Source: Perkinsus marinus ATCC 50983 (taxonomy: Eukaryota > Perkinsozoa > Perkinsida > Perkinsidae). From it: a stretch of 64,000 bases of DNA. The notes below the pieces were generated by a model. The model was given only the letters and a program-made list of their open reading frames with translations, was not told the DNA's origin and ran no database searches. Shown here in pieces: positions 1 through 64,000 of the stretch. The stretch covers positions 376,474 through 440,473 of the forward strand of contig NW_003206658.1 in the NCBI RefSeq assembly GCF_000006405.1, given 5' to 3'. The position numbers and the translations under genes were made by a program. Numbering within the stretch: the stretch's first letter is position 1; every line of letters begins with the position of its first letter.

Positions 1-87
1 CCAATTCTGAGGGTATCCGGAATGTCTCGGCATGCATCTCATGGATTGGTAAGTGAGTTATCGTCAATACCATTGTGACGGCGGCCT

Positions 88-2333
88 TTGCGCTGTACTC
101 TGAAGGCACAAATTTTGTACTACAAAATTACTGCTTTTTTATCCTTGTTATCACTGCTTTGTTATCACACTGGTTGCAGCGACGAAGTCAGCCACCTCCG
201 AGAGGAGCTTCAGTACCATCAAAAAGGATATGAGGCCCATGCGTCAGTCTACCACATCAGGGCATTCATCTGACCCCAGTGTCATGACTAGAGGACTAGA
301 CTCTGACGATCATGAAGCAGTGCTCGAGCTGACCCGTGAGGTGGCGGCGCAACGACTAATCTTGTGTTATCTACTGAAAGGTCAAGGTGTGTATATGTGT
401 AAGCGACATCAGTGAGTCACTGACAGTGGCAAAGGAACATCTGAATGATCGTGTCACCCGTAAGACTATCACGCGATGCCGCCCCAGTAATGATGTTATT
501 CTCTCATGATCAATAACTTGTCAAATCAGGGGCGCTCGACTGGAGTTTTTGGCATAGTCTGTGGCGAGAGGCTTATCACAGGACTCAGTTCTCTGTGAGA
601 ATAACATTCAAAAAGTCTGAAACTTCTCTGACTCAACTACAATAGAGCTATAAGAGGTCGCCTAGTCTATGGATCGTAACTCTTGCTCTCCTCAGGTATT
701 CATTCACGCCATGAATCCCTATGGAATGGCTCATTATAGGAGATTCAACGAGGAGAATGTCGACCTCAACAGGAATGGTCTTGACGCTCATGAATTTCAT
801 TATCTCATCAACGAGCGAGATCCGAATGTTGCCGGGTATGGTTTCAGGGTTAGTTGCTCCGACCACGGATTTCTCTGAAAATTAGGTACATCGATTTGGA
901 TCCAATATTGAACCCACACGACATGTCTTTGTTATCTCTCCTATATAATAGCATTTTATTCCTTGGAAAGTGAGACCACGTGACTCGAGTTACTGCCGCT
1001 GAATAGAATTCCTTCTGCTGTCGTTATGGATGAGTTCGTTCAGGTACGGTATCAGCCACGTGAAGCGGGCGGTGGTTAGTGCACAGTATACGAAACCTTC
1101 CGGACTGTTTTATGGCGGTCAGAAGCTGCAAAGATCATACGAAATAATGACTGAAGTAAACTTGGTTAGCTTATGCATCGCTTCCAGATTGCCATTGTCG
1201 CAGGTCTTGACAGATGTGGGAGTATTCGATGGACACACTACGATGATCGACGTGCACACTGGGCTTGGCCCGAGTGGAATCGATACACTTATAACGAGCG
1301 ATCTGATTCGGTGAGTACGGGAACATTTCCTCCACCAGTTTGATGTCGTTTCAGTTGGATTATTTCACGACGTTGTTGAAGTCTCGCGAGCCGGTGAATG
1401 CTTCCCCTGTGGAGTGCGCAGCAGTCAACTGCGTTTATGAGCATGACCAGTCGGGCTTCGGCGCGGATGTGATCCAGGGATATGATAAAGTTCAAGGCGA
1501 CGCTGGCAGTTATTGGAGACGAAAAAGGTGAGGCTCAAGAATTGATGCCACGATGTTCAGAGCTCACTTGCTGAGATCTGAACATCGTAGCGTCGTTTCT
1601 CGTTCAAGGTCGGTTTGCCTCAGTTCGAGTCGTCTCCTTTCTGTTACGCAAGAATTCGGTACGCACAGTATCATATTGGCGCTGCCCATCATGATAATGG
1701 AAAACATGGCGTGAGTTTATATCACTGTGGCGGTCTTCCTTCATCGCATCTCTATGAATCTTACTATACGGGATTAGTGCATAGTGTTTTAGTTGCTGGC
1801 TAGCAGTGGTGTCGCATTGACTAGGTTTTTACGTGATGATCGTTGAGGCTTATGACCCACAATTTGATGAGAAATTAATCACTACAAGTGGTCGTATGTA
1901 TACAGCAAGATTTAATCTGGCGAGGAATCCGGGTTTTTGGAGGAGTTGAACATAGTGTTATGGTCATTGGCCGCATGTGTGGAAAAACGATGGCTGAATT
2001 TGACTGTCTGATTCTGTATAAGTAAATGAGTACATGCTGGGAAAAATCTTACAGTGAACACAATGATGTCCCATACAATCGTGCTCATTGCGAGAATATT
2101 GTCATCAAAATTATTCATTGTGATTGAAATTCGTCCGTAGCACACATCTCAGAGACGTGGTCCGCTCAAACTTTCCTGAGGAAGTCGAGCGCAGTTTACA
2201 TTTATATGATGATTTCATCTTTCCACGCAGGTTCAACCATAAGCCTGATGACCATTCCCGATGGTCACAGTATAATCGTGACTACTTTTATGTCAGGACT
2301 CCTGAATGGAAGAGCAGCCTTATTGACAGGTGA
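88..2333 (+). CDS. D UF2817/M14-like zinc carboxypeptidase-fold protein (multi-exon, ends uncertain)
   Basis: Exons recognisable in order: about 533-600 (GRSTGVFGIVCGERL), about 696-850 (AMNPYGMAHYRRFNEENVDL then NRN), about 1075-1310 (QYTKPSGLFYGG; IDVHTGLGPSG), 1352-1528 (SGFGADVIQGYDKVQGDAG), about 1610-1700, and 2140-2331 ending TPEWKSSLID before a gtgagt donor. The NPxGxxHxRRxNExNVDLNRN and DxHTGLGxxG blocks are diagnostic of the DUF2817 branch of M14 metallocarboxypeptidases. The family's zinc motif HGVEG (HxxE) reads TGVFG here, so two of three metal ligands are missing, while the later His of DVHTGLG is kept. It may be a non-catalytic relative. The first exon(s) and the last exon were not fixed; the N-terminal part at 180-270 is tentative. 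Confident of the family, not of the ends. Confidence 0.75.
1550..1588. repeat. Intronic 12-bp inverted repeat
   Basis: ACGATGTTCAGA (1550-1561) is exactly complementary to TCTGAACATCGT (1577-1588) across a 15-nt loop. It lies in the intron of the M14-like gene that starts with the gtgaggc donor at 1528. It could fold in the pre-mRNA and bring the splice sites together; no function is shown. Confidence 0.7.
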
Positions 2334-3322
2334 GTCCTTCCCATCGGCGGAATCGATAATGCTCATGAATCGGCGGATGACCATTGCTCGTTGGGCGAAT
2401 TGATAGAGTCAAATAAGCGATGGATTCCGTTATATATGATTCTCTCGGTACATGAGGCAGTCAACTCGAGAACTTGGCAATTGTGTGTGTCCGATCTAAT
2501 ACTGTAATTCAGAGGTTCACGTCTTTTCTGGGAGGTCCTCGAGAGTACCACATAAGTTGATCTGAATACAGCAGTGCTATTTGGAGGCGTATTCACTCGT
2601 TCATGGCAATGGATTTTCCGAGAAGTTTCTAAGTAGAATGCACCGCATTTGAGTTGGTATTTCTTGCAATACTGCTAATGCTGAATTGCCATTTTTACTT
2701 GAAAGTCTTCGACTAGCGAATTAGTGATTGCTCGATATCTTTCTCTCCTGGCGTCGATGTCTTGTGGCACCATATACTATCAATGACAGCTGATCGGAAA
2801 GAAGGCGGTGTTATCGCTCTAACAGGGGCGAGCAGACAGATAGTCTAAACGCATAAAGTATACCCAACACGTGGCACGAGAAGATCTAGTTTTATCCACA
2901 GTGCGTTCGATGAACACCGCATCGACCCGGTACGCATATTTTCAAAAAATGAAGACCCCCCCCACTGTTTGCCATTGAATAAGTACTAAGCAAGAACACT
3001 ATGCTGTAGACACTACAGTGGACCTTCATGTCAACAAATTGCTATCACATTCAACCGTCAATCTCCTTCTGATGCTGCTGTTTCTGAAAAGCTCAATATT
3101 GTAGTTACATCTGTTGGAATTGATGTTGTAAGAATAAAAAAATATCTCTCGAGGGAAACTTGATGACTTTTTAGATCTCAGTTTCCGGCTTACTTTGCGA
3201 AGACCTTACATTTACATGAGAAATTACGTCAAGTCCGGCAGAAGATTTGTGAAAAAGTTCGTTTTGATTTAAAGTTTCAACTCACGCCTTCCCATTTTTC
3301 GTAGTAATTCCCAAATTTGCTA
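2334..3322. other. Intergenic, no gene seen
   Basis: This is the space between the last recognised exon of the M14-like gene and the convergent end of DNAL1. It should hold the final exon or 3' UTR of the former. Only short, unconvincing ORFs are present, and no repeat family described elsewhere in the window is recognised. Confidence 0.5.
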
Positions 3323-4574
3323 CTATTTCAATTGAATGATTATGAAACTTAAAATTGATTTTTCGAACCGCAAATTCCTCCGCGGTGGAATAAATTTCCG
3401 AATCGCTTCTGTTATACAATTATTTGATTGAATACCCCTGTTATGACTAAAGGCGAACCGAATGAGCTCACCAGTGACCATTTCTCCATCCAGGGTCTTC
3501 ACTTCAGGGAAGTGCTTCAGCACCATCGGCCGAACACTCTTACGGGTGAATCCCTGACCGGTCAGTTTGGCCATCGAACGACCCCGGTTCGATTCCCGCT
3601 CACCTCATAAATCGGATTTCCGACTAAACATACGTTAGTCAACTCTGGCAAGGAGGACAGTTTTCTGAAGAATATCTTTCAACCCGTCGGATCCCCGACA
3701 CGACTTACGATATTTCATCCCAAGAAGCTATCGCGTTGTTGGAGATATAAAGTGTATGCAGCTTCACGCAGGGCGTCAGTCCGTCCTGAAATCGATCATC
3801 GAAGTTTCGAAAAAAATGATAAAAAGGAATCTTCAGGTCGACTCTTACCAACGACGATATTTGATTGTAGGAAATCCACAGCTGTTGCAAGGTGGCTCCA
3901 ACCTGACAGAAAACTATCTTCTGGAGCTCCAACGAACTGTGGGGGAATACTTCAACTGAGAGTCGTTGAATTTCGCCACTTCTCCATCGAATTGTGGCAT
4001 CGATGTCGATTGGATCGATCGTTTCAGCGAATTTTATTGATTTTTTGAGGAAAGTTTTTTGAAATTTTTCGAAATTTTGTGAAATTTTTTGGCCTAAAAT
4101 TATTGTGATAATATTTGTCACCTCTTCCAAGCACATGATCTTCTTAATCTGATTTCTCCCAAGGGAGAGAATCTGCAGATTCTTTAGTCCAGGAAGAGGA
4201 ATCATTTTGTCTATACAATTAGTCGAGAGCGATAGGTGTTTAACCTGCACATCCAAAGGTCCCTGGTTCGGTCCATGGCGAGGGTATTTTACGTTGACTA
4301 AAGTATTGAGGGCGCTATCTAGCTTCTCGATCGGTGGGATCAGACACATCAGCTTGATCACTTCCGCCTCCTCAGGGTTCGCATCCTAGGGTTGAGCACA
4401 AAAGATACAAAGTAGGTCCGGTTGATGACCATCGCACGTTGACATGTACTTTTCAAAATGGAAATGCGTCAGCGATCGCTCACATCGTCGAAACGCAAAA
4501 CTTTCACACCAACGTTTTACCTCGTGTTTCTCCTGCCAAAGTTGAAGGGCCTTCGCGCAAGTTGTAGGGGGCAT
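3323..4574 (-). CDS. DNAL1: Axonemal outer-arm dynein light chain 1 (leucine-rich repeat)
   Basis: A leucine-rich-repeat protein of about 190 aa, the usual family length, that in other organisms binds the motor head of outer-arm dynein gamma heavy chain on axonemal doublets. Exons by continuity: 4574-4521, 4385-4293, 4244-4122, 3902-3849, 3785-3709, 3664-3604, 3553-about 3472, then a C-terminal exon ending near 3323. Hallmarks read in order: [98 protein letters not shown] and [12 protein letters not shown] chose the second Met (4574) because it matches the family N-terminus; the first is at 4586. Introns are 135, 48, 219, 63, 44 and 50 nt. Three of them (48, 219, 63) are multiples of three with no stop, so they read through as one ORF. 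The C-terminal tail after LDGE is uncertain. Confidence 0.9.
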
Positions 4575-4602
4575 TGAAGGATGCAATGTGAGCTACAGAA
4601 AA

Positions 4603-4621
4603 CGTCACGCGCCACGAAATT
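4603..4621 (-). repeat. 19-mer copy 1, in DNAL1 leader
   Basis: Exact AATTTCGTGGCGCGTGACG in the sense of DNAL1, 29 bp before the upstream Met codon. It is followed by ttttctgtag, a good splice or trans-splice acceptor. Confidence 0.85.
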
Positions 4622-4782
4622 AAACACAAAAAATTGCGAAAAATTCTAGGATTTATTTTATTCGATCTCGACGTAATTTTTGGTCCTAAATCACTATTGG
4701 AGTGCAGCTGAGACGTATCTTGAGGTTGACGTGAAGTCGGACAGATAGAAAGATTCCCCATCAACTCAAATCAGTAGCTTGG

Positions 4783-5419
4783 CTAATCGAACCCGTTGGG
4801 AAACTGAGGCCCTCCCCTACGTGTTGTAGATGAGCCCACAACGTAACTATCGCAAGTATTCCGTACCACACCTTCTCCAACTTCTGATTCTCGATCAATT
4901 ATAACTTCTGGACGAATCATTTGGCGGCCAATTTGACCGATCCACGACTCTCTTTCTGCTGGGGTGTCGGCGATAAGGTAAAACACTCTGGTCGACGAGT
5001 CCACTCTGGAGAAAAAATTTGGAAAAATTTTTTCCTGTCCTCGCTACTTGAAGGAATTCGCTTGTCCGGTTTCCTCATCTGCTGACTTCACAGAAGAGCA
5101 TGATCGCAATAGTAGAGCTTCGGTTGGATATGCTAAGGCACCTGATAGAGGAAATCTTCGCTGTGCGGTAACGACGTATCTTGAGGTTGAGATGGTAAGA
5201 TACGAAGTAGGTCGGGTGGAAAAGATCCTCCCCACTACCTTTGGTCGAGAAACTGCAAAGCAGGTCTTTGGTGAGCACCAACCAGCGCCTTTTCCACTGT
5301 AGTAGATGCTTGCTTTGCTTCATCACGAATCCTGCCTTCACTACGTCAGCAGGACTGAGCACGACACTTCGTGGGTCGATGTGGTCCCTCGTGGAAGAGG
5401 TCAAGGAGAAATTGAACAT
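4783..5419 (-). CDS. Small PH-domain protein
   Basis: Three exons, 5419-5239, 5141-5048 and 5005-4783, give a 165-aa protein that is mostly one pleckstrin-homology domain. The exons join without frame problems: VVKAGFVMKQSKHLLQWKRR then WLVLTKDLLCSF; YPTEALLLRSCSSVKSADEE then TGQANSFK; and RVFYLIADTPAERESWIGQI with the invariant PH Trp in the final helix. The KQSKHLLQWKRRW strand pair is basic, as in phosphoinositide-binding members, so membrane recruitment is likely but not shown. The tail is Gly/Ser/Arg-rich and unstructured. Intron 1 carries a complete GTATCTT foldback. DNAL1 starts about 200 bp downstream on the same strand. No further domain is visible, so no specific gene name is given. 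Confidence 0.85.
5175..5214 (-). repeat. GTATCTT foldback element in PH-gene intron 1
   Basis: CGTATCTT and AAGATACG flank a 13-15-nt loop containing GGTTGAGATGG and are followed by AAGTAGGTC. The whole element sits between the donor at 5238 and the acceptor at 5142, in the orientation GACCTACTTCGTATCTT relative to the gene. Confidence 0.75.
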
Positions 5420-5462
5420 GAAAAACTATGGAAATTGGTCGAGTGACAACGTGATGGTGCGT

Positions 5463-5481
5463 TGTCGCGCGCCATGAAATT
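5463..5481 (-). repeat. 19-mer copy 2, upstream of PH gene
   Basis: AATTTCATGGCGCGCGACA in the sense of the PH gene, 44 bp before its start codon; variant at three or four positions. Confidence 0.7.
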
Positions 5482-5882
5482 AAGCGCGCGCCCTGGAATA
5501 TGTATTCGATGTCGGTTCGTGTGTGTAGTTGAGACATGAAGGAACGGAAGCTAAGCCACTTCAATAGGAGGGGGGAAGAGGAAGCTGAAAAGCTATGGAA
5601 AGAGAAATGTAGTATTTTGAATCGATTATGGAAATTTTTTTACAATTTTTTTTAATGTTTGGTTTTTTTACGGAAAAAATGCGGAATTTTGCGAAAATTT
5701 TTGAAAAAAATGAACTTCTACTAGGATCTGCCAGTGACAACATTGTGGTGAACCTTGTCAGGCTCGGCAGAGGCGTCGAGAGAAGCTGCTAGACGTTACT
5801 TGAAGTCTTCAGTTCGTGTTGGGGGTATGCACAGTGGAAAAGTTGATTATGAAGACAACGAAAGAGTAATAATAATACTATA

Positions 5883-5991
5883 ATGGACTTTCACCTGTTT
5901 TATGTGAATTGGCGTAATACTCTGTGAAAAAATCCGGTAGTCGCGGAATATGTTTTTTACTAGTGTTTTTCATATCACTAGGGTGAAACTC
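5883..5991. mobile_element. MITE family B, copy 1
   Basis: A foldback element of about 110 bp. It starts near ...TTTCACCTGTTTTATGTGAA and ends ATCACTAGGGTGAAACTCCA, sharing the internal CTCTGTGAAAAA and GTAGTCGCGGAATATG blocks with the other B copies. Confidence 0.75.
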
Positions 5992-6303
5992 CAATTTTGT
6001 CACTTTTGTTGGAAATATTTCGGTGATTTCCATTATTATCATCATACCATCTTTCTTTCACATCATGGCAACATGCTCAGGTATTCTCTCCAGTGAATGT
6101 CCCGTCTACGGTGTTAGCCTCTAGACGCGCCGTCCTCGACAGTGTTAGACCTAAGATACTCGATCACTCGCCGAAGTCGTGGAATATCAGTAAGATTGTT
6201 GATATTCTTTATAACGTGATGAAGCGGCTGAGCTCCGTTGGTGTATATCTATTCATTAGAGTGAAAATAATGAGCTTAAAATGTCTAACGCTGTGGACAT
6301 TGG

Positions 6304-6440
6304 CAGTGTGGGAGAATATGAATACGCTCAACCACATGTGTTGGTGACAATATGAAAATTCTGAGGGAATTCTCGTTGCTTTCTGAGTTTTTCTACTCCA
6401 ATCCGTGTGTAAATTGTATAGTTAGTGAGGAAACTCCCCC
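6304..6440. mobile_element. MITE family A, copy 1 (truncated)
   Basis: Starts CAGTGTGGGAGAATATG and continues through the family blocks CAACCACATGTGTTGGTGAC, AATATGAAAATTCTGAGG and TAGTGAGGAAACTCC. The CAGCTGAGG and terminal CCTCCAACACTG segment is missing. Confidence 0.8.
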
Positions 6441-6656
6441 ACACACCGTAGCATAGCGTAATGAAGCGGTTAGTCTACATCTGATGATCGGACTGAAAAT
6501 GATAAAATAAGACTGAAATTGACCACGCTGTGGAGATAAGATTTTCGAAATTGATCTTTTTGTTTGAAATTATAAATCACGAAGTTTTAGGAATCAGGAT
6601 TGTTACTTATTAGTTTTCAGAGTTTTATGGTTGTACTTTCTCCGTTTCTTTGGAAT

Positions 6657-6675
6657 AATTTCGTGGCGCGTGACG
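6657..6675 (+). repeat. 19-mer copy 3
   Basis: Exact AATTTCGTGGCGCGTGACG, nine bases before the proposed ATG at 6684. Confidence 0.85.
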
Positions 6676-6683
6676 GTGTTGAA

Positions 6684-9338
6684 ATGGGGAGTGAATTTGC
6701 AGTTTGCTTGGCATTAGGTGTGAAGACGGATGAGAAGCCTGTTAGGAAAGATTTGAGAAAGCAGTTGTTGATGGTTCGAGCGGGGCTCATGGACCAACCA
6801 GTGGTAGGTAATGGACCTCATCTGAATCTTACCGCGGGGGCAGGATTTGTATCTTTTTGGTCCAGGATCGATTTGTGTTAATATGTCCGGTTTTTCCCGC
6901 AAAAAAATTGCGAGAATTATTTTTTCCCTTTGTAGTGGAAAACGAATTCGAACGACAAGGAGATTTCAGTCGCCGATTTCCCCTCAACTTTTTCACGAAA
7001 AGAGCGGAATATAATTCGACACGTCGGTATGGTCACTGGAAAGGGACCAGTGGGGAGTCTCACGAAGCGATGGTTCAACTTGGTGGATGAGAAAGGTAGG
7101 GGAGGGGAATAATGAGAAAAAATTTCGACATTTTTTTTGAGGAAAAATTTTTTCGGCCGCTTTTTTGAATAGTGTGGGAGAATATGCACATGGTCAACCG
7201 CATATTGGAATTTCGAGGAAAATTTTGGAAAATTTTCCTGATTATTCTTGCACGTTTTTACCCGGATTCGTATGTAGACTTTCATAGCTAGTGAGGGCGA
7301 TGTTGGGTCTCGGGTGAACACCGATGTGCAAGGCATCTGCCCTTTTTGCTTCATAGAGTGGACATGATGAAAGTAGACATGTGAAAGGCTGAAGCTGATC
7401 ACTCGATAGTTAATGTGCATCGATGCAAGTCTGACTAGGCCGTGCTGTCGTAGTGGGCGTTGGACTTTCAAAGTGTTCAAATTTTTTCAAGAAATGCCAC
7501 CGTGAATCGCAAAGGGTGAATCCAGTTTGGTATGTAAATGTGGGTTTTATATTCCGGGAGTGATGATAGTGAAAACTAGTCTCGAAAGGTTACTTTTATC
7601 ACATCACATTTTCATAACAATGTTTATAATATTCATGCGATATAGTTTCAGATCGATTCTCATTTTGCATATCAAATTGACAAGCACTGTATACTGCTAT
7701 ATTTGATGCATGGTGACCATCTATAGAGACTAGAAGTGTGAATAGATTCTTTTCACGATTTGATACTGACGAGTGGGGGCGCGAAATCGAATACTAGGCA
7801 TAATTCGTGACGAAGGGGCGAAGCTCGTATCTTTTGATTGAGCTGTTGGGAAATGATGATCGTTGTGGAGATGTGATGAGCAAAATTGATTTTCAATTGC
7901 GCTGGTCGTGGTCATTTGAAAGTCATAGATCTCGGATCGCTCATCAAACTCTACCCTGGAATTAGTATCCTCTTGCTGCGCTCGCTCCGGTATCTGGTTT
8001 TAGTGGTGGAATTTTCCATTTTGCATTTATGGCAGTGACGTGTTATGTTGTGGTAATATAGGGTTGTACCACTTAATGTCGGTGGAGTTCAGCAAGGAGT
8101 GGTATGAGTGTCGGTCTCCTCAGGTGCCAGTCGCCACAGTGCGAACCCTGAGAATGACTTCATCGGATCGTGGGATATCTCCTCTAGCACGTGTCAGCCT
8201 GCTGACGTTGATGCTCGATTGAAGGCGTTTGTGAAGGCTGAGAAGAGGAGGATTAGAATGAATGGTGATGTCGATGTTCATGTTAATAGTGAAACGTATA
8301 GGAGGTAGTAGTGGGTGGAAATCTTGAAATCTTGCGCTCTCTTGCTATTTCTCAACGGTGAGTGATATGTGGGGGCAGTGTTGGAATATATGTTCGCTTT
8401 CCTCAGCTGAGCTCAGAAGTGAGGTTCCTCACTAGTTTTTATACGAATTCGGGTAGAAGTGCCCAGACACGAACAGGATTTTTCCCGGAATTTCCTCGAA
8501 ATTTTCGTATTGTTACCAACACATATCAACACAAGTTGACCATGTTCATATTTTTCACACACGAACTGTGTAAGGGTTCTCATTTTTAACATTTTTTGCA
8601 ATCGATTTTGGAGTAAGTGTGTTGAGAGTTGAATCTTGGGTATCTTGCTCTCACTTGCATTTCCTCAACGCTGTTCAGTCCTGAAGAACAAGTGGTGGAG
8701 TTGCAGGAATTGGTTAGGGAGAAAAAACGGCAGTATGCTGATCTTAGGGGGGAGTTCATAAGAGAGCTCAGGAGGGAGGTGGGATATGATGTAATTTTTC
8801 GCGCGCCACGAAATTATTGATCAGTTCCCTCATGCGTCGTTGATGAGGCTGGAGGCGATGGCGAGGCGGCTATTGGATGAGAAACTGCTGTCTGATGAGA
8901 AGGTGGGTTTGTGATGTAAAAAGCGCGCGCCATTCTGATCGATTTGGGTTTTCGTGAAGGAGATCGACTGTAGGGCTCACAGTTTTGTCCATGTTCAGAA
9001 TCGGCGATATCCGATCGCACGCGAGAGCTTCCGCCCGAATCTCTCATTGACAACGCAGGATAGGAGGTAGGTCAGCATTTGTGATGGGGAAATTTTGCGG
9101 AAATTTTCCGAGAATTTTCGGGAAAATTTCAATCGAGGTATCGCGAGCATCACCATCCGGGAACGTTTGGTATGATGGAGATGGAGGGAAGGGAGGCGTG
9201 GTCGTGTTGTTTGAATTACGACCAGGCGAGTCGAGGATGCGAGTGAGTGACTTCTGGTGAATTTCGTGGCGCGTGACGGAGTTCTGTGGTAGGTATAGGG
9301 TTGTTAACCCAGATGCTTGGTGTTTGTTGGGATTTTGA
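6684..9338 (+). CDS. Unrecognised multi-exon protein, charged/coiled-coil middle and Cys-rich C-terminus
   Basis: Supported exons: 6684-6803 (LALGVKTDEKPVRKDLRKQL), about 8123-8307 (LKAFVKAEKRRIRMNGDVDV), about 8673-8778 (EEQVVELQELVREKKRQYAD, a predicted coiled coil), 8825-8902 (FPHASLMRLEAMARRLLDEK), about 9171-9242 and 9293-9338. The last two join to read EAWSCCLNYDQASRGCEYRV then VNPDAWCLLGF and stop. Two introns are fixed by continuity, 8779-8824 (46 nt) and 9243-9292 (50 nt), and both carry the 19-mer in opposite orientations. The longer introns hold MITEs. The W-x-CC-x6-S-x-GC C-terminus looks metal-binding. I do not recognise the protein. It ends 123 bp before SMNDC1 on the same strand. 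Alternatively the 5' exon belongs to a separate gene. Confidence 0.5.
7169..7297. mobile_element. MITE family A, copy 2 (truncated)
   Basis: AGTGTGGGAGAATATGCACA then TGGTCAACCGCATATTGGAA, followed by degraded internal sequence up to TAGCTAGTGAGG. Confidence 0.7.
7528..7693. mobile_element. MITE family C-like, degraded copy
   Basis: Ends in TTGGTATGTAAATGTGGG and GCATATCAAATTGACAAGCA then CTGTA, matching the subterminal repeats of the family C elements. The interior differs. Confidence 0.5.
8377..8572. mobile_element. MITE family A, copy 3
   Basis: GCAGTGTTGGAATATATGTT then CGCTTTCCTCAGCTGAGCTC at one end and CAAGTTGACCATGTTCATAT at the other, about 195 bp. It lies in an intron of the unrecognised (+) gene. 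Confidence 0.8.
8799..8815 (-). repeat. 19-mer copy 4 (antisense, in 46-nt intron 8779-8824)
   Basis: TCGCGCGCCACGAAATT within an intron whose splice joins ELRRE to FPHASL in phase 0. Confidence 0.8.
9260..9278 (+). repeat. 19-mer copy 5 (sense, in 50-nt intron 9243-9292)
   Basis: Exact core in the middle of an intron that starts gtgagt and ends gtggtag. TGACG lies 17-18 nt before the acceptor, where a branch site would be expected. Confidence 0.85.
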
Positions 9339-9461
9339 GGAAATGTAAGTATAGTAAGATTGGCAAGATTCGGTCATGTAACACTAGTGGTGTGAGTGAA
9401 TGAGAAATGTTGAGTTTTAGTGCCTTCATGGAAATGGTTGTTTTTGAGTTTCCTTTTCGCG

Positions 9462-12400
9462 ATGTCTTCGACTGCGAATACGGGGGGAGATGCGGGCGAT
9501 CTCGCGTATTATCAAGAGCAGCTGTCGCAGGTGAAGAGTCTGCTGGATCAGGACCCTGAAAATGCCGAGATTAAAGAGGTGAGTAGGTTAGGGTTCAGGG
9601 TTAGTGTGGGGGAGGTAGGGCGTTCTATTCTTGGTGATCGTTTTTGTGGTTTATCTACTTTTTGGGGGAAAGAATGTCGTATTTGAGAGCTGCGGAAGAT
9701 TGGCGCGACGACGATTGGGAATTGAAGTTTACGACTGCATCATTTTGAATTTCGATAAATTCGTCTATGATGGTTTTTCAAATTGGCTAGTTGGCGATCG
9801 AGGAGCTTACATGGCTCGTTTGTCAGATATATGAACAGCTTAAGGACACAGTGAACATTTTGGAGGAGAGTGAGAAGCAGAAAGAAAGTAAAATCGGCTA
9901 TGCTTGGGATGTGGCTCGTTATGGGCCTGTTTTGTATCTTTCTGGCGGGGTGAGGAAGATACCCCGAATGGTGAAGGTTTGATGGCGTGGGGTTACTAGG
10001 GGAGTTCGACAGTGTTGAGGCGGTGTTGACCACTCTGAAATTCTTTAGGGGTGAAATATTTCTCATGGATGATTACCGAGTGTGACTAGAAGTCAAAGGC
10101 TATGTCGTCATCATCAATTCTGCGCGTCGTGTCGATTTCCGTACATGGCAAAAAATAAAGTGAAAATTATCGTGAAATTTTTCAAATTTTTCGCATTTTT
10201 ATGCTTGGACTCATTGACCATCTTTCCTTAGCCGTGTTGGCGATGGGTGCTGAGATTGAGAAGGAGAGGTTGGCTGCAGCCGCGGCCTTGGAGGCTGAGA
10301 AGAACAAGGCGGCGGCTGAGGGCCCCCCGGCAGTGGGGACTGTGGGGCAAGCTGCGGCGAGGAGCCATCTAGTGGGGCGCACCTGTGAGGTCTTTTATGA
10401 GAACAAATGGTGATATGGGGGGAATCTTAGGTTGATGGTGAAAAGATACGGAATAGGTCATCAGCCTGTGATATGAAGTGTTATTGAATTTGGGCTCTTC
10501 GTAGGAGACGTTATTGGGAGAAATAGTCCGGATTCGGAGATTTTTACAACGTTTATGGTTGTCGGATGTATCGCAACGTTGAAGGGAAGCTTCTCCGTGA
10601 TGGGGGGGAGTATCGTTCACTAATTGTAGAAGTTTACAGAGATTCTCAAAAATTTCATATCTTCACCAACACATGAATAGTTGACCATGTGCATATTCCC
10701 CCACACTGTGAGCGACAATACTTCTGAGTGTTGACGCAAGGACGTTATGAAGATGCATATAATAGCGGGGAGCGAAGGAGCGATGTTTATCAGCGTTATT
10801 ATCATTCATGGAAATTTTTGTGCTCGAAATTTCAGGTTCAACGCTGAGATAACTGGTGTTCGAATTGACGAGTTGGGCACTGAACGGTAGGCTGGAGGGG
10901 ATGGGCGGAGCGTGCTGTTAGTCTGTGGGATAATGTTGGAGGAATATATGTTCGCTTCCCTCAGCTGAGCTCAGGAAATTCCGAAGCTGATTATAGAAGT
11001 TTGGGGTAGCAGCGTATAGTGACCAACATTACTTTCCCAAAATTCCTTTGGAGTTTTCATATTGTTACCAACACACGTGTAGTTGACCATGTGCATATTT
11101 TTTCATGCTGCCCTGGGAAATGGCTGATGATGATTTGCTGTCGTCATCAGAAGCGACGTGAGCAACTAGGGAACCTAATCCGTATCATGCAAGGGTGAAC
11201 CTAAGATACCCGCGAGTGATCAGGTGCGCGGTCCGGTTCATTGGCTTTGATCAACGTCGAGAATACAAAGTTCAAGATGTGGCTCTGCTGAAGCCCCCAC
11301 GACCGCAGGAGGCCCCTGTGGGGTCTGTCATACAAGCGATATGGGCTCAGGATGGCCTTTGGTGAGATAATCGATCATCGGGGCGAGCGCTAAGTGTACT
11401 ACGTGTATGGGTGAGGTACCAGTGTACGGTTTTGGAGCATACAGTGAAGGGATATAAGGTTTTGTTCGAGGACGATCCTGGACAGTCTCCTGAGGAGGTC
11501 AATATTGATCAAATTCGGTGAGGAGAGGTTGCGGGTTCGATCCGAGGGGAGGGCATTTTGCTGGTAATTTTTAGGCTCATCGCGAGAGAGGCCCAGGCCA
11601 AGAAGGCTGCTGTTGGAGAGAAGGAGTGAGTGGGGTTGTTGTGATGGGACGATCCCTGCAAGGTGCATTTTAATGTAGGTATATTACTCCGGCTGGTTAT
11701 CGCATTCCTGAGAAGTATAAGGTGGATCCTAAGGTCGACTCTGAGGCATCGATTGGTGAGGAAAGGAATCTTCCAGCGTATCTTCTCACGTTAAAATCTT
11801 CCGAGTGCGCTATTGAGTGTGGGAAGATTTGTGTCAGATGCAAAACGAAGGAAGATCCATCAGTTGAAGACTCAACAGAGGGAAGAGATGAAGGACAAGG
11901 AATCGAAGTGAGAATCTTTGTTGGCGTCAAAATTTTCGCGGTGCGTATTGTTTTCAACATATATGTATTAATGTAGTCTCACCCGTGATATGGAAAACAC
12001 TGTTGAAAAATATGTATTTAACGACTACTGCATATCACCGCGAATATCGTGTTTTTCACCGAGTTTTACGCCACTTCGCGTAAAACGGGCGAAACTCCAA
12101 TATTATGTGACATATTATTTTTTATATCATATATGAACATGTGTAATAAACGTATGAAATTTATGCTTTTCTTGTATGGATTTGAACGGTTTTATGAGAA
12201 GCAGTTGACAGAAATTACGAGGGAATTTCAGTGAGTGTAGTTTGTGCTACCAAGTATGATACCAAATTTGGTAGATTTTTTGTGAGGAGTTTTAACCGAG
12301 TATTAGTTTTACGCCGATATGAGTTGTAGTTTGTATAATCGTTGAAAAAAGTTAGAATCGCATATCGTGAACTCTGGGTCTGTCGGAATTGACTGTTCCC

Positions 12401-12797
12401 CTGTATTGTTCCCACTGCTGACTTGAACTTGTTGGGTATTCTATAGACATCTCCTGGGTTTCAACAGCGATCCCAGGATTGCGTTTCACATGTCGAATCC
12501 AATTCTAAGTTCAGGAGAGGTTTACCCTATGTTCATTGAATCAATTGTGGGTGAATTCAGAATCGATTCTAGCATCGTATTAAACGTGTAATAAGCAATT
12601 CTGGAAACGATTATGAGTTCAAAATCGGTTTATTGAACGACCCCTTAATGAACGTTATGGTGGGCGAGCGAGATTTTCGTTTTGTATTCAGGCAGTCGCA
12701 GATGTCGTGGCAGAAGTTTGCGAAGAAGCAGTCACATCGGGCGCATAAGCACAATTATATACAGACTTCTAACGTTCGTAAACCACTGGGAAAGTGA
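9462..12797 (+). CDS. SMNDC1: Survival-motor-neuron-domain splicing factor SPF30, with two Tudor domains
   Basis: Exon 1 starts at 9462 (MSSTANTGGDAGDLAYYQEQ; LSQVKSLLDQDPENAEIKE), matching the SPF30 N-terminal helix. It is followed by EELT...IYEQLKDTVNILEE (about 9790-9880), an Ala-rich helix (AEIEKERLAAAAALEAEKNK), and a first Tudor from VGRTCEVFYENKW|FNAEIT to CAVRFIGFDQRREYKVQDV (10376-11310). A second Tudor-like unit runs from GSVIQAIWAQDGLW to GYKVLFEDDPGQSPEEVNID (to 11518). The basic tail is GYRIPEKYKVDPKVDSE, AKRRKIHQLKTQQREE, MSWQKFAKK and NVRKPLGK-stop at 12797. The ordered tail motifs are characteristic of SPF30, a U2/tri-snRNP-associated factor whose Tudor binds symmetric dimethyl-arginine on Sm proteins. 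The human protein has one Tudor. Introns contain MITEs A4, A5 and B2, a foldback and a T-arm-like motif. Confidence 0.85.
10425..10460 (+). repeat. GTATCTT foldback in SMNDC1 intron (antisense)
   Basis: AATCTTAGGTTGATGGTGAA then AAGATACGGAATAGGTC, directly after the donor that follows ENKW. Confidence 0.65.
10640..10709. mobile_element. MITE family A, copy 4 (one end only)
   Basis: CACCAACACATGAATAGTTG then ACCATGTGCATATTCCCCCA ending CACTGTG; the CAGCTGAGCTC half is missing. In an SMNDC1 intron. Confidence 0.7.
10931..11110. mobile_element. MITE family A, copy 5
   Basis: Full-length: ATGTTGGAGGAATATATGTT then CGCTTCCCTCAGCTGAGCTC, ending CACACGTGTAGTTGACCATG then TGCATATTTTTTCATGCTG. In an SMNDC1 intron. 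Confidence 0.8.
11531..11547 (+). repeat. T-arm-like motif in SMNDC1 intron
   Basis: GCGGGTTCGATCCGAGG, 12 nt after the donor following NIDQIR. No complete tRNA can be drawn around it. Confidence 0.6.
11974..12099. mobile_element. MITE family B, copy 2
   Basis: TAGTCTCACCCGTGATATGG to AAAACGGGCGAAACTCCA, with the shared TGCATATCACCGCGAATATC block. In the last large SMNDC1 intron. Confidence 0.8.
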
Positions 12798-13650
12798 TGA
12801 GAAAGTATCATACGGTATCTTGGGTTACTCTGTGTTGGATTATCCAACTTGGATACGAAGTAGGTTCGAAAATGTGTCATGGTGCGATGGGGGGATTAGT
12901 CGTGGGGAAAGTAGGCCGTGAGATCCGATCCTTTTGTATGGGGCTAATCGTGTCTTGATGATGCGACTTATAGGTTTCGTTTCGTGGGAAAATATGCACA
13001 TGGTCGGCGATAATATGAAAAGCGTGAGGAAATTTTGGAGAATTCTCATGGGTTTCTGTGCACTTCTACCTCAAGTCGTGTGCAAACTCCTATAATTAGT
13101 GAGGAAACTCCTGAGATCAGTTGAGGAAAGCGGGCGTATATTCCTCCAACACTGGAAGGGGGAGTGCGCATCCGAAAGATTTGCGGGGTCTAGAACATAT
13201 TCTGAGCCGTTTCATCCTCCCAGAATTTATAATAGGGAGGAACTAAGTTCAGAAACTTCGCTGTGTTGTATCCCGATGGTGGATATTAAATGGCGGGCGG
13301 AAGCCGTTTCGGGCTAGATTTGAATCTTTCGAGGTGGAAGGTAAGATATTTTACTATGCCGTGATATTCTACTAGTAGGAGCTGTTTGTTGTGGGTGGGA
13401 TTTTTTTCCGAAGTTTCAAGTTTGGCTTTTCGCGTCGATTTCATCATCCAGCCGTGATTGTCTATCATCATGATGCAGAGACATATGTGGAGTTTTGAGG
13501 GGAGATACGCCCCGCCCCCTAGAGTAGGTCACCAAGGTCGAATCTGAAGAGGATCTTATGTATGTGTGTTAGGTTGTGAGCTCACAGAGTGTGCCATTTC
13601 GTGGTACGTTGTTGAAGCGCACAGCGAAGAATATCTTTCGGAGTATCTTG
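12798..13650. other. Intergenic between SMNDC1 and the Rab-like gene
   Basis: Contains a foldback-like GTATCTTGGGTTA...GGATACGAAGTAGGT (about 12811-12867) and a full MITE A copy at 12984-13153. No convincing exon was found, apart from the leader of the next gene. Confidence 0.5.
12984..13153. mobile_element. MITE family A, copy 6
   Basis: CGTGGGAAAATATGCACATG then GTCGGCGATAATATGAAAAG at one end, TTAGTGAGGAAACTCCTGAG and TATATTCCTCCAACACTG at the other. Confidence 0.8.
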
Positions 13651-15391
13651 ATGTCAGGTACGGAGACGGAGAGTAGTTCGACACCTTCGCAAGGTGACAG
13701 AATTCGAGCTGAGGTTGCGGGCAACCGGAGTGAGTTAAAGTTCTTTTTGCAAGAATTTTGATGGATCATCGTATAGGCAACTTTGATGTCGATTTGATGC
13801 CTATTGAGGATCTCGCGGCGTGTGCGAGCATCGAGACATTGCAGAAGTGGAATTCCGTTATTAATTATGAGCTTTCGGCCCGGGCAGAAGCTCTCGCTAA
13901 GGAGCGCCAAGAGACTGAAGAGTGCATCAAGGCGACGCAGGAGATGACTGACGAGGGAAAGGAGGCGACAGTAGGGGAGGACGACGAAGGAGGAGGGGGA
14001 GGAGCACCATGTGCAGGAGTGCAACTGCAGAAATGGGACTTCTCGCTTCAGTACCTATAAGGACAGGAAAAGTATGATGGGAGCAACGATGGTGTAGATA
14101 CTGTCTACTGGGTGCTAGTGGTGTCGGCAAGACAGCTCTGTTCGAGAGGATGGTGGAAGACTCTTTCCATAGTGATTATCGTCCAACGACGGCCATTAGT
14201 AGCGGGAAAGTCCTGCTTGATGTACGAGATATCTTTTTTAGTGCGTGTAGTTGTGTGAAACGGTGGCGATTTTAGGGCGAGCGAAATTTGAGTATTCTGT
14301 CGGTAGGCTCATCGATTCCTCATTATAGTATCGAAATTTGGCGAGATGGTATGGTATGACCGTCGGCTTAACCAGAATCATTAGGATGGTCGGTGACAGT
14401 AATTGTGAGATTTCATCAGAAAATCGATAGTGATCTTGCAATCTTGTTCACTCTTGGATTTCCTCAATGGCGGTGTCTTAACCAGATACAACAGTCGAGA
14501 CTCCAGCTGTGCATCTTTGATACCTACTATTCCCAGTTCGCATATACCTACGCTAATGTGTCTGCAGTGGTTCTACTCGTGTATGACGTCACTGATCGCA
14601 GAGTAAGGGGTCTGCGCTTGTATTAGGTCGAGAGTTGAGGTTGCCGTTCGATAGCTGCAGGCGAGATTAATGATGGCAATAGCTTGATTTGTTTCTGATT
14701 GTTATAGCCTTCTGCACGCAACGCCGCTTTGACCGAGTGCAATGCTCCTCTTTGGGAACGGAATTTTCATCGTCGCGGTTCATGAGTTTCATGTCTTGCT
14801 GATCCTGGTTGCAAATGTCGATAAGTGGAATTTTTTCGTCCTTTGTAGCTAATGAATATGTGACTCCTTCTAGTGCGAGCAAAAGCGATAGTTTTCGTTT
14901 AGCGTCTTCTTGTGGAAGCACTTTCTTTTTCATAGAATTGTGAAGGAGTTCGGACGCGTGGAAGTCAAGGGGAATTTAGGCTGCACTCAACCTAAGCTAC
15001 AGGCTTGTATGGATCTGTTCACCTCAGTCGTTCGAGAGTCTGCTCGAGTTTATTGATCGTGCAAAGTCGCAAACATCCCAGTCTGACGAGGCCACGAGGA
15101 CTTGGCGAAACTCTGCGACTTCCATTGTACTTGTCGCTAACAAATGCGATATGAATCCAGAGACGTGGCAAGTTAGCTCAGAGGAAGGCCGCAAATTTGG
15201 TATGGCCAATAGGTTTTTGTATGTCGAGGTAAAAATCGATCGATTGGGCGAGCGCGTGAGTCGTTATGAAACTATCTCCGCAGGTATCGGCGAAAACGGG
15301 AAGCGGCGTGGAGGATATGTTCATCAACTGCAGCCGACAAGTGATGCTCATAATGCAAATGGGAGGTCAGCATTCCTGGGCCGAGAGATGA
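13651..15391 (+). CDS. Atypical Rab-like small GTPase with N-terminal extension
   Basis: Exons join through two 47-nt introns. The first turns GNRS into NFDVDLMPIEDLAACASIET; the second joins WDFSLQ to YCLLGASGVGKTALFERMVE. The extension of about 110 aa is charged and helical (LQKWNSVINYELSARAEALA), with a Gly/Glu-rich linker. The G domain follows: G1 GASGVGKT, switch I SDYRPTTAISS, G3 region LQLCIFDTYYSQF, then AVVLLVYDVTDR, G4 VANKCDM and G5 VSAKTGSGVEDMF. G3 lacks the usual DTAGQE (Gly and Gln replaced), and the C-terminus QMGGQHSWAER-stop has no Cys for prenylation. Both are unlike membrane-cycling Rabs. Malic enzyme begins 141 bp downstream on the same strand. A further 3' exon cannot be excluded, because an AG|gtcagc donor precedes the stop. 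Confidence 0.75.
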
Positions 15392-15532
15392 GTTCTGAGA
15401 TTTGCCTCGTATTCGCCACTGTGAGACCAAAGCCTATTCACTTGATTCGGTGTATCATTGGATCTATGTGAATCCTCGGAATAGGTCTCCAACGATCTTT
15501 CTATCACTTTTTCAGGTCAATTCCTGAGTAAC

Positions 15533-18500
15533 ATGTCGGCAAGTATTGTCGGTGTCAAGGCTGCTAGTTCGCACAGTAATGACTCGAACGACATAATGCT
15601 AGTGTCTTCGCGAGGAGCGAACCTCCTCAGGGATCCAGTACGGGCTCTTGAGTATCTTACTAGTAGTCGTTTTTTATCAACAGGTTCTTAATAAAGGAAC
15701 CCAGTTCAGTGAAATTGAGCGTGATGAGCTGTCACTGCGTGGTCTGATTCCGGTTCGTCAGTGCACCATCGAGATGCAGATGTCACGGAATATGGAGCGA
15801 TTACGCATGAGGGACACCGACCTTTCTCGGTTTCTGGATCTACAAGGTGGGCGCTATCCTGACGATTTCCACTTCTCTCAATCCAGTGGTATTATCATCG
15901 GCTCGTTTTGGCTTCTGCTGCTGATCAAAGCTATCATACCTGTAGACGTGATTTCTGTTTGAGTAGATAGAATTGCACTCAAAAGTGAATCTCAAAGTTA
16001 TTGTGAAGTAAAACTTTCCGCTTTCCGTTGTTTATTCAATTTCGGCGATCTCCTTTCTCAGCTATATTCGACCGCAACGAGACCCTGTACTACCGGCTGT
16101 TGGTCGATAATTTGGAGGAGCTCCATCGGATTGTTTTTATTCCCACTGTTGGTGATGTGTAAGTCGGTTTCGGTTTTTCCCCTTGCACGAGTTCAAGATT
16201 CGACTCGGACACCCAGCGCGGGGCATTTTGAGGAATCACCACCCTTGCTTTCGGCTTGCTCGGATCGTCTCGAAGTCACAGTCTGTGAGTCACAGACGCA
16301 AATTCATTTTCAGAGTTTTACTGAGTTCACCATGAACTTCATAGTATGAAGTCTATCGAAAAGGTTGTTAGTATTTTTCGGCCTGGAAATACCGGAGCGA
16401 TTCCACTGTATGTGACCCTTCAGTGCCAAACAACGTTCGTTTCCCAGTCGGGCTGGGAAACAAGGCCTGGTTGACAAGCCTGAGAGATTGAGTGGCTCTT
16501 TATCTCGGGAACATCCTGTAGGCCGGAACGATTGAGCCTGGCTCACCTGCACAACGCTATCGCAACCAATTGGCCAACTATTAGGTGGATGAACTTACCG
16601 TTATTCTGGAAAATGGCCGATAAAGCGTAAACATGTCGAGAAGAAGATGAGCCCTTGAGACTCTACGATACAATCTGTATCCTGCGTACCACGGAGCGCG
16701 GACGGTCCATATTCGCTTCAGCAGAAGATTTCTGATCTTTATGTTTGCTTCACGTTACTATGAACATTATGTTACACTCCGTTATAGAATGATGACAAAC
16801 TACGTCAAGGCCTGTCAAATGGCTATGGATTGCACATTCAACCTCGTGTAGCTGGGCTGTGCCATCATAACTATTTTGGCGTTCACCACTGGCGGATCGA
16901 CGAAGCCAGTGATACTTGGTCTCGTGTGTTTGGAGAGCGGCAGTTATTGCAAATTGCGTAGCCGTTCATCATCATTAAGCTGATTTGGTTCGAATTTCGG
17001 TCAACAATGGCTTTAAGTAGTCGTCACAAACCTGATAGGGAATAATCCCTAGGCCTCAGATTAAGCATATCTGAGTCGGCTATTCTATGGACGAGTACTC
17101 GTGAATTATGATACGGATCTGATGAGGTGCCTTGGCGGTACACCCAGGGTCAGCACATGCAAGATCAACGCGATGAATACGGAGTGCCTCGATCATTGCG
17201 TGGAATTGAGACCGCTGTACATGTGTGTTGGATCATCCAGCTTGGATGCCACGGTCACTTTTCTCACTCAGTGTGGCTCACTGAAGAACCTTCTTGTGTT
17301 ATAGGATTCCTTCTGTGAGCGCATTGAACGCTTAGGTCGTCTCTCTCGAGGAGCACAGAGACACTCGCTGAGAGAGCTCATATATGGTTCTCGTGAAATT
17401 GTTTTTTACAAAGCTCGTTGAGGGATTCACATCGAACCGTTCGACAGTTCCTCAATAATGATGGAGTGTCAAGACGTTGTATTCGTTTACAGAAAGTCCG
17501 TAATTGTGTACACATTCGTTCGGTTGTTCTATCATCTACTCTTGTCCAGGTGCAAACAGTTCGGTAGTGTCTGGCGTTTCCCTAGAGGCCTGTATTTCAC
17601 TTACAGCGATAAGGGCCATTTTCAGGAAGTTGTTTATAACTGTCCCAACGAGGACGTCGACCTTGTGGTGGGAAGCTTTCGTTACACGCGTATCTTTGAA
17701 TCTCGTATTTGACCAGGTCGTCACCGATGGTAGTCGTATTTTGAGTCTTGGCGACCTCGGCGCTAACGGCATGGGTGTTTCTGTCGGGAAAATATCGCTG
17801 TACGTTGCGTGCGCCGGCCTGAACCCCGGTCGAGTCCTGCCGTGCATCCTCGATATTGGTACTGACAACGAGGATCTCCTCAATGATCCGCGGTACATTG
17901 GAGAACATACTAGGAGATTGAAGGGCAACGATTACTTTGCTATGGTCGACGAGTTTGTGTCCGCGGTGCTCACACGGTGGCCAAACGCGGTTATTCAATG
18001 GGAAGATTTCAGCTACCCTAATGCCTTCATGATACTGGATAATTATAGCAACTCAATACGTAAGATGCCGGGATCGAACCGGGGTCGATGGGATGATAGA
18101 GGACACCTTGTACCGTACGAGCTGCTCATCAGGCACATTCAACGATGATGTCCAAGGAACGGCTGGTGTGGTGCTCGCAGCTATCTTAGCGGGTCTGAAG
18201 GTGAGCATGATATGAAGGTCTCGCTCTTCACTAATGGTATTTGCTTTCTGCTTGGTGAATTTCACCGCAGCAACATGAGATTACCTCAGACACGAGCATA
18301 TCTCCAGTCCAAGAAGAGCAATGCAAATCAGCCTAGGCTCACGAAGAAGCGTTACTCACTGGACGGTCAGCGCTTCGTGAGTTTTCTTCACTCCGTTGGT
18401 GTGGGTAAGTGCGATCCTCGCAGGTCTTTGCTGGTGCTGGTGGCGCAGCTGTTGGTATCGTACGGCTGATCTGCGAGGCATTGGTACAGGAAGGCGTACC

Positions 18501-19803
18501 ATTTGAGGAAGCGAGTGGGACGATTGCGAATTTTGTGGCGCAGTGACGTTATTCCCTCTACAGAGTCTCGAATTTGGCTGATAGACTCCAAGGGTCTGGT
18601 CAGTACGGATCGCCAGACGAGTATGAAATTGCGAAGGGCAGAGCAAAGTGAGTCTGGAAGCGAGTTGCCCTTCGCTCCGCTGAGATATTTCTTCGAATTT
18701 AGATACCGTGTGAACTATGTGCAGCCACCAATGAAATGTGGCAAGAACGATCTCCTCTCGGTGTGAAGGAGGTCAAACTACAGTGTTGATCGGGTAGGAA
18801 TATCCTCATGTTGAGCGAGAAAGATACAAAATAGGCTAGGATTGAGCACTTTCTTTCAGGGTATCAGCCCAGAGCGGATTGTTTTCCTCTGAAGTTCTTC
18901 AAGCGATGAATGCCAACTGCGAGTACCCCATCGTGTTCAGTCTGTCCAACCCGACCAATTGCTGTGAGTGCACTGCTGAGGAGGCCTATAGGGCCACTGA
19001 CGGCAAGTGCTTGTTCGCCTCTGGAAGCCCCATGCCGGCCTATCGTAATCATCACACGCTGGTGTCATTGTTGTTGTTGTGACTCAACACCCTCAGACGT
19101 GCCCACGCAGAACTCCTACAAGCTGAGCTCGCGTGTGTTCCCCGAAACTGATGAGCATTTCATTCCGGCGCAAGCTAGCAACATGTACGATAATCCATTT
19201 AACTACTCATACTTGGATGATGTTCGGTTTTGGATTGATGAATACCTGCGAGTCAGGTACGTGTTCCCTGGCATCGGCTTGGCAGCGTCAACAGGGAATC
19301 TCGCTACTATACCGAACCAGCTCTTTTACATCGCTGCAAGTGAGTGGAAGACCTCTCATGATTCGCCTTCAAATGAGCTGTGGGTATTTTTCTCTTCGTT
19401 ACTACTGCGAAGTGATAACTGGTTTCAACATGAGGAGCTTGATCTTCGTACTGTCCTTTGATAAGCATACCATTATTCGGCTATCAAAGGCAACTTGGGA
19501 AGGAAACGCCGATGGTGTTTTGCCATGACTTTTGGTCTCATCTCAGGAACGATCGCGTCGATGGTCACAGTGGAGGAGATGAAGACGAGGACGCTTCTGC
19601 CGCCTATGTCAAAGCTGAGGGAGACTGCCTGTAAAGTGGCCGCCCAATGCATCATATACGGGTCCAAGAAGTAGCGAGCTTCAAAATGTCGCGCGCCACG
19701 AAATTGTAGTTCACTGTTACTCGCTCTTCAGGGGGTTGACGAGAATCCAAACGCCTTTGGATGCTGAAGTGTTTGTCAAGTCCAAGATGTGGTATCCCGA
19801 GTG
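15533..19803 (+). CDS. Malic enzyme (malate dehydrogenase, decarboxylating)
   Basis: Exons in order carry [47 protein letters not shown] then [190 protein letters not shown], and [20 protein letters not shown] with stop TGA at 19801-19803. It converts malate to pyruvate, CO2 and NAD(P)H. The catalytic Lys (VGK), the metal ligands (WED, NDD) and the Rossmann GAGGAA are present. The Tyr of the usual VYTPTVG is Phe (VFIPTVG). Proven introns are 1391 nt (16159-17549), 49 nt (18515-18563) and 61 nt (19671-19731). Cofactor and compartment cannot be told; no clear targeting peptide was seen. Confidence 0.92.
16159..17549 (+). other. 1.39-kb intron of malic enzyme
   Basis: Splicing GTVGDV to CKQFGS in phase 2 fixes both ends. 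It is nearly thirty times longer than neighbouring introns. No ORF or known MITE was recognised. It holds a strong hairpin, GTTTCCCAG-tcggg-CTGGGAAAC, at about 16440-16462. Confidence 0.7.
18069..18086 (-). repeat. T-arm-like motif in malic-enzyme intron (antisense)
   Basis: Reverse complement of GGGATCGAACCGGGGTCG, ten bases after the donor that follows NSI; the intron joins into [10 protein letters not shown]. Confidence 0.6.
18529..18548 (+). repeat. 19-mer copy 6 (sense, in 49-nt malic-enzyme intron)
   Basis: AATTTTGTGGCGCAGTGACG inside intron 18515-18563, whose splice restores [16 protein letters not shown]. Confidence 0.85.
18804..18836 (+). repeat. Half foldback element in malic-enzyme intron
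   Basis: TGTTGAGCGAGAAAGATACA then AAATAGGCTAGG, the AAGATAC half of the GTATCTT family. Confidence 0.5.
19688..19705 (-). repeat. 19-mer copy 7 (antisense, in 61-nt malic-enzyme intron)
   Basis: GTCGCGCGCCACGAAATT inside intron 19671-19731; the splice restores [12 protein letters not shown]. Confidence 0.8.
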
Positions 19804-20474
19804 AGTTATTCCCTTGGCTTTAGCGTTCTAGGCTGCATCCTGTCAGATACAAGCATTATCTTCCGACAGCACCAGTGCATGCTCATCATGAGGTGGATAA
19901 TCAAAAGGTCCCGGGATCGATCCGATGTTCCGTGTTTCTCCAGATATTACCATCTAGTGGGACTGCCTTCACCGACTCCTCCAATTTAGCGCACCGAGCA
20001 TCTTCTCATCGCCAGAGGATCCATAGGATGCCTCAGAAGGCTGCCGAGGCGACCATTCCTGCCTGGGAGAGTACCGCGCAAACAGCCAGAATGTCATTGA
20101 TGCAGTCCAGCGAGTCGTCGTTAGAATGTGAGGGAAAGGGCTTATGTTTCCTCCTGGAATTCCATGCCGACCTCAGGTGACCGGGAATCTATACTGTCTG
20201 ATAGCGATGATGCCAGCTATTGAAGCGCTCTGGTTGACCACCCAGCTTCACACTGACTTCGGGTAGATCCGTCGGCTTTCTTTCCAATCGTTGGAGTTCA
20301 TATTTGTTGATTTTCTAAGTCTAACATTTCGTTACTATGCTATCACAACTTCACCAAGCTGGAAGGCCTTTGTTGTTAATTCACGGCGAATTGATAGTGT
20401 AGTCGTTAGAATGTCCGATTGTAGTGGTATAGGGTGTAAGTTCGAGTATTTCATCCGACACTTTTATCATACTC
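19804..20474. other. Intergenic after malic enzyme
   Basis: A short (+) reading frame from 20030 to 20179 (MPQKAAEATIPAWESTAQTA...) could be an upstream exon of the 410-aa gene, but no splice sites could be fixed. The rest is unassigned. Confidence 0.4.
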
Positions 20475-21707
20475 ATGAGTCGACTCCCCTCTTCATTGTC
20501 TTCCCTTTCTATTCTAGAGCATGAGCTCGAGGAGGAACTCAAAAACCTGACCGTACCTCTATCAAAGCAGATGGCGCAGTCAAAGATACCCCAACCTCGC
20601 GCTAGGATCCCGACTTTGCGCACGCGGAAAGATATTCCACCTGTCGGTCTGTCATCAGAAAAGCCTCGCGATGACGATCAGTTTTTGAGCGCCCTAGGGC
20701 GATACGCTGAAAAGGGGAAGATCCCCATAAAGCTCCGACAAGACGGTCGCTTCCAGCGAGTATATGAAAGACTTGTCGCAAGTGCCAAATCAGTTATCAA
20801 CTACGAGCACCCACGTCGAGATCATACGCTCTCCTCTGATCGCCTTATCGAGGCCTTGAATAAAATGGATTTAGCTCATCTGAGAGTTCCTCCCGCTGTT
20901 TCGAAGGGCCGACCGTTGTTCTTTTGTGAGTCTCCAACCTCGAGTTTGGCCTCGCTTAGCAAACTCGATAAAACTGTTGAAGTCGTGATAGAGGGTGTTG
21001 ACGTTAATTTGAAAGGGGTCACCAGTCTTGCATTGCTAGTGACTCGCGATGGTGAGGACTATCGTGAGGCAGCTACACTCCCTTCAAGATTGTCACAGCG
21101 GGTCGTACCAGGCGACACCACGAAGACGTATCGTATGACCTGTGATGAAGCTGAGTGGTATCGTATTGTTATACTAGATCGCGGAGCTTTAGTGGCAATG
21201 AGTGGAGCTCTCAGCGGAGATAGACGCGTCAAATTCACAGACAATTCGGAGAATACAGTGGGGTACGCAACAGTTAGAGTATTGAAAGGGCGAACGAGTT
21301 ATTGGCTATCTGTAACAGTGCTAGCGATGAGTCTTCATAGGAAGAATTTCGCTCCGCTGGGAGATTTGTGGCCGCTCCTTTGCGTGAACGGTGAAGATCC
21401 TGTGGATGTCATGAAGAGTGGAACGAGTGGTCGTCGTGTTTCGATGTCTCGGGTAGCCAACTCTGCCGAGTTACGGTCAAAAGCAGTGGAAATAGAGTCC
21501 CGAGATCCCTTCACGAGTTTTGCAATTTTCGCGATCACTAATGATGAAGAAGTTATTGGAGGGACCGAGGAACTGCTCATCGACGATGATGATTACAATT
21601 GTGATGAAAGAACAGTCGAGGTTTATTTATTCGATAATGCATGCGAGGGAAGGATCGGACTCGCGTCGCTACGTGTCAAGATCGAGAAGCGGCTGAATGG
21701 TCCATAA
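20475..21707 (+). CDS. Unrecognised intronless 410-aa protein
   Basis: One uninterrupted ORF from ATG 20475 to the stop at 21705-21707. The first 70 residues are low complexity and basic (SKIPQPRARIPTLRTRKDIP). A helical segment follows (LGRYAEKGKIPIKLRQDGRF, ERLVASAKSVINYEHPRRD). From about residue 170 the pattern is beta-rich (KTVEVVIEGVDVNLKGVTSL; VGYATVRVLKGRTSYWLSVT; RTVEVYLFDNACEGRIGLAS), with the look of one or two C2-like sandwiches, but no calcium-loop Asp pattern. No signal peptide or membrane segment. I do not recognise a family. It is intronless among intron-rich neighbours. Confidence 0.75.
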   Translation: MSRLPSSLSSLSILEHELEEELKNLTVPLSKQMAQSKIPQPRARIPTLRTRKDIPPVGLSSEKPRDDDQFLSALGRYAEKGKIPIKLRQDGRFQRVYERLVASAKSVINYEHPRRDHTLSSDRLIEALNKMDLAHLRVPPAVSKGRPLFFCESPTSSLASLSKLDKTVEVVIEGVDVNLKGVTSLALLVTRDGEDYREAATLPSRLSQRVVPGDTTKTYRMTCDEAEWYRIVILDRGALVAMSGALSGDRRVKFTDNSENTVGYATVRVLKGRTSYWLSVTVLAMSLHRKNFAPLGDLWPLLCVNGEDPVDVMKSGTSGRRVSMSRVANSAELRSKAVEIESRDPFTSFAIFAITNDEEVIGGTEELLIDDDDYNCDERTVEVYLFDNACEGRIGLASLRVKIEKRLNGP

Positions 21708-22265
21708 GTGAGGCACATCGTTTCCACTGGTATTCTCATTGAGAACGTACTTGTGTTCGAGTTATAGCGACCAAGCCTTGGGAAACTAACCTGCTGCGGA
21801 GGCGTTACTGATACGACACAGCTCAATACTGATAACATCGGGCAATTCTTTCCCAATCGTAACAGGTGGGGTTGCAATTGTTTCTAGACCATCAGCAAAC
21901 GTCGCTACATGTGAGGGTGTGTGCTCGAAATTTTAGCAAATTATCCCGCTAATCCGGATAGCTCACAGAAGCAACAAAACAGTTGATGTCATGGCCGCGA
22001 GACACACGTCGAGGTATCTTATCCAGACATACATTACCTTCGCGGTCACTATGAGGGATGCCCCCAGGAGGGATCTTCCCAATAGTTACATAGAAACTCA
22101 GTGCGTAGAACATCTCAAGCCACTTCGAACACAAAATCACATCCATCCTCAGAAACGCGACTCCCAACACATGTCTGTCAACTTACACTGTCGTTACCAT
22201 AGCGGATTGCCATTACAACAGCGAAGGGCACACGATAGTGACATCCCACTCTCTTCTCGAGCTTT
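21708..22265. other. Convergent intergenic region
   Basis: This lies between the 3' ends of the 410-aa gene and the carrier gene. No gene, tRNA or recognised repeat was seen. Confidence 0.5.
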
Positions 22266-23204
22266 CTAATCATAGAGCATGAACTTAGCCTCGTCATACA
22301 AGACCAAGACCAATGCACCACCAAGCCCTCGGAGTATAGTAGAGAACGAGCCTCTGAAGAAACCCTTGAAACCTTCATTTCGGAAGATATGCTTCCAGCA
22401 CTGCCAAGATGTACTCAACTGCTCCGATTGAAACCCCGTCTGCCGTGCGTTGGCCATCATTTTCCTCCTCACCGTGTCGAAGGGATATGATACCACCCCT
22501 GCTGCTGTCGTTGAGACCTGGGCCATGACCCATCGCCAGAACACGCTTTCTGTTCGTTCATCGTCCATAAACCGGCCCTTCATGGTATCGTACAATCCGA
22601 AATACAACGCTCTGTAAATCGCAATACCTTGGATGGAGTTTCCAAAGCCACTATAGAGGGAACCGAGACCGCCTCTCTTGATCGTTTGGTTCACACATGA
22701 TAGACGATTTTTGTACATCCTATCGCGTCCCCTGCTGAGGTCACTACTATACTTAGTATTAATGACATCAGCAGGGTACATAATCACCAGTGATGCTGTG
22801 CCCGCCAACGCCCCCGCCAAAAAGCAACTCTGACTGTGAAGCCACAAATTTTTCTTCCGATCGTATTGAGGTAGCACCGACTTGAACGCCTCGCGAAACG
22901 AAAAGTTGAATGCCTGGCTGGGAGCATAGCGCGTTACGTTTTTCAAATTGCCTTTCCATAACGCAGTGAAACCCTCTTCTTTACATACTCTAGAAAAGCA
23001 GTCCCAAATGCCCGTGTATCGATTCATTTTTCCCGACTTGATCTCAACTAGATGATCTTGATTTGCGAGAAGCCATCTGATCCGTTCGGTAGGGGCAATA
23101 ATTGTTCTCGAAAACCCCGCAACGCCCATCGCCACCGCCCAGGAGGTACAGAACGGGTACTTTTCAGGAAGAGTCGGCTCCTCGTGGTAGGGGTGGTAGG
23201 ACAT
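22266..23204 (-). CDS. Mitochondrial carrier, divergent ADP/ATP-translocase type
   Basis: Single-exon, 312 aa, the normal SLC25 length, with three repeats of two membrane helices. Signature 1 is APTERIRWLL, signature 2 YPADVINTKYS, signature 3 YPFDTVRRKMMAN. The overall layout, including CNFAF-like SQAFNFSFREAFK and the matrix-loop GxxGLYxGF equivalents, is closest to ADP/ATP carriers. The diagnostic RRRMMM reads RRKMMA, and the second signature ends in Asn where a basic residue is usual. It may therefore carry a nucleotide other than ADP/ATP, or be a divergent translocase. No intron. Start ATG 23204; a tag acceptor lies just upstream at about 23225, preceded by an antisense degenerate 19-mer. 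Confidence 0.85.
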   Translation of the reverse strand: MSYHPYHEEPTLPEKYPFCTSWAVAMGVAGFSRTIIAPTERIRWLLANQDHLVEIKSGKMNRYTGIWDCFSRVCKEEGFTALWKGNLKNVTRYAPSQAFNFSFREAFKSVLPQYDRKKNLWLHSQSCFLAGALAGTASLVIMYPADVINTKYSSDLSRGRDRMYKNRLSCVNQTIKRGGLGSLYSGFGNSIQGIAIYRALYFGLYDTMKGRFMDDERTESVFWRWVMAQVSTTAAGVVSYPFDTVRRKMMANARQTGFQSEQLSTSWQCWKHIFRNEGFKGFFRGSFSTILRGLGGALVLVLYDEAKFMLYD

Positions 23205-23232
23205 TAATACGTGATTCCGATGCTACTAGGAT

Positions 23233-23250
23233 GATTTCGTGGCGCTGGAA
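23233..23250 (+). repeat. 19-mer copy 8 (degenerate) in carrier leader
   Basis: GATTTCGTGGCGCTGGAA, antisense to the carrier gene and about 30 bp before its ATG. Confidence 0.5.
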
Positions 23251-23263
23251 GTTATGTTTATAA

Positions 23264-23379
23264 TGGAGTTTCACCCTAGTGATATGAAAAACTATATTTC
23301 ACGACTACTGCATATCACCGCGAATATCGCGTTTTTCACCAAGTTTTACACCACTTCACGTAGAACGGATGAAACTCTA
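23264..23379. mobile_element. MITE family B, copy 3
   Basis: TGGAGTTTCACCCTAGTGAT to ACGGATGAAACTCTA with the CATATCACCGCGAATATCGC block; 60 bp upstream of the carrier gene. Confidence 0.85.
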
Positions 23380-23675
23380 ATAAATAACACAAGCATTGTC
23401 CAGTACTATCATCTGTGTGCGTTATTCTTTCGCTTACCGTTAGACACAACGAAAGATATGAATAGCGCAAAAAACAAATCTCTCTATTTTTATATGCTAT
23501 TAATATTTACATTTACATCCATATTATATAGGCATTAATGATGAACCACAATAGTATAATGTACTATTGCTGGAGGACATTTTCTACCCTACTCTTTCGA
23601 CCCTGAGGGTAATTCTCAGCAACACAGTAAAATGTGCCCAAAGAAACATACTAATTCGTAGCATGGTGTAATCGA

Positions 23676-26635
23676 TCAGACTGCTGTCCTCCTATACAAT
23701 ACTGAGAGACCGCCATCCCTATACTCCTCACGAGTCAACCATACTCGCTTGAATGAGCTCAGACTTGATACCACACTTCCGCCAACCCACGCTGAGAGCT
23801 TCCCTGAACCTCGACTACGTCACGCGCCACGAAATTACCCCCAATGCGACTCACGCTCTGGAGGGGCGCAGATTTTAATTCTTGCATCCTTCGGAACCAA
23901 CTTGCGCATTTCCGACAAAAGCCTCTCGCCGAACCTTCAGCACAATCACGTACAGTACGCGACATGTAAAACGCGTAATTCTTATCATACCGGTTTTTCC
24001 CGAACCACATCTACTTTTGAGCTAATTTCTCCACCGAGCATTTCAGATATACATAACCTTTGCAAAAAGTGTTTCAGAATCTCGTGAGAGTGAAACTCAA
24101 TTTTGAGTGAGAATTCCGGAATCAAATCTTGCACAAGTACGGTTAACATCATCAATAATCAGTAGGTCAAAATTGACCAGTGGAGCCTGGAGAAAAATAT
24201 GACGGTTTTAGACACTCACGGTGTGGGGCTACAATTTTTTGAGAGAAGTGCAGCCCGCGAGGTTTCGAAACAGCCTCTATACCGAAATCTAAGTATCAAA
24301 CCCCTTTCCTGACTCACCCTGGGAATAACGTACTGCCACCAGCGAGAACCTACAACACGGAAAATTCAAATCTTGCGAAACGCTCTAGAATTTCGGTAAC
24401 TTCACATTATCTATTTTCATATCGGGACACGCGTTAAAGAACTCGTCGATCTTCACCAGACTGCCTTACTCGATCACATCCCACTTAAAGGCAATGTTGG
24501 AGGAATATATGTTCCCTTTCCTCAGCTGAGCTCTGGTAAGAGTGTACAGAAACCACCAAAAATTTTGTCAAATTTCCTCATAATTTTCTTATTATCACCA
24601 ACACACACACTTGACCATGTGCATATTCCGACTCCTACTTCAAAACTCTTACCACATTTTGCAGCAGCGTTCGCCTTAGATCCATATCGCTCTTCTGTAT
24701 GGCCTCATCCAGTAGCAGATGCACACCCTGGTCCGCCGAGGCCGCCATTGCTGAGGACATATCTACCCTATATACCACAGAAAAGGAGGAGGGGACACCC
24801 ACTGGGATTGAATATTATCTCCGGGGCTTGGAAACGCTCAAGGCCGATGTTGATTATAGAACCATCTGGGAGTTCATACTGAACATGAGAAGATTTGGCA
24901 CTCATACGCGACCAAAACATTTTTCATTTTTTCGGTCACCAAATTGAACAATATAGTTTCGCCCGTTTCACGTAATACTCTGTGAAAAACGCGATATTCG
25001 TGGTGATATGTAGTAGTCGTGGAATATATTTTTCACTAGTGTTTCTCATATCACTAGGGTGGAACTCCATTGTGTTCAAAAGTGCGCAAAAATATTCTTT
25101 TCGAAAATCCAGTCCGTGGCACATTTAAAGAGTAAAACCATTTTCAGGGAATTCCAATCATTCGCAGTGGTTTTGATTGCCACGTAAATTTGGATCTCCA
25201 CATTACACGTAGTGTATATTCTGCGAAAACCGTTTCAACAACCTCACACATTTCTCTGGTATAAACAAAAGAATAAGATCAATTCTCGCTGTAACAACTG
25301 AGCAGTCGAGCCCACCGTGTGATCCAATGTTTGCTTAGTGCCAGCCCTCCTGGGGTCCCTGTCGAACTCCCACTCAGTGCCACCGCGCCATGCCCTTTGC
25401 ACGGCTGGATGCAGGGATACGGCACAACAATCTTCCTTCATAGTGCGGACTATCTAAGGTTGCTATCATCAAGATTCAGAATAGGCCCAAAAATGACCCA
25501 CCTCTCGATCCGCCGTAGATAGCAAATGCACTCCACACTGCCTTTTGAGCGACAACTGCAGCCACTCAGTAACGCTCCTGACCATGCAAGGCTACACAGA
25601 TGAGGACAGAGGCTCGAGCACCTCCCAGCTGATTCACCACGAGTGGCCGCATGCCCTACTGCATACCCCTCATAGACAGGCATAACCTAAATCGGTGAAT
25701 GTATGTAGATGATATTCAGAACGTGATGGGAAGACCTGTGCTACGCCGTCACCGATGTCCAGCACCACTCCAGTAGTCCGACCAGATGCATACAGAGAAA
25801 GAACAGGAGAGCAGGCGATGTGGATGGCTGGTACCTGCACACTGCTGCTAACCGAAAAGTCGTGGGTTCGAATCGGAGGGGAATCATCCAGCAAACTCGA
25901 CCCATTTTGAATTTTCCACCTATGGCTAGGAACACATTCTTCAATCAGTTTCCCATGTAAATGTCATCACATTAGAAACATTCTCACGTTGTTATCAAAC
26001 CCTGGGGACGTTATTTCGCAAAGCCAGATGGGTCCCCGGCAAGTTACCTTAAAGACTTCGAAGAGACATTCTGCCAGCTTCTCACGGTGAATCATGGGAT
26101 TCAACGGCGGCTCGCTTATCAGTACCTACCACGCCAGCAGCAATTCTTTTGTAGCTGTAATAGTTGCATAAACCAAAGCTCTACCGGATGCTCCTGAGAC
26201 CTGCACTTTAGCCCTTCACTGAACACATGTCGCCATATGTGTTCCATGCCCTCCCAATCAGTAACACTGCCATGCGTAATAGGATACTGTATATCCAACA
26301 ACCCTCGGGAACTGGTCTCGAGTCGACTTCCTACTACTGCCACCACCTGCTCGGGTACGTCAACTATGCAAGATTATAAGGCTCACCTTATTCCCAACAG
26401 AACCGCCAATTTTGCTGCCCTTAGTCGGCTTGGTCACTTCCGATGGCCCCTCAACACCCTCCATCACTTTACGGTACTTAGGGTAGCCCACAGCTGAGAG
26501 TATTTGGACCTAATCCGTGCATGTCACTGGGGGCACGAAATGAATCTTTGCCACCTGGGGTGAATTCTCCCCCGAAAATCCAGCCTTAATACACCCGCTG
26601 CCATTGTCGATCACTACTGGCTGATTGCCAAGCAT
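23676..26635 (-). CDS. ACTR1: Actin-related protein 1 (centractin), dynactin filament subunit
   Basis: Start ATG 26635: [20 protein letters not shown], the actin-fold phosphate loop. Exons continue [33 protein letters not shown] then [135 protein letters not shown] then PPER; and [20 protein letters not shown] then [14 protein letters not shown] with stop at 23676. The [17 protein letters not shown] and [12 protein letters not shown] blocks match Arp1 better than actin or Arp2. It forms the short dynactin filament that links dynein to cargo. The region about 25080-25660 (after YEGYA) was not resolved. Introns hold MITEs A7 and B4, a T-arm-like motif and the 19-mer. Confidence 0.85.
23819..23837 (-). 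repeat. 19-mer copy 9 (sense, in 51-nt Arp1 intron 23854-23804)
   Basis: Exact core; the intron starts gtgagt and ends ggttcag, and its removal restores [13 protein letters not shown] in phase 1. Confidence 0.9.
24493..24630. mobile_element. MITE family A, copy 7, in Arp1 intron
   Basis: CAATGTTGGAGGAATATATG then TTCCCTTTCCTCAGCTGAGC, ending CACTTGACCATGTGCATATT. It sits between the [12 protein letters not shown] and [11 protein letters not shown] exons. Confidence 0.85.
24952..25069. mobile_element. MITE family B, copy 4, in Arp1 intron
   Basis: AGTTTCGCCCGTTTCACG to CACTAGGGTGGAACTCCA, sharing TATTCGTGGTGATATGTAGT with other copies. Confidence 0.85.
25858..25876 (+). repeat. T-arm-like motif in Arp1 intron (antisense)
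   Basis: GTCGTGGGTTCGAATCGGAG, just upstream (in gene sense) of the exon beginning VPAIHIA. Confidence 0.55.
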
Positions 26636-26794
26636 CACAAGAATAATCCAATGCACTACGCGCGCGCCCGATTGATCGATTGTTGACAACTCAATACCGG
26701 CCGGCTCGAAACACTTAGAAACGTATTGATAGAGTCACATATTCTACAAAATGGTTTTCCAGAAAAATAAGAAAATTATTCGAAATGCGATCGT

Positions 26795-27003
26795 TCACCA
26801 AAGGGCACTGTGCGCTCGGAAGATTTTCCACTCGGTGGTTTGCGTATCTTGATCGATCAAAGGGCTCTGTGGATCCATCTTGGGAAGGATGTAGCGGAAG
26901 TAAACCGGTACCATCAAGCCGAAATTCATGGCACTTGTGAGTATCCGAAGACCCCTGAAAATGGTAAAAACACCTTTCCGGCTCTGCAAGCCGAACGAAC
27001 GTG
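26795..27003 (-). CDS. Possible exon of an unrecognised (membrane?) protein
   Basis: Frame with GVFTIFRGLRILTSAMNFGL then MVPVYFRYILPKMDPQSPLI, one hydrophobic stretch and no ATG at its start. It lies between the Arp1 start and the end of the next (-) gene. It may be a first or internal exon. Low confidence. Confidence 0.3.
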
Positions 27004-27106
27004 AATACAGTCCGCCTTCAACACTTTATGTCAAGTGTAAACTTTTGATGCCAAATCGCATGCATCTGTACTTGGTTTAGTCAACTCCATGGTACGAGCA
27101 TTTTCA

Positions 27107-27943
27107 CTTCTCACGGAAGTCCATAGCAAATCGTAGCATGCACCACGTTGAATGCATCAAATGTCCACAAGGAAGCACCTACCACTTGTTGGTGTTCCAA
27201 TTCTCATCCTCACAAAGGCGAACGATTCTTCACAATTTTGTACGACGCGATAAAAGGCTTGTATAAATCATCGAAGTGGTCAAGAGGCGCTATCAGCATT
27301 TGTAGTTGGCAAACCAAGCACTCACCATCTATCTGTGTCCATCACAGCATTCTGAGCTTCTGTGAATACAAGCTTCCAAGAGTACCCAATGAGTAGGGAT
27401 GTAGCCCATACAAATCCTTCGATAATCATAGGTGCTACATGGAACCTACATTCACTCACTCCTACTACTACCACTAACCTGAATAGTGCGTGCAAACGTA
27501 AAAAATAAGCGTTTTTCCCGAGGTTAGAAACCATCGCATTTGCATATCAAGTTGGTATCAAACACCGTAGTCCTACTTAATGATTCCGAGACTTCCCCTC
27601 TGCTCGCCACGAGAATATAAACAACTTGACACCCCCAGTAGATTCACGAATTTCATCACGACCACATAAACTACGCACCTGAGCTCAGCTTCTGATAGCA
27701 CCCACAAAGCCACTATCGATGCTATAGAGTATACAATCGAATTCGTCAAGGCCCACACAGACTCCGACGTGCCTGGGTCGTAAAGCTGAGCCAACAACCA
27801 ATAACTCGCCAGGAGCAGCGACCAAGCCAAACACAAGTGAATAAATCTGAATACATTGAAGTGATCGATAACAACACCATCGATGCGATAGATATTCCTA
27901 ATGTTCGTATTTTTTGGTATACTACAGAGTGCCCCAAATACAA
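27107..27943 (-). CDS. Polytopic membrane protein, possibly with a C-terminal RING-H2-like module
   Basis: Two exons hold several strong membrane helices: 27836-about 27680 (LAWSLLLASYWLLAQLYDPG; TNSIVYSIASIVALWVLSEA, then a gtgcgt donor) and about 27500-27325 (LFRLVVVVGVSE; MIIEGFVWATSLLIGYSWKL, then VFTEAQNAVMDTDR). A last exon reads VLPCGHLMHSTWCMLRFAMD then FREK-stop near 27107; PCGHxxHSTWC looks like the centre of a RING-H2 finger. An upstream CLVCQ pair at about 27295 could supply the first ligands but is in another frame, so the splicing is unproven. If correct this is an HRD1/gp78-like ER ligase. The assignment is speculative. Confidence 0.4.
27486..27560. mobile_element. MITE family C fragment
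   Basis: GTGCGTGCAAACGTAAAAAA and CATTTGCATATCAAGTTGGT match the subterminal parts of family C; the interior is missing. Confidence 0.4.
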
Positions 27944-29040
27944 TGCGCTATTGCCTGTAACATGCAGAATTTCCCACTGAGAGATAGCTCATTAGGAAGA
28001 TTTTGGCGAGCACTTTTCAATGGTATCTTTGAATTCCAAACATGCTTGGTGCCATATCGCGTTCATTTACCATGAAAAGTTCGGCCTCAACTTTTTCGCA
28101 CGGATTTTGAGCGATTTTGGGTAACCTAATTATGCATAGCACGGTAGGGCCAAAGCATTTTTGGAATTACCATTGCAAAGTGCTCGCCAAGATCTCTCTA
28201 ATCAGCCATCCCTCACTGGGAAACAGTCTCGAGGCAATAACACATAGTATTCGCGACATCTGTATTTTCTCCTAGGTTCTACTTCACTACGTATAGTTCC
28301 TCTTCCCCAAAGTTGTCATTATAAGTATTCAACAAACTACTAGCACCCGTGTAAAGGCGAAGTACCGATCAGTCGTTATCATAGGAAGCATCGACAAAGA
28401 CCGATTATTGAGATCACAAGGATGGAGGTGATGCCGGGCCCGAAGGGAAAGAAAGCATCGGCGTCATTAGGCGCAGAATTCACCCCTATTCCATAGTATC
28501 ACTGAATACTCCTATCACTAGTAGTAACCACCGCTGACTCCCTATTGCTCGGTAGTCCCCAAAGAAATGTGACGACTCATCACTAGGTCTTCGTGACGAA
28601 GGGGCGGAGTTCACTTAGTCCACGTCTATTGATTATATCAATGAATTTGACCTAGGTCCCCGGTTAAGCTAGAATAATTCTGCACGCACGTACGCACAAT
28701 GCGAAAGTGCCTGCTGTTGTGGTATATGCTCCGCTCGCTCCGCAACATTTCTGCAGTGGAGTTGATCTATTCATCACTGATGAGTGGATCAACTCCACTG
28801 CAGGTCTAGACCATGCAGTATCTAGCAAGGTTGCCCTTGAACGGAAAGTTTGGAATCACTTCATAGTGACCATAATAAGAGCAGTGGCTGCTGGTCACCC
28901 CTTCAATGGCAACTTCTCCCCTATGGTCTTCCTATCACTCTAGGAGCAACCATCACTCCTTCAGAGCTTTCATAAGTTCATCATAATAACGACAATTGGA
29001 ACTCCTATTATGAATTTCCCACAATACATATTTCAAAACT
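27944..29040. other. Long stretch without a recognised gene
   Basis: Contains the 53-nt near-perfect hairpin at 28751-28803 and a 20-bp sequence TTCGTGACGAAGGGGCGGAG (about 28591) that recurs near 7807. Otherwise no coding exon or RNA gene was supported. Confidence 0.5.
28751..28803. repeat. Near-perfect 25-bp hairpin with 3-nt loop
   Basis: CTGCAGTGGAGTTGATC (28751-28767) is exactly complementary to GATCAACTCCACTGCAG (28787-28803). The intervening TATTCATC-ACT-GATGAGTG pairs on, with G-U wobbles, to the loop ACT. The size resembles a pre-miRNA stem or a tiny inverted duplication; no flanking duplication was seen. Confidence 0.8.
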
Positions 29041-29049
29041 CTATTACTT

Positions 29050-29850
29050 GTGCACTGCATCGAAACAAATTTCCCCGGGCCAAGTGCCCCGTGTCAAGAA
29101 GTGCTTCGCAGATTGGTTCGCAGCAATCACATTGACGACCAACACTGACGCTGCTGAGCAACTCACCTGCAGTGAAACCGTCACGCGCCACGAAATTATC
29201 ATGCCCTGTTACTCACCACCAGCCACATATAAAGCTCAGCAACCACTTTCTCGCGCGGAGGCTTTAGTGTAACACCGGGGTATTCACCGTAGATGAGAAA
29301 CGTACATGCCTGTATCGTTATGAAGGCCATCGTACCTCAGCGTTGGAGGAATATACAGTGCGTGTCAATTTGATACGCGAATGTGCGTTATTTCGAACGA
29401 GGTTAATGAGAATCAATGCGAAACTATATCGCATATCTAATGTAACGATGGTTATGAACATGTGTTGTGATGAAAGTACCCGTTTGGGACTGTGATAGCG
29501 ACAACTTGTTCACTAAAATTTATCCTCTAAAATAACACACACTTGCATATCAAACTAACACGTACTGTATCTTTGCTTTCCTCAGCTGAGCTCAAGAGTT
29601 CCCTCACTAACTATCAAAGTTTCTACACGAAATGTACAAAAACAAAAAGAAACTCCGAAAAATTTCCCACATGTGAGCGACCATGTGCATATTTCCCCCT
29701 ACACTGTTGTCCCTACTTGCAATGACATGTCCAACAAACCTCAACAAGCACAGCTTGGTGCTGGAGGGCGGCTGTGACATACGACGTCGATAGCGAAGGG
29801 CATAAGTAGGCTTAGGCTCCCTCCCCTCTGCCATGGGGATATCTAACATA
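29050..29850 (-). CDS. Fragmentary (-) gene with a 19-mer intron
   Basis: An exon ending VTLKPPREKVVAELYMWLV (to about 29213) is followed by a textbook 50-nt intron, gtgagtaac...ctgcag, carrying the 19-mer. A hydrophobic exon follows (SCSAASVLVVNVIAANQSAK). Another open piece lies upstream (MLDIPMAEGREPKPTYALRY, 29849-29700), next to MITE A8. I do not recognise the product, and linkage of the pieces is assumed. Confidence 0.3.
29179..29197 (-). repeat. 19-mer copy 10
   Basis: Exact core, sense to the fragmentary (-) gene, in a 50-nt gtgagt...cag interval. Confidence 0.8.
29340..29706. mobile_element. MITE family A, copy 8, interrupted by a family C element
   Basis: GTTGGAGGAATA | family C 29356-29567 | TCTTTGCTTTCCTCAGCTGA. 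The far end reads CGACCATGTGCATATTTCCC then CACTGTTG. The A element is split at its TATA, which fixes the order of insertion. Confidence 0.85.
29356..29567. mobile_element. MITE family C, copy 1 (212 bp)
   Basis: Inverted ends CAGTGCGTGTCAATTTGATA and AACTAACACGTACTG, flanked by TA on both sides, as in Tc1/mariner-type MITEs. Nearly identical to copy 2 over GTAACGATGGTTATGA and TGTGTTGTGATGAAAG. Confidence 0.85.
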
Positions 29851-30103
29851 CAATAGTACGACTCAAGGAGGCCTCGTTCTGCTCTGATTTGGTGATGGAG
29901 TGGTATTGTATTTCGTTATATAGAAAAAACCTTGCAAAGATCAAGTTCCTTTTTGAGACCATCAATTTCGTCGGGACGCATCCGAGATGGGAGGATCCTA
30001 TTCGCATTGAGAGCTTTCAGAGGAAGCTCAAAAGCAGGCATAAATGCTGCTGGTATTCTCTACTCGCTTCAACTGTTTCTCGACAATCACTCACGAACTT
30101 TTA

Positions 30104-30313
30104 CAGTGCGTGTAAATTTGGTATGCAAATGTGCGGTATTTCTCGAGGTTAATGAGAATCGATCAGAAGCTTTATCGCATATCTAATGTAACGATGGTTA
30201 TGAGCATGTGTTGTGATGAAAGCACCCGTTTGGGACTCTGATAGCGACAAGTTGTTCACTATAATTTGTCCCCTAAAATAACACGCATTTGCATATCAAA
30301 TTGATACGTACTG
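30104..30313. mobile_element. MITE family C, copy 2 (210 bp)
   Basis: CAGTGCGTGTAAATTTGGTA ... TTGATACGTACTG flanked by TA/TA; near-identical interior to copy 1. Confidence 0.85.
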
Positions 30314-30446
30314 TATATCACTCTTAATACTTATTCAATTGAAAGTATTCTAGTCTTGCGGAGTGTGTCAGGATTTGTTCTTATGAACTTTCATAGCGGC
30401 TATCATCATGCCGTGCCTCAGATACTATTTACATGTGTTATTATAT

Positions 30447-30567
30447 TGGAGTTTCACCCGTTTTACGTGAAGTGGCATCGTAATACTCCGCGAAAAACGC
30501 TATATTCGCGGTGATATGCAGCAGTCGTGAAATATGTTTTTCATATCACTAGGGTCAAGAAACTCCA
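30447..30567. mobile_element. MITE family B, copy 5
   Basis: TGGAGTTTCACCCGTTTTAC to CACTAGGGTCAAGAAACTCC then A; standard interior. Confidence 0.85.
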
Positions 30568-30577
30568 TTATCTTATA

Positions 30578-30785
30578 TTGGAGTTTCACCCGTGATATGA
30601 AAAACGTACTTCAAACTTCACTTCGCGAAAAGGCGCGTTAGCAGTGAATAACGCGTAAAACACGTGGTATGTGTTTCACACGATACGGGAGGACTTGTCC
30701 GGTGTAATTCGCCAAGTGTTTTTCACTTCACATCGCGTTCTTCACATGGAGTACTACGCCATTTGACGTAAAACAAGTGAAGCTC
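30578..30785. mobile_element. MITE family B, copy 6 (rearranged, ~208 bp)
   Basis: TGGAGTTTCACCCGTGATAT to ACAAGTGAAGCTCCA, with extra foldback material inside. It is directly adjacent to copy 5. Confidence 0.75.
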
Positions 30786-31064
30786 CATTCTTGTATATCC
30801 ATAACTACATATTTGTATATATTTCATATTTATATTTATAAACATTGGAGATATCAACAACTTCATCCCAAGATCAAATACATGATGAGCCCCCCCCCCA
30901 ATTCTCTTACCAGGTGTCGAAGCCTGTGACCCCTCAACTGCTCGCTGCCTTCTTCGTCTCCGTGAGTGCTTCATAGCTAAGCATAGGGTGATCAACAGTT
31001 CCAACAGGAAGTATCTAAAACATAATGAAGTCCATTCGACTGATACAAACACGAGTAAGGACAT
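30723..31064 (-). CDS. Possible small membrane protein or exon
   Basis: Open frame with a hydrophobic start (LCFRYFLLELLITLCLAMKH) and a basic run (SRRRRRQRAVEGSQASTPG), then a ggtaagaga donor at about 30911. Downstream codons run into MITE B6. Unrecognised; it could be an upstream exon of the membrane protein or a spurious frame. Confidence 0.25.
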   Translation of the reverse strand: MSLLVFVSVEWTSLCFRYFLLELLITLCLAMKHSRRRRRQRAVEGSQASTPGKRIGGGAHHVFDLGMKLLISPMFININMKYIQICSYGYTRMELHLFYVKWRSTPCEERDVK

Positions 31065-31166
31065 TAATTTCGCGCTTGGGTTTACATCAGTGCATATTTT
31101 AGTGACGCGGTCTGTAAAAGCACTTAATTTTCATAATTAAAGAGATTAATTCCACCGCTAGAGCAT

Positions 31167-31449
31167 CAGTGTTGGAGAAATATATGTTCGCTTCCCTCAG
31201 CTGAGCTCAGGAGGTTGCTCACTAATTATAGAGATTAGGAATCGGAGTGTACGGAGGAGTTTCACCCTAGTGATATGAAAAACATATTTCACGATTACTG
31301 CATATCACCGCAAATTTCGCAAAGTTTTTCACCGAGTTTTACGCCATTCCCCGTAAAACGGGTGAAACTCCAGAGTTCAATAACAATTTCTCCACAATTT
31401 TCATATTCTCACCAACACCACATGTAGTGCATATTTTTCCCCCACACTG
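31167..31449. mobile_element. MITE family A, copy 9, interrupted by a family B element
   Basis: CAGTGTTGGAGAAATATATG then TTCGCTTCCCTCAGCTGAGC; after the B insertion it resumes with AATTTTCATATTCTCACCAA and ends CCCACACTG. Confidence 0.85.
31255..31372. mobile_element. MITE family B, copy 7, nested in A copy 9
   Basis: GGAGTTTCACCCTAGTGATA to AAACGGGTGAAACTCCA, inserted inside the family A element. Confidence 0.85.
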
Positions 31450-31519
31450 AATATCAGAGAAATGGCGTAAAACGTCACTAAAACGTGTATTTTTTCCAAT
31501 ACCAACCACACTGATATGA

Positions 31520-31642
31520 TTGGAGTTTCAGTCGTTTTTACGTGAAGTGGCGTCGTAAAACTCGGTGAAAAACGCGACATTCGCGGTGATATGCAGTAGT
31601 CGTGAAGTATGTTTTTCATATCACTAGAGTCAAGAAACTCCA
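31520..31642. mobile_element. MITE family B, copy 8
   Basis: TGGAGTTTCAGTCGTTTTTA to CACTAGAGTCAAGAAACTCC then A. It ends about four bases beyond the stop codon of the (-) membrane protein, so it forms the start of that gene's 3' UTR. Confidence 0.8.
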
Positions 31643-31645
31643 TTA

Positions 31646-32200
31646 TTACATTACAATGTAGCCCACCAGCAGGACGATAAGCACCACGAACACATAGAGT
31701 ACAGCCATACCATCACTCTGGTNNNNNNNNNNNNNNNNNNNNNNNNNNNNNNNNNNNNNNNNNNNNNNNNNNNNNNNNNNNNNNNNNNNNNNNNNNNNNN
31801 NNNNNNNNNNNNNNNNNNNNNNCATTCTGGTTCATACCACACCTCTTTGAAACGAACTCGGAATAAACCACGACTACTCGTGAGAACACTGAACTATCAG
31901 CTCCTCTCACTTTGATCCCCTCCTTGCAGGAGGTCGTTGATGATAGTATCAAACGTTTGAAACATTAGCACTCCCACGAACATGCTGAGGGAATGCCCAA
32001 TCATCTGGTACGTCCTCAAGCATAGTCTTGTCGTATTCACAGCCCAGAATAACACCAACACATACGACAGCATTCCATACAGTACCAAGGCAACAGCAAG
32101 CTCGTCGTTTCTCTCATCAACGACAGTCGGGGTGTCTGTGGGCATGGCAGACGAAGAAGAGAAACGATCCGATGTATTCACGCCTTGCGTAATTTCGTGG
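31646..32200 (-). CDS. Multi-pass membrane protein (interrupted by assembly gap)
   Basis: The exon at 32181-31897 has acidic N-terminal sequence (TPTVVDERNDE), then hydrophobic LAVALVLYGMLSYVLVLFWA, a CLRTYQMIGH motif and GHSLSMFVGVLMFQTFDTII. After the 100-N gap (31723-31822) the last exon reads AVLYVFVVLIVLLVGYIVM-stop, another membrane helix, with TAA at 31646-31648. Upstream, a cgcaag acceptor near 32182 is preceded by an antisense 19-mer. I do not recognise the family, and the start is unknown. Confidence 0.5.
31723..31822. other. Assembly gap (100 N)
   Basis: A run of N inside the membrane-protein gene. A round 100 usually marks unknown length. Confidence 0.99.
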
Positions 32201-32209
32201 CGCAGCGGT
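32191..32209 (+). repeat. 19-mer copy 11
   Basis: AATTTCGTGGCGCAGCGGTC, antisense to the membrane-protein gene, next to a putative acceptor. Confidence 0.7.
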
Positions 32210-32325
32210 CATGTCCATAACGTCATAAAACCCGTGCCGAATTTATTCAACACAAGCCTAATCCACGAGGGCCAAGAAAACCATCACAATTTATTCAGCA
32301 ATAGTATACATCTAGAGAGGATCAT

Positions 32326-34632
32326 CGTCGTCGATGGTGACGGTACTTCTCCCCGGCATCCCACGTGTCACCACTATCCCTACTCTCCACCACTGCTCGA
32401 ATCATCTCATATGCATCTCGATCTTGCAGCATCGCTCCGCCCTAAAAACAATACTTTTTTTCGACGGACCCATCATATAACAGATGGACACAATCGGACC
32501 TAATTTGTATCTTACCACGATGAACCTAAGATACGCACCCTCCTCTTACCGTAGCATTCTTGATCAATGTAGCCGCCTGCACGAACTGAATAAAAGCCTT
32601 GTCCTTCCCCCGCAATTTTATCCGCGGTAACGGCGGTAACTTCTCCTCACCAACATCGTCGGCCCCATCGCCATCAACGGCCCTCAATACCTTCACCAAA
32701 TCGATCGCCGTGGCGGGCGCGGGTGGCACTGCATGCCCAGCTTGCTGCAGTTGAAAATGCACAAGTGGCAGCAAAATCGACTCCACCGTTTTCCGCACCG
32801 CTGGATGCGATTCAATCAGCCTCTTCACATCGCTCGAAATCGGATTTCCACTTCTATCAGCATTCTGATTCTCCTCCGCAACAAGCGTCAACAACGCGGC
32901 CATCGTTCTCGATGATCTCGGCATTCCCGACAGATGTGCCAACGCGCTTTGCAGTGCCCTCACAGGGCTCTCAGCCGCCGAGGGATTTACCCTCACAAAC
33001 AGCGGGGGCTCCGGCAGCTCCGGTGGGGGGCCCTGATGGGGGGCTGCGAACATCCCCATATGCATATGTTGGGCCGCTGCTGCTGCCGCTGCCCAAGGCG
33101 ACATGCCTGCCCTCACTGCTCCTAACGCCGATTGAGGCAGCCCTCCCAAGGGCGACCCAAACCCTGCCGCTGCCGCCGCTGCCGCTGCTGCTGCCGCTGC
33201 GTGGAAGGACGGGGACATGCCCATAGGCCCAAGGGCACCCTTGCCACCCTTTCCTACACCACCACCCTTCCTATGATGCACCAATGGAGGGCTGTAGGGG
33301 GCAGCTAGCATGGCCGGCCGGTACAGAGCCCCAGGGGGCCTACGAGAAGCAAAAGGCCCGCCTTGGACCATCTCAGATGGCGCGGGGGAAGGCTGCGGCT
33401 GCTGCTGTTGCTGGACACCCGTAGACTGAATAGCAACAACAACAACAACCACGTCACAATCCAGCGTCAATATTGTATCCCTTTTCAATGCGGCCACAGC
33501 GATGGCGAAACTAGAGCGGTATTTCCCATCTAGTGCATATTTTCACAGAAACAAGCACATGGTCAACTACATGTGCTGCTGACATATGAAAATTCCTACC
33601 AGATTTTGGTTTCCCCACACCCCTGCCCCAAATGCATAGGCAATAGTGAGGAAGCTCCTGAACTCAGCTGAGGGAAGCGAACCTATATTCCTCCAACACT
33701 GCGCCTGGCCACCCTCGGTTTTTCTACGCATTTACACTGAATGGCGCTCACCCACATCTACCGTATCAAGTCGGCATCATACGCTATGAGCAACCGTGTT
33801 GGCAAGTATGTTCGGTTTCCTCAGCTGAGCTCGGGAAGTATCACTACGACTCGAAAAAAGCCGACGAGATTTTACCACACTTTCCTCAAAACTTCCAACA
33901 CGCGTATTTGAGGATCGAGTGAGTATTTTCGAATGAAAATGAACAACGAAGACTAAAAAATATGAGCTTTCCCAGAACCGGCAGCTGAACGTTGAATTTA
34001 ATCCTATGATGGATTCATGAGGGGTCCGCTGATGACCCCTCCAGCTTCCCCAACAAGAATAGCAGTGGGGCGGCGTCCCAAGTCAATACTACTACCATTG
34101 TCTGTTGGTAGGGCATCGGGGCGGTCGTTGTTGCCAGTCCTACTCGGCCGTCCATCGAGACTTTGAAGTCATTGTGGCAGTGGACTTGGATGAATCTCTG
34201 TAACCTATAAGAAACCACTCGTCAGTGGGCAGCGTTCATACCGTCACGCGCCACGAAATTGACTGCCTACGACCTGGACTTAACAAGGAACAGAGGGATT
34301 CGACTCTCACCGAGTTTCCATAATTCACTCTCGTTCAGTGAAAAGGCGAATTAGATAAAACATCACATACGCCGAGGGGAGATTCAGCCTCACCTCATTC
34401 CCATTCTAGGTAGCATAGTCCCAACAGTAGGATCCGTCTCGAGGACTCCTATAGGGATCCCTTCCCCACCACTATTGGCAGACCATCGACCCACAGCGTC
34501 CCGTATGGACAGCTTGATCTGCTCTACTATGGCCCCTGAGGCAGCAGGGTCAGTAGGGGGGAGAGGGGGGCCACCGGTTGGGTAGTTGCCTGGAGGGCTG
34601 GGACTCCCTCCAGGAGGCATTGGTGAGGACAT
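32326..34632 (-). CDS. Ala/Pro/Gly-rich low-complexity protein
   Basis: Gene model: first exon 34632-about 34396 (MSSPMPPGGSPSPPGNYPTG; VEQIKLSIRDAVGRW; GIPIGVLETDP), an exon about 34206-34090 (LQRFIQVHCHNDFKVSMDGR), the large exon 33497-about 32550, and a last exon 32440-32326 (GGAMLQDRDAYEMIRAVVES, then RHHRRR-stop). The large exon has Gln/Pro runs, two poly-Ala tracts, MHMGMFAAPHQ, and conserved-looking helices (LFVRVNPSAAESPVRALQSA; SDVKRLIESHPAVRKTVESI). It looks like a nuclear or RNA-associated scaffold; no named domain was recognised. Linkage of the 34-kb exons to the large exon is assumed from strand, spacing and style. MITEs A10 and A11 lie between them. Confidence 0.55.
32504..32535 (-). 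repeat. GTATCTT foldback in Ala/Pro-rich gene intron
   Basis: GTATCTTA-ccacgatgaacc-TAAGATAC is an 8-bp perfect stem, with CGGACCTAATTT before it as in the other copies. Confidence 0.75.
33532..33701. mobile_element. MITE family A, copy 10
   Basis: TAGTGCATATTTTCACAGAA then ACATGGTCAACTACATGTGC, ending TATATTCCTCCAACACTG. Confidence 0.8.
33797..33840. mobile_element. MITE family A, copy 11 (fragment)
   Basis: CGTGTTGGCAAGTATGTTCG then GTTTCCTCAGCTGAGCTCGG only. Confidence 0.65.
34242..34260 (-). repeat. 19-mer copy 12
   Basis: Exact core, sense to the Ala/Pro-rich gene, upstream of the ttcttatag acceptor of its second exon. Confidence 0.8.
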
Positions 34633-34918
34633 GGAAACTACTGAGGAGAAGATCTATGCCGCTTTTTCCAAATATGTACGCTCTTTCCATTTCTGCCGAA
34701 CCACGTATAAGGAGGAAGTAAATGGAGACACCTGCTTTATAGTGAATCACACACAGTAGGGAGTGCGATGTTATTGTGATGCACATGGTAGGGGACTGCG
34801 TAATCATCGAAAGCAAGATCTATTATTCAGCGCGGAACCGACAGAACGATTTCAAGAAATAGACAACGGTAGTAGCGCGCGCCCGAAAAATGTTTGTGGT
34901 TAGTTGAATTTCACGTCG

Positions 34919-35320
34919 TCAAATGTGTAGGTGCAGCGTACATACACAGTTAGGCTTGAAAGAGTTGAGTTTGACGATCGCATAGAATCGGGGAATATTA
35001 AACCTCGAAACAAAGTTGAGGGTTAAAAAATTACAGCCCGCGAAGATTGAACCCGAGCCATTACTGGTGAAACCTTGAAGTTTAACCAATACACTATTCA
35101 CCATTGATATGTATAACGATCTTGCACCGTCCCCAATTCCGGATCTTGATCCCAAATCTTTCGTCCCCTGAAGTTGTTGTGTGATTCTTGTATACCACTC
35201 CTCCGTCACATCATGCCCGAATAGGGCCCTCCAAAGACATATATTGATGTCTTTGTTTAACCTTAGACCGCAGCATTTGTCTATGCGACTATTCCACCGA
35301 TGATGATCCATACGCTTCAT
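34919..35320 (-). CDS. Possible exon(s), unrecognised
   Basis: Open frame with CLWRALFGHDVTEEWYTRIT then QQLQGTKDLG and DGARSLYISMVNSVLVKLQ, plausible as coding. The 3' part contains an antisense T-arm-like GATTGAACCCGAGCC near 35045 and is probably intron. Function unknown. Confidence 0.3.
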   Translation of the reverse strand: MKRMDHHRWNSRIDKCCGLRLNKDINICLWRALFGHDVTEEWYTRITQQLQGTKDLGSRSGIGDGARSLYISMVNSVLVKLQGFTSNGSGSIFAGCNFLTLNFVSRFNIPRFYAIVKLNSFKPNCVCTLHLHI

Positions 35321-36172
35321 CCGAACCTATTTCATAGGATACTGGATGACTAGCTCGAGATAGCTGAGGTGGCTTATATTCACTACGTTATTGATTCAAC
35401 GATAGAAGCTGTATCAAAGCCGCATTAATGATACGGCTCTGGAGTCCTCAATTAAAGATCTTATTTATTATATATATACTGTCTATTTATATTTCACCTA
35501 TTTACTAATTATTCGTACGTTGATATTTCATATGCAACATACTAGTAGGAATTGCTTAAGATTTGCTGTGTACTATCAACATATGTGAACGAAAATAGTA
35601 TCGCGCGCGTGTGATGCCTCGGATGGTAAAAAGACGAATAGCTGACGATAGGTCTATTCGTCAGTAGTCAGATTATGAGGCTTCGTCGTTAGACATGACT
35701 AGGAGAGCCACGTGACGTGATAATGGGGTTATTTGCTAATTATACTCCCCGACCAATGGAGAACATCTATAGGCAGATAAACTATACTGAACAGAGGCCA
35801 AGAGATACAACAATACATGTCTCCTTCCTTTACAGTATTCTAATTGACTTGTAGTAGACTATTGCCTACACAATCAAGAGAATAATAATCATATAAAATC
35901 ACAATTTCTCGTTCCTATTTATTGCAAATACTAGGAGTAACCTGCATTCGCACATCGCCCCACTCCTGTGCGTATCCACTTCTGTCCCCATTCACAAACT
36001 ATGAGGAGTGTCTCACCGTGAACATCAGAATTTGCTTGTCCCACAGGAATGCATCAGCTCATTACCATTACAGAAGCTAAAGCGTGCACTGAGTCCAATC
36101 GTTCAACGTGGTCCCAATCGAGATCATCATCGAGACATGAGACTCTGTGTCGATAACCCAACCCTCAACATG
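35321..36172. other. A/T-rich intergenic region
   Basis: Upstream of the fragment at 34.9-35.3 kb and downstream of the AAA+ gene. It includes TATTATATATATACTG near 35467. No gene or known repeat was seen. Confidence 0.5.
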
Positions 36173-37694
36173 TTACGAAGAAACGTTGCAAAGATCACTA
36201 ACATTTCCATCGACCTTCATTCTAACAGCATCACAGGCGGCCTCTCTCGCCTTCCACACAATCTCAGCCGGCGAGAGAAAACCGAGGCCCGTCGCTGGGA
36301 GTGGCAGACCCTGTGCACTCTTCTGATAAAGTCTCTCGGCTGTGATGGGATCAAGAGTTGCATCAAGTTGGACCTCTATGCATTTCTCCCGCAATCTTGA
36401 ATGGACTTTAGAAGCGTCAACAGTAGTCATGGCCAACAATCCCCAGCCGGCGTCGTCAATGCCATACTGCAGCAAAGTCACCAGCAACCGTTGAACGGTA
36501 CCGCTCACACTGCCCACGTCCGCGGGAGCAAGAGACTCGACGTCGTCAATGAGGATAGCGAAGGGGCCTGGCTCTTTGCGAATGTCACTAAGAAGCTTAG
36601 CAAGTTTGGCCTCTGAAGCACCCACCAAGCTGGATAGAATGTCCGAAGCCTTCAAGCGGAGCACCGATCGAGCTCCGATGGCTCGAGCAAGGAGATTCGA
36701 TAGAAACGTCTTACCAGATCCCGAAGCTCCAGTGATAAGAATGCTGTGGAAATCACGAGGAAGACCTGGCCCAAATTTAGACACGACAGAATCCTTTAGG
36801 AGAGCCACTTGAGGCTTTGAGCCGAAGAACTCCTCCAGAGGGGAAGAGACTTTCACCATCGTCTCTGAGTTCCCACCGTCGCAGAGACACGGCCGACCAG
36901 CCAACACTGGAGGAACATCAGAGGCCTTCCGTTGGAGCTGAGCTACTGCTCGGACCACGTCAGTACAGGAGGGACTATCGCGGCCACCATCGATCGCCTT
37001 CAGGCAGGCGAAGCGGTACACACTTGCGAGATCGCAGATGAGCATTCCCTCCGTAAGGTCAACAGCAGTACGCGTAGCGCATGATGACAGGCACCGAGAG
37101 AAGTAGTCCAATCGCTGGGCGTCGTCAAGAGGGCCGAGTTCGATGTAGCCGTCAGCGAAAGCTGGAGAGTCTTCCTTAGAAATTACTGGCACCAGACATA
37201 CCATCGGACCGCGACAGGGTAAGTGCTCCAACACAGCTTCAACAGCCAAGGCCTCATCCTGACCAAGGTCTGACCACCCCTCGAGGACCAAGATGCTGTT
37301 GCTTTCGTGAGGGATACGTCGATAGCGATGCTCGATGGTATCCATGAAGTGGGCCAGAGGATTGCTGTACACTACCGAGTCACGAGAGCACCTGAACACA
37401 CGAATGATCGTGAGTCTTATGTTGGTCCCGACTATTGCCATTGGTGTAAGTGACGGAGACTCACTCAAGAAGGTCGATGGTCATCGTGTCCCAAGCAGCC
37501 TCTGCAGCAGCCGCCGCTTGAATGGCCGAACACAATGCGGTCTTGCCGCTGCCGCTACGACCCGCTACGACGATGCTAAGTGGTTCCTCGCCACTCGAAT
37601 CGATGGCTTCCAGGATCGACGTAGCAGCAGCTTCTACTCCTGCTAGATCAGCTGTGATCCGAGGAAGCCAGCTGTGCGCTACTGACATGAACAA
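36173..37694 (-). CDS. AAA+ ATPase with two P-loop modules, second Walker B altered
   Basis: Exon 1 37694-37465 and exon 2 37415-36173, joined across a 49-nt intron (TIDLL-E-LTIIRVF). D1: Walker A VVAGRSGSGKTAL, Walker B region ILVLEGWSDL (Asp-Glu pair lost). D2: FGSKPQVALLKDSV, Walker A ILITGASGSGKTFLSNLLAR, LVGASEAKLAKLL, Walker B FAILIDDVESLAP (DD rather than DE), sensor region LLAMTTVDASKVHSRLREKC. The tandem layout and the GxSEAKL/ESLAP blocks place it among type II AAA proteins (CDC48/PEX1-PEX6/AFG2/NSF). The sequence is too divergent to choose between them, and D2 DD is also seen in NSF. It has almost no N-domain: the first P-loop starts near residue 44. The EGLN-type gene ends 153 bp upstream on the same strand. 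Confidence 0.75.
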
Positions 37695-37847
37695 CTAACT
37701 GTCACTCACAACTCAATAAGAAACTCCAAGTACGATCTCAACATTCCCACGACCGTTAATACTCTGACTTGGAGGGCCTCGATACCGAAGCCTCGCGAAT
37801 GGCGCTCTCTAAGACCCTAGATCAACACAAGGCAAGAGGGAGGTTGT

Positions 37848-38990
37848 TCAAGTAGCAACGGAATGGTCATGCACACTATGGCCACCCATGCGGACGATCT
37901 CATTCCGGAGCTTCTCCGTTTCCTCCGAGTTAGGCCCATCGGAAGTGGCCCGGGCTCTGGCGGCGAAGTCCATATACCAAGTAGTGATGGCTAGTCGATC
38001 AAGGTCTCCTGTCACTGGAAGCACCTGACTAGTAGCAATCAGAATTTCGTGGCGCGCGGTCAAGCTGGCTACCTCATGTGGTACTCGATCGCTGAGGAAA
38101 ACTAATAACCGGCCGCCTTTCGGGCAGATATCCGTTGCGACTTCCGAGCCATCTTCTGCAGTGTGGAATACCCGAAGTGCCTGTGACCAGAGGGAATGCG
38201 ATTTCACAAAGGAGTGGTATGAGCCCTACACCTCCATGACTACTCATCTCCCAACTATCAGGATTGAGATATACCATCACCGTCAAGATTCTCCCATCGT
38301 CAATGGGATTATCGATATGCCGAATATATCGCGCGACCGCGTTACCACTTCCTATACCTAGCAGAGTAGGGTGCCAAGTACGAACCCGAGAATTTGGTGG
38401 CGCGCGATCATTATCAGATAGGTCACCTGGATAGACAGCTATCATGGAGCTCTGTGCCACCACCGTGTCCACTTCCTCCAACGCTGGACATCTTTTATTT
38501 CGAACCAAATTCTGGACGATACCGTCCATACCTGAACACGCTCATATTTGAACCGGCATGGAGTGTAGCCATGACCTGCTCTCAACCACTTGTAACTGAT
38601 CGGACAGTCGTCATCCTCAGGAGACAGCCATCGCACAAAGTCCCCTCGGGAGCTCTCTTCAACGTATCTGAGCTACAGCCTCTACAGTACTGCGAGAGCA
38701 TCTCTAGCAATGACTTCATATTCTGACCAGACCTGCCGCCTCCCATCCTTCCTCTCTGGAAATTGGCCTCCCCTGAGCCGACTCCAATTTATTCAATCAC
38801 CGACAGTTCGAACCCACCAGAGTGATATCGGTCCATCCAGAGGGACCGCATCCTCCCAACAGCATTCATGTCGATGAAGCCCTCAACGACCGCCCATCCC
38901 CGCTCAGCCAAAGCCTCCGCCAGAGCCGCTGACTGACTCGCGGTCAAGGCCGGAGGGCATCCTCATTCCGGGTCTTCTTCGTAGCCTGTC
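37848..38990 (-). CDS. EGLN/PhyA-type prolyl 4-hydroxylase (2-oxoglutarate/Fe oxygenase)
   Basis: Exons read ALAEALAERGWAVVEGFIDM then NAVGRMRSLW (about 38965-38810), SSMIAVYPG, IGSGNAVARYIRHIDNPIDD then GRILTVMVYLNPDSWEMSSH, ALRVFHTAEDG, GGRLLVFLSDRVPHE and VLPVTGDLDRLAITTWYMDF then AARARATSD, with stop at 37848. All catalytic residues are present: HxD in RHIDNP, the distal His in PHE, and the Arg of RLAITTWY that binds 2-oxoglutarate. The order matches EGLN/PHD enzymes. In protists the same family (PhyA) hydroxylates Skp1 in an oxygen-dependent way, which is the likely role. Introns proven by continuity are 49 nt, 48 nt (38072-38025) and 69 nt (38426-38358); the last two carry the 19-mer antisense. 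The extreme N-terminus and the 5' start are unresolved. Confidence 0.85.
38043..38062 (+). repeat. 19-mer copy 13 (antisense, 48-nt EGLN intron)
   Basis: AATTTCGTGGCGCGCGGTCA; removing intron 38072-38025 restores SDRVPHEVLPVTGD. Confidence 0.85.
38391..38410 (+). repeat. 19-mer copy 14 (antisense, 69-nt EGLN intron)
   Basis: AATTTGGTGGCGCGCGATCA; removing intron 38426-38358 restores IAVYPGIGSGN. Confidence 0.8.
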
Positions 38991-39018
38991 AAGGGCAGCC
39001 TTCAACAACCACCATCTC

Positions 39019-39803
39019 ATCTAGTGACATGACCATGGTCGTAGTGGCCGCCTATCAGAGTGAGGCACATCTCTATTTCTCGCGACTTAGCCTTCAGCTC
39101 ACTCTGGGCCGTCGCTACCTGTCAGCCGACTGCGAAACGCAGTGTGGGAAAATATGTACGTGTCGGTGACAATATGGAAATTCTGAGGAAATTCTTTTTG
39201 TATACTTCTACCCGAGTTATCGATGAAACTCCTGAGCTCAGCTGAGGAAAGCCAACACATATTCCAACACTGTCCCCGGCCAGGTACCTCCTGTTCGGCC
39301 CTATCCTTTTCTCTAGCGACCTCCACCACTGTCGCGGTTGCCTCTGAGACATCTTGAATGATCCTAAACACCCGATTATTTTTCGACTAACACGGAAGGA
39401 CCTGAGATTCCACCAAGTCCGGGCCCTACCGCTCCTGCTCGGCTCCAGCTTTCATTATCGCCTCGCTGAGGCGTTGGGTTCTCTCGGCGTGTGTCTGGAA
39501 CATCGAGAATTGCATTTGACGGTTTTTTCATCAGAATCTGCCCACCTGCATGGCCGCACGCAGGTCTGCAACTTGTTCGGCCAAAGTTGGTGTCTTCCCG
39601 CCGGCTCCTCTACACTCTGCCCCATGAGCCTGCCAGGGCCTCTACAACGCCTCGCGCCCGACAATGCAGACTTCCTTCCAATGCTGTAGCTGATGGTCTT
39701 TGGAACAATACTTCACATCCTGGCATCGACTACACGTGTATGGATGTGGCCACTCGCCCACTTCGCCACAGTAAGCACAGGGAGTATATACAATGGTAGC
39801 CAT
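39019..39803 (-). CDS. MYND zinc-finger protein with coiled coil
   Basis: ATG 39803: MATIVYTPCAYCGEVGEW, then TCSRCQDVKYCSKDHQLQHW and KEVC, a complete MYND finger (paired CxxC, then YCSxxHQxxHW...C). Next come coiled-coil exons (TLAEQVADLRAAMQ; MFQTHAERTQRLSEAIMKAG; IIQDVSEATATVVEVAREKD then RAEQE) and a last exon VATAQSELKAKSREIEMCLT ending HYDHGHVTR-stop at about 39019. The intron before the last exon (gtacctgg...gctgacag) holds MITE A12. MYND domains bind proline-rich partners; no SET domain is present, so this is not an SMYD methyltransferase. The stop codon abuts the leader of the EGLN-type gene. Confidence 0.75.
39140..39272. mobile_element. MITE family A, copy 12, in MYND-gene intron
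   Basis: CAGTGTGGGAAAATATGTAC to CCAACACATATTCCAACACT then G, with CAGCTGAGGAAAGCC inside. Confidence 0.85.
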
Positions 39804-39869
39804 AACCCGTTCTGAACGACCGAATGGCTAGGGAAAAGAATCAATACTGTGGCCGACGAGGACCAAATT

Positions 39870-40026
39870 TTGGGGGAATATATGCTTGGGCCCATCTGCT
39901 GAGCTCAGGAGTTTCCTCACTAACTATTGGAGTCAACGTACGAATCAGAAACCAACAAAAAAATTCCTAAAATTTTCATATTGTCACCGACACATGTAGC
40001 TGACCATGCACATTTTTCCCACACTG
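39870..40026. mobile_element. MITE family A, copy 13
   Basis: TTGGGGGAATATATGCTTGG then CTGCTGAGCTCAGGAG, ending TGTAGCTGACCATGCACATT then CCCACACTG. It lies between the MYND gene and the adenylation gene. Confidence 0.8.
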
Positions 40027-40148
40027 GCGAGGCCCATGGTCGGCCAACAACGCATATCCCTGCTTCTAGTAAAGCAACAATCTCCTCCTCCCCACTACTA
40101 ACACAACTCGTGATAGGATCATTGAAAGCATACAAGGAACTATCATTA

Positions 40149-42602
40149 TCAACAACAACGAGCATCAAGGAATTCAGCCAGCCCTTCATGCCCACTTTTC
40201 CGGGCGAGAATAGCAGGAGTTTGCCCCCTAACATCGGGCGTCTTCCTAAGCTTCCTAAAGACGTCAAATGTGAGTAACCATCGACAGATATCTCCATGGC
40301 CCCCATACGCCGCCTTATGCAGAGCTGTGTGGCCCTGGTCATTGCCCTGAGCTAGTTCCTCAGGGCTCAGTACTGAAGAGCACCACTTCATTGTCTTTAG
40401 CTGGCCCGACAACGCTGCGAAGTGAGTTACTATACACCCCCATCGATTAACATGATGGGCATCCGCGCCTCGGGCGACCAATGCGTCACACACTTGAGGG
40501 GAGCCTCCCCAGCATGCGAGCTGTAGCGGAGTAGTGCCATCCTTAGTCTCGGTGTCCACAGGCACATCACAGTCATCAAGGAGCCAATCCAGCATGCCCA
40601 TTCTGCCGTTCCGTGCCGCCCAGTGAAGGGCGTTGCGACCGCTCTTGTGGTCACAGTAGTGAGGGTTTCCACCCACTTGAAATAGAACCTTGCAGACCCG
40701 CAAGTGACCAGCACCAGCAGCATAATGCAAGGGGGAGGACCCAAAGCGATCAGTAACGGTAGTGGTCTTGTCTTGGATCTCCTCTATAGTGTAGGTGTCC
40801 AGCACCGAGCCATCTTGACAAGCAGACAAAAACGGGTCCAACTTCTTCGCCTTCTTCTCAGCCTTCTTAACGGCTACTGGAACCACCGTATTTGCCTTTG
40901 CCAGCTCCTCTATGTAGCCAAAGAAAGAGTCGGCTCGGGCATGCGCAAAGACGTGCTCAACATCAACGACCACTCCCAACGCTTCGGAAAGGCTCTCAAC
41001 CAGAACCACAGCCAGGAGGGAAGTGACTCCTTGACTGGCCAGCGAGGCGTCGTCAAGCACCTCGAACCCGAGCACTTCACTCACGCATTTCCGTATGCGT
41101 CCTCGCGGGCTGGTGGGCATTTGTGGTCGCCTCCGACCCTTGGTGACGGAGTAGGCTGACAAGGCTCTCCGATCCAACTTGCCGTTGGCCGTAACTGGCA
41201 AGGATGGTAACGATGTGAACCATGTTGGTATCATATACGGTGGCAATGTCCTCGACAGCTCTCGACGGAGACTGACCACGTCGATGTGTGAGGGGTCCGC
41301 CGTTATGAATGCGGCCAGATGGTCCCTATAGGGCACTACCGCACACTGACTGGTCTCAGCTAGCTGCTCTTTGAGGACCTTCTCAACTTCCCCTAGTTCG
41401 ATACGGTACCCTCGCACCTTCACCTGGGAGTCGTCCAACCTGCCCAAGTATACGTAGTCACCACCGCGATGAGGATCCAACCTGACTCGATCGCCAGTAG
41501 CATACCAACCATCCACACAAAAACCACCAGCCGACCCCTTGGGGCGTCTGAAGTACCCCAGGGCCACCCCCGCGCCACCAATGATAAGCTCACCATCAGC
41601 ACTGATTTTGAAAGTAGTGTTCCGAATAGGACGACCGATAGGCACAGGCCCATCCTCATCTGGCAACACTTGGTACGTGCTCGACCAGATAGTAGTCTCG
41701 GTGGGGCCGTAGCAGTTGAGGACCTTCGAGGCAACGTCACAGAGGCACCTTAGATGGGCTGGGAAGGGCTCGCCCCCACAGAGGATCTGCAGTCCACTGT
41801 TGAGCCCCATGGCTCTCTCCAACAGCCCAGCAGCTACCAACAGTTGCCACATCGTAGGGGTAGCCTGCATCAAGTCAATGGAGTCCTCAATGAGCATGTT
41901 GAGTATCTTAGGTGCACTCCTACACGTCTCGGTGTCAGCGATGATGCACTGCCTTCCCGTCGTGAGTGGCAGCATATACTCCAATACGGAGATGTCGAAC
42001 TGGAAGGTGGTCACCGCCAGCAGCCGACGCCAGTCTGGTCCGAGCTCAGCAGCGAAGTGCTCTAACACATTGACGACACTAGTGTGGGACACCACTACAC
42101 CCTTAGGCCGACCAGACGAGCCACTCGTGAACATTATGTACGCTGGTGCTGACCTCTCATCACACTCCTTTTCAATAGCCTGAGAATCTTCCAACCGGTC
42201 GAGCTCGTCGATCCCAACGACTCTGCCGTTGACCGATGACAAGTCAATGGTACTCCGACCAGTGGTGACTATCAAAAGGTCACAGTCACCCTCCTCAGCC
42301 ACTTGTTGCGCTCTACTATCTGGGGTGAGGTCAGCATCGAGGGGGATCATAGTGCAGTCGAGTTTCCACAGCGCTAGGGCAGTGACGACGAAAGACACTC
42401 CTCGTTGTAGGAGTAGGAGCACTCTCGAACCCGACACCAAACCGTACTGGCGTGACAATACGGCCGCCCGGACCTCCACCACGCGGCGAAGCTGCTGATA
42501 AGTGAAGACAGCAGCGTTACATCGTAGGGCGATGTTGTCCGGAAACTCGACTGCCGCCGCCACGAAGTCGAGCCAGAGGTTGTCATAAAGCAAGTGCTCC
42601 AT
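40149..42602 (-). CDS. Adenylation-thiolation protein with C-terminal ankyrin repeats
   Basis: Intronless, 817 aa from ATG 42602 (MEHLLYDNLW). Residues about 1-500 are an NRPS-type adenylation domain: A3 YIMFTSGSSGRPKGVVVSHT, A4 FQFDISVLEYMLPL with the Asp that contacts an alpha-amino group, A5 NCYGPTETTIWSS, A7 YATGDRVRL, A8 GRLDDSQVKVRGYRIELGEV and A10 NGKLDRRAL. A carrier domain follows (QGVTSLLAVVLVESL, phosphopantetheine Ser in GVTSL). A Lys-rich linker leads into at least five ankyrin repeats (SSPLHYAAGAGHLRVCKVLF; GRNALHWAARNGRMGMLDWL; GTTPLQLACWGGSPQVCDAL; GHTALHKAAYGGHGDICRWL). No condensation, reductase or thioesterase domain is encoded. It should activate an amino acid and tether it to the carrier; the acceptor and product are unknown. 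The ankyrins probably recruit a partner. Confidence 0.9.
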   Translation of the reverse strand: MEHLLYDNLWLDFVAAAVEFPDNIALRCNAAVFTYQQLRRVVEVRAAVLSRQYGLVSGSRVLLLLQRGVSFVVTALALWKLDCTMIPLDADLTPDSRAQQVAEEGDCDLLIVTTGRSTIDLSSVNGRVVGIDELDRLEDSQAIEKECDERSAPAYIMFTSGSSGRPKGVVVSHTSVVNVLEHFAAELGPDWRRLLAVTTFQFDISVLEYMLPLTTGRQCIIADTETCRSAPKILNMLIEDSIDLMQATPTMWQLLVAAGLLERAMGLNSGLQILCGGEPFPAHLRCLCDVASKVLNCYGPTETTIWSSTYQVLPDEDGPVPIGRPIRNTTFKISADGELIIGGAGVALGYFRRPKGSAGGFCVDGWYATGDRVRLDPHRGGDYVYLGRLDDSQVKVRGYRIELGEVEKVLKEQLAETSQCAVVPYRDHLAAFITADPSHIDVVSLRRELSRTLPPYMIPTWFTSLPSLPVTANGKLDRRALSAYSVTKGRRRPQMPTSPRGRIRKCVSEVLGFEVLDDASLASQGVTSLLAVVLVESLSEALGVVVDVEHVFAHARADSFFGYIEELAKANTVVPVAVKKAEKKAKKLDPFLSACQDGSVLDTYTIEEIQDKTTTVTDRFGSSPLHYAAGAGHLRVCKVLFQVGGNPHYCDHKSGRNALHWAARNGRMGMLDWLLDDCDVPVDTETKDGTTPLQLACWGGSPQVCDALVARGADAHHVNRWGCIVTHFAALSGQLKTMKWCSSVLSPEELAQGNDQGHTALHKAAYGGHGDICRWLLTFDVFRKLRKTPDVRGQTPAILARKSGHEGLAEFLDARCC

Positions 42603-43596
42603 GCATTGAGTTCTGAGTCCACTGTTCACCTCCCGACTGCTATAACACAACTATAGAGTGTGGGTGGAAGTATCTAGGGTTGAATCGATACTCAGTAGTG
42701 CGTATTCAGACTGGCAGCTATTGTCATCATGCACAGACTACTTCGTCACACATCTGGTCACAACCAAGGCGCCTGAGGGAAAGTCAACTCAACTAGCGAT
42801 GGTTACACTGACGATATTTCAGTCTGGTGTGGGAGAATATGCACATGGTCAACTACATGCGTAGATGACATTTGCGGAAATTCCGATGAAAAACGAGGGA
42901 ATTCTCATCGGTTTCTGTACAGTTACACCTAAAACTCAGCTGAGGAAAGCAAACATATATTCCAACAATGTTTCGATCACAAAATCATCACCAGGAGGAA
43001 GCCTCAACTCACCTCTAGCGCCATAGTGACATATAGCTGACTGCAGTCAAGCAGCATAAGAAAGAAATCACGGAGATGCAAGTACAGAAATTCGCATACA
43101 AGCAACGCATCGACACTTTGATAAATTGCGCTCAGCAACCAATCGTATTGGGATAAAAAATTCATAAAAAATGACAATCAGAACTCTCCTCAATCCCCAT
43201 CGATTTCGCCACGCCACGCGATAATGAATCAATAGAAGAATTAGCAGAGTGACCACGGACCGATTTTGCAATGTTGCGTACACCTGACGCCATTGGCAAC
43301 TGCAAGCGCAAGCGTTTACAATAGCACACCGCTTAGTTACTTGGATAAAGTAATTCTACAATGACATATACCAACTACAGCGTTACCCCAAAAAGAGGTT
43401 GAATAAATATACACGTCGTATACGAGATGAGCACACACCGGGGAGAGGCGGTCCTCGTGCATCAGAAATGTTCAAACAATAACAGAATTTGCTGACGGTC
43501 TCCTTCCGTGCGGCACCTGACCCGAAGGAAGAATCTCGATCGCTTCTGCTGATGTGTGAGAAAAGTAGCAATGCATGAACAATCAAAATACATTGA
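42603..43596. other. Intergenic, upstream of the adenylation gene
   Basis: Contains MITE A14 and otherwise only unconvincing short frames. Confidence 0.5.
42835..42970. mobile_element. MITE family A, copy 14
   Basis: GGTGTGGGAGAATATGCACA then TGGTCAACTACATGCGTAGA, ending CATATATTCCAACAATG. Confidence 0.8.
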
Positions 43597-43668
43597 GGGT
43601 GTGTAGCTCAGTACTAGAGCGGCTGACTGCAGATCAGCAGGTCCTCGGTTCAAATCCGGGCGCGCCCT
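43597..43668 (+). tRNA. tRNA-Cys (GCA)
   Basis: Acceptor arms GGGTGTG/CGCGCCC (with two G-U pairs), A box TAGCTCAGTACTAGAGCGG, anticodon loop CTGCAGA between CTGA/TCAG giving GCA, and B box GGTTCAAATCC. 72 nt, no intron. It lies between convergent-side genes on the opposite strand. Confidence 0.92.
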
Positions 43669-43989
43669 TAATTCCACTACCGGTGACCTTTTGCCATACA
43701 CACTCATCACATTCGGCTTACTACAATCCCTTTGAACCGAGCTCGAGTAGTCCATGATACAGAAATTCAGCTACGACTACTCTTCCCAGCTCCCAACCTC
43801 CCAACTCACATCCCGCACTTGACGACAAATTTCCCCTGCCTCAGCAGGAGCAGCAGCAGCAGCAACGATGATAATAACAAGAGTACAGAATTCAGGATAG
43901 ATGCTTCTACATACGCATGCAAGTATACCTAACACGACCACCTCGCTCCTTCCCATTGTCCTTCAACTCACACCGTGGCATCCAGCGAC

Positions 43990-45271
43990 GGCTACAAACC
44001 GTCTAGATCCAGCTCATCCACGCAGTCAAGTTCCAAAGCTGATAATTCACTGCCCGTCATCTCGTCATCAGTCATATCCCTCAGCACGTCATCGTCATCA
44101 TCGACTTCAGAACCGATGTCCCTACTGCTAGTCTTAGGGCCTCCACAGAATTCTCGAGCCGCCGGATCTGACAATGCGCCAGACATGTACACAATGAGAA
44201 CAAATCGTAGCTCCACACTACAGCATTTCTGAGCAGCTCCTCGTTCCCGCACTATTGGGGTGAGCGCTGATGGACTAGAGACCGCCGTTGACGAGGAGAT
44301 TGTACTACAGCATGACCCCGCGGCCTGATAACAATGTTAAGTCGTGTAGCATTATTCCAATAAGGAACAGTAGGATAATTACCATCCTCAAGGGCGGAGT
44401 GCAACCCCCAACCTCAGCAGTATCATCCATGATGTCATCAGCAGTGGCATCCTCTTTACCAGCAGCTACGACTGCTTCTAGTGCAGCTGCTGTCGCGTAC
44501 AATCTTACGTACTCTAAGAGCGGGTAATACTTCCTCATAATAAGCGCCTTTGTAATAACTATCATTCCATCTCTCGTACGCCACCAAACAGGCGTGCTAC
44601 AGCAGGGAATTTCAACGACGATGATACTTCAACAGTTTCCCACAAGGCACGCAATACTCACCTTGGCACTTGTAGTCATAGGCCGTCTTATCTCTGAGCA
44701 TAAGGGCAGCCGCTTCCGGGTTCAATGGATCCGACGGGTTTGGGTATCTGCCACCACCAGGTAGTCATCTCCCATACCCTTCCTACACGTCTTACGCTAA
44801 CAATTGTGGCAAGAAGACGTCGAATATGTTGACAAGAGAGTACAAGGGAGTCCAGGTTTGATTTATAACATCCAAGCACACCGAGCCGCTCCGCTCGTCT
44901 ATATTTGGGTGGTAAATCCTGAAGCACATCAGCAGTCTTCATTGAAGTGATCGTATTCCGACCTGTTCTTGAAACCTATACTCGGACTCTGAAATGGGTA
45001 CTGCTCCGGTAACTCTACGTGTATTCGGAATACCCCACCCTTGTACGGCGCTGGCAGGCATCAACTCCCGTGGGAGAAGGGTCACAAGCCTCTTACATTC
45101 GGCAGGTGCGTAAAAGAGCACCGAGAAGTCCTGTGTGACGTTCTTCGACTCCGGATCGACATCAACTTCATAGCCGGCTCGCATCCTGAGCAGGAGTGGA
45201 GCTGGGCTGATCCAGTTGGCAGCCTACAATCTAGCGAAGTCCGTATGCTTCCGATTCGTTGCTTGGGACAT
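43990..45271 (-). CDS. UBE2H: Ubiquitin-conjugating enzyme E2 H type
   Basis: Start ATG 45271. Exons join as [101 protein letters not shown] and [20 protein letters not shown] then TAYDYKCQ. Introns are 42, 46, 44 and about 47 nt. Catalytic Cys in GSVCLDV; HPN motif present. The [18 protein letters not shown] and YPNPSDPLN blocks are specific to UBE2H/Ubc8, the CTLH/GID-complex E2. After a larger intron come [19 protein letters not shown] (about 44515) and an acidic tail at 44165-43990 ([20 protein letters not shown]), as expected for this subfamily. The exact splice into the tail is not fixed. It is head-to-head with the WD40 gene. Confidence 0.9.
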
Positions 45272-45611
45272 GGATGATCAATAACAGAATTTTGTAGACA
45301 AAACGTTCAAGGGTACTGCTGAGAGGAGCATAAGTCGTGGCTAAACACGAGGGGACCAACATAAGGAGACTGCTGCTACATCGCTGGGTGCAGCCACATA
45401 ACGATTTTCCAATCGAATTAAACGTGAATGCACGAACATCTTTAGGGCGAGGCCTCCCCCCTCGTTTGGGGGGAAGTATTCCAGAAGTCCACGACAACAA
45501 CGGTTCCCATGCGTATGTCGCATAATCGTGCGTCATTTATTCCGTATCAGGGTCGGAATTTTCACGGAGCGTAATCGTCGGAAATCTCCATTTGAGCTTC
45601 TCACGAAGACA

Positions 45612-46850
45612 ATGCGGTTGGATCCCGCCTGCCGCTTGACTGGTCATGAGGCATGTGTTGTCCGAGGGACCTTCAACACCCACGACAAATTAGCAACAGC
45701 CAGCGCTGACACTTCCGTGAAGATATGGGATCTTGCCGAAGGAAGGTGATGGGCCGCCTCAACAATGCACTGCAATTGGGCCTGTTTCGTATCTTGCACG
45801 CTCAACCTTAAGATACGCCTTTCTCAGATTGATCTCGACTCTAGGTGGTTCCCACACTCAGTCTCTAACGGACTGTGCGTGGCATGGCAGTGGCAATTGG
45901 CTCGTCACTGCTTGTGAAGGAGGAGCCCTCTACCTATGGGATACGAGGACGGGTCAGTCTCTCTCAAGCCATCTCTATACCGTAAATCGAGTACATCGCG
46001 CAACCATACCCGTTTCTGTGTGACTACGTACACTGTACAAGGCCGGTGTGGGCTAGACGTGCTTGACAGGCCATTACCATAGTTGCTGTAGTTGGCGATG
46101 CTGTTGGTGGTCAGGCACGTCAGTGGGGTCCGCCAAATGTGATGATCCAACGTATTGTGTGTCATTGGGGAAGTCCCCCAACTCGTGCTCCTTGGCCACT
46201 GGTGACAGTCGAGGAGTCCTCTCCTTGTGGGACGTTCGACAATGTGAGTATAATGCGACGTTATGGTCTAGTGGGATGAGGGTGTTGTTGCGAATCCGGC
46301 GGTTGTCGGTTCGATTCGTGGCCGCTGCATTTACAACTAACCCTCTCTTGCACAGTTGCCTCCCTCTCCAGCCACTATCCCTCGGACCAGAACAAACCCC
46401 ACATCGAGGCCATCGCCTCCCACAGCCCCTTATCCTCCGTTCAACATGCTCAGGACGACTCCGTCATAGTACTAGGGACTCCAACACTCACTGCCCACAA
46501 GCTCTAACAGGTCACCGCAGGACTGGATGGGAATATCCGACTGTGGTCCTCCTGGTCCGTCGACTGTTTGCGGACTCTCGGCGCTGGTGCTAGTGGTACT
46601 GAGTGCATGGGAGCGACGATTGCCTCGAGTGATATCAGGGATAAGTAAGGACGCCTGAGGGTGATGGTTGGTCGAATGCCTCCACAGGTCAGTTCCTGTT
46701 TACATCGCGGGTCTGTATTCTGACGGTCTTGCACGAGTGTGGGATCTGAGGTCTCATCGCTCTATGAGGTACTGCTCCCGTCCTGTGTGTTGGGGTGAGG
46801 GCTCAGCTGTGGAATGTGAGACACTTACTTTAGGTGGCTCCATGGCATAG
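45612..46850 (+). CDS. WD40-repeat protein
   Basis: ATG 45612: MRLDPACRLTGHEACVVRG, then KLATASADTSVKIWDLAEGR (to 45748). Later exons read HTQSLTDCAWHGSGNWLVTA then CEGGALYLWDTRTGQ, SLATGDSRGVLSLWDVRQCE, TAGLDGNIRLWSSWSVDCLR and VYIAGLYSDGLARVWDLRSH. Five or more GH...WD units are visible, enough for one propeller of about 300 residues. Intron 1 carries a complete GTATCTT foldback and a later intron a T-arm-like GGTTCGATTCG (46309). The specific orthologue is not recognised. Confidence 0.75.
45787..45820 (+). repeat. GTATCTT foldback in WD40-gene intron 1
   Basis: TTTCGTATCTTGCACGCTCA then ACCTTAAGATACG; 8-bp stem CGTATCTT/AAGATACG. Sense, as in the PH-gene copy. Confidence 0.8.
46304..46320 (+). 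repeat. T-arm-like motif in WD40-gene intron
   Basis: TGTCGGTTCGATTCGTG with no surrounding cloverleaf; follows the donor after WDVRQCE. Confidence 0.5.
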
Positions 46851-48099
46851 AGCAGCCGGGTGTGAAGTCGGTCGCCAATGAGGTGGGAAGACATAACTGA
46901 TAGAATTATCGTCAAATAGATATGCCGACGTCTCTTTCAGTTTGCAGCTAGTAGTCGATCGCAGTCCGTGCAGGGGTCGCCTGAGTCTACATCAACCAAA
47001 GCGCCTTCCACCAGCGATGGAGAAAAAATAAAGAACTTCTGCCGGCCGTGCATTAGCATACTTGGGAGAGAACGTAATATACTCTAGAATTGATGTGCTT
47101 CGCTCCGCTGTGTCGATCGTGATTTTTCACTCCGGTCAGAATCAAGTGATAGTCCAGTGATGTACATGCCGGGTCTTGACCGGCGTGTATACGCTGTTGT
47201 TTTGAAGTCGGGTAGAGCAGTGGGGAAGTCGCCCGTGGGCCACACTTGCCCGATATCGAGCATTTCCTGTAACTCAACGGGGGAGGTCCTGGTAGGCCTC
47301 TGGTGCATCTTACTACTGCCGGTTACCCTCGAATAGTATTGGGTGTAGGTCAGTACGGGCTACGGTCGTGACGCGAGTGCGATGGTCTGGCACGTGCGGG
47401 AAGGCGGTGTCTCGATGGATGGGGATGTTGAAGAGCTGCCAGAAGAAGCCTTCCATGAGGTCCCTCCGCAAATTGCGGGTCTTAAAGTGCTTTGATCGTG
47501 CATATCATTGTTTTAATTTATGTTTCATTTTGGACTTCCGAAATCGAGTTTCTTCAAGACGTGTCTGCGGTGTGGTTTGTCGTGAGCATTGGAGGGGGTT
47601 CTAAAGTCCTTGTGTGATGAATGTGACATAAGACTGGCTGTTTGAATGTGATGAACGATGAGGATGGGACGACTTCGGGCGTGACACGATATGGTTGGTG
47701 TCACCCTTAAGCGATACGGCTTCGGTCGCGTTACTGAAAAGACTCGGGTCCGTATGCGGGAGAATGTTCCCGAGGCTGGGGTGTAGACTAAGTGAGATCG
47801 AGTCTTGAAGGCTGCAGGTTATTCCTTTAATCTCGGTAATATGGTGCGGACGAACGCCAATGAAGATCGATACACCTTCTTCGTTGAGTGGTACGATCAG
47901 ACTGCCGAACTGTTCAGGCGGTATCAACTGACGTAATGATGGGTGGCAACGGATAGCATCGGGTTGGTCGTCAGTATGTGCCAGTCCGGACGGCGCTGGT
48001 GCATGCTTGAGGGGGGATTAGATTAGGATTGATATTTCCAGTCATCGACTGAACCTGCTTAGGGCATGCGCGTGCATTCGCGTGAGTAGCGTGTAGCTG
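46851..48099 (-). other. Possible unrecognised (-) gene between WD40 and NME7
   Basis: Two (-) open frames look somewhat coding. 47927-47601 begins near PPEQFGSLIVPLNEEGVSIF then IGVRPHHITEIKGITC, and 47308-47084 contains SPVELQEMLDIGQVWPTGDF then PTALPDFKTTAYTRR. No family is recognised and no splice sites could be proven. The rest of the interval shows nothing. Confidence 0.3.
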
Positions 48100-50602
48100 A
48101 TGAGTCCTTCGACGCAAATCAATGTATTGCGTGAGTGGAAGTAGTGTTGCTGTGGAATATTGAGTAAATGATCGCTGCTTGAAGTTGGTGTTGGTTGCAG
48201 TTCAACAGGTCGTTTAGCTCAGTCGGTTAGAGCATCGTGCTAATAACGCGAGGGTCGCAGGTTCGAGCCCTGCATCGACCATTTTGTTAGTGTGTCCCTC
48301 CTCGTCAGCTACCTATTATAAACCACACCAGAGGCTGCAACGGATCGGCTTCCATCTTGTTCAGATACTTCCTTCGCGATGGCACCTTGGAAATGTACGA
48401 CATCAAAAATCGTCGCCGTAGGTTCGAGTGGGCCGCTCATATCGTTGAAAGTTGTGGCACCTCCGTCCCTACATCCATGCCATTCAGCGTTCCTCAAGCG
48501 CTGCGAGTTCCCAGGGGTAACTGCGGAGGACCTTTCCATCGGTTCTACGATTACCGTGTACTCCAGGCAGTTGAAGATCGTGGAATACGCGGATGAGGTA
48601 TTACCGTCGAGCACCAAGCCGTGGCAGGATTCAGCGTTGGTTTTTTCAACACGTTAGGGGTTGTGTCGCCTTGTGTAGTTCACTCGAACCAAGCTGGAGA
48701 CTTTGAAGGGACGCACACTGGCCATGATCAAGCCAGATGCTTACAACCATATAGGGGAGATATTGACTGCTATCGTGAAGGCTGGGTGGGGGGAGAAGCT
48801 CCTCTCGAGAGGTGGCGAAGTTGGTTTTTCTCCCCACTAGGTTTGTCATCAAGAACCTCCGAATGTGCAAGCTAGACCGTCGGGCCGCGGAGGAGTTCTA
48901 TCGTGACCATAAGGGGAAGAGCTTTTTTGATGATTTGATCAGGTGAGAGCCACTCTTGGGAACCTCCGTATCCGTTGAGATAGCGGTCACGGGACTGTTA
49001 TCGTTTGCCAGCCAATGCATATCTGCAATCTAAATGTCTACAGTGCGCAGTTGGATATGATCGTCGAGTGGTCGGACGGCGTCTGAAGGAGTATTCGTTC
49101 ATAGGAACCATCATTTCATCGATATTAGTTTTTTATTAATAAATCATGTATAATAGTACTACAAGAAGAACTAGCAGTCGTATCACGACTAATATCATGT
49201 GCCATTTGCATTGGATTACATTTCTCCGACTCGACGGCGCACCTTCCCAGGTTCCCCAGATTATTCCCATTAGGCGTTCGCGATTGGTCAATACTCCCCT
49301 CAGATTCGTTACATCCGATGCTGTTGTGGCAATAGAACTGTGGGGGGATGGCGCTGTGACCAAATGGAGGCAGCTGGTTGAAGGAGATCTACGCCCGAGG
49401 TAGCGTCTCCTCAAATCCCTGCGTCTCTATAGGGTCCACCGGTCGGGAAATTATGTGGGAATGCTGTGGGTGTCTGTGGGTGTTGAATGAGATTTAGTTA
49501 CCTTCGGCTCATGCTGTTTATTGTAGCACCCTATCACATTAGGGCTAGCCTTTACGATGAGCATCATCCCTTTATCACTTGGCTCAGATTCGGAACTGAT
49601 GCCACTCGAAACGCAGTGCATGGCAGTGACTCAGCCGAGAACGCTACTCGAGAGATTGATTTCTTCTTTGGTACTTTCAAGCGAGTGGAAGCTGCTCCCT
49701 TTTGATGCCGTTTGTTATTCAGGCAGCAACTCCCCGGCTGAGGAGACTGCGATCTTCAACAACTGCACTTGTTGCGTCATCAGGCCACATGTGAGTGTTG
49801 CTAGTGAACTCGCATGGAATGGTCTCACTCGATCAGGTTGCGAATACACCACAAGTTGGAGAAATAGTACAGAGGGTTCTGGATAACGGGTGAGAGGGTT
49901 AAGAACCAGAGAGGCACATTCGTTGTTGATTATATGGTCTCGTGGCCTAATGGATAAGGCGTTGGTCTTCGGAACCAAAGATTGTGGGTTCGAGTCCTAC
50001 CGAGATCGCTTTTTCAGTTTCGAAATTGCTGCTATGCGCTGGTGTACCTTGGACAAGCGTTCATCTGAGGAGTTCCTCGAGGTAAGACGCACTCGTCCCA
50101 GAACTGAGCTGGAACTCCCTATTCGTGGCTTCCAAGCTTATAGCATATATGCCGTCGGATTCGAGCTGGGCACGTTTCGTTGCAGCGGTTCACGTGACTG
50201 TGATCTGTTCCAAGACCGCTGGCGCAAAATTCATCTATCGTAACCGCAAGTATGTAGCTCATCAGGTCTATAGTGGAGTCCTCCCCGAGTACACGATGCA
50301 GGTGAACGATCTCTGTGGCGGTCCCTCACTGGCCCTTGAGGTCATTAGCCCTTCTCTCTGATGTGTATGCATCGGGCGTGTAGATACGGCAAGAGTCTGC
50401 TGTGGAAGCCTTCAGAAAGTTCGTAGGGCCCCATGATCCTCAAATCGCCAAGGCCCTCAGGCCAGGTAGAGGTATATCCTCTCATACCACAGTTGACCGG
50501 TGGTACCCAGGCACACTGAGAGCCGCCTTTGGCATCGATAGAGTGAAGAATGCTGTACACTGTACGGATCTTGAAGAGGACGGTCAGCTGGAAGTCGAGT
50601 AA
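48100..50602 (+). CDS. NME7: Nucleoside diphosphate kinase 7 (DM10 + two NDPK domains)
   Basis: ATG 48100: MSPSTQINVLREW, spliced (intron 48141-48331) to GCNGSASILFRYFLRDGTLE then MYDIKNR. This DM10 module continues FLKRCEFPGVTAEDLSIGST and YSRQLKIVEYADE. NDPK domain 1: TLAMIKPDAYNHIGEILTAI, VKNLRMCKLDRRAAEEFYRD, SDAVVAIELWGDGAVTKWRQ, RNAVHGSDSAENATREIDFF. NDPK domain 2: NNCTCCVIRPH, AAMRWCTLDKRSSEEFLE, GGPSLALEVI, FRKFVGPHDPQIAKALRPG, LRAAFGIDRVKNAVHCTDLE then EDGQLEVE-stop at 50602. Both phosphohistidine sites (NAVHG, NAVHC) are present. In other organisms NME7 is in the gamma-tubulin ring complex and axoneme, consistent with the dynein gene here. Two introns each contain a tRNA gene on the same strand. 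Confidence 0.93.
48208..48281 (+). tRNA. tRNA-Ile (AAT), inside NME7 intron 1
   Basis: GGTCGTT...ATCGACC-A acceptor (one T-T mismatch), A box TAGCTCAGTCGG, anticodon loop CTAATAA (AAT), T arm GCAGGTTCGAGCCCTGC, followed by TTTT. Lies within intron 48141-48331. Confidence 0.93.
49936..50008 (+). tRNA. tRNA-Arg (TCG), inside an NME7 intron
   Basis: GGTCTCG/CGAGATC acceptor, A box TGGCCTAATGG, anticodon stem-loop TTGGT-CTTCGGA-ACCAA (TCG), and GGGTTCGAGTCCTACC T arm. The Pol III terminator T-run 50010-50014 is also the pyrimidine tract of the ttttcag acceptor that starts the next NME7 exon (FEIAAMRW). Confidence 0.93.
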
Positions 50603-50716
50603 GTCCAGTATAAGGCATTTTGTCTTCCTCTATGGGGGAGATACACTTCCAGTGCGGCCCACAGTGCCACGACTGTCTTCAATTCAACGACTCTGGCTCT
50701 ATCGTGAGCTCACGAG

Positions 50717-50926
50717 CTACGATGATATATGCTCTGGAATATATGCAATCACGCGGTATAATTCCCTAATGGGAAAGCAAGAGATTTCTTGTTCAAATTT
50801 TGGCTGAGAAAATTCAATGTTGCCATTGTTATCGTAACGGTGTAGATATTTCTTCCGAATCCTCCCGGCAGCAGCGGCTTCCAATGCGGCATTGGTGATG
50901 GCCGCTTGAAGAGACCCTCGTCCCAT
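50717..50926 (-). CDS. Possible small basic protein, unrecognised
   Basis: ORF of 69 aa beginning MGRGSLQAAITNAALEAAAA then GRIRKKYLHRYDNNGN. It lies between NME7 and mL41 on the opposite strand. There is no family match by eye; it could be chance. Confidence 0.25.
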   Translation of the reverse strand: MGRGSLQAAITNAALEAAAAGRIRKKYLHRYDNNGNIEFSQPKFEQEISCFPIRELYRVIAYIPEHISS

Positions 50927-50986
50927 GTGGTGAATTAGTTATGATGATCATGATGATAAGTAGACAACACACATCAAAGTCTTGGG

Positions 50987-51005
50987 TTTTTGTGGCGCAG
51001 TGACG
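50987..51005 (+). repeat. 19-mer copy 15, in mL41 leader
   Basis: TTTTTGTGGCGCAGTGACG, then gaacattttcaag, an acceptor 16 bp before the ATG. Confidence 0.75.
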
Positions 51006-51033
51006 GAACATTTTCAAGCTCTTTCTCACCTTT

Positions 51034-51460
51034 ATGCCTCTTCGTCGGTCGAACGTCCTCCTCTCCAAACTGGGCCCATCAAAGGTAACTGTCACATCTG
51101 TTTTCTCGTTGGATTGATTTCTCAGGGACGAGGACCATTGACTGCCAAGAGAGCGCCGAGTCTTCGGAAAGGGTTTGGTAGCATCGGACTTGGAACACAC
51201 ACTAAGAAAGGTAAGTCCACCAGTGTGGTAGGTGGACGGCTTCATGACTGTCAGGTTTCTTCATGATCGACCCGAGATTCGTCCCTCAGTTCAAAGTCCC
51301 CGACCTGACTGATTGCCCGGTAGGCGTTAATTTCGTGGCGCGCGGTCACGGAAATAGTGAGGCAAAGTTGTTGCTTTAGTTGAAGCCTTACGTCTCTCGA
51401 CAGACGCCTGTGATTAATAACGCGAGGGGATTCTGGCCTGGTGGGAAAATCAATCCATGA
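51034..51460 (+). CDS. MRPL41: Mitochondrial large-subunit ribosomal protein mL41
   Basis: ATG 51034: MPLRRSNVLLSKLGPSK | GRGPLTAKRAPSLRKGFGSI then GLGTHTKKG | FFMIDPRFVPQFKVPDLTDC then P | LKPYVSRQTPVINNARGFWP then GGKINP-stop (TGA 51458-51460), about 90 aa. GxHTKKGxF, VPxFxVPDLT and LKPYV are the mL41 hallmarks. Introns are 41, 44 and 60 nt; the last (51320-51379) contains the 19-mer. Acts in the mitoribosome; imported, with a basic N-terminus. Confidence 0.9.
51329..51350 (+). repeat. 19-mer copy 16 (sense, 60-nt mL41 intron)
   Basis: AATTTCGTGGCGCGCGGTCA then CG; the intron joins DLTDCP to LKPYVS. Confidence 0.85.
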
Positions 51461-51539
51461 TGTGATGAACGTTTCTGTTGGCAACTTGTTGGTCGTGTTG
51501 TCAATTCTGTGAATGTTTCTCGACACGTGTTCTAGCTGG

Positions 51540-51561
51540 GAATCGAACCTGGGTGTACCAG
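51540..51561 (-). repeat. T-arm-like motif downstream of mL41
   Basis: GGGAATCGAACCTGGGTGTA on the plus strand, the reverse of a T arm; no cloverleaf. Confidence 0.5.
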
Positions 51562-51723
51562 TATTGATCTTCTGAGTCTAACAATATTCCTAACAATATC
51601 CTATTCCTACTCGCTAGGGAGCTGTTTATTATTGCTGGAAACTTTGGCTTTCCCACGTGCCTCATAATTGTCACCATCTTGGCACAGGCGAGACATTCTC
51701 AGCTCGTGGTCTGAAATCCATCT

Positions 51724-51919
51724 GCAGTACGTATCAAATTGATATGCAAATGAGTGTTATTTTAGAGGACAAATTTTAGTGAACAACTTGTCGCTACCGC
51801 AGTCCCAACCTGGTATATGACCATCGTTACATTAGATATGCAATATATAGTTTCAAATTGATTTTCATGAATCTCGGAAAATAACACACATTTGCATATC
51901 AAGTTCGCATGCATTGTAC
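51724..51919. mobile_element. MITE family C, copy 3 (diverged)
   Basis: CAGTACGTATCAAATTGATA then TGCAAATGAGTGTTATTTTA, ending ACACACATTTGCATATCAAG; shares the GTTCACTAAAATTT-type and ACATTAGATATGCAA interior blocks in inverted order. Confidence 0.7.
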
Positions 51920-52143
51920 TTGGTCCCTCAAAGATCGTTCTCGTGAAACTGTGAGGACCGAACGGAAGTTGACACAAGGCATCACCGCATTTCGAGATCA
52001 AATTAATCCTCTACCGACAAGTCTAACTTATGATTCGTTGTTTTCATGGGTGAAATGTTGGCGAAAAAGGTAAAACATTAACCGAATGCGTAAAAAAGTA
52101 AACTTGTTGGCAAAAAAATAATACTCGAACTATACAGTTATCA

Positions 52144-55100
52144 ATGCTCTGTCTCCTCGTGTATGCCTGCTTATTAATCTCCATTTGTTCCCCTAGCCCT
52201 GCCGTGGGGCAAACACCATCAATTGCAAGTTGCTCTCATCCTCATCGCAGCATTCACGAGTGTCACTACGATGTTTGGGACTACGAAAAGTCTGTCAATG
52301 TGAGATGGTCTTCCACTGCTGTCTTCAGGATGAACCACAATATCTCAGACGTGCTGTCCCGAAGAAATGGAAGCCTGGGTTGAGCTAAAAAGAAGAGAGC
52401 ATGTTGTTGAAGTCGCCGTCATAATCACAATAATCACATTGACGATAGTTTTTGATGCCGCGAAAGAGTAAGTGCACTACCCCAATACACAGTCATTAGT
52501 AATCTCTAGATTGCTCTGCCCCTTGGCTAGTGTATTGCTATTGACTGATCTGTGTAGAGCTGTATTGCTAGCCCTCGAGTAGAATAGCGCCTAGGCGCGA
52601 AAGAACTGCGAAGGGTCGCATCTATTGATGCACATTCTAGGTCGCTGATCAACCTCGCGGAAAAGCGATCAAACCACATTCTAGTGAGAATCATTAATTC
52701 TGTAAGTACCACAGGGCGTGCTGTGACTCCAAATGTGGCCATAGGTTAACAGCGAATTCGCAACACTAGGATTTGTGGCGTTGCTCTTCGGAGTTCTGGA
52801 GAGCCGACTGCAGGCCCTGGGACCAATCAGTGACCATGTAAGGGAGGTCTCAGCTGATCGAATTGAATTGTTGATGACAGATTTTCGGTGACCATATTTG
52901 GGTAATGTACGGCCCTCACAAGTACGCAGCTTGGGTGGAAGAGAACCTCCATGGCAATCCTCAGGAACATCACGGTCCCCATTGCTTGTCTCATCTCACA
53001 GTACCGTATTCTTATACCGCACCTGTGGTAGATTCTTATGATCAGTTGATTTTCGAGGCGATGCACTTCTCGATTTTCTATCTTATGATTGGTTTCATCG
53101 TTGTATGCGCGGCATTCACCCTCAGCGTTCTCAAACATGGTAAGAGTTTTGAGATTAGGAATAATTAATGACTAGTTGTTTCCACCTCGGACATGGAATG
53201 CAGCTGAAAAGAGTGATTTTGTGATGCTAGTGAAAGAGCATTTTGACGCGTCAACCTCGAGTAAGCTCGCCCTGGAACGAAGATACGTCCCTGCACTTGA
53301 TATATGTCTCTACATAAGCCTTCAACTGTCTCTCAATGGCTAAGTAATTGACCCAAATATGAATTAAGTGCTATGTGTAAAGCAACGCAGTGTTGAATAC
53401 GTTCGCGAGAACGACTGTGCGCTGAATCCGGGGTAACTACTGACTTGTACGAATGATATGGAATCGTAGATGTTCATTAAAACGGCATTCGCGAGAGTCG
53501 AGCCTCTCTTAGTAGTGCTTAAGAATTCGCAACTTCTATGATTCTGCTAAAGTGCCTCATTATACATGTTCGATACTACATCCATCCATACATAGAATGC
53601 CTCATTATACATATATACTCTACTCGAATGTTCACTGACCATATGAGTATGAAAACCTTTCTCAGGGTCTTGTTGGTCTACAATATCACGATCACGAACG
53701 GAGCAGTCCAGAATGATAGAGTAATTCCATCAATACTCAGCCACAACTGCTCGATATTGACCTCAGCTATCTCTACTTCCGTACTGAATTCTTTTCCCCC
53801 ATAACGAGTTCAAGAGTAGTTGCCAAACGCCAAGACGGTTTTGACTTCCTCATGTGAGTCCAACTGACCCGTGTTAGCCCGGGCAGATGAGTGCTAGCAG
53901 TTATATGGAACATTGCCTGGCCGAGAGCTGCACTGGACAGATTCAACTAGATGCAGGAACTCTTATTTTACTCGGTTGGGCTTTCATCTACTCTGTTGAA
54001 GTGAACAATTTTCGATCAGGTGTAGTCTTCATTCCGATGTATCTCTTGGCGAAAATGCGAGGACTAAAAGGCATTATACTCATGTGTGCTGTAAGCACTC
54101 ATAAGTTGAAAATTATGGGGTCTCAGCGCCGTACTTTAGTTACCATGGATGTTGTTGTTATTGGTGATCATAATCAGGAGGGACCTATCGAGAGTGGTAG
54201 ACTCCTTGAAACCTACTTATGGTAAGGAACTCTCAGAATCCGAACTTGCGAATTTTACTGTCCCTGCACACAGAGTTGGCTCCGGCGTAGAATGAGGTTC
54301 GAAAAAGAAGCTATTGCTTGTGTTCAGAAAAAATGTTCGAAGTTGTCACTAAAGACCCCATGATGAGCCCGAGGTCGATCGAACACTTGCATTCAGAGGC
54401 ACTCTATTTATCTGATAGAAATCATTTCAAAGCTAACGGAAGGTCAGTGACCATACCATCTGCTCTCCGATGGCGACACTGTAGGTTTATGAGTTTACTC
54501 AGAGGAACTACGGTCCCCACAATGCACGAAAATGTATTTTTCTTACAGAAAAACGGTATGAACGAATCCATGCGTGGCTGTCATTATTAGCGTTTTCCCC
54601 CTAGGCCCAGCGTTCACTTCAAAAGCTCTGCAAGTTGTGTGTTTCGCCACCGCGTTGTATTCGGGTTGCCTCATTTTCCGACTAGTTGATTTCACTATTA
54701 AACGCTGGCGAAAGCACTGGTTGGTGATGCACTACGATGAAGCATCGCCTCTAGCCTAGCCTCGCAGGTTCCTCTTGCCTGTCGGTGCACTTCCGATACT
54801 CATCATAATAATAGACCTTTTACCAAGTGCCTTGGAAAGACTCGTTATCAGCACTAGCGTGTGCCAAATGAAGCGACTACACGTCGTGATGAAAGTAAAG
54901 AAAATGTTGGAAGCTCAACGATGCGAACTGTGGGTTGAATGATGGGCTGATTGGGAGAACGACCGCTGGTTAGATGCCTTCACTTCCTCCATAACGTGAA
55001 GTTGCTGAGCATGCACTATCTTCTCACAGAGGCACCAGATCCTCAACGGTAGGAAGTAGCCAGCGTACCACACCTTGCACAATTCTAATCGATGTGCATC

Positions 55101-56760
55101 CTATCAGGAACCGTATTAGGGAGAAGTTGCGAACGATTTATGGGAGGTCATCTCCGCACACGAAGGCTCTCTATATGAAGATGTGGAAACGATTCTTTGC
55201 CGAGAGAAGAGGCGTTCATACGGGGAAGAATATTCGGTGAGATCCACCCGAGTCCTCGAGCCATGCACGACTCTGAGGATTTTGGCCTTATGATATCAAC
55301 CAGTCTCACTGGCTGCGATCAGGTCAACCCTCGCCGCTGCTGGTGTCACCAGTCAAGCCACCAGTCTCTTCCTATCGTGGATGGAGATGTCCACGGCCCC
55401 TGACTCGGGCGAAGTAGGCCTGCAGGGAAATCTCCGGGAAAAATCTTCTGTTAGTTGGGGTTCCACGAGTTCTGCATAATTATGATCGCATTGCGGGTGG
55501 CCATGAACAGTGTGATTAACGAGGAGGAGTTTTCTGCTACTATACGTAGGGCATTGGCTTCCCGAACTATAGAGGACTCCGCATCTGCAAGTATTATGCT
55601 GCACTGCTGATTTTTCTAAAACTCTATATAGGTGAGACCGTGCTTACTCCTGAGGATGTCCGTGACCTTCTCGAAGAATTCAAAGTGGTCCATCCTCGAG
55701 AGCACGTCATTGCTAGGCATAAGACGAATGTTAGCAGTGGCAGGCGGCTCTTAGAAGTGAAAGGTGATTAGATTATACTCAGTTGAAAATGCTGCTGCCC
55801 ACATGGTCAACCTTGCCGCTTGGGTCGAATCGATCAGCGAAGTGACTTTGCCTCAGACCGTAGTGGTCATGATGTCCATTCCCCTCTAGCAGAAGCTGTC
55901 ATGTTGGTCACAGCTATGTAAGTGATAATTCATCATCTCAGGATGGGCTCAGCCTCCAGCCATTAACCGCATTATATTTCCCCTCAGAGAAAACGATAAT
56001 GTCTATGTTCGGGATGATCTGACTCGCGAGCAAGAGAACGTTCATGTGAGTCATGTCGGAACATATCCTCGGAATGCTCCTGGTTTCCCATCAGATTACT
56101 CTGTTGGAGTTCGTGAGATATTTTATCGAACTTGACATTTACCAATCTCATGATCCTAAGTAGGTCTTGTGATATCACATTACTCATTCGATGGTGTCAT
56201 ATCAGAAACTCAAGTGCCGAGCCATTCGACCATACGCCTTCTCTCGAGTAGGGCATTTTCTCTTCTTGTTGTTGAAGACAGTCCTCCACGGTATTTATGG
56301 CAGATTCACGTCCGAGTAGCTGTGACTCGGAGACACTGATTTTTGCTATTGCTGTTCCGGGTGTTCGTCTGTAGAGAGAGAATCGCCCAGCGAGTTTGAT
56401 GTTGCATGGCTCAAACGTGACAGCTATCAAGATTTTCATGTTGCGTTGAGTATTGGGATGTCGAAACCACGCATCGCACGAGTTGTATTATCCACTCTTG
56501 CCTGGGAAACATGGTTGCCAAAAACACAACGATCAGCATAATGTGTTGAACACGTCTCTGCTTCCCTGGGAGTCATCATCAAACTTCTCGTCATCACGAC
56601 AGCTTAGCACAATAGAAAATTCGTTCTCAGAGGAGGAGCCTGCAACGTATTTTCTAATGCGACCGAAAAATGGCTGTCCTTTTCGAAGGAGGGGCTGGTT
56701 CGGGCTCGTCTCTATGTCGCGTGCCAAGCTTCGAACCTACCCCATTCAAGGCAGTCACAG
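52144..56760 (+). CDS. Multi-pass membrane protein, MLO-like (many exons, 3' half uncertain)
   Basis: ATG 52144 opens a signal peptide (MLCLLVYACLLISICSPSPA). The first membrane segments are VVEVAVIITIITLTIVFDAA and FATLGFVALLFGVLESRLQA, the second preceded by a charged helix (SLINLAEKRSNHILVRIINS) as in MLO proteins. Then SYDQLIFEAMHFSIFYLMIG then FIVVCAAFTLSVLKHGK resembles the MLO HIFIFxLAxFHxxY helix. Further downstream are DAGTLILLGWAFIYSVEVNN, SKALQVVCFATALYSGCLIF, LPILIIIIDLLPSALERLVI, a possible regulatory segment (VLTPEDVRDLLEEFKVVHPR), and a Ser-rich cytosolic tail (NVLNTSLLPWESSSNFSSSR; SEEEPATYFLMRPKNGCPF). MLO assignment is by pattern only. The last exons may belong to a second gene. 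It is convergent with SLY1. Confidence 0.45.
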
Positions 56761-56950
56761 CGATCAAGCTCATCCGGTATACGGTGGCAAGCGGTACACA
56801 TCCCCAGTGGTGGGATACCGTAGCCTGGTAGCGATAGTCAAGTTCTGTCCCCCCCGATTAGAATTAACGAAAATGCTTATGTTACAGGCAGTGAAACTCA
56901 CTATGAGTAACAATGAAATGGGTAGAGCCTTCCAGCTATATGGAGGGCGC

Positions 56951-59900
56951 TCATTTCTCCATACCCAGTGTCTCCAACTCTTTGCAGAAGGCCGATGGGG
57001 ACACGAAATCGGTAGCGCCGTAGATCACAGATCTGAGAGGACAAATTACGCAGAGTTTGAATACTCGGCATAGCTCACTTTGCCTGACCAGTGACGTCTC
57101 GAGATCGACTCGAGCTGGCCCACTCCGACAGTGTATGCTGCTCGATATAGTTCCCACCACCAACCATAAACACTATGGCTTGATGAAATGATCCTCTCAC
57201 ACGGGGTATATGTCGACTACGAGATTCGCCCGCCAACTACAGAGGGGAAGAACATCAGTGCTAAGACAAAAATGAGTATAGGCCTACAGTGCTAGCCCTT
57301 GGATCGAAATACTCATAGTCCTGAGCAAGCTTGCTCTTCCCGTCTTCGCTCTGTTCCATCAATTCGGACACTATTCGCGTTATCAATGTATCTTCTCGCA
57401 TCGGCAGAAGATTCTTTAAATTCTTTAACCCTGACAACAAGAATTCGAGTGAGCTCAGCAGACGAGCCTTAGTCGAGACCCACCAGTGAGCAGACCTTCG
57501 CCATGCTGCTGCATCTGACTTGCAAATTTATTCGCGAACGTCGCGAACCCACTGGCAACGCTGAAAACAGCAACAGTCACAATGTTCTATGAACAGAATC
57601 AACTCACTCAGTTCCAACGAAGGAAGCCTGTTGTGGCTCTTTCTGTTGCACTTGGTCTTCCACAATAGCAGTCGTGTCCAACGTGAGCCGACGCATCGAC
57701 TGGAGGCTCTGAGATTCTCATCGTCATCAGCGACCAACGAACTCCCATCGACGTACTCGAATGAACTCCACTGCAGCTGAGTCGGCGCCGATTTCCTTCA
57801 ACCGAGCACATATTGCATCAGTCTGCTCAACTGTTAAAGTGGGTTTCCGCAATACAAACACCAGCGCTGCACGGAGTTTATCTGACAACGATTGGTCCCA
57901 AGTTCGATCCCTGGCAGCGGCATCTCCCACCAATAGGAGTCCCCCTAGCCTCTGAGCTCAGTCTCTCCATCAACGCCGTCAGTCCCGTCGTCCTCCCCTG
58001 CGACCCGAACCCCGACTCCGCCTCATAATATCTACCCATAGTGTCCGCCTCGACGATCAACAGCTAATACCCTTACTTGTTAATTTCCCTCAGTTGGATC
58101 TCCTTCAGCATAGCACTAGCTATGTTCGTATGCTCGTCCAGAGAGCGCTTCATCTCGGTCATTTGAGGGAGGGCATTGATAGCCGACGACAGCTTCCTAT
58201 AGGCGGCAACGGCAGTGACTGACTGAAGAACTGTGCAAGACCATGCCTACCCAGCACCGCCTTCTTTGGACCGCACTTCCTGTAGTTTCTTGTTATACTC
58301 TTGTAACTATAAATCAACCAAAATCGATCGCGTGATCGATATCACTTTCGCCTACTACCTGTGCACTCACATCACTCGCAACCGCCGGAAATGGCATGTT
58401 CGCGTGGTCCACGAAGAAGGCGTCAGATGAATCCAAATCGTATGTCTTGTGACTTCCACTACCCTGACAGTAACCCCATCGAAAGGTCTTATAGCGTATC
58501 AGAGTTACTCCGTGGGACCCGCTGCTTTGGCTTCCAGCATCTCCGTCATCAATAGGAATCTTCACTGTGTTGAGGTTTAGATCGAACAGATCATGCGCGA
58601 GGGCCTGCCAGACATAGCATTCGAAGAGGGAATGTTATCAGCTAGAGACACCTGGTATGTCCAAGTGTGATGGAGCATCGTTGCCAAGTCCATGTCCCGG
58701 TCCAGCAGGATGAGCACAGGCCTTTCCACACCTGTAGCGGTACTGAAGAGCTCCTGGGTCTGAGAGTTAGGGTATGGAGGCGATCGTGCAGTCGATGCCA
58801 GAAACGATCAAGATGATAGTACGAGAACCGACTTGTTGGTTGCCGCTCTGGAGCATCTCCATTAGGCGTGAGTGAAGTCGTTCGGCCACCATGGTGCTGG
58901 GGCCTGACTGAGACTCGGGGGGAGCTCTGATGATGGGTATCTGAAGGCTGCGATAAAACAACGTTACAAGGGAACGAACCCACAGCCTCCAGAAGAATGA
59001 CCATAAGCTCACCCATTACACCAACTCACCTGACGAATCGTCACCAACATACTTAGAAGACCGTTGACAATGCGATCGATACACTCCTCAATAGCCTCGT
59101 CAGTCACTCGCTTAGAGTGCAACTTGCTATACACCTACGACATAGTGCACACTACGAGGACCGAATGCTTTGCTAACGACATTCATAACGAGTCTAGTTG
59201 CATCCCCCCAACCCTCCCCTTACCCCTGGCATATTGAGAGAGAACGTCGAGGGCGATAGTGCGACAAAAGCACAATAGCGATCAACCACCTTCGCGATCC
59301 GATTGATGTTTCGAGGACTGCAAGAAAGAGAAGCATTCCACAGAGCACTCAAGCCAGTGGGCCCGTCAAGCGTCTTCAACAGATACCCCACTGGAGATGA
59401 TGCTTGCCGTGAACTACACCCAAGCGTCTCAGAGAGACCATCGAAAATTAAAGTGTGGTAGAGACAATTCCTTTGCCGAGACCAGTATGAAGTGATAGAC
59501 TCACTTCCCCTTTGATTTCTCCAGCATAGACCCCGCCATATACTTCAACAGATCGTCGGACACTCTCGAAGTGAAATTAACATAAACCTGTCACCGAGAT
59601 TTGAACCCGGGACCTTCCGGTTGACAAATCGGCCCACCTGGTCATACAACTTCGTAACGCAGCAATCATTGACCAGACGATCGATATTATCCCTCGTTGG
59701 ATCAATGAAATAAACCACCGGCACCTGGAGGGATCGAACCATCAGCAGAAGTCGTGCGCATGCGTGCACTACGTTCGATACGGCCTGTCTGTTATCATCC
59801 AGCTGAAGATATAAAGTAACTCCGTGATGCCGGAGAGCTCCTACAACGTAAGATACGGAATAGGTCGATTACAACAAGATACTGAATAGGTCGATTACAA

Positions 59901-60469
59901 CAAGATACGGAATAGGTCGATTACAACAAGATACGGAATAGGTCGATTACAACAAGATACGGAATAGGTCGATTACAACAAGATACGGAATAGAGCTCCT
60001 ACAACGTAAGATACGGAATAGGTCGATTACAACAAGATACGGAATAGGTCGATTACAACGTAAGATACGGAATAGGTCGATTACAACAAGATACGGAATA
60101 GGTCGATTACAACAAGATACGGGATAGGTCGATTACAACAAGATACGGAATAGGTCGATTACAACAAGATACGGAATAGGTCGATCAACAAGATACGGAA
60201 TAGGTCGATTACAACGAGATGCGGACGATCGAACAAGAGCAATTACCTATTTTAAGTAGGGGAGCGATGACATCCTTTCCACTTTTATCATACACTAACA
60301 CCTTCCACTGCGTGCTAGCTTCCGACAATGGGTCCGTTACTCGGCCTCCTGAACAGCGTTGAGGAATAGCAAGATTGCAAGATGACGAATACCTACCACT
60401 ACTATCTCCGACTGACAGATTGAGCATCCGTACAAGAGATGCCCTCTCCGCCTCTTGGAGGTTCAACAT
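56951..60469 (-). CDS. SCFD1: Sec1/Munc18 protein SLY1 (ER-Golgi SNARE regulator)
   Basis: ATG 60469: LNLQEAERASLVRMLNLSVG, then TQWKVLVYDKSGKDVIAPLL, ALRHHGVTLYLQLDD, VPVVYFIDPTRDNIDRLVND, KLYDQ-VYVNFTSRVSDDLL, INRIAKVVDRYCAFVALSPS, TDEAIEECIDRIVNGLLSML, RPVLILLDRDMDLATMLHHT then WTYQ, SHKTYDLDSSDAFFVDHANM then PFPAVASDV, LPQMTEMKRSLDEHTNIASA, TWDQSLSDKLRAALVFVLRK, DTLITRIVSELMEQ, DYEYFDPRA, QAIVFMVGGGNYIEQ, and SVIYGATDFVSPSAFCKELE then TLGMEK-stop at 56951. The order and spacing match SLY1 end to end. It binds syntaxin-5 and the ER-Golgi SNARE complex. Intron 60246-59841 (406 nt) is almost wholly a 26-bp tandem repeat; a 50-nt intron at about 59590-59640 carries a T-arm-like motif. Confidence 0.92.
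57891..57908 (+). repeat. T-arm-like motif at a SLY1 splice boundary
   Basis: GTCCCAAGTTCGATCCCTGG on the strand opposite SLY1, overlapping the start of the TWDQSLSD exon; partly coding, so weaker evidence. Confidence 0.35.
59590..59639 (-). repeat. 50-nt SLY1 intron with T-arm-like core
   Basis: Intron gtgggcc...ggtgacag joins KLYDQ to VYVNFTSRV. Its 3' half is TCCCGGGTTCAAATCTCGG, able to form a 5-bp/7-nt T arm, ending eight bases before the acceptor. Confidence 0.75.
59842..60226. repeat. 26-bp minisatellite filling a SLY1 intron
   Basis: About 14 copies plus a degenerate one of a 26-bp unit, AAGATACGGAATAGGTCGAT plus TACAAC, spaced exactly 26 bp in most of the array. One internal junction (about 59993-60010) repeats the intron's 3' splice site plus six exon bases (CTACAACGTAAG with GAGCTC). 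The unit resembles half of the GTATCTT foldback found in other introns. Confidence 0.95.
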
Positions 60470-60699
60470 AGTCGTATGATAAAAAAAGTGAAAACCCGAA
60501 AACAATGAACTCTCCCTGAGATCTGTACACTTCAACGCAACCAGTGACTACAGACCGTGACTAAGTAAACCAGTAACTATAGTATGGAGGTCAACCCGTG
60601 TACACTAATATGACAAGTTTGATGACAACTCTAGTGCTGCAGGGTTCCTCAATATCACCGAAGAACTAGTGGTAATCGCGAGCTAAGGACCCCTCCACC

Positions 60700-61060
60700 A
60701 AAGCGACTTCCGTAACATTGCCTGTCAATGCAATGAAGCCGTAAAGCGGCTTTGAACGCTTCCCTGATGGTATCCGCGCTTCCCGACCCTGCACGACGAA
60801 GTAGCTGCAAATACCTCTACCACTACAGGGCTACTACCTGGACCTTCCTACGACCGTTCACATACACACACAGAGTACCGTCCTCTGGGCATGTGATAGC
60901 AACCTAGCGTTCATATTGATCACCATAGCCATACCACACTCTCACCAAATCTCCGGCTTTGAGATCTCCTGATGTCCATCCACATAAACTGGCGCCTTCA
61001 TCGGGCACGTGCAACCATCCATCTGAGTCCACCCACCTGAAAGCCAACCCGGGTAGTGAT
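60700..61060 (-). CDS. Possible SPRY-like fragment
   Basis: (-) frame WVDSDGWLHVPDEGASLCGW then TSGDLKAGDLVRVWYGYGDQ, followed after an in-frame stop by VAITCPEDGTLCVYVNGRRK. GDxVxVxxD...GTLxVYVNG is typical of SPRY-type sandwiches. An intron or a lesion separates the two halves. Start and ends unknown. Confidence 0.3.
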
Positions 61061-61219
61061 GACTACTAGGCTCAGCCTAGTCGAGCCTCACACGCACGTT
61101 GGGACAGTAGCAAATTGATTAACCCTAGCATCGAGCCATGGAATAAGTTAGAGATTGAGCAATACCAGCCGAGTAGTCTGTTACTACCAGGAGTGCTCCT
61201 CTAAATGTGTATTCAGGTT

Positions 61220-61966
61220 CGACGACTTCACTAGGATCTTCGGGTCATCTGGTGTGACTCCAATATGGATACCTACGCAGAGGTCCCGGGTTCGAATCCT
61301 GGTCTAGACAAGTTGCTAGAAGCTCATACGATACGACCGGATACAGGATGGATAGGGTGAATGAGAAGCTCATTACCTCCCCAGCCAGTGACTGTTTTCT
61401 TGATCTCATACTCGACACTCCTGTTATAGCCGTTGATACTCAAAGGAAAAGAGCAGAAGACAATCTGGTGAAGAGGGGAAAGTCAAAGCTCCACACCTGG
61501 AGACCCCGAGTTCGATTCTTGGGAGCAGTACCCAGTCCATTTCGTTACGCCACTATTACCGATTCCAACCAGTCATTCAAAACTGAGATCCCACATTTCC
61601 GAGCTGTCTTCTTGTGATCCTCCAACTCTATTAGCTTCCCTCTGGGCTCCTCCGCGAAAGAGAGTGAACGCATATCTACACAACATGGCGCGTATTACTC
61701 TGCTGTATAAACATATAAACAATTGGAAATCAGCGAGTCAGACGCTCATTCTGATGAACAGCACCTGTAGATCCTACGAGAACTACTATGATGGAATGTT
61801 TCAAGTAGTGAATTCCATCCACACCATTTTGTCGAAAAACCAACAGGTTGATGGCAGTTACGAATCCTATCACCGATCACTACCATACAACGAGTTGCTC
61901 TGCCTCGCGAGGTCAGGATACCCAACTGAGGTTCGATGTCCACTAACAGCTGAGGATAATGCCTAG
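61220..61966 (+). CDS. Unrecognised (+) gene with two T-arm-like introns
   Basis: Exons join without frame breaks: FDDFTRIFGSS | VARSSYDTTGYRMDRVNEKL then ITSPASDCFLDLILD...EDNLVKRGK | YPVHFVTPLLPIPTSHSKLR then SHISELSS, running on to SYESYHRSLPYNELLCLARS and stop at about 61964. Introns are about 61 nt (near 61253-61313) and 47 nt (near 61475-61522). Each contains a perfect 5-bp/7-nt T-arm-like hairpin, CCGGG-TTCGAAT-CCTGG and CCGAG-TTCGATT-CTTGG. The 5' exons were not found. No family recognised; no membrane segment. Convergent with the U-box gene. Confidence 0.5.
61286..61303 (+). repeat. T-arm-like motif in 61-nt intron
   Basis: CCCGGGTTCGAATCCTGG; the upstream bases do not form acceptor, D or anticodon arms. 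Confidence 0.7.
61502..61519 (+). repeat. T-arm-like motif in 47-nt intron
   Basis: CCCCGAGTTCGATTCTTGGG followed by AGCAG acceptor; no cloverleaf upstream. Confidence 0.7.
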
Positions 61967-61980
61967 AGGGTAACCCAGTT

Positions 61981-61998
61981 GTCACGCGCTACGAAATT
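61981..61998 (-). repeat. 19-mer copy 17
   Basis: AATTTCGTAGCGCGTGAC in the sense of the U-box gene, directly after an AAG|gtc that could be a donor; ctctag acceptor follows. Confidence 0.75.
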
Positions 61999-62526
61999 GA
62001 CCTTAGTACGTTATGCATGTATAAAGGAGGAGCCGATGCTGCCGTACCCAGCTGCTGTGCCACTTCCGGTGTTTTATCCAAAAAATCGTCGATAACTCCT
62101 GAGGGATGATAAATGGAAAAGACTGAGACACCTTCTATTCGAGTCCATCAGTGAACTCTCCGGGCATACACCAGAGAAATAGAGTAAATCTTTAATGTGC
62201 GCTGAGATATCCCGTACTACTCTTGAGAGTTATATTTGGTATGAGAGTTGAAGTCGGGAGTGTCTCGCCCGTCATCGGGCTAGAATGTCTGAGTCCCGCC
62301 ACTTCCTGGTTCCGGAACCAAGCTTCGATGGCTGATCTCTCGTATGAATGCCCATCAACCGTACCTGTCGCAGAACTTCCACCGAGCAGCAATAGATATG
62401 TATGCACGGATGGATACGGTTATGCTTACACACGGGGTCCCTCATGATAAGCTGACTGATCGGACAGAGCATCCCGTCCAGTAAAAGATCGTCATCGAGA
62501 TCATCAGCCGGAGTACCCATACTCAC
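61990..62526 (-). CDS. U-box domain protein (E3 ubiquitin ligase)
   Basis: Start near 62523 (MGTPADDLDDDLLLDGMLCP), then CPISQLIMRDPVC | TVDGHSYERSAIEAWFRNQE, HSSPMTGETLPTSTLIPNIT then LKSS. CPI...MxDPV...dGhsYEr.aIe.W...SPmTge.L....L.PN..LkS is a complete U-box. The intron between DPVC and TVDG is about 66 nt and joins in phase 1. A further exon (VIDDFLDKTPEVAQQLGTAA) lies at about 62105-62010. The acidic leader before the U-box is short. Substrate unknown; the C-terminal end is not fixed. Confidence 0.75.
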
Positions 62527-62979
62527 AAAAAAATCGGAAAGAAAAAGCGAGAGAAAATGCTACCGCGCAGGCTACCCTCTTGAAGCAGACCCTCATGCGG
62601 AGTTACCCTTGATTCCCATTCGCGTGGTCTGTATAATGCTTAGGACTCGGCAAAAGATACGTGGAAGGTTAACAGAGCGTGAGACATAGAATTACCAAGT
62701 CACTGATGATCATTGTCAACAGCGCTCGCCCGGCATACCAATAGTATTAACCTTGGCGTGTTGCTGACGCTCCTATGAAGCTAGTTCCCGCCACGGCTCT
62801 GCTCCGGCAGTCGGACAACGAAGCCGGAATCCAGCTTGAACGGTATTTCTGTTACGTTAAAGATCCGGCTGCCGATACCACTCGCCAATAACACATTTAC
62901 ATTTGATCAGTCCTGGATCGCAACGAGTAGCCTCCGTGGAAGACTTCCACTTCATCTTCAGAGTTACCATATCGGCGAT

Positions 62980-63741
62980 ATGATCTTAATAATCAAAATA
63001 GCCACCTTAGTGCTGGTATATCTCGCTGCAATCGCGGCTGTCTTGGGAGGCACCTCTACTCCGTCCACTTCTATCCTCACTGCTCCTGGCAGGGCCTTCC
63101 CAAGAACCAGAGTTTCTGGTGGCCGGTGATGGAGGGTATGATCGGCGAACAGCTGGCAGTCGAAGATGCTGTCGGGAAGGATACGACTCTCTATCTTGAA
63201 CGGCACCTCTACTACAACTATCGAGGTGAGCACCACCTTTTGGCTTTCAAAGCGACCAGACTGCTAGCCGGCTTCGAGGAAGCAACGAAGGATACGATCG
63301 CACCCGGACCAAGCATAACCATCTGATCCTTGTTTACAGGGTTTCCTCGGGTGGCAGTCCAGCAGGGTCTTTCGTCGAACGATCGATCTTGTTTTTTGTC
63401 GGGTTATCTCAGATAACCTCAGATTAATTATCTGCAAGATAAAATTTCGCAAGCCTTTCTCTCGCCACTTCTGCCATCCCTAGCTTCGGGGTCGAAGTCA
63501 GGGCCTCCAACAATGAGACTTTCCGGTGGTCTATTATGTAGTGCATGTCATGCTCAGCATGATCGAAAAACAGGTGATTGGTGCGGTCGAAAGAGACCCT
63601 CTCCTATTCTCGACCGGAAGCTTCACATTTACAACGGGCCCGACCAGCAACCAGGTCAGAGGAAAGATGAGGCCCTCATATCCCTGGGATACAATCGGAG
63701 CTTGGGCGATCATTGACGATGTCTCTTTCTGCCATTTCTGA
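62980..63741 (+). CDS. Candidate secreted protein, unrecognised
   Basis: ATG 62980 begins a clear signal peptide (MILIIKIATLVLVYLAAIAA then VLGG). A later exon reads GLPKNQSFWWPVMEGMIGEQ, LAVEDAVGKDTTLYLERHLY then YNYRG, and a terminal one IGAVERDPLLFSTGSFTFTT, GPTSNQVRGKMRPSYPWDTI then GAWAIIDDVSFCHF-stop at 63741. Splice sites between them are plausible (ctggcag, gtgagc) but not proven. Perhaps a beta-rich extracellular protein; no family recognised. Confidence 0.4.
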
Positions 63742-63757
63742 TCCCCAGGGGATCAGA
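63739..63757. repeat. Short perfect hairpin after the stop codon
   Basis: CTGATCCCC-a-GGGGATCAG, overlapping the stop of the candidate secreted gene. A similar GGTTATCT-c-AGATAACC hairpin is at 63398-63414. Confidence 0.7.
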
Positions 63758-64000
63758 GATACATCGTTATCATTCATATTTCGTCTTGGTGTTAGAGTCT
63801 TGGTGCTGGCGATGTAGCACCATGGTTAGGCCATACGATGACCGTCATAGTAAACCGTTATACTGAATATCATCGTATATATGTTATACTATAATCGTTA
63901 AGTACCATCATGGTTGCGAGGAGAGTTTCAATCAAAATCACTTTGTACCGTTACATGTTATTCGCTTGATGGTGTATATACTCTTTCAACTCTCACGTTT
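63758..64000. other. A/T-rich window end
   Basis: No gene or known repeat seen. Confidence 0.5.

What the first reader, a model, noticed from the sequence alone, without database searches (positions are those of the whole stretch)
4603..61998. A 19-mer (AATTTCGTGGCGCGTGACG) occurs 17 times, in short introns and 5' leaders
Copies are at 4603, 5463, 6657, 8799, 9260, 18529, 19688, 23233, 23819, 29179, 32191, 34242, 38043, 38391, 50987, 51329 and 61981, in both orientations. For eight of them protein continuity fixes the enclosing intron (46, 50, 49, 61, 51, 48, 69 and 60 nt, in the 6.7-9.3 kb gene, malic enzyme, Arp1, EGLN and mL41). In sense copies TGACG falls about 17 nt before the acceptor in the 49-51-nt introns, where a branch point belongs. 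Others lie just upstream of acceptor-like AGs before start codons. This is more than chance and unlike MITEs, since almost nothing flanks the core. It could be an introner-like insertion family, a conserved intron-definition or branch module, or an intronic regulatory site that works in either orientation.
Basis: partly seen in the sequence, partly recalled or inferred. Interest (0 to 1): 0.88.

Follow-up and report, generated by a model that had tools for sequence, protein, structure and literature searches.

The report
Dispersed DNA word in Perkinsus introns
A short, strongly constrained DNA word is scattered about two thousand times through the genome of a Perkinsus-like protist, in tiny introns and between genes and in either direction, most likely as a landing site for an unknown DNA-binding protein.

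Summary
The word is real. In the window only 6 copies of the 19-mer are exact; the '17' is a family sharing the core AATTTCGTGGCGCG (16 of the 17 listed places within 2 mismatches). The genome (54.5 Mb, Perkinsus-like alveolate) holds 578 exact cores (reversed-pattern control 0) and 1,947 within 2 mismatches (control 87). Nine window copies lie in short GT-AG introns; four of these are supported by proteins of sister species. In sampled loci the word avoids exons and is about 2.4-fold enriched in introns over other noncoding DNA. It has no fixed distance to either splice site, both orientations, unrelated flanks, no clear target-site duplication, ordinary host-intron lengths and splice sites, no first-intron or gene-start bias, and strong clustering. 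That argues against an introner, a MITE or a branch-point module. Mismatches are very uneven between positions, as expected for a recognised site. Best reading: a DNA-level protein-binding site, function unproven. Two more words of the same kind (AGCGGAGCGAAGC, 542 copies; AAGGAGTGGTATG, 257) suggest a small lexicon. The main rival is a very short dispersed repeat copied by an unknown route. Species comparison would decide and could not be run here.

The parts
4603..4621 (-). exact 19-mer, labelled noncoding, upstream of the minus-strand LRR open frame at 3708-4385
5463..5481 (-). core copy, 1 mismatch (AATTTCATGGCGCG), labelled noncoding
6657..6675 (+). exact 19-mer, labelled noncoding
8797..8815 (-). 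core exact, 3' half CGAAA; antisense in a 46-nt predicted intron 8779-8824
9260..9278 (+). exact 19-mer, sense in a 50-nt predicted intron 9243-9292
18515..18563 (+). 49-nt malic-enzyme intron holding the variant AATTTTGTGGCGCAGTGACG at 18529 (sense); intron supported by P. olseni protein P0123
19671..19731 (+). 61-nt malic-enzyme intron holding the exact core at 19692 (antisense); intron supported by P. olseni protein P0123
23233..23246 (+). weak copy of the core, 2 mismatches
23804..23854 (-). 51-nt intron of an actin-like gene holding an exact 19-mer (sense); frame joins as APPER/KLSAWVGG (actin likeness recalled); labelled intergenic by my gene finder
29167..29216 (-). 50-nt predicted intron holding an exact 19-mer (sense)
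32191..32210 (+). variant AATTTCGTGGCGCAGCGGTC, labelled noncoding
34242..34260 (-). exact 19-mer, labelled noncoding
38025..38072 (-). 48-nt intron of the Egl-nine-like gene holding the exact core at 38043 (antisense); supported by P. chesapeaki protein P0121 (16-residue gap)
38358..38426 (-). 69-nt in-frame, stop-free intron of the same gene holding a 1-mismatch core at 38391 (antisense); 23 residues missing from P. chesapeaki protein P0121 here; mislabelled as exon by my gene finder
50986..51005 (+). degenerate copy GTTTTTGTGGCGCAGTGACG (4 mismatches in the core)
51320..51379 (+). 60-nt predicted intron holding the exact core at 51329 with 3' half CGGTCA (sense)
61980..61998 (-). core with 1 mismatch, labelled noncoding

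Best explanation
The word is a double-stranded-DNA recognition site for a sequence-specific protein of this Perkinsus-like alveolate. Its layout is [not A]-AATTT followed by two tandem 7-mers, CGTGGCG and CGTGACG, the second of them tolerant. About two thousand sites lie in noncoding DNA, clustered at gene scale (0.1-2 kb), in either orientation and anywhere along a gene; introns host many because exons cannot. Shown here: number, layout, compartment bias, both orientations, floating spacing, clustering, uneven tolerance of positions. Inferred: that a protein binds it, that selection keeps it, and that the role is chromatin or transcription control spread over gene bodies rather than promoter firing or splicing.
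For: Sharp edges: about 1.6-2.05 bits at each of positions 1-14 (exactness partly by choice of the sample), graded over 15-24, at most 0.08 bit outside -2..+24 (72 copies). Uneven mismatches genome-wide: 737 single-mismatch cores (1,315 minus 578); position 6 carries 265, position 4 only 14, against 53 if even; G to A at position 7 of the same CpG is 68, while 89 of the 100 listed position-6 variants are C to T, so CpG decay alone does not explain it. Strand balance genome-wide 306/272; 17 sense and 11 antisense among 28 intron-labelled copies. Floating position: 5-33 nt from the donor and 9-41 nt from the acceptor in the 26 of 28 intron-labelled copies listed. Exon avoidance: 5 of 72 against 23.3 expected (one of the 5, window 38391, is really an intron). 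Motif-bearing introns (26) have median length 50 against 49 for 393 others, and like splice-site scores. No clear target-site duplication: best of 480 settings 5 against 2.1 at 3 bp and 3 against 0.2 at 4 bp. Clustering: 31 of the first 100 exact cores have a neighbour within 2 kb against 4.2 expected; in three genes with two copies (L035, L044, L054) the copies are of different 3' class, so not local duplicates. Within diverged duplications the word changes less than its flanks: 0 of 19 against 5 of 39 (L052), 0.030 against 0.088 per site (L039), and 88% against 31-45% identity (L040).
Against: No binding protein, no expression or chromatin data, no sister-species DNA. The word is longer and more exact than most eukaryotic binding sites need (general knowledge), and its 3' half falls into discrete classes (229 TGACG; 101 CGGT; of 578 cores), which could be subfamilies of a copied element. 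No first-intron bias (4 of 28 against 5.5 expected) and intergenic copies are not nearer to gene starts than random positions, so there is no promoter signature. Counting every copy with an intron score over 3, whatever its label, gives 33 sense and 14 antisense, a sense excess not expected of a pure DNA site; it is inflated where GT directly precedes the word, and I ran no control for it. Motif-bearing introns are somewhat shorter than a length-weighted expectation (52.1 against 57.3 nt, P 0.04), which nothing here explains. No functional theme stood out among motif-bearing genes: of 22 such predicted genes 19 were scanned and 10 of these had a Pfam match, of varied kinds. The duplication cases are few. 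Compartment labels come from my own unannotated gene finder, which made at least two errors in the window (38391 as exon, 23823 as intergenic).
Confidence: 0.55

Rival explanations
1. A non-functional short dispersed repeat: a unit of about 20 bp copied around the genome (template slippage, break repair or a mobile element that carried it), tolerated in introns and between genes, flanks long decayed.
For: High exactness in hundreds of copies; discrete 3' classes; tandem arrays with different units (C126 59 bp x 10; C104 45-64 bp; two copies 33 bp apart on C95); at least two other flankless words in the same genome, as if copying of short words were general.
Against: Uneven mismatches between positions; no clear target-site duplication; motif-bearing introns are not longer than others (mean 52.1 against 52.7 nt, where an insertion of 19 bp would give 71.7), unless introns shrink back; the word outlasts its flanks in duplications.
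Confidence: 0.27
2. An RNA-level splicing element (branch-point module or intronic enhancer).
For: 2.4-fold intron enrichment (28 of 67 noncoding copies against 11.9 expected); some sense copies put TGAC about 17 nt before the acceptor; 17:11 sense excess in labelled introns and 33:14 among intron-like copies of any label.
Against: 11 of 28 intron-labelled copies antisense, and 4 of the 9 window introns; spacing to the acceptor 9-41 nt; splice-site strength unchanged; most copies labelled outside short introns, and intergenic-labelled copies are no more intron-like than random intergenic positions (32% and 32%).
Confidence: 0.1
3. An introner-like family: whole introns of about 50 nt inserted with the word inside.
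For: Short introns of one length class hold the word; introners exist in the relative Amoebophrya (PMC7789003: section 10 and passages read) and in many aquatic lineages (PMC9860276: passages read).
Against: Intron ends are not alike, the offset floats, no clear target-site duplication, 53 of 90 copies are labelled intergenic.
Confidence: 0.06

Closest known systems
Long, high-information binding sites dispersed in noncoding DNA, e.g. meiotic pairing-centre motifs bound by zinc-finger proteins in C. elegans (motif details recalled; of the review PMC9071541 only passages and its citation of Phillips 2009 were seen)
   Same: Short exact words in many copies, either orientation, clustered, in noncoding DNA
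   Different: No binder known here; concentration on particular chromosome regions could not be tested (contigs only); no system of this kind appeared in the listings for Perkinsus
Introners (PMC9860276 passages; PMC7789003 section 10 and passages)
   Same: Repeated sequence inside short introns, either orientation
   Different: Introners share intron ends and often carry TSDs or TIRs; here only an internal 14-20 bp is shared and its position in the intron floats
Short dispersed repeats of green-algal organelle DNA (PMC3017802 passages)
   Same: Short repeats in introns and spacers
   Different: Those are organellar; here nuclear, one asymmetric word with position-specific constraint, and depleted from exons

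Membership tests
Introner | similar sequence at both intron ends across members | tested here: not met
   at most 0.08 bit outside -2..+24 (72 copies); donor offsets 5-33 nt, acceptor offsets 9-41 nt in 26 intron-labelled copies
Introner | target-site duplication or terminal inverted repeat | tested here: not met
   no clear TSD in 480 settings, 72 copies; no conserved ends in flanks. Not all introners have them (PMC9860276)
Introner | whole-intron presence/absence between relatives | not testable with these tools
   no sister-species DNA available
MITE/SINE | element longer than the word, similar over its length | tested here: not met
   apart from overlapping fetches, one 3-kb duplicate pair (L025/L047), the tandem arrays L039 and L040 (which also align weakly with each other, 72%) and one inverted-repeat pair in L052, no alignment of 35 bp or more touches a motif
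tRNA-like A box / tRNA-derived element | tRNA fold or a B box at fixed distance downstream | tested here: not met
   ARAGORN finds no tRNA at the motif in 36 loci or the window; B-box-like hits downstream at 22, 38, 42 and 87 nt only, and 9 in other placements
Branch-point / splicing module | fixed sense orientation and spacing to the acceptor | tested here: not met
   11 of 28 antisense, acceptor distance 9-41 nt; a sense excess of 33:14 among intron-like copies of any label remains
Protein-binding cis-element | orientation and position independence in noncoding DNA | tested here: met
   see the sense excess above
Protein-binding cis-element | position-specific tolerance of substitutions | tested here: met
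   265 / 68 / 14 variants at positions 6 (any) / 7 (A only) / 4 (any); the other 11 positions were not counted, and subfamilies remain possible
Protein-binding cis-element | a protein that binds it | not testable with these tools
   no binding data
Promoter element | concentration near gene starts | tested here: not met
   4 of 28 in first introns (5.5 expected); of 30 intergenic copies with a predicted gene in the locus 17 are nearest a start, median 643 nt, against 640 of 1,317 random positions, median 640 nt

The most novel reading that the evidence does not exclude
This alveolate nucleus carries a small lexicon of long, exact, orientation-free DNA words (at least AATTTCGTGGCGCG(TGACG), AGCGGAGCGAAGC and AAGGAGTGGTATG), each with hundreds of copies, the first two co-clustered, and all housed preferentially in ~50-nt introns: a gene-body regulatory or chromosome-organising code in a lineage next to the dinoflagellates, whose gene control is poorly known.
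Probability: 0.3. Interest if true: 0.82.

Novelty: new variant of a known kind. Interest (0 to 1): 0.6.

Why it matters
Perkinsids are the sister group of dinoflagellates, in which few cis-elements are known (general knowledge). A word with about 2,000 near-exact copies, lodged in minimal introns in either direction, would give a direct handle on a DNA-binding factor and on what tiny introns can be kept for. If it is instead a copied repeat of about 20 bp without ends, it would be an unusually short dispersed element. Either way the question becomes answerable from existing Perkinsus genomes.

Tried and rejected
Nematode SL1 search: no match, but the control rang nowhere, so uninformative. 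First gene-finder runs gave a poor order-4 coding model (discarded) or absurd genes made of introns (discarded); the codon model with realistic intron penalties converged. tRNA/A-box idea from the variant GTGGCGCAGCGG: no tRNA, no placed B box. Transposon-end idea from a 58-bp inverted repeat holding the word in L052: other inverted repeats with nearly the same centre point to an old inverted duplication; I saw no transposase between the arms but did not search for one. Viral collection: no exact match to an 18-mer of the word. Text search for a 12-mer of the core and its complement: two papers listed, neither on Perkinsus by title; not opened. Function theme among motif-bearing genes: none evident (19 of 22 scanned); the same scan was not run for genes without the motif. 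Rows dropped before counts: tandem arrays L039/L040 for the compartment tests (n 90 to 72), the L051 array for the third word, L001-L008 and overlapping or duplicate loci. The 3-mismatch count (4,205, control 1,440) was not used, because the reversed control differs in dinucleotides.
Full report
What was checked. The 19-mer AATTTCGTGGCGCGTGACG has 6 exact copies and 10 within 3 mismatches in the window, against 0.01 expected. The window lies at C137:376474-440473 of a 54.46-Mb, 347-contig assembly, which holds 229 exact 19-mers, 578 exact cores (control 0), 1,315 within one mismatch (control 2) and 1,947 within two (control 87). Forward and reverse copies are near balance in each of these counts. 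Ten exact cores in 64 kb against 0.68 at the genome mean show that the window is unusually rich (expectation, where I had typed 9).

Organism. The best relatives of window proteins are from Perkinsus: 70% and 62% identity to P. olseni and P. chesapeaki for the open frame at 40152-42650, 55% for an Egl-nine-like protein, 78% over 87% of the query to P. olseni for malic enzyme. The species was not determined.

Introns. I built a simple codon and splice-site gene finder on the window plus fetched loci. It converged on introns of mostly 42-57 nt with donors AG|GTRRG and acceptors T-rich YAG|GT. In the window nine GT-AG introns of 46-69 nt hold a copy, five in sense and four in antisense. P. olseni malic enzyme runs straight across two of them, and the P. 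chesapeaki Egl-nine protein lacks the residues that the other two would encode, so these four are supported independently of my gene finder; the proteins used are predictions, not transcripts.

Where copies lie. Of 90 distinct copies with at most one mismatch in the window and loci: 28 in short introns, 5 exon, 53 intergenic, 4 in long predicted introns. Without the arrays L039/L040 (72 copies): 5 in exons against 23.3 expected from the bases within 1.5 kb, and among 67 noncoding copies 28 in short introns against 11.9 expected, reached in none of 20,000 simulations. A slightly different non-redundant set gives 27 of 66 against 10.3. The loci were fetched because they hold the word, hence the local expectation. 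Copies labelled intergenic look no more intron-like than random intergenic positions (32% and 32% pass the same score), so they are not mainly missed introns. At least two labels in the window were wrong (38391 as exon, 23823 as intergenic; both are introns).

Not an introner, hardly a splicing signal. In the 26 of 28 intron-labelled copies listed, the core stands 5-33 nt from the donor and 9-41 nt from the acceptor of the best enclosing intron. Among the 28, 17 are sense and 11 antisense (two-sided binomial about 0.35, my arithmetic). Against this, over all copies with an intron score above 3, whatever their label, 33 are sense and 14 antisense; part of this comes from copies directly preceded by GT, and no control was run. 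Motif-bearing introns (26) have median length 50 against 49 for 393 others, and like donor and acceptor scores (P 0.25 and 0.16). If a 19-bp unit had been inserted into existing introns they should be about 19 nt longer; they are not, unless later shrinkage restored the length. They are even a little shorter than a length-weighted expectation (52.1 against 57.3 nt, P 0.04), which I cannot explain. Information content is at most 0.08 bit outside -2 to +24, and no clear target-site duplication is seen. First introns are not favoured and gene starts are not closer than chance.

A recognised site. Single mismatches are spread very unevenly: 265 at position 6, 68 as G to A at position 7, 14 at position 4, of 737 in all; an even spread gives 53 each. 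Both bases of one CpG would decay alike without constraint. Only these three positions were counted, and subfamilies could imitate part of this. The word reads as AATTT + CGTGGCG + CGTGACG, two tandem 7-mers of which the second varies: TGACG in 229 and CGGT in 101 of 578 cores; a one-base longer spacer occurs with GCGCA. In diverged duplications the word changes less than the flanks (L052, L039; L040), and a 96%-identical duplicate pair keeps it. These are few cases.

Clusters. 31 of the first 100 exact cores in contig order have another within 2 kb, against 4.2 expected. In three genes with two copies (L035, L044, L054) the copies are of different 3' class, which argues against plain local duplication. 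Tandem arrays with different units of 59 bp (C126) and about 45-64 bp (C104) also carry it.

A lexicon? An 11-mer scan of 309 kb, filtered for unrelated flanks, returned fragments of this word, plus AGCGGAGCGAAGC (542 exact in the genome, 277/265, control 1), AAGGAGTGGTATG (257 exact, 132/125, control 2), a tRNA-type B box that probably belongs to SINE-like elements, and several weaker 11-mers not followed. Both new words show intron enrichment (11 of 22 noncoding copies against 4.6; 7 of 13 against 3.8). The second word clusters with itself (19 of 97 within 2 kb against 3.8) and with the first (15 of 97 against 4.0); the third does not cluster with itself (2 of 48 against 0.9) and is only weakly near the first (5 of 48 against 2.0, P 0.05). 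These Poisson tests ignore clumping.

Known or new. One paper in the library holds both 'Perkinsus' and 'introner' (the Amoebophrya paper, passages and section 10 read). The listings of the other searches showed no description of this word; apart from the papers named in this report I opened none of them. Most subscription papers are not in that library, so absence is not shown.

Verdict. The best-supported mechanism is a DNA-level protein-binding site (0.55); a very short dispersed repeat is the serious rival (0.27). Function is not shown.

Noticed in passing
window 18669 (-), 47097 (-); genome-wide: Second flankless word AGCGGAGCGAAGC: 542 exact copies, strand-balanced, 11 of 26 sampled copies (up to 1 mismatch) in short introns (6 sense, 5 antisense), clustered and near the first word.
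   Followed up: partly
window 8094 (+), 38209 (+); genome-wide: Third flankless word AAGGAGTGGTATG: 257 exact copies; a one-base variant (GAGGAGTGGTATG) forms a 35-bp tandem array at L051 7782-8062; 6 of 7 intronic copies sense, so it may include or touch a donor site.
   Followed up: partly
window 59730, 18070 and 13 other sampled places: GGTTCGATCCC, a tRNA-type B box (recalled consensus), in 8 of 15 places soon followed by a run of at least four T: perhaps a dispersed tRNA-derived SINE family.
   Followed up: no
window 5880-6000, 11963-12104, 23257-23390, 30441-30574, 31256-31373, 31519-31660: Dispersed repeat of about 120-140 bp sharing words such as GCGGTGATATGCA, also in many fetched loci.
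   Followed up: no
window 40152-42650 (-): 833-aa open frame joining an AMP-binding domain, a carrier (PP-binding) domain and ankyrin repeats; close relatives in P. olseni and P. chesapeaki.
   Followed up: partly
window 37848-39803 (-): Egl-nine-like gene; the P. chesapeaki relative bears PF01753 (MYND zinc finger) plus PF13640/PF13661 (names of these accessions recalled).
   Followed up: partly
L025 and L047 (C8 and C18): 3-kb segment duplicated at 96% identity; both copies keep the word exactly.
   Followed up: partly
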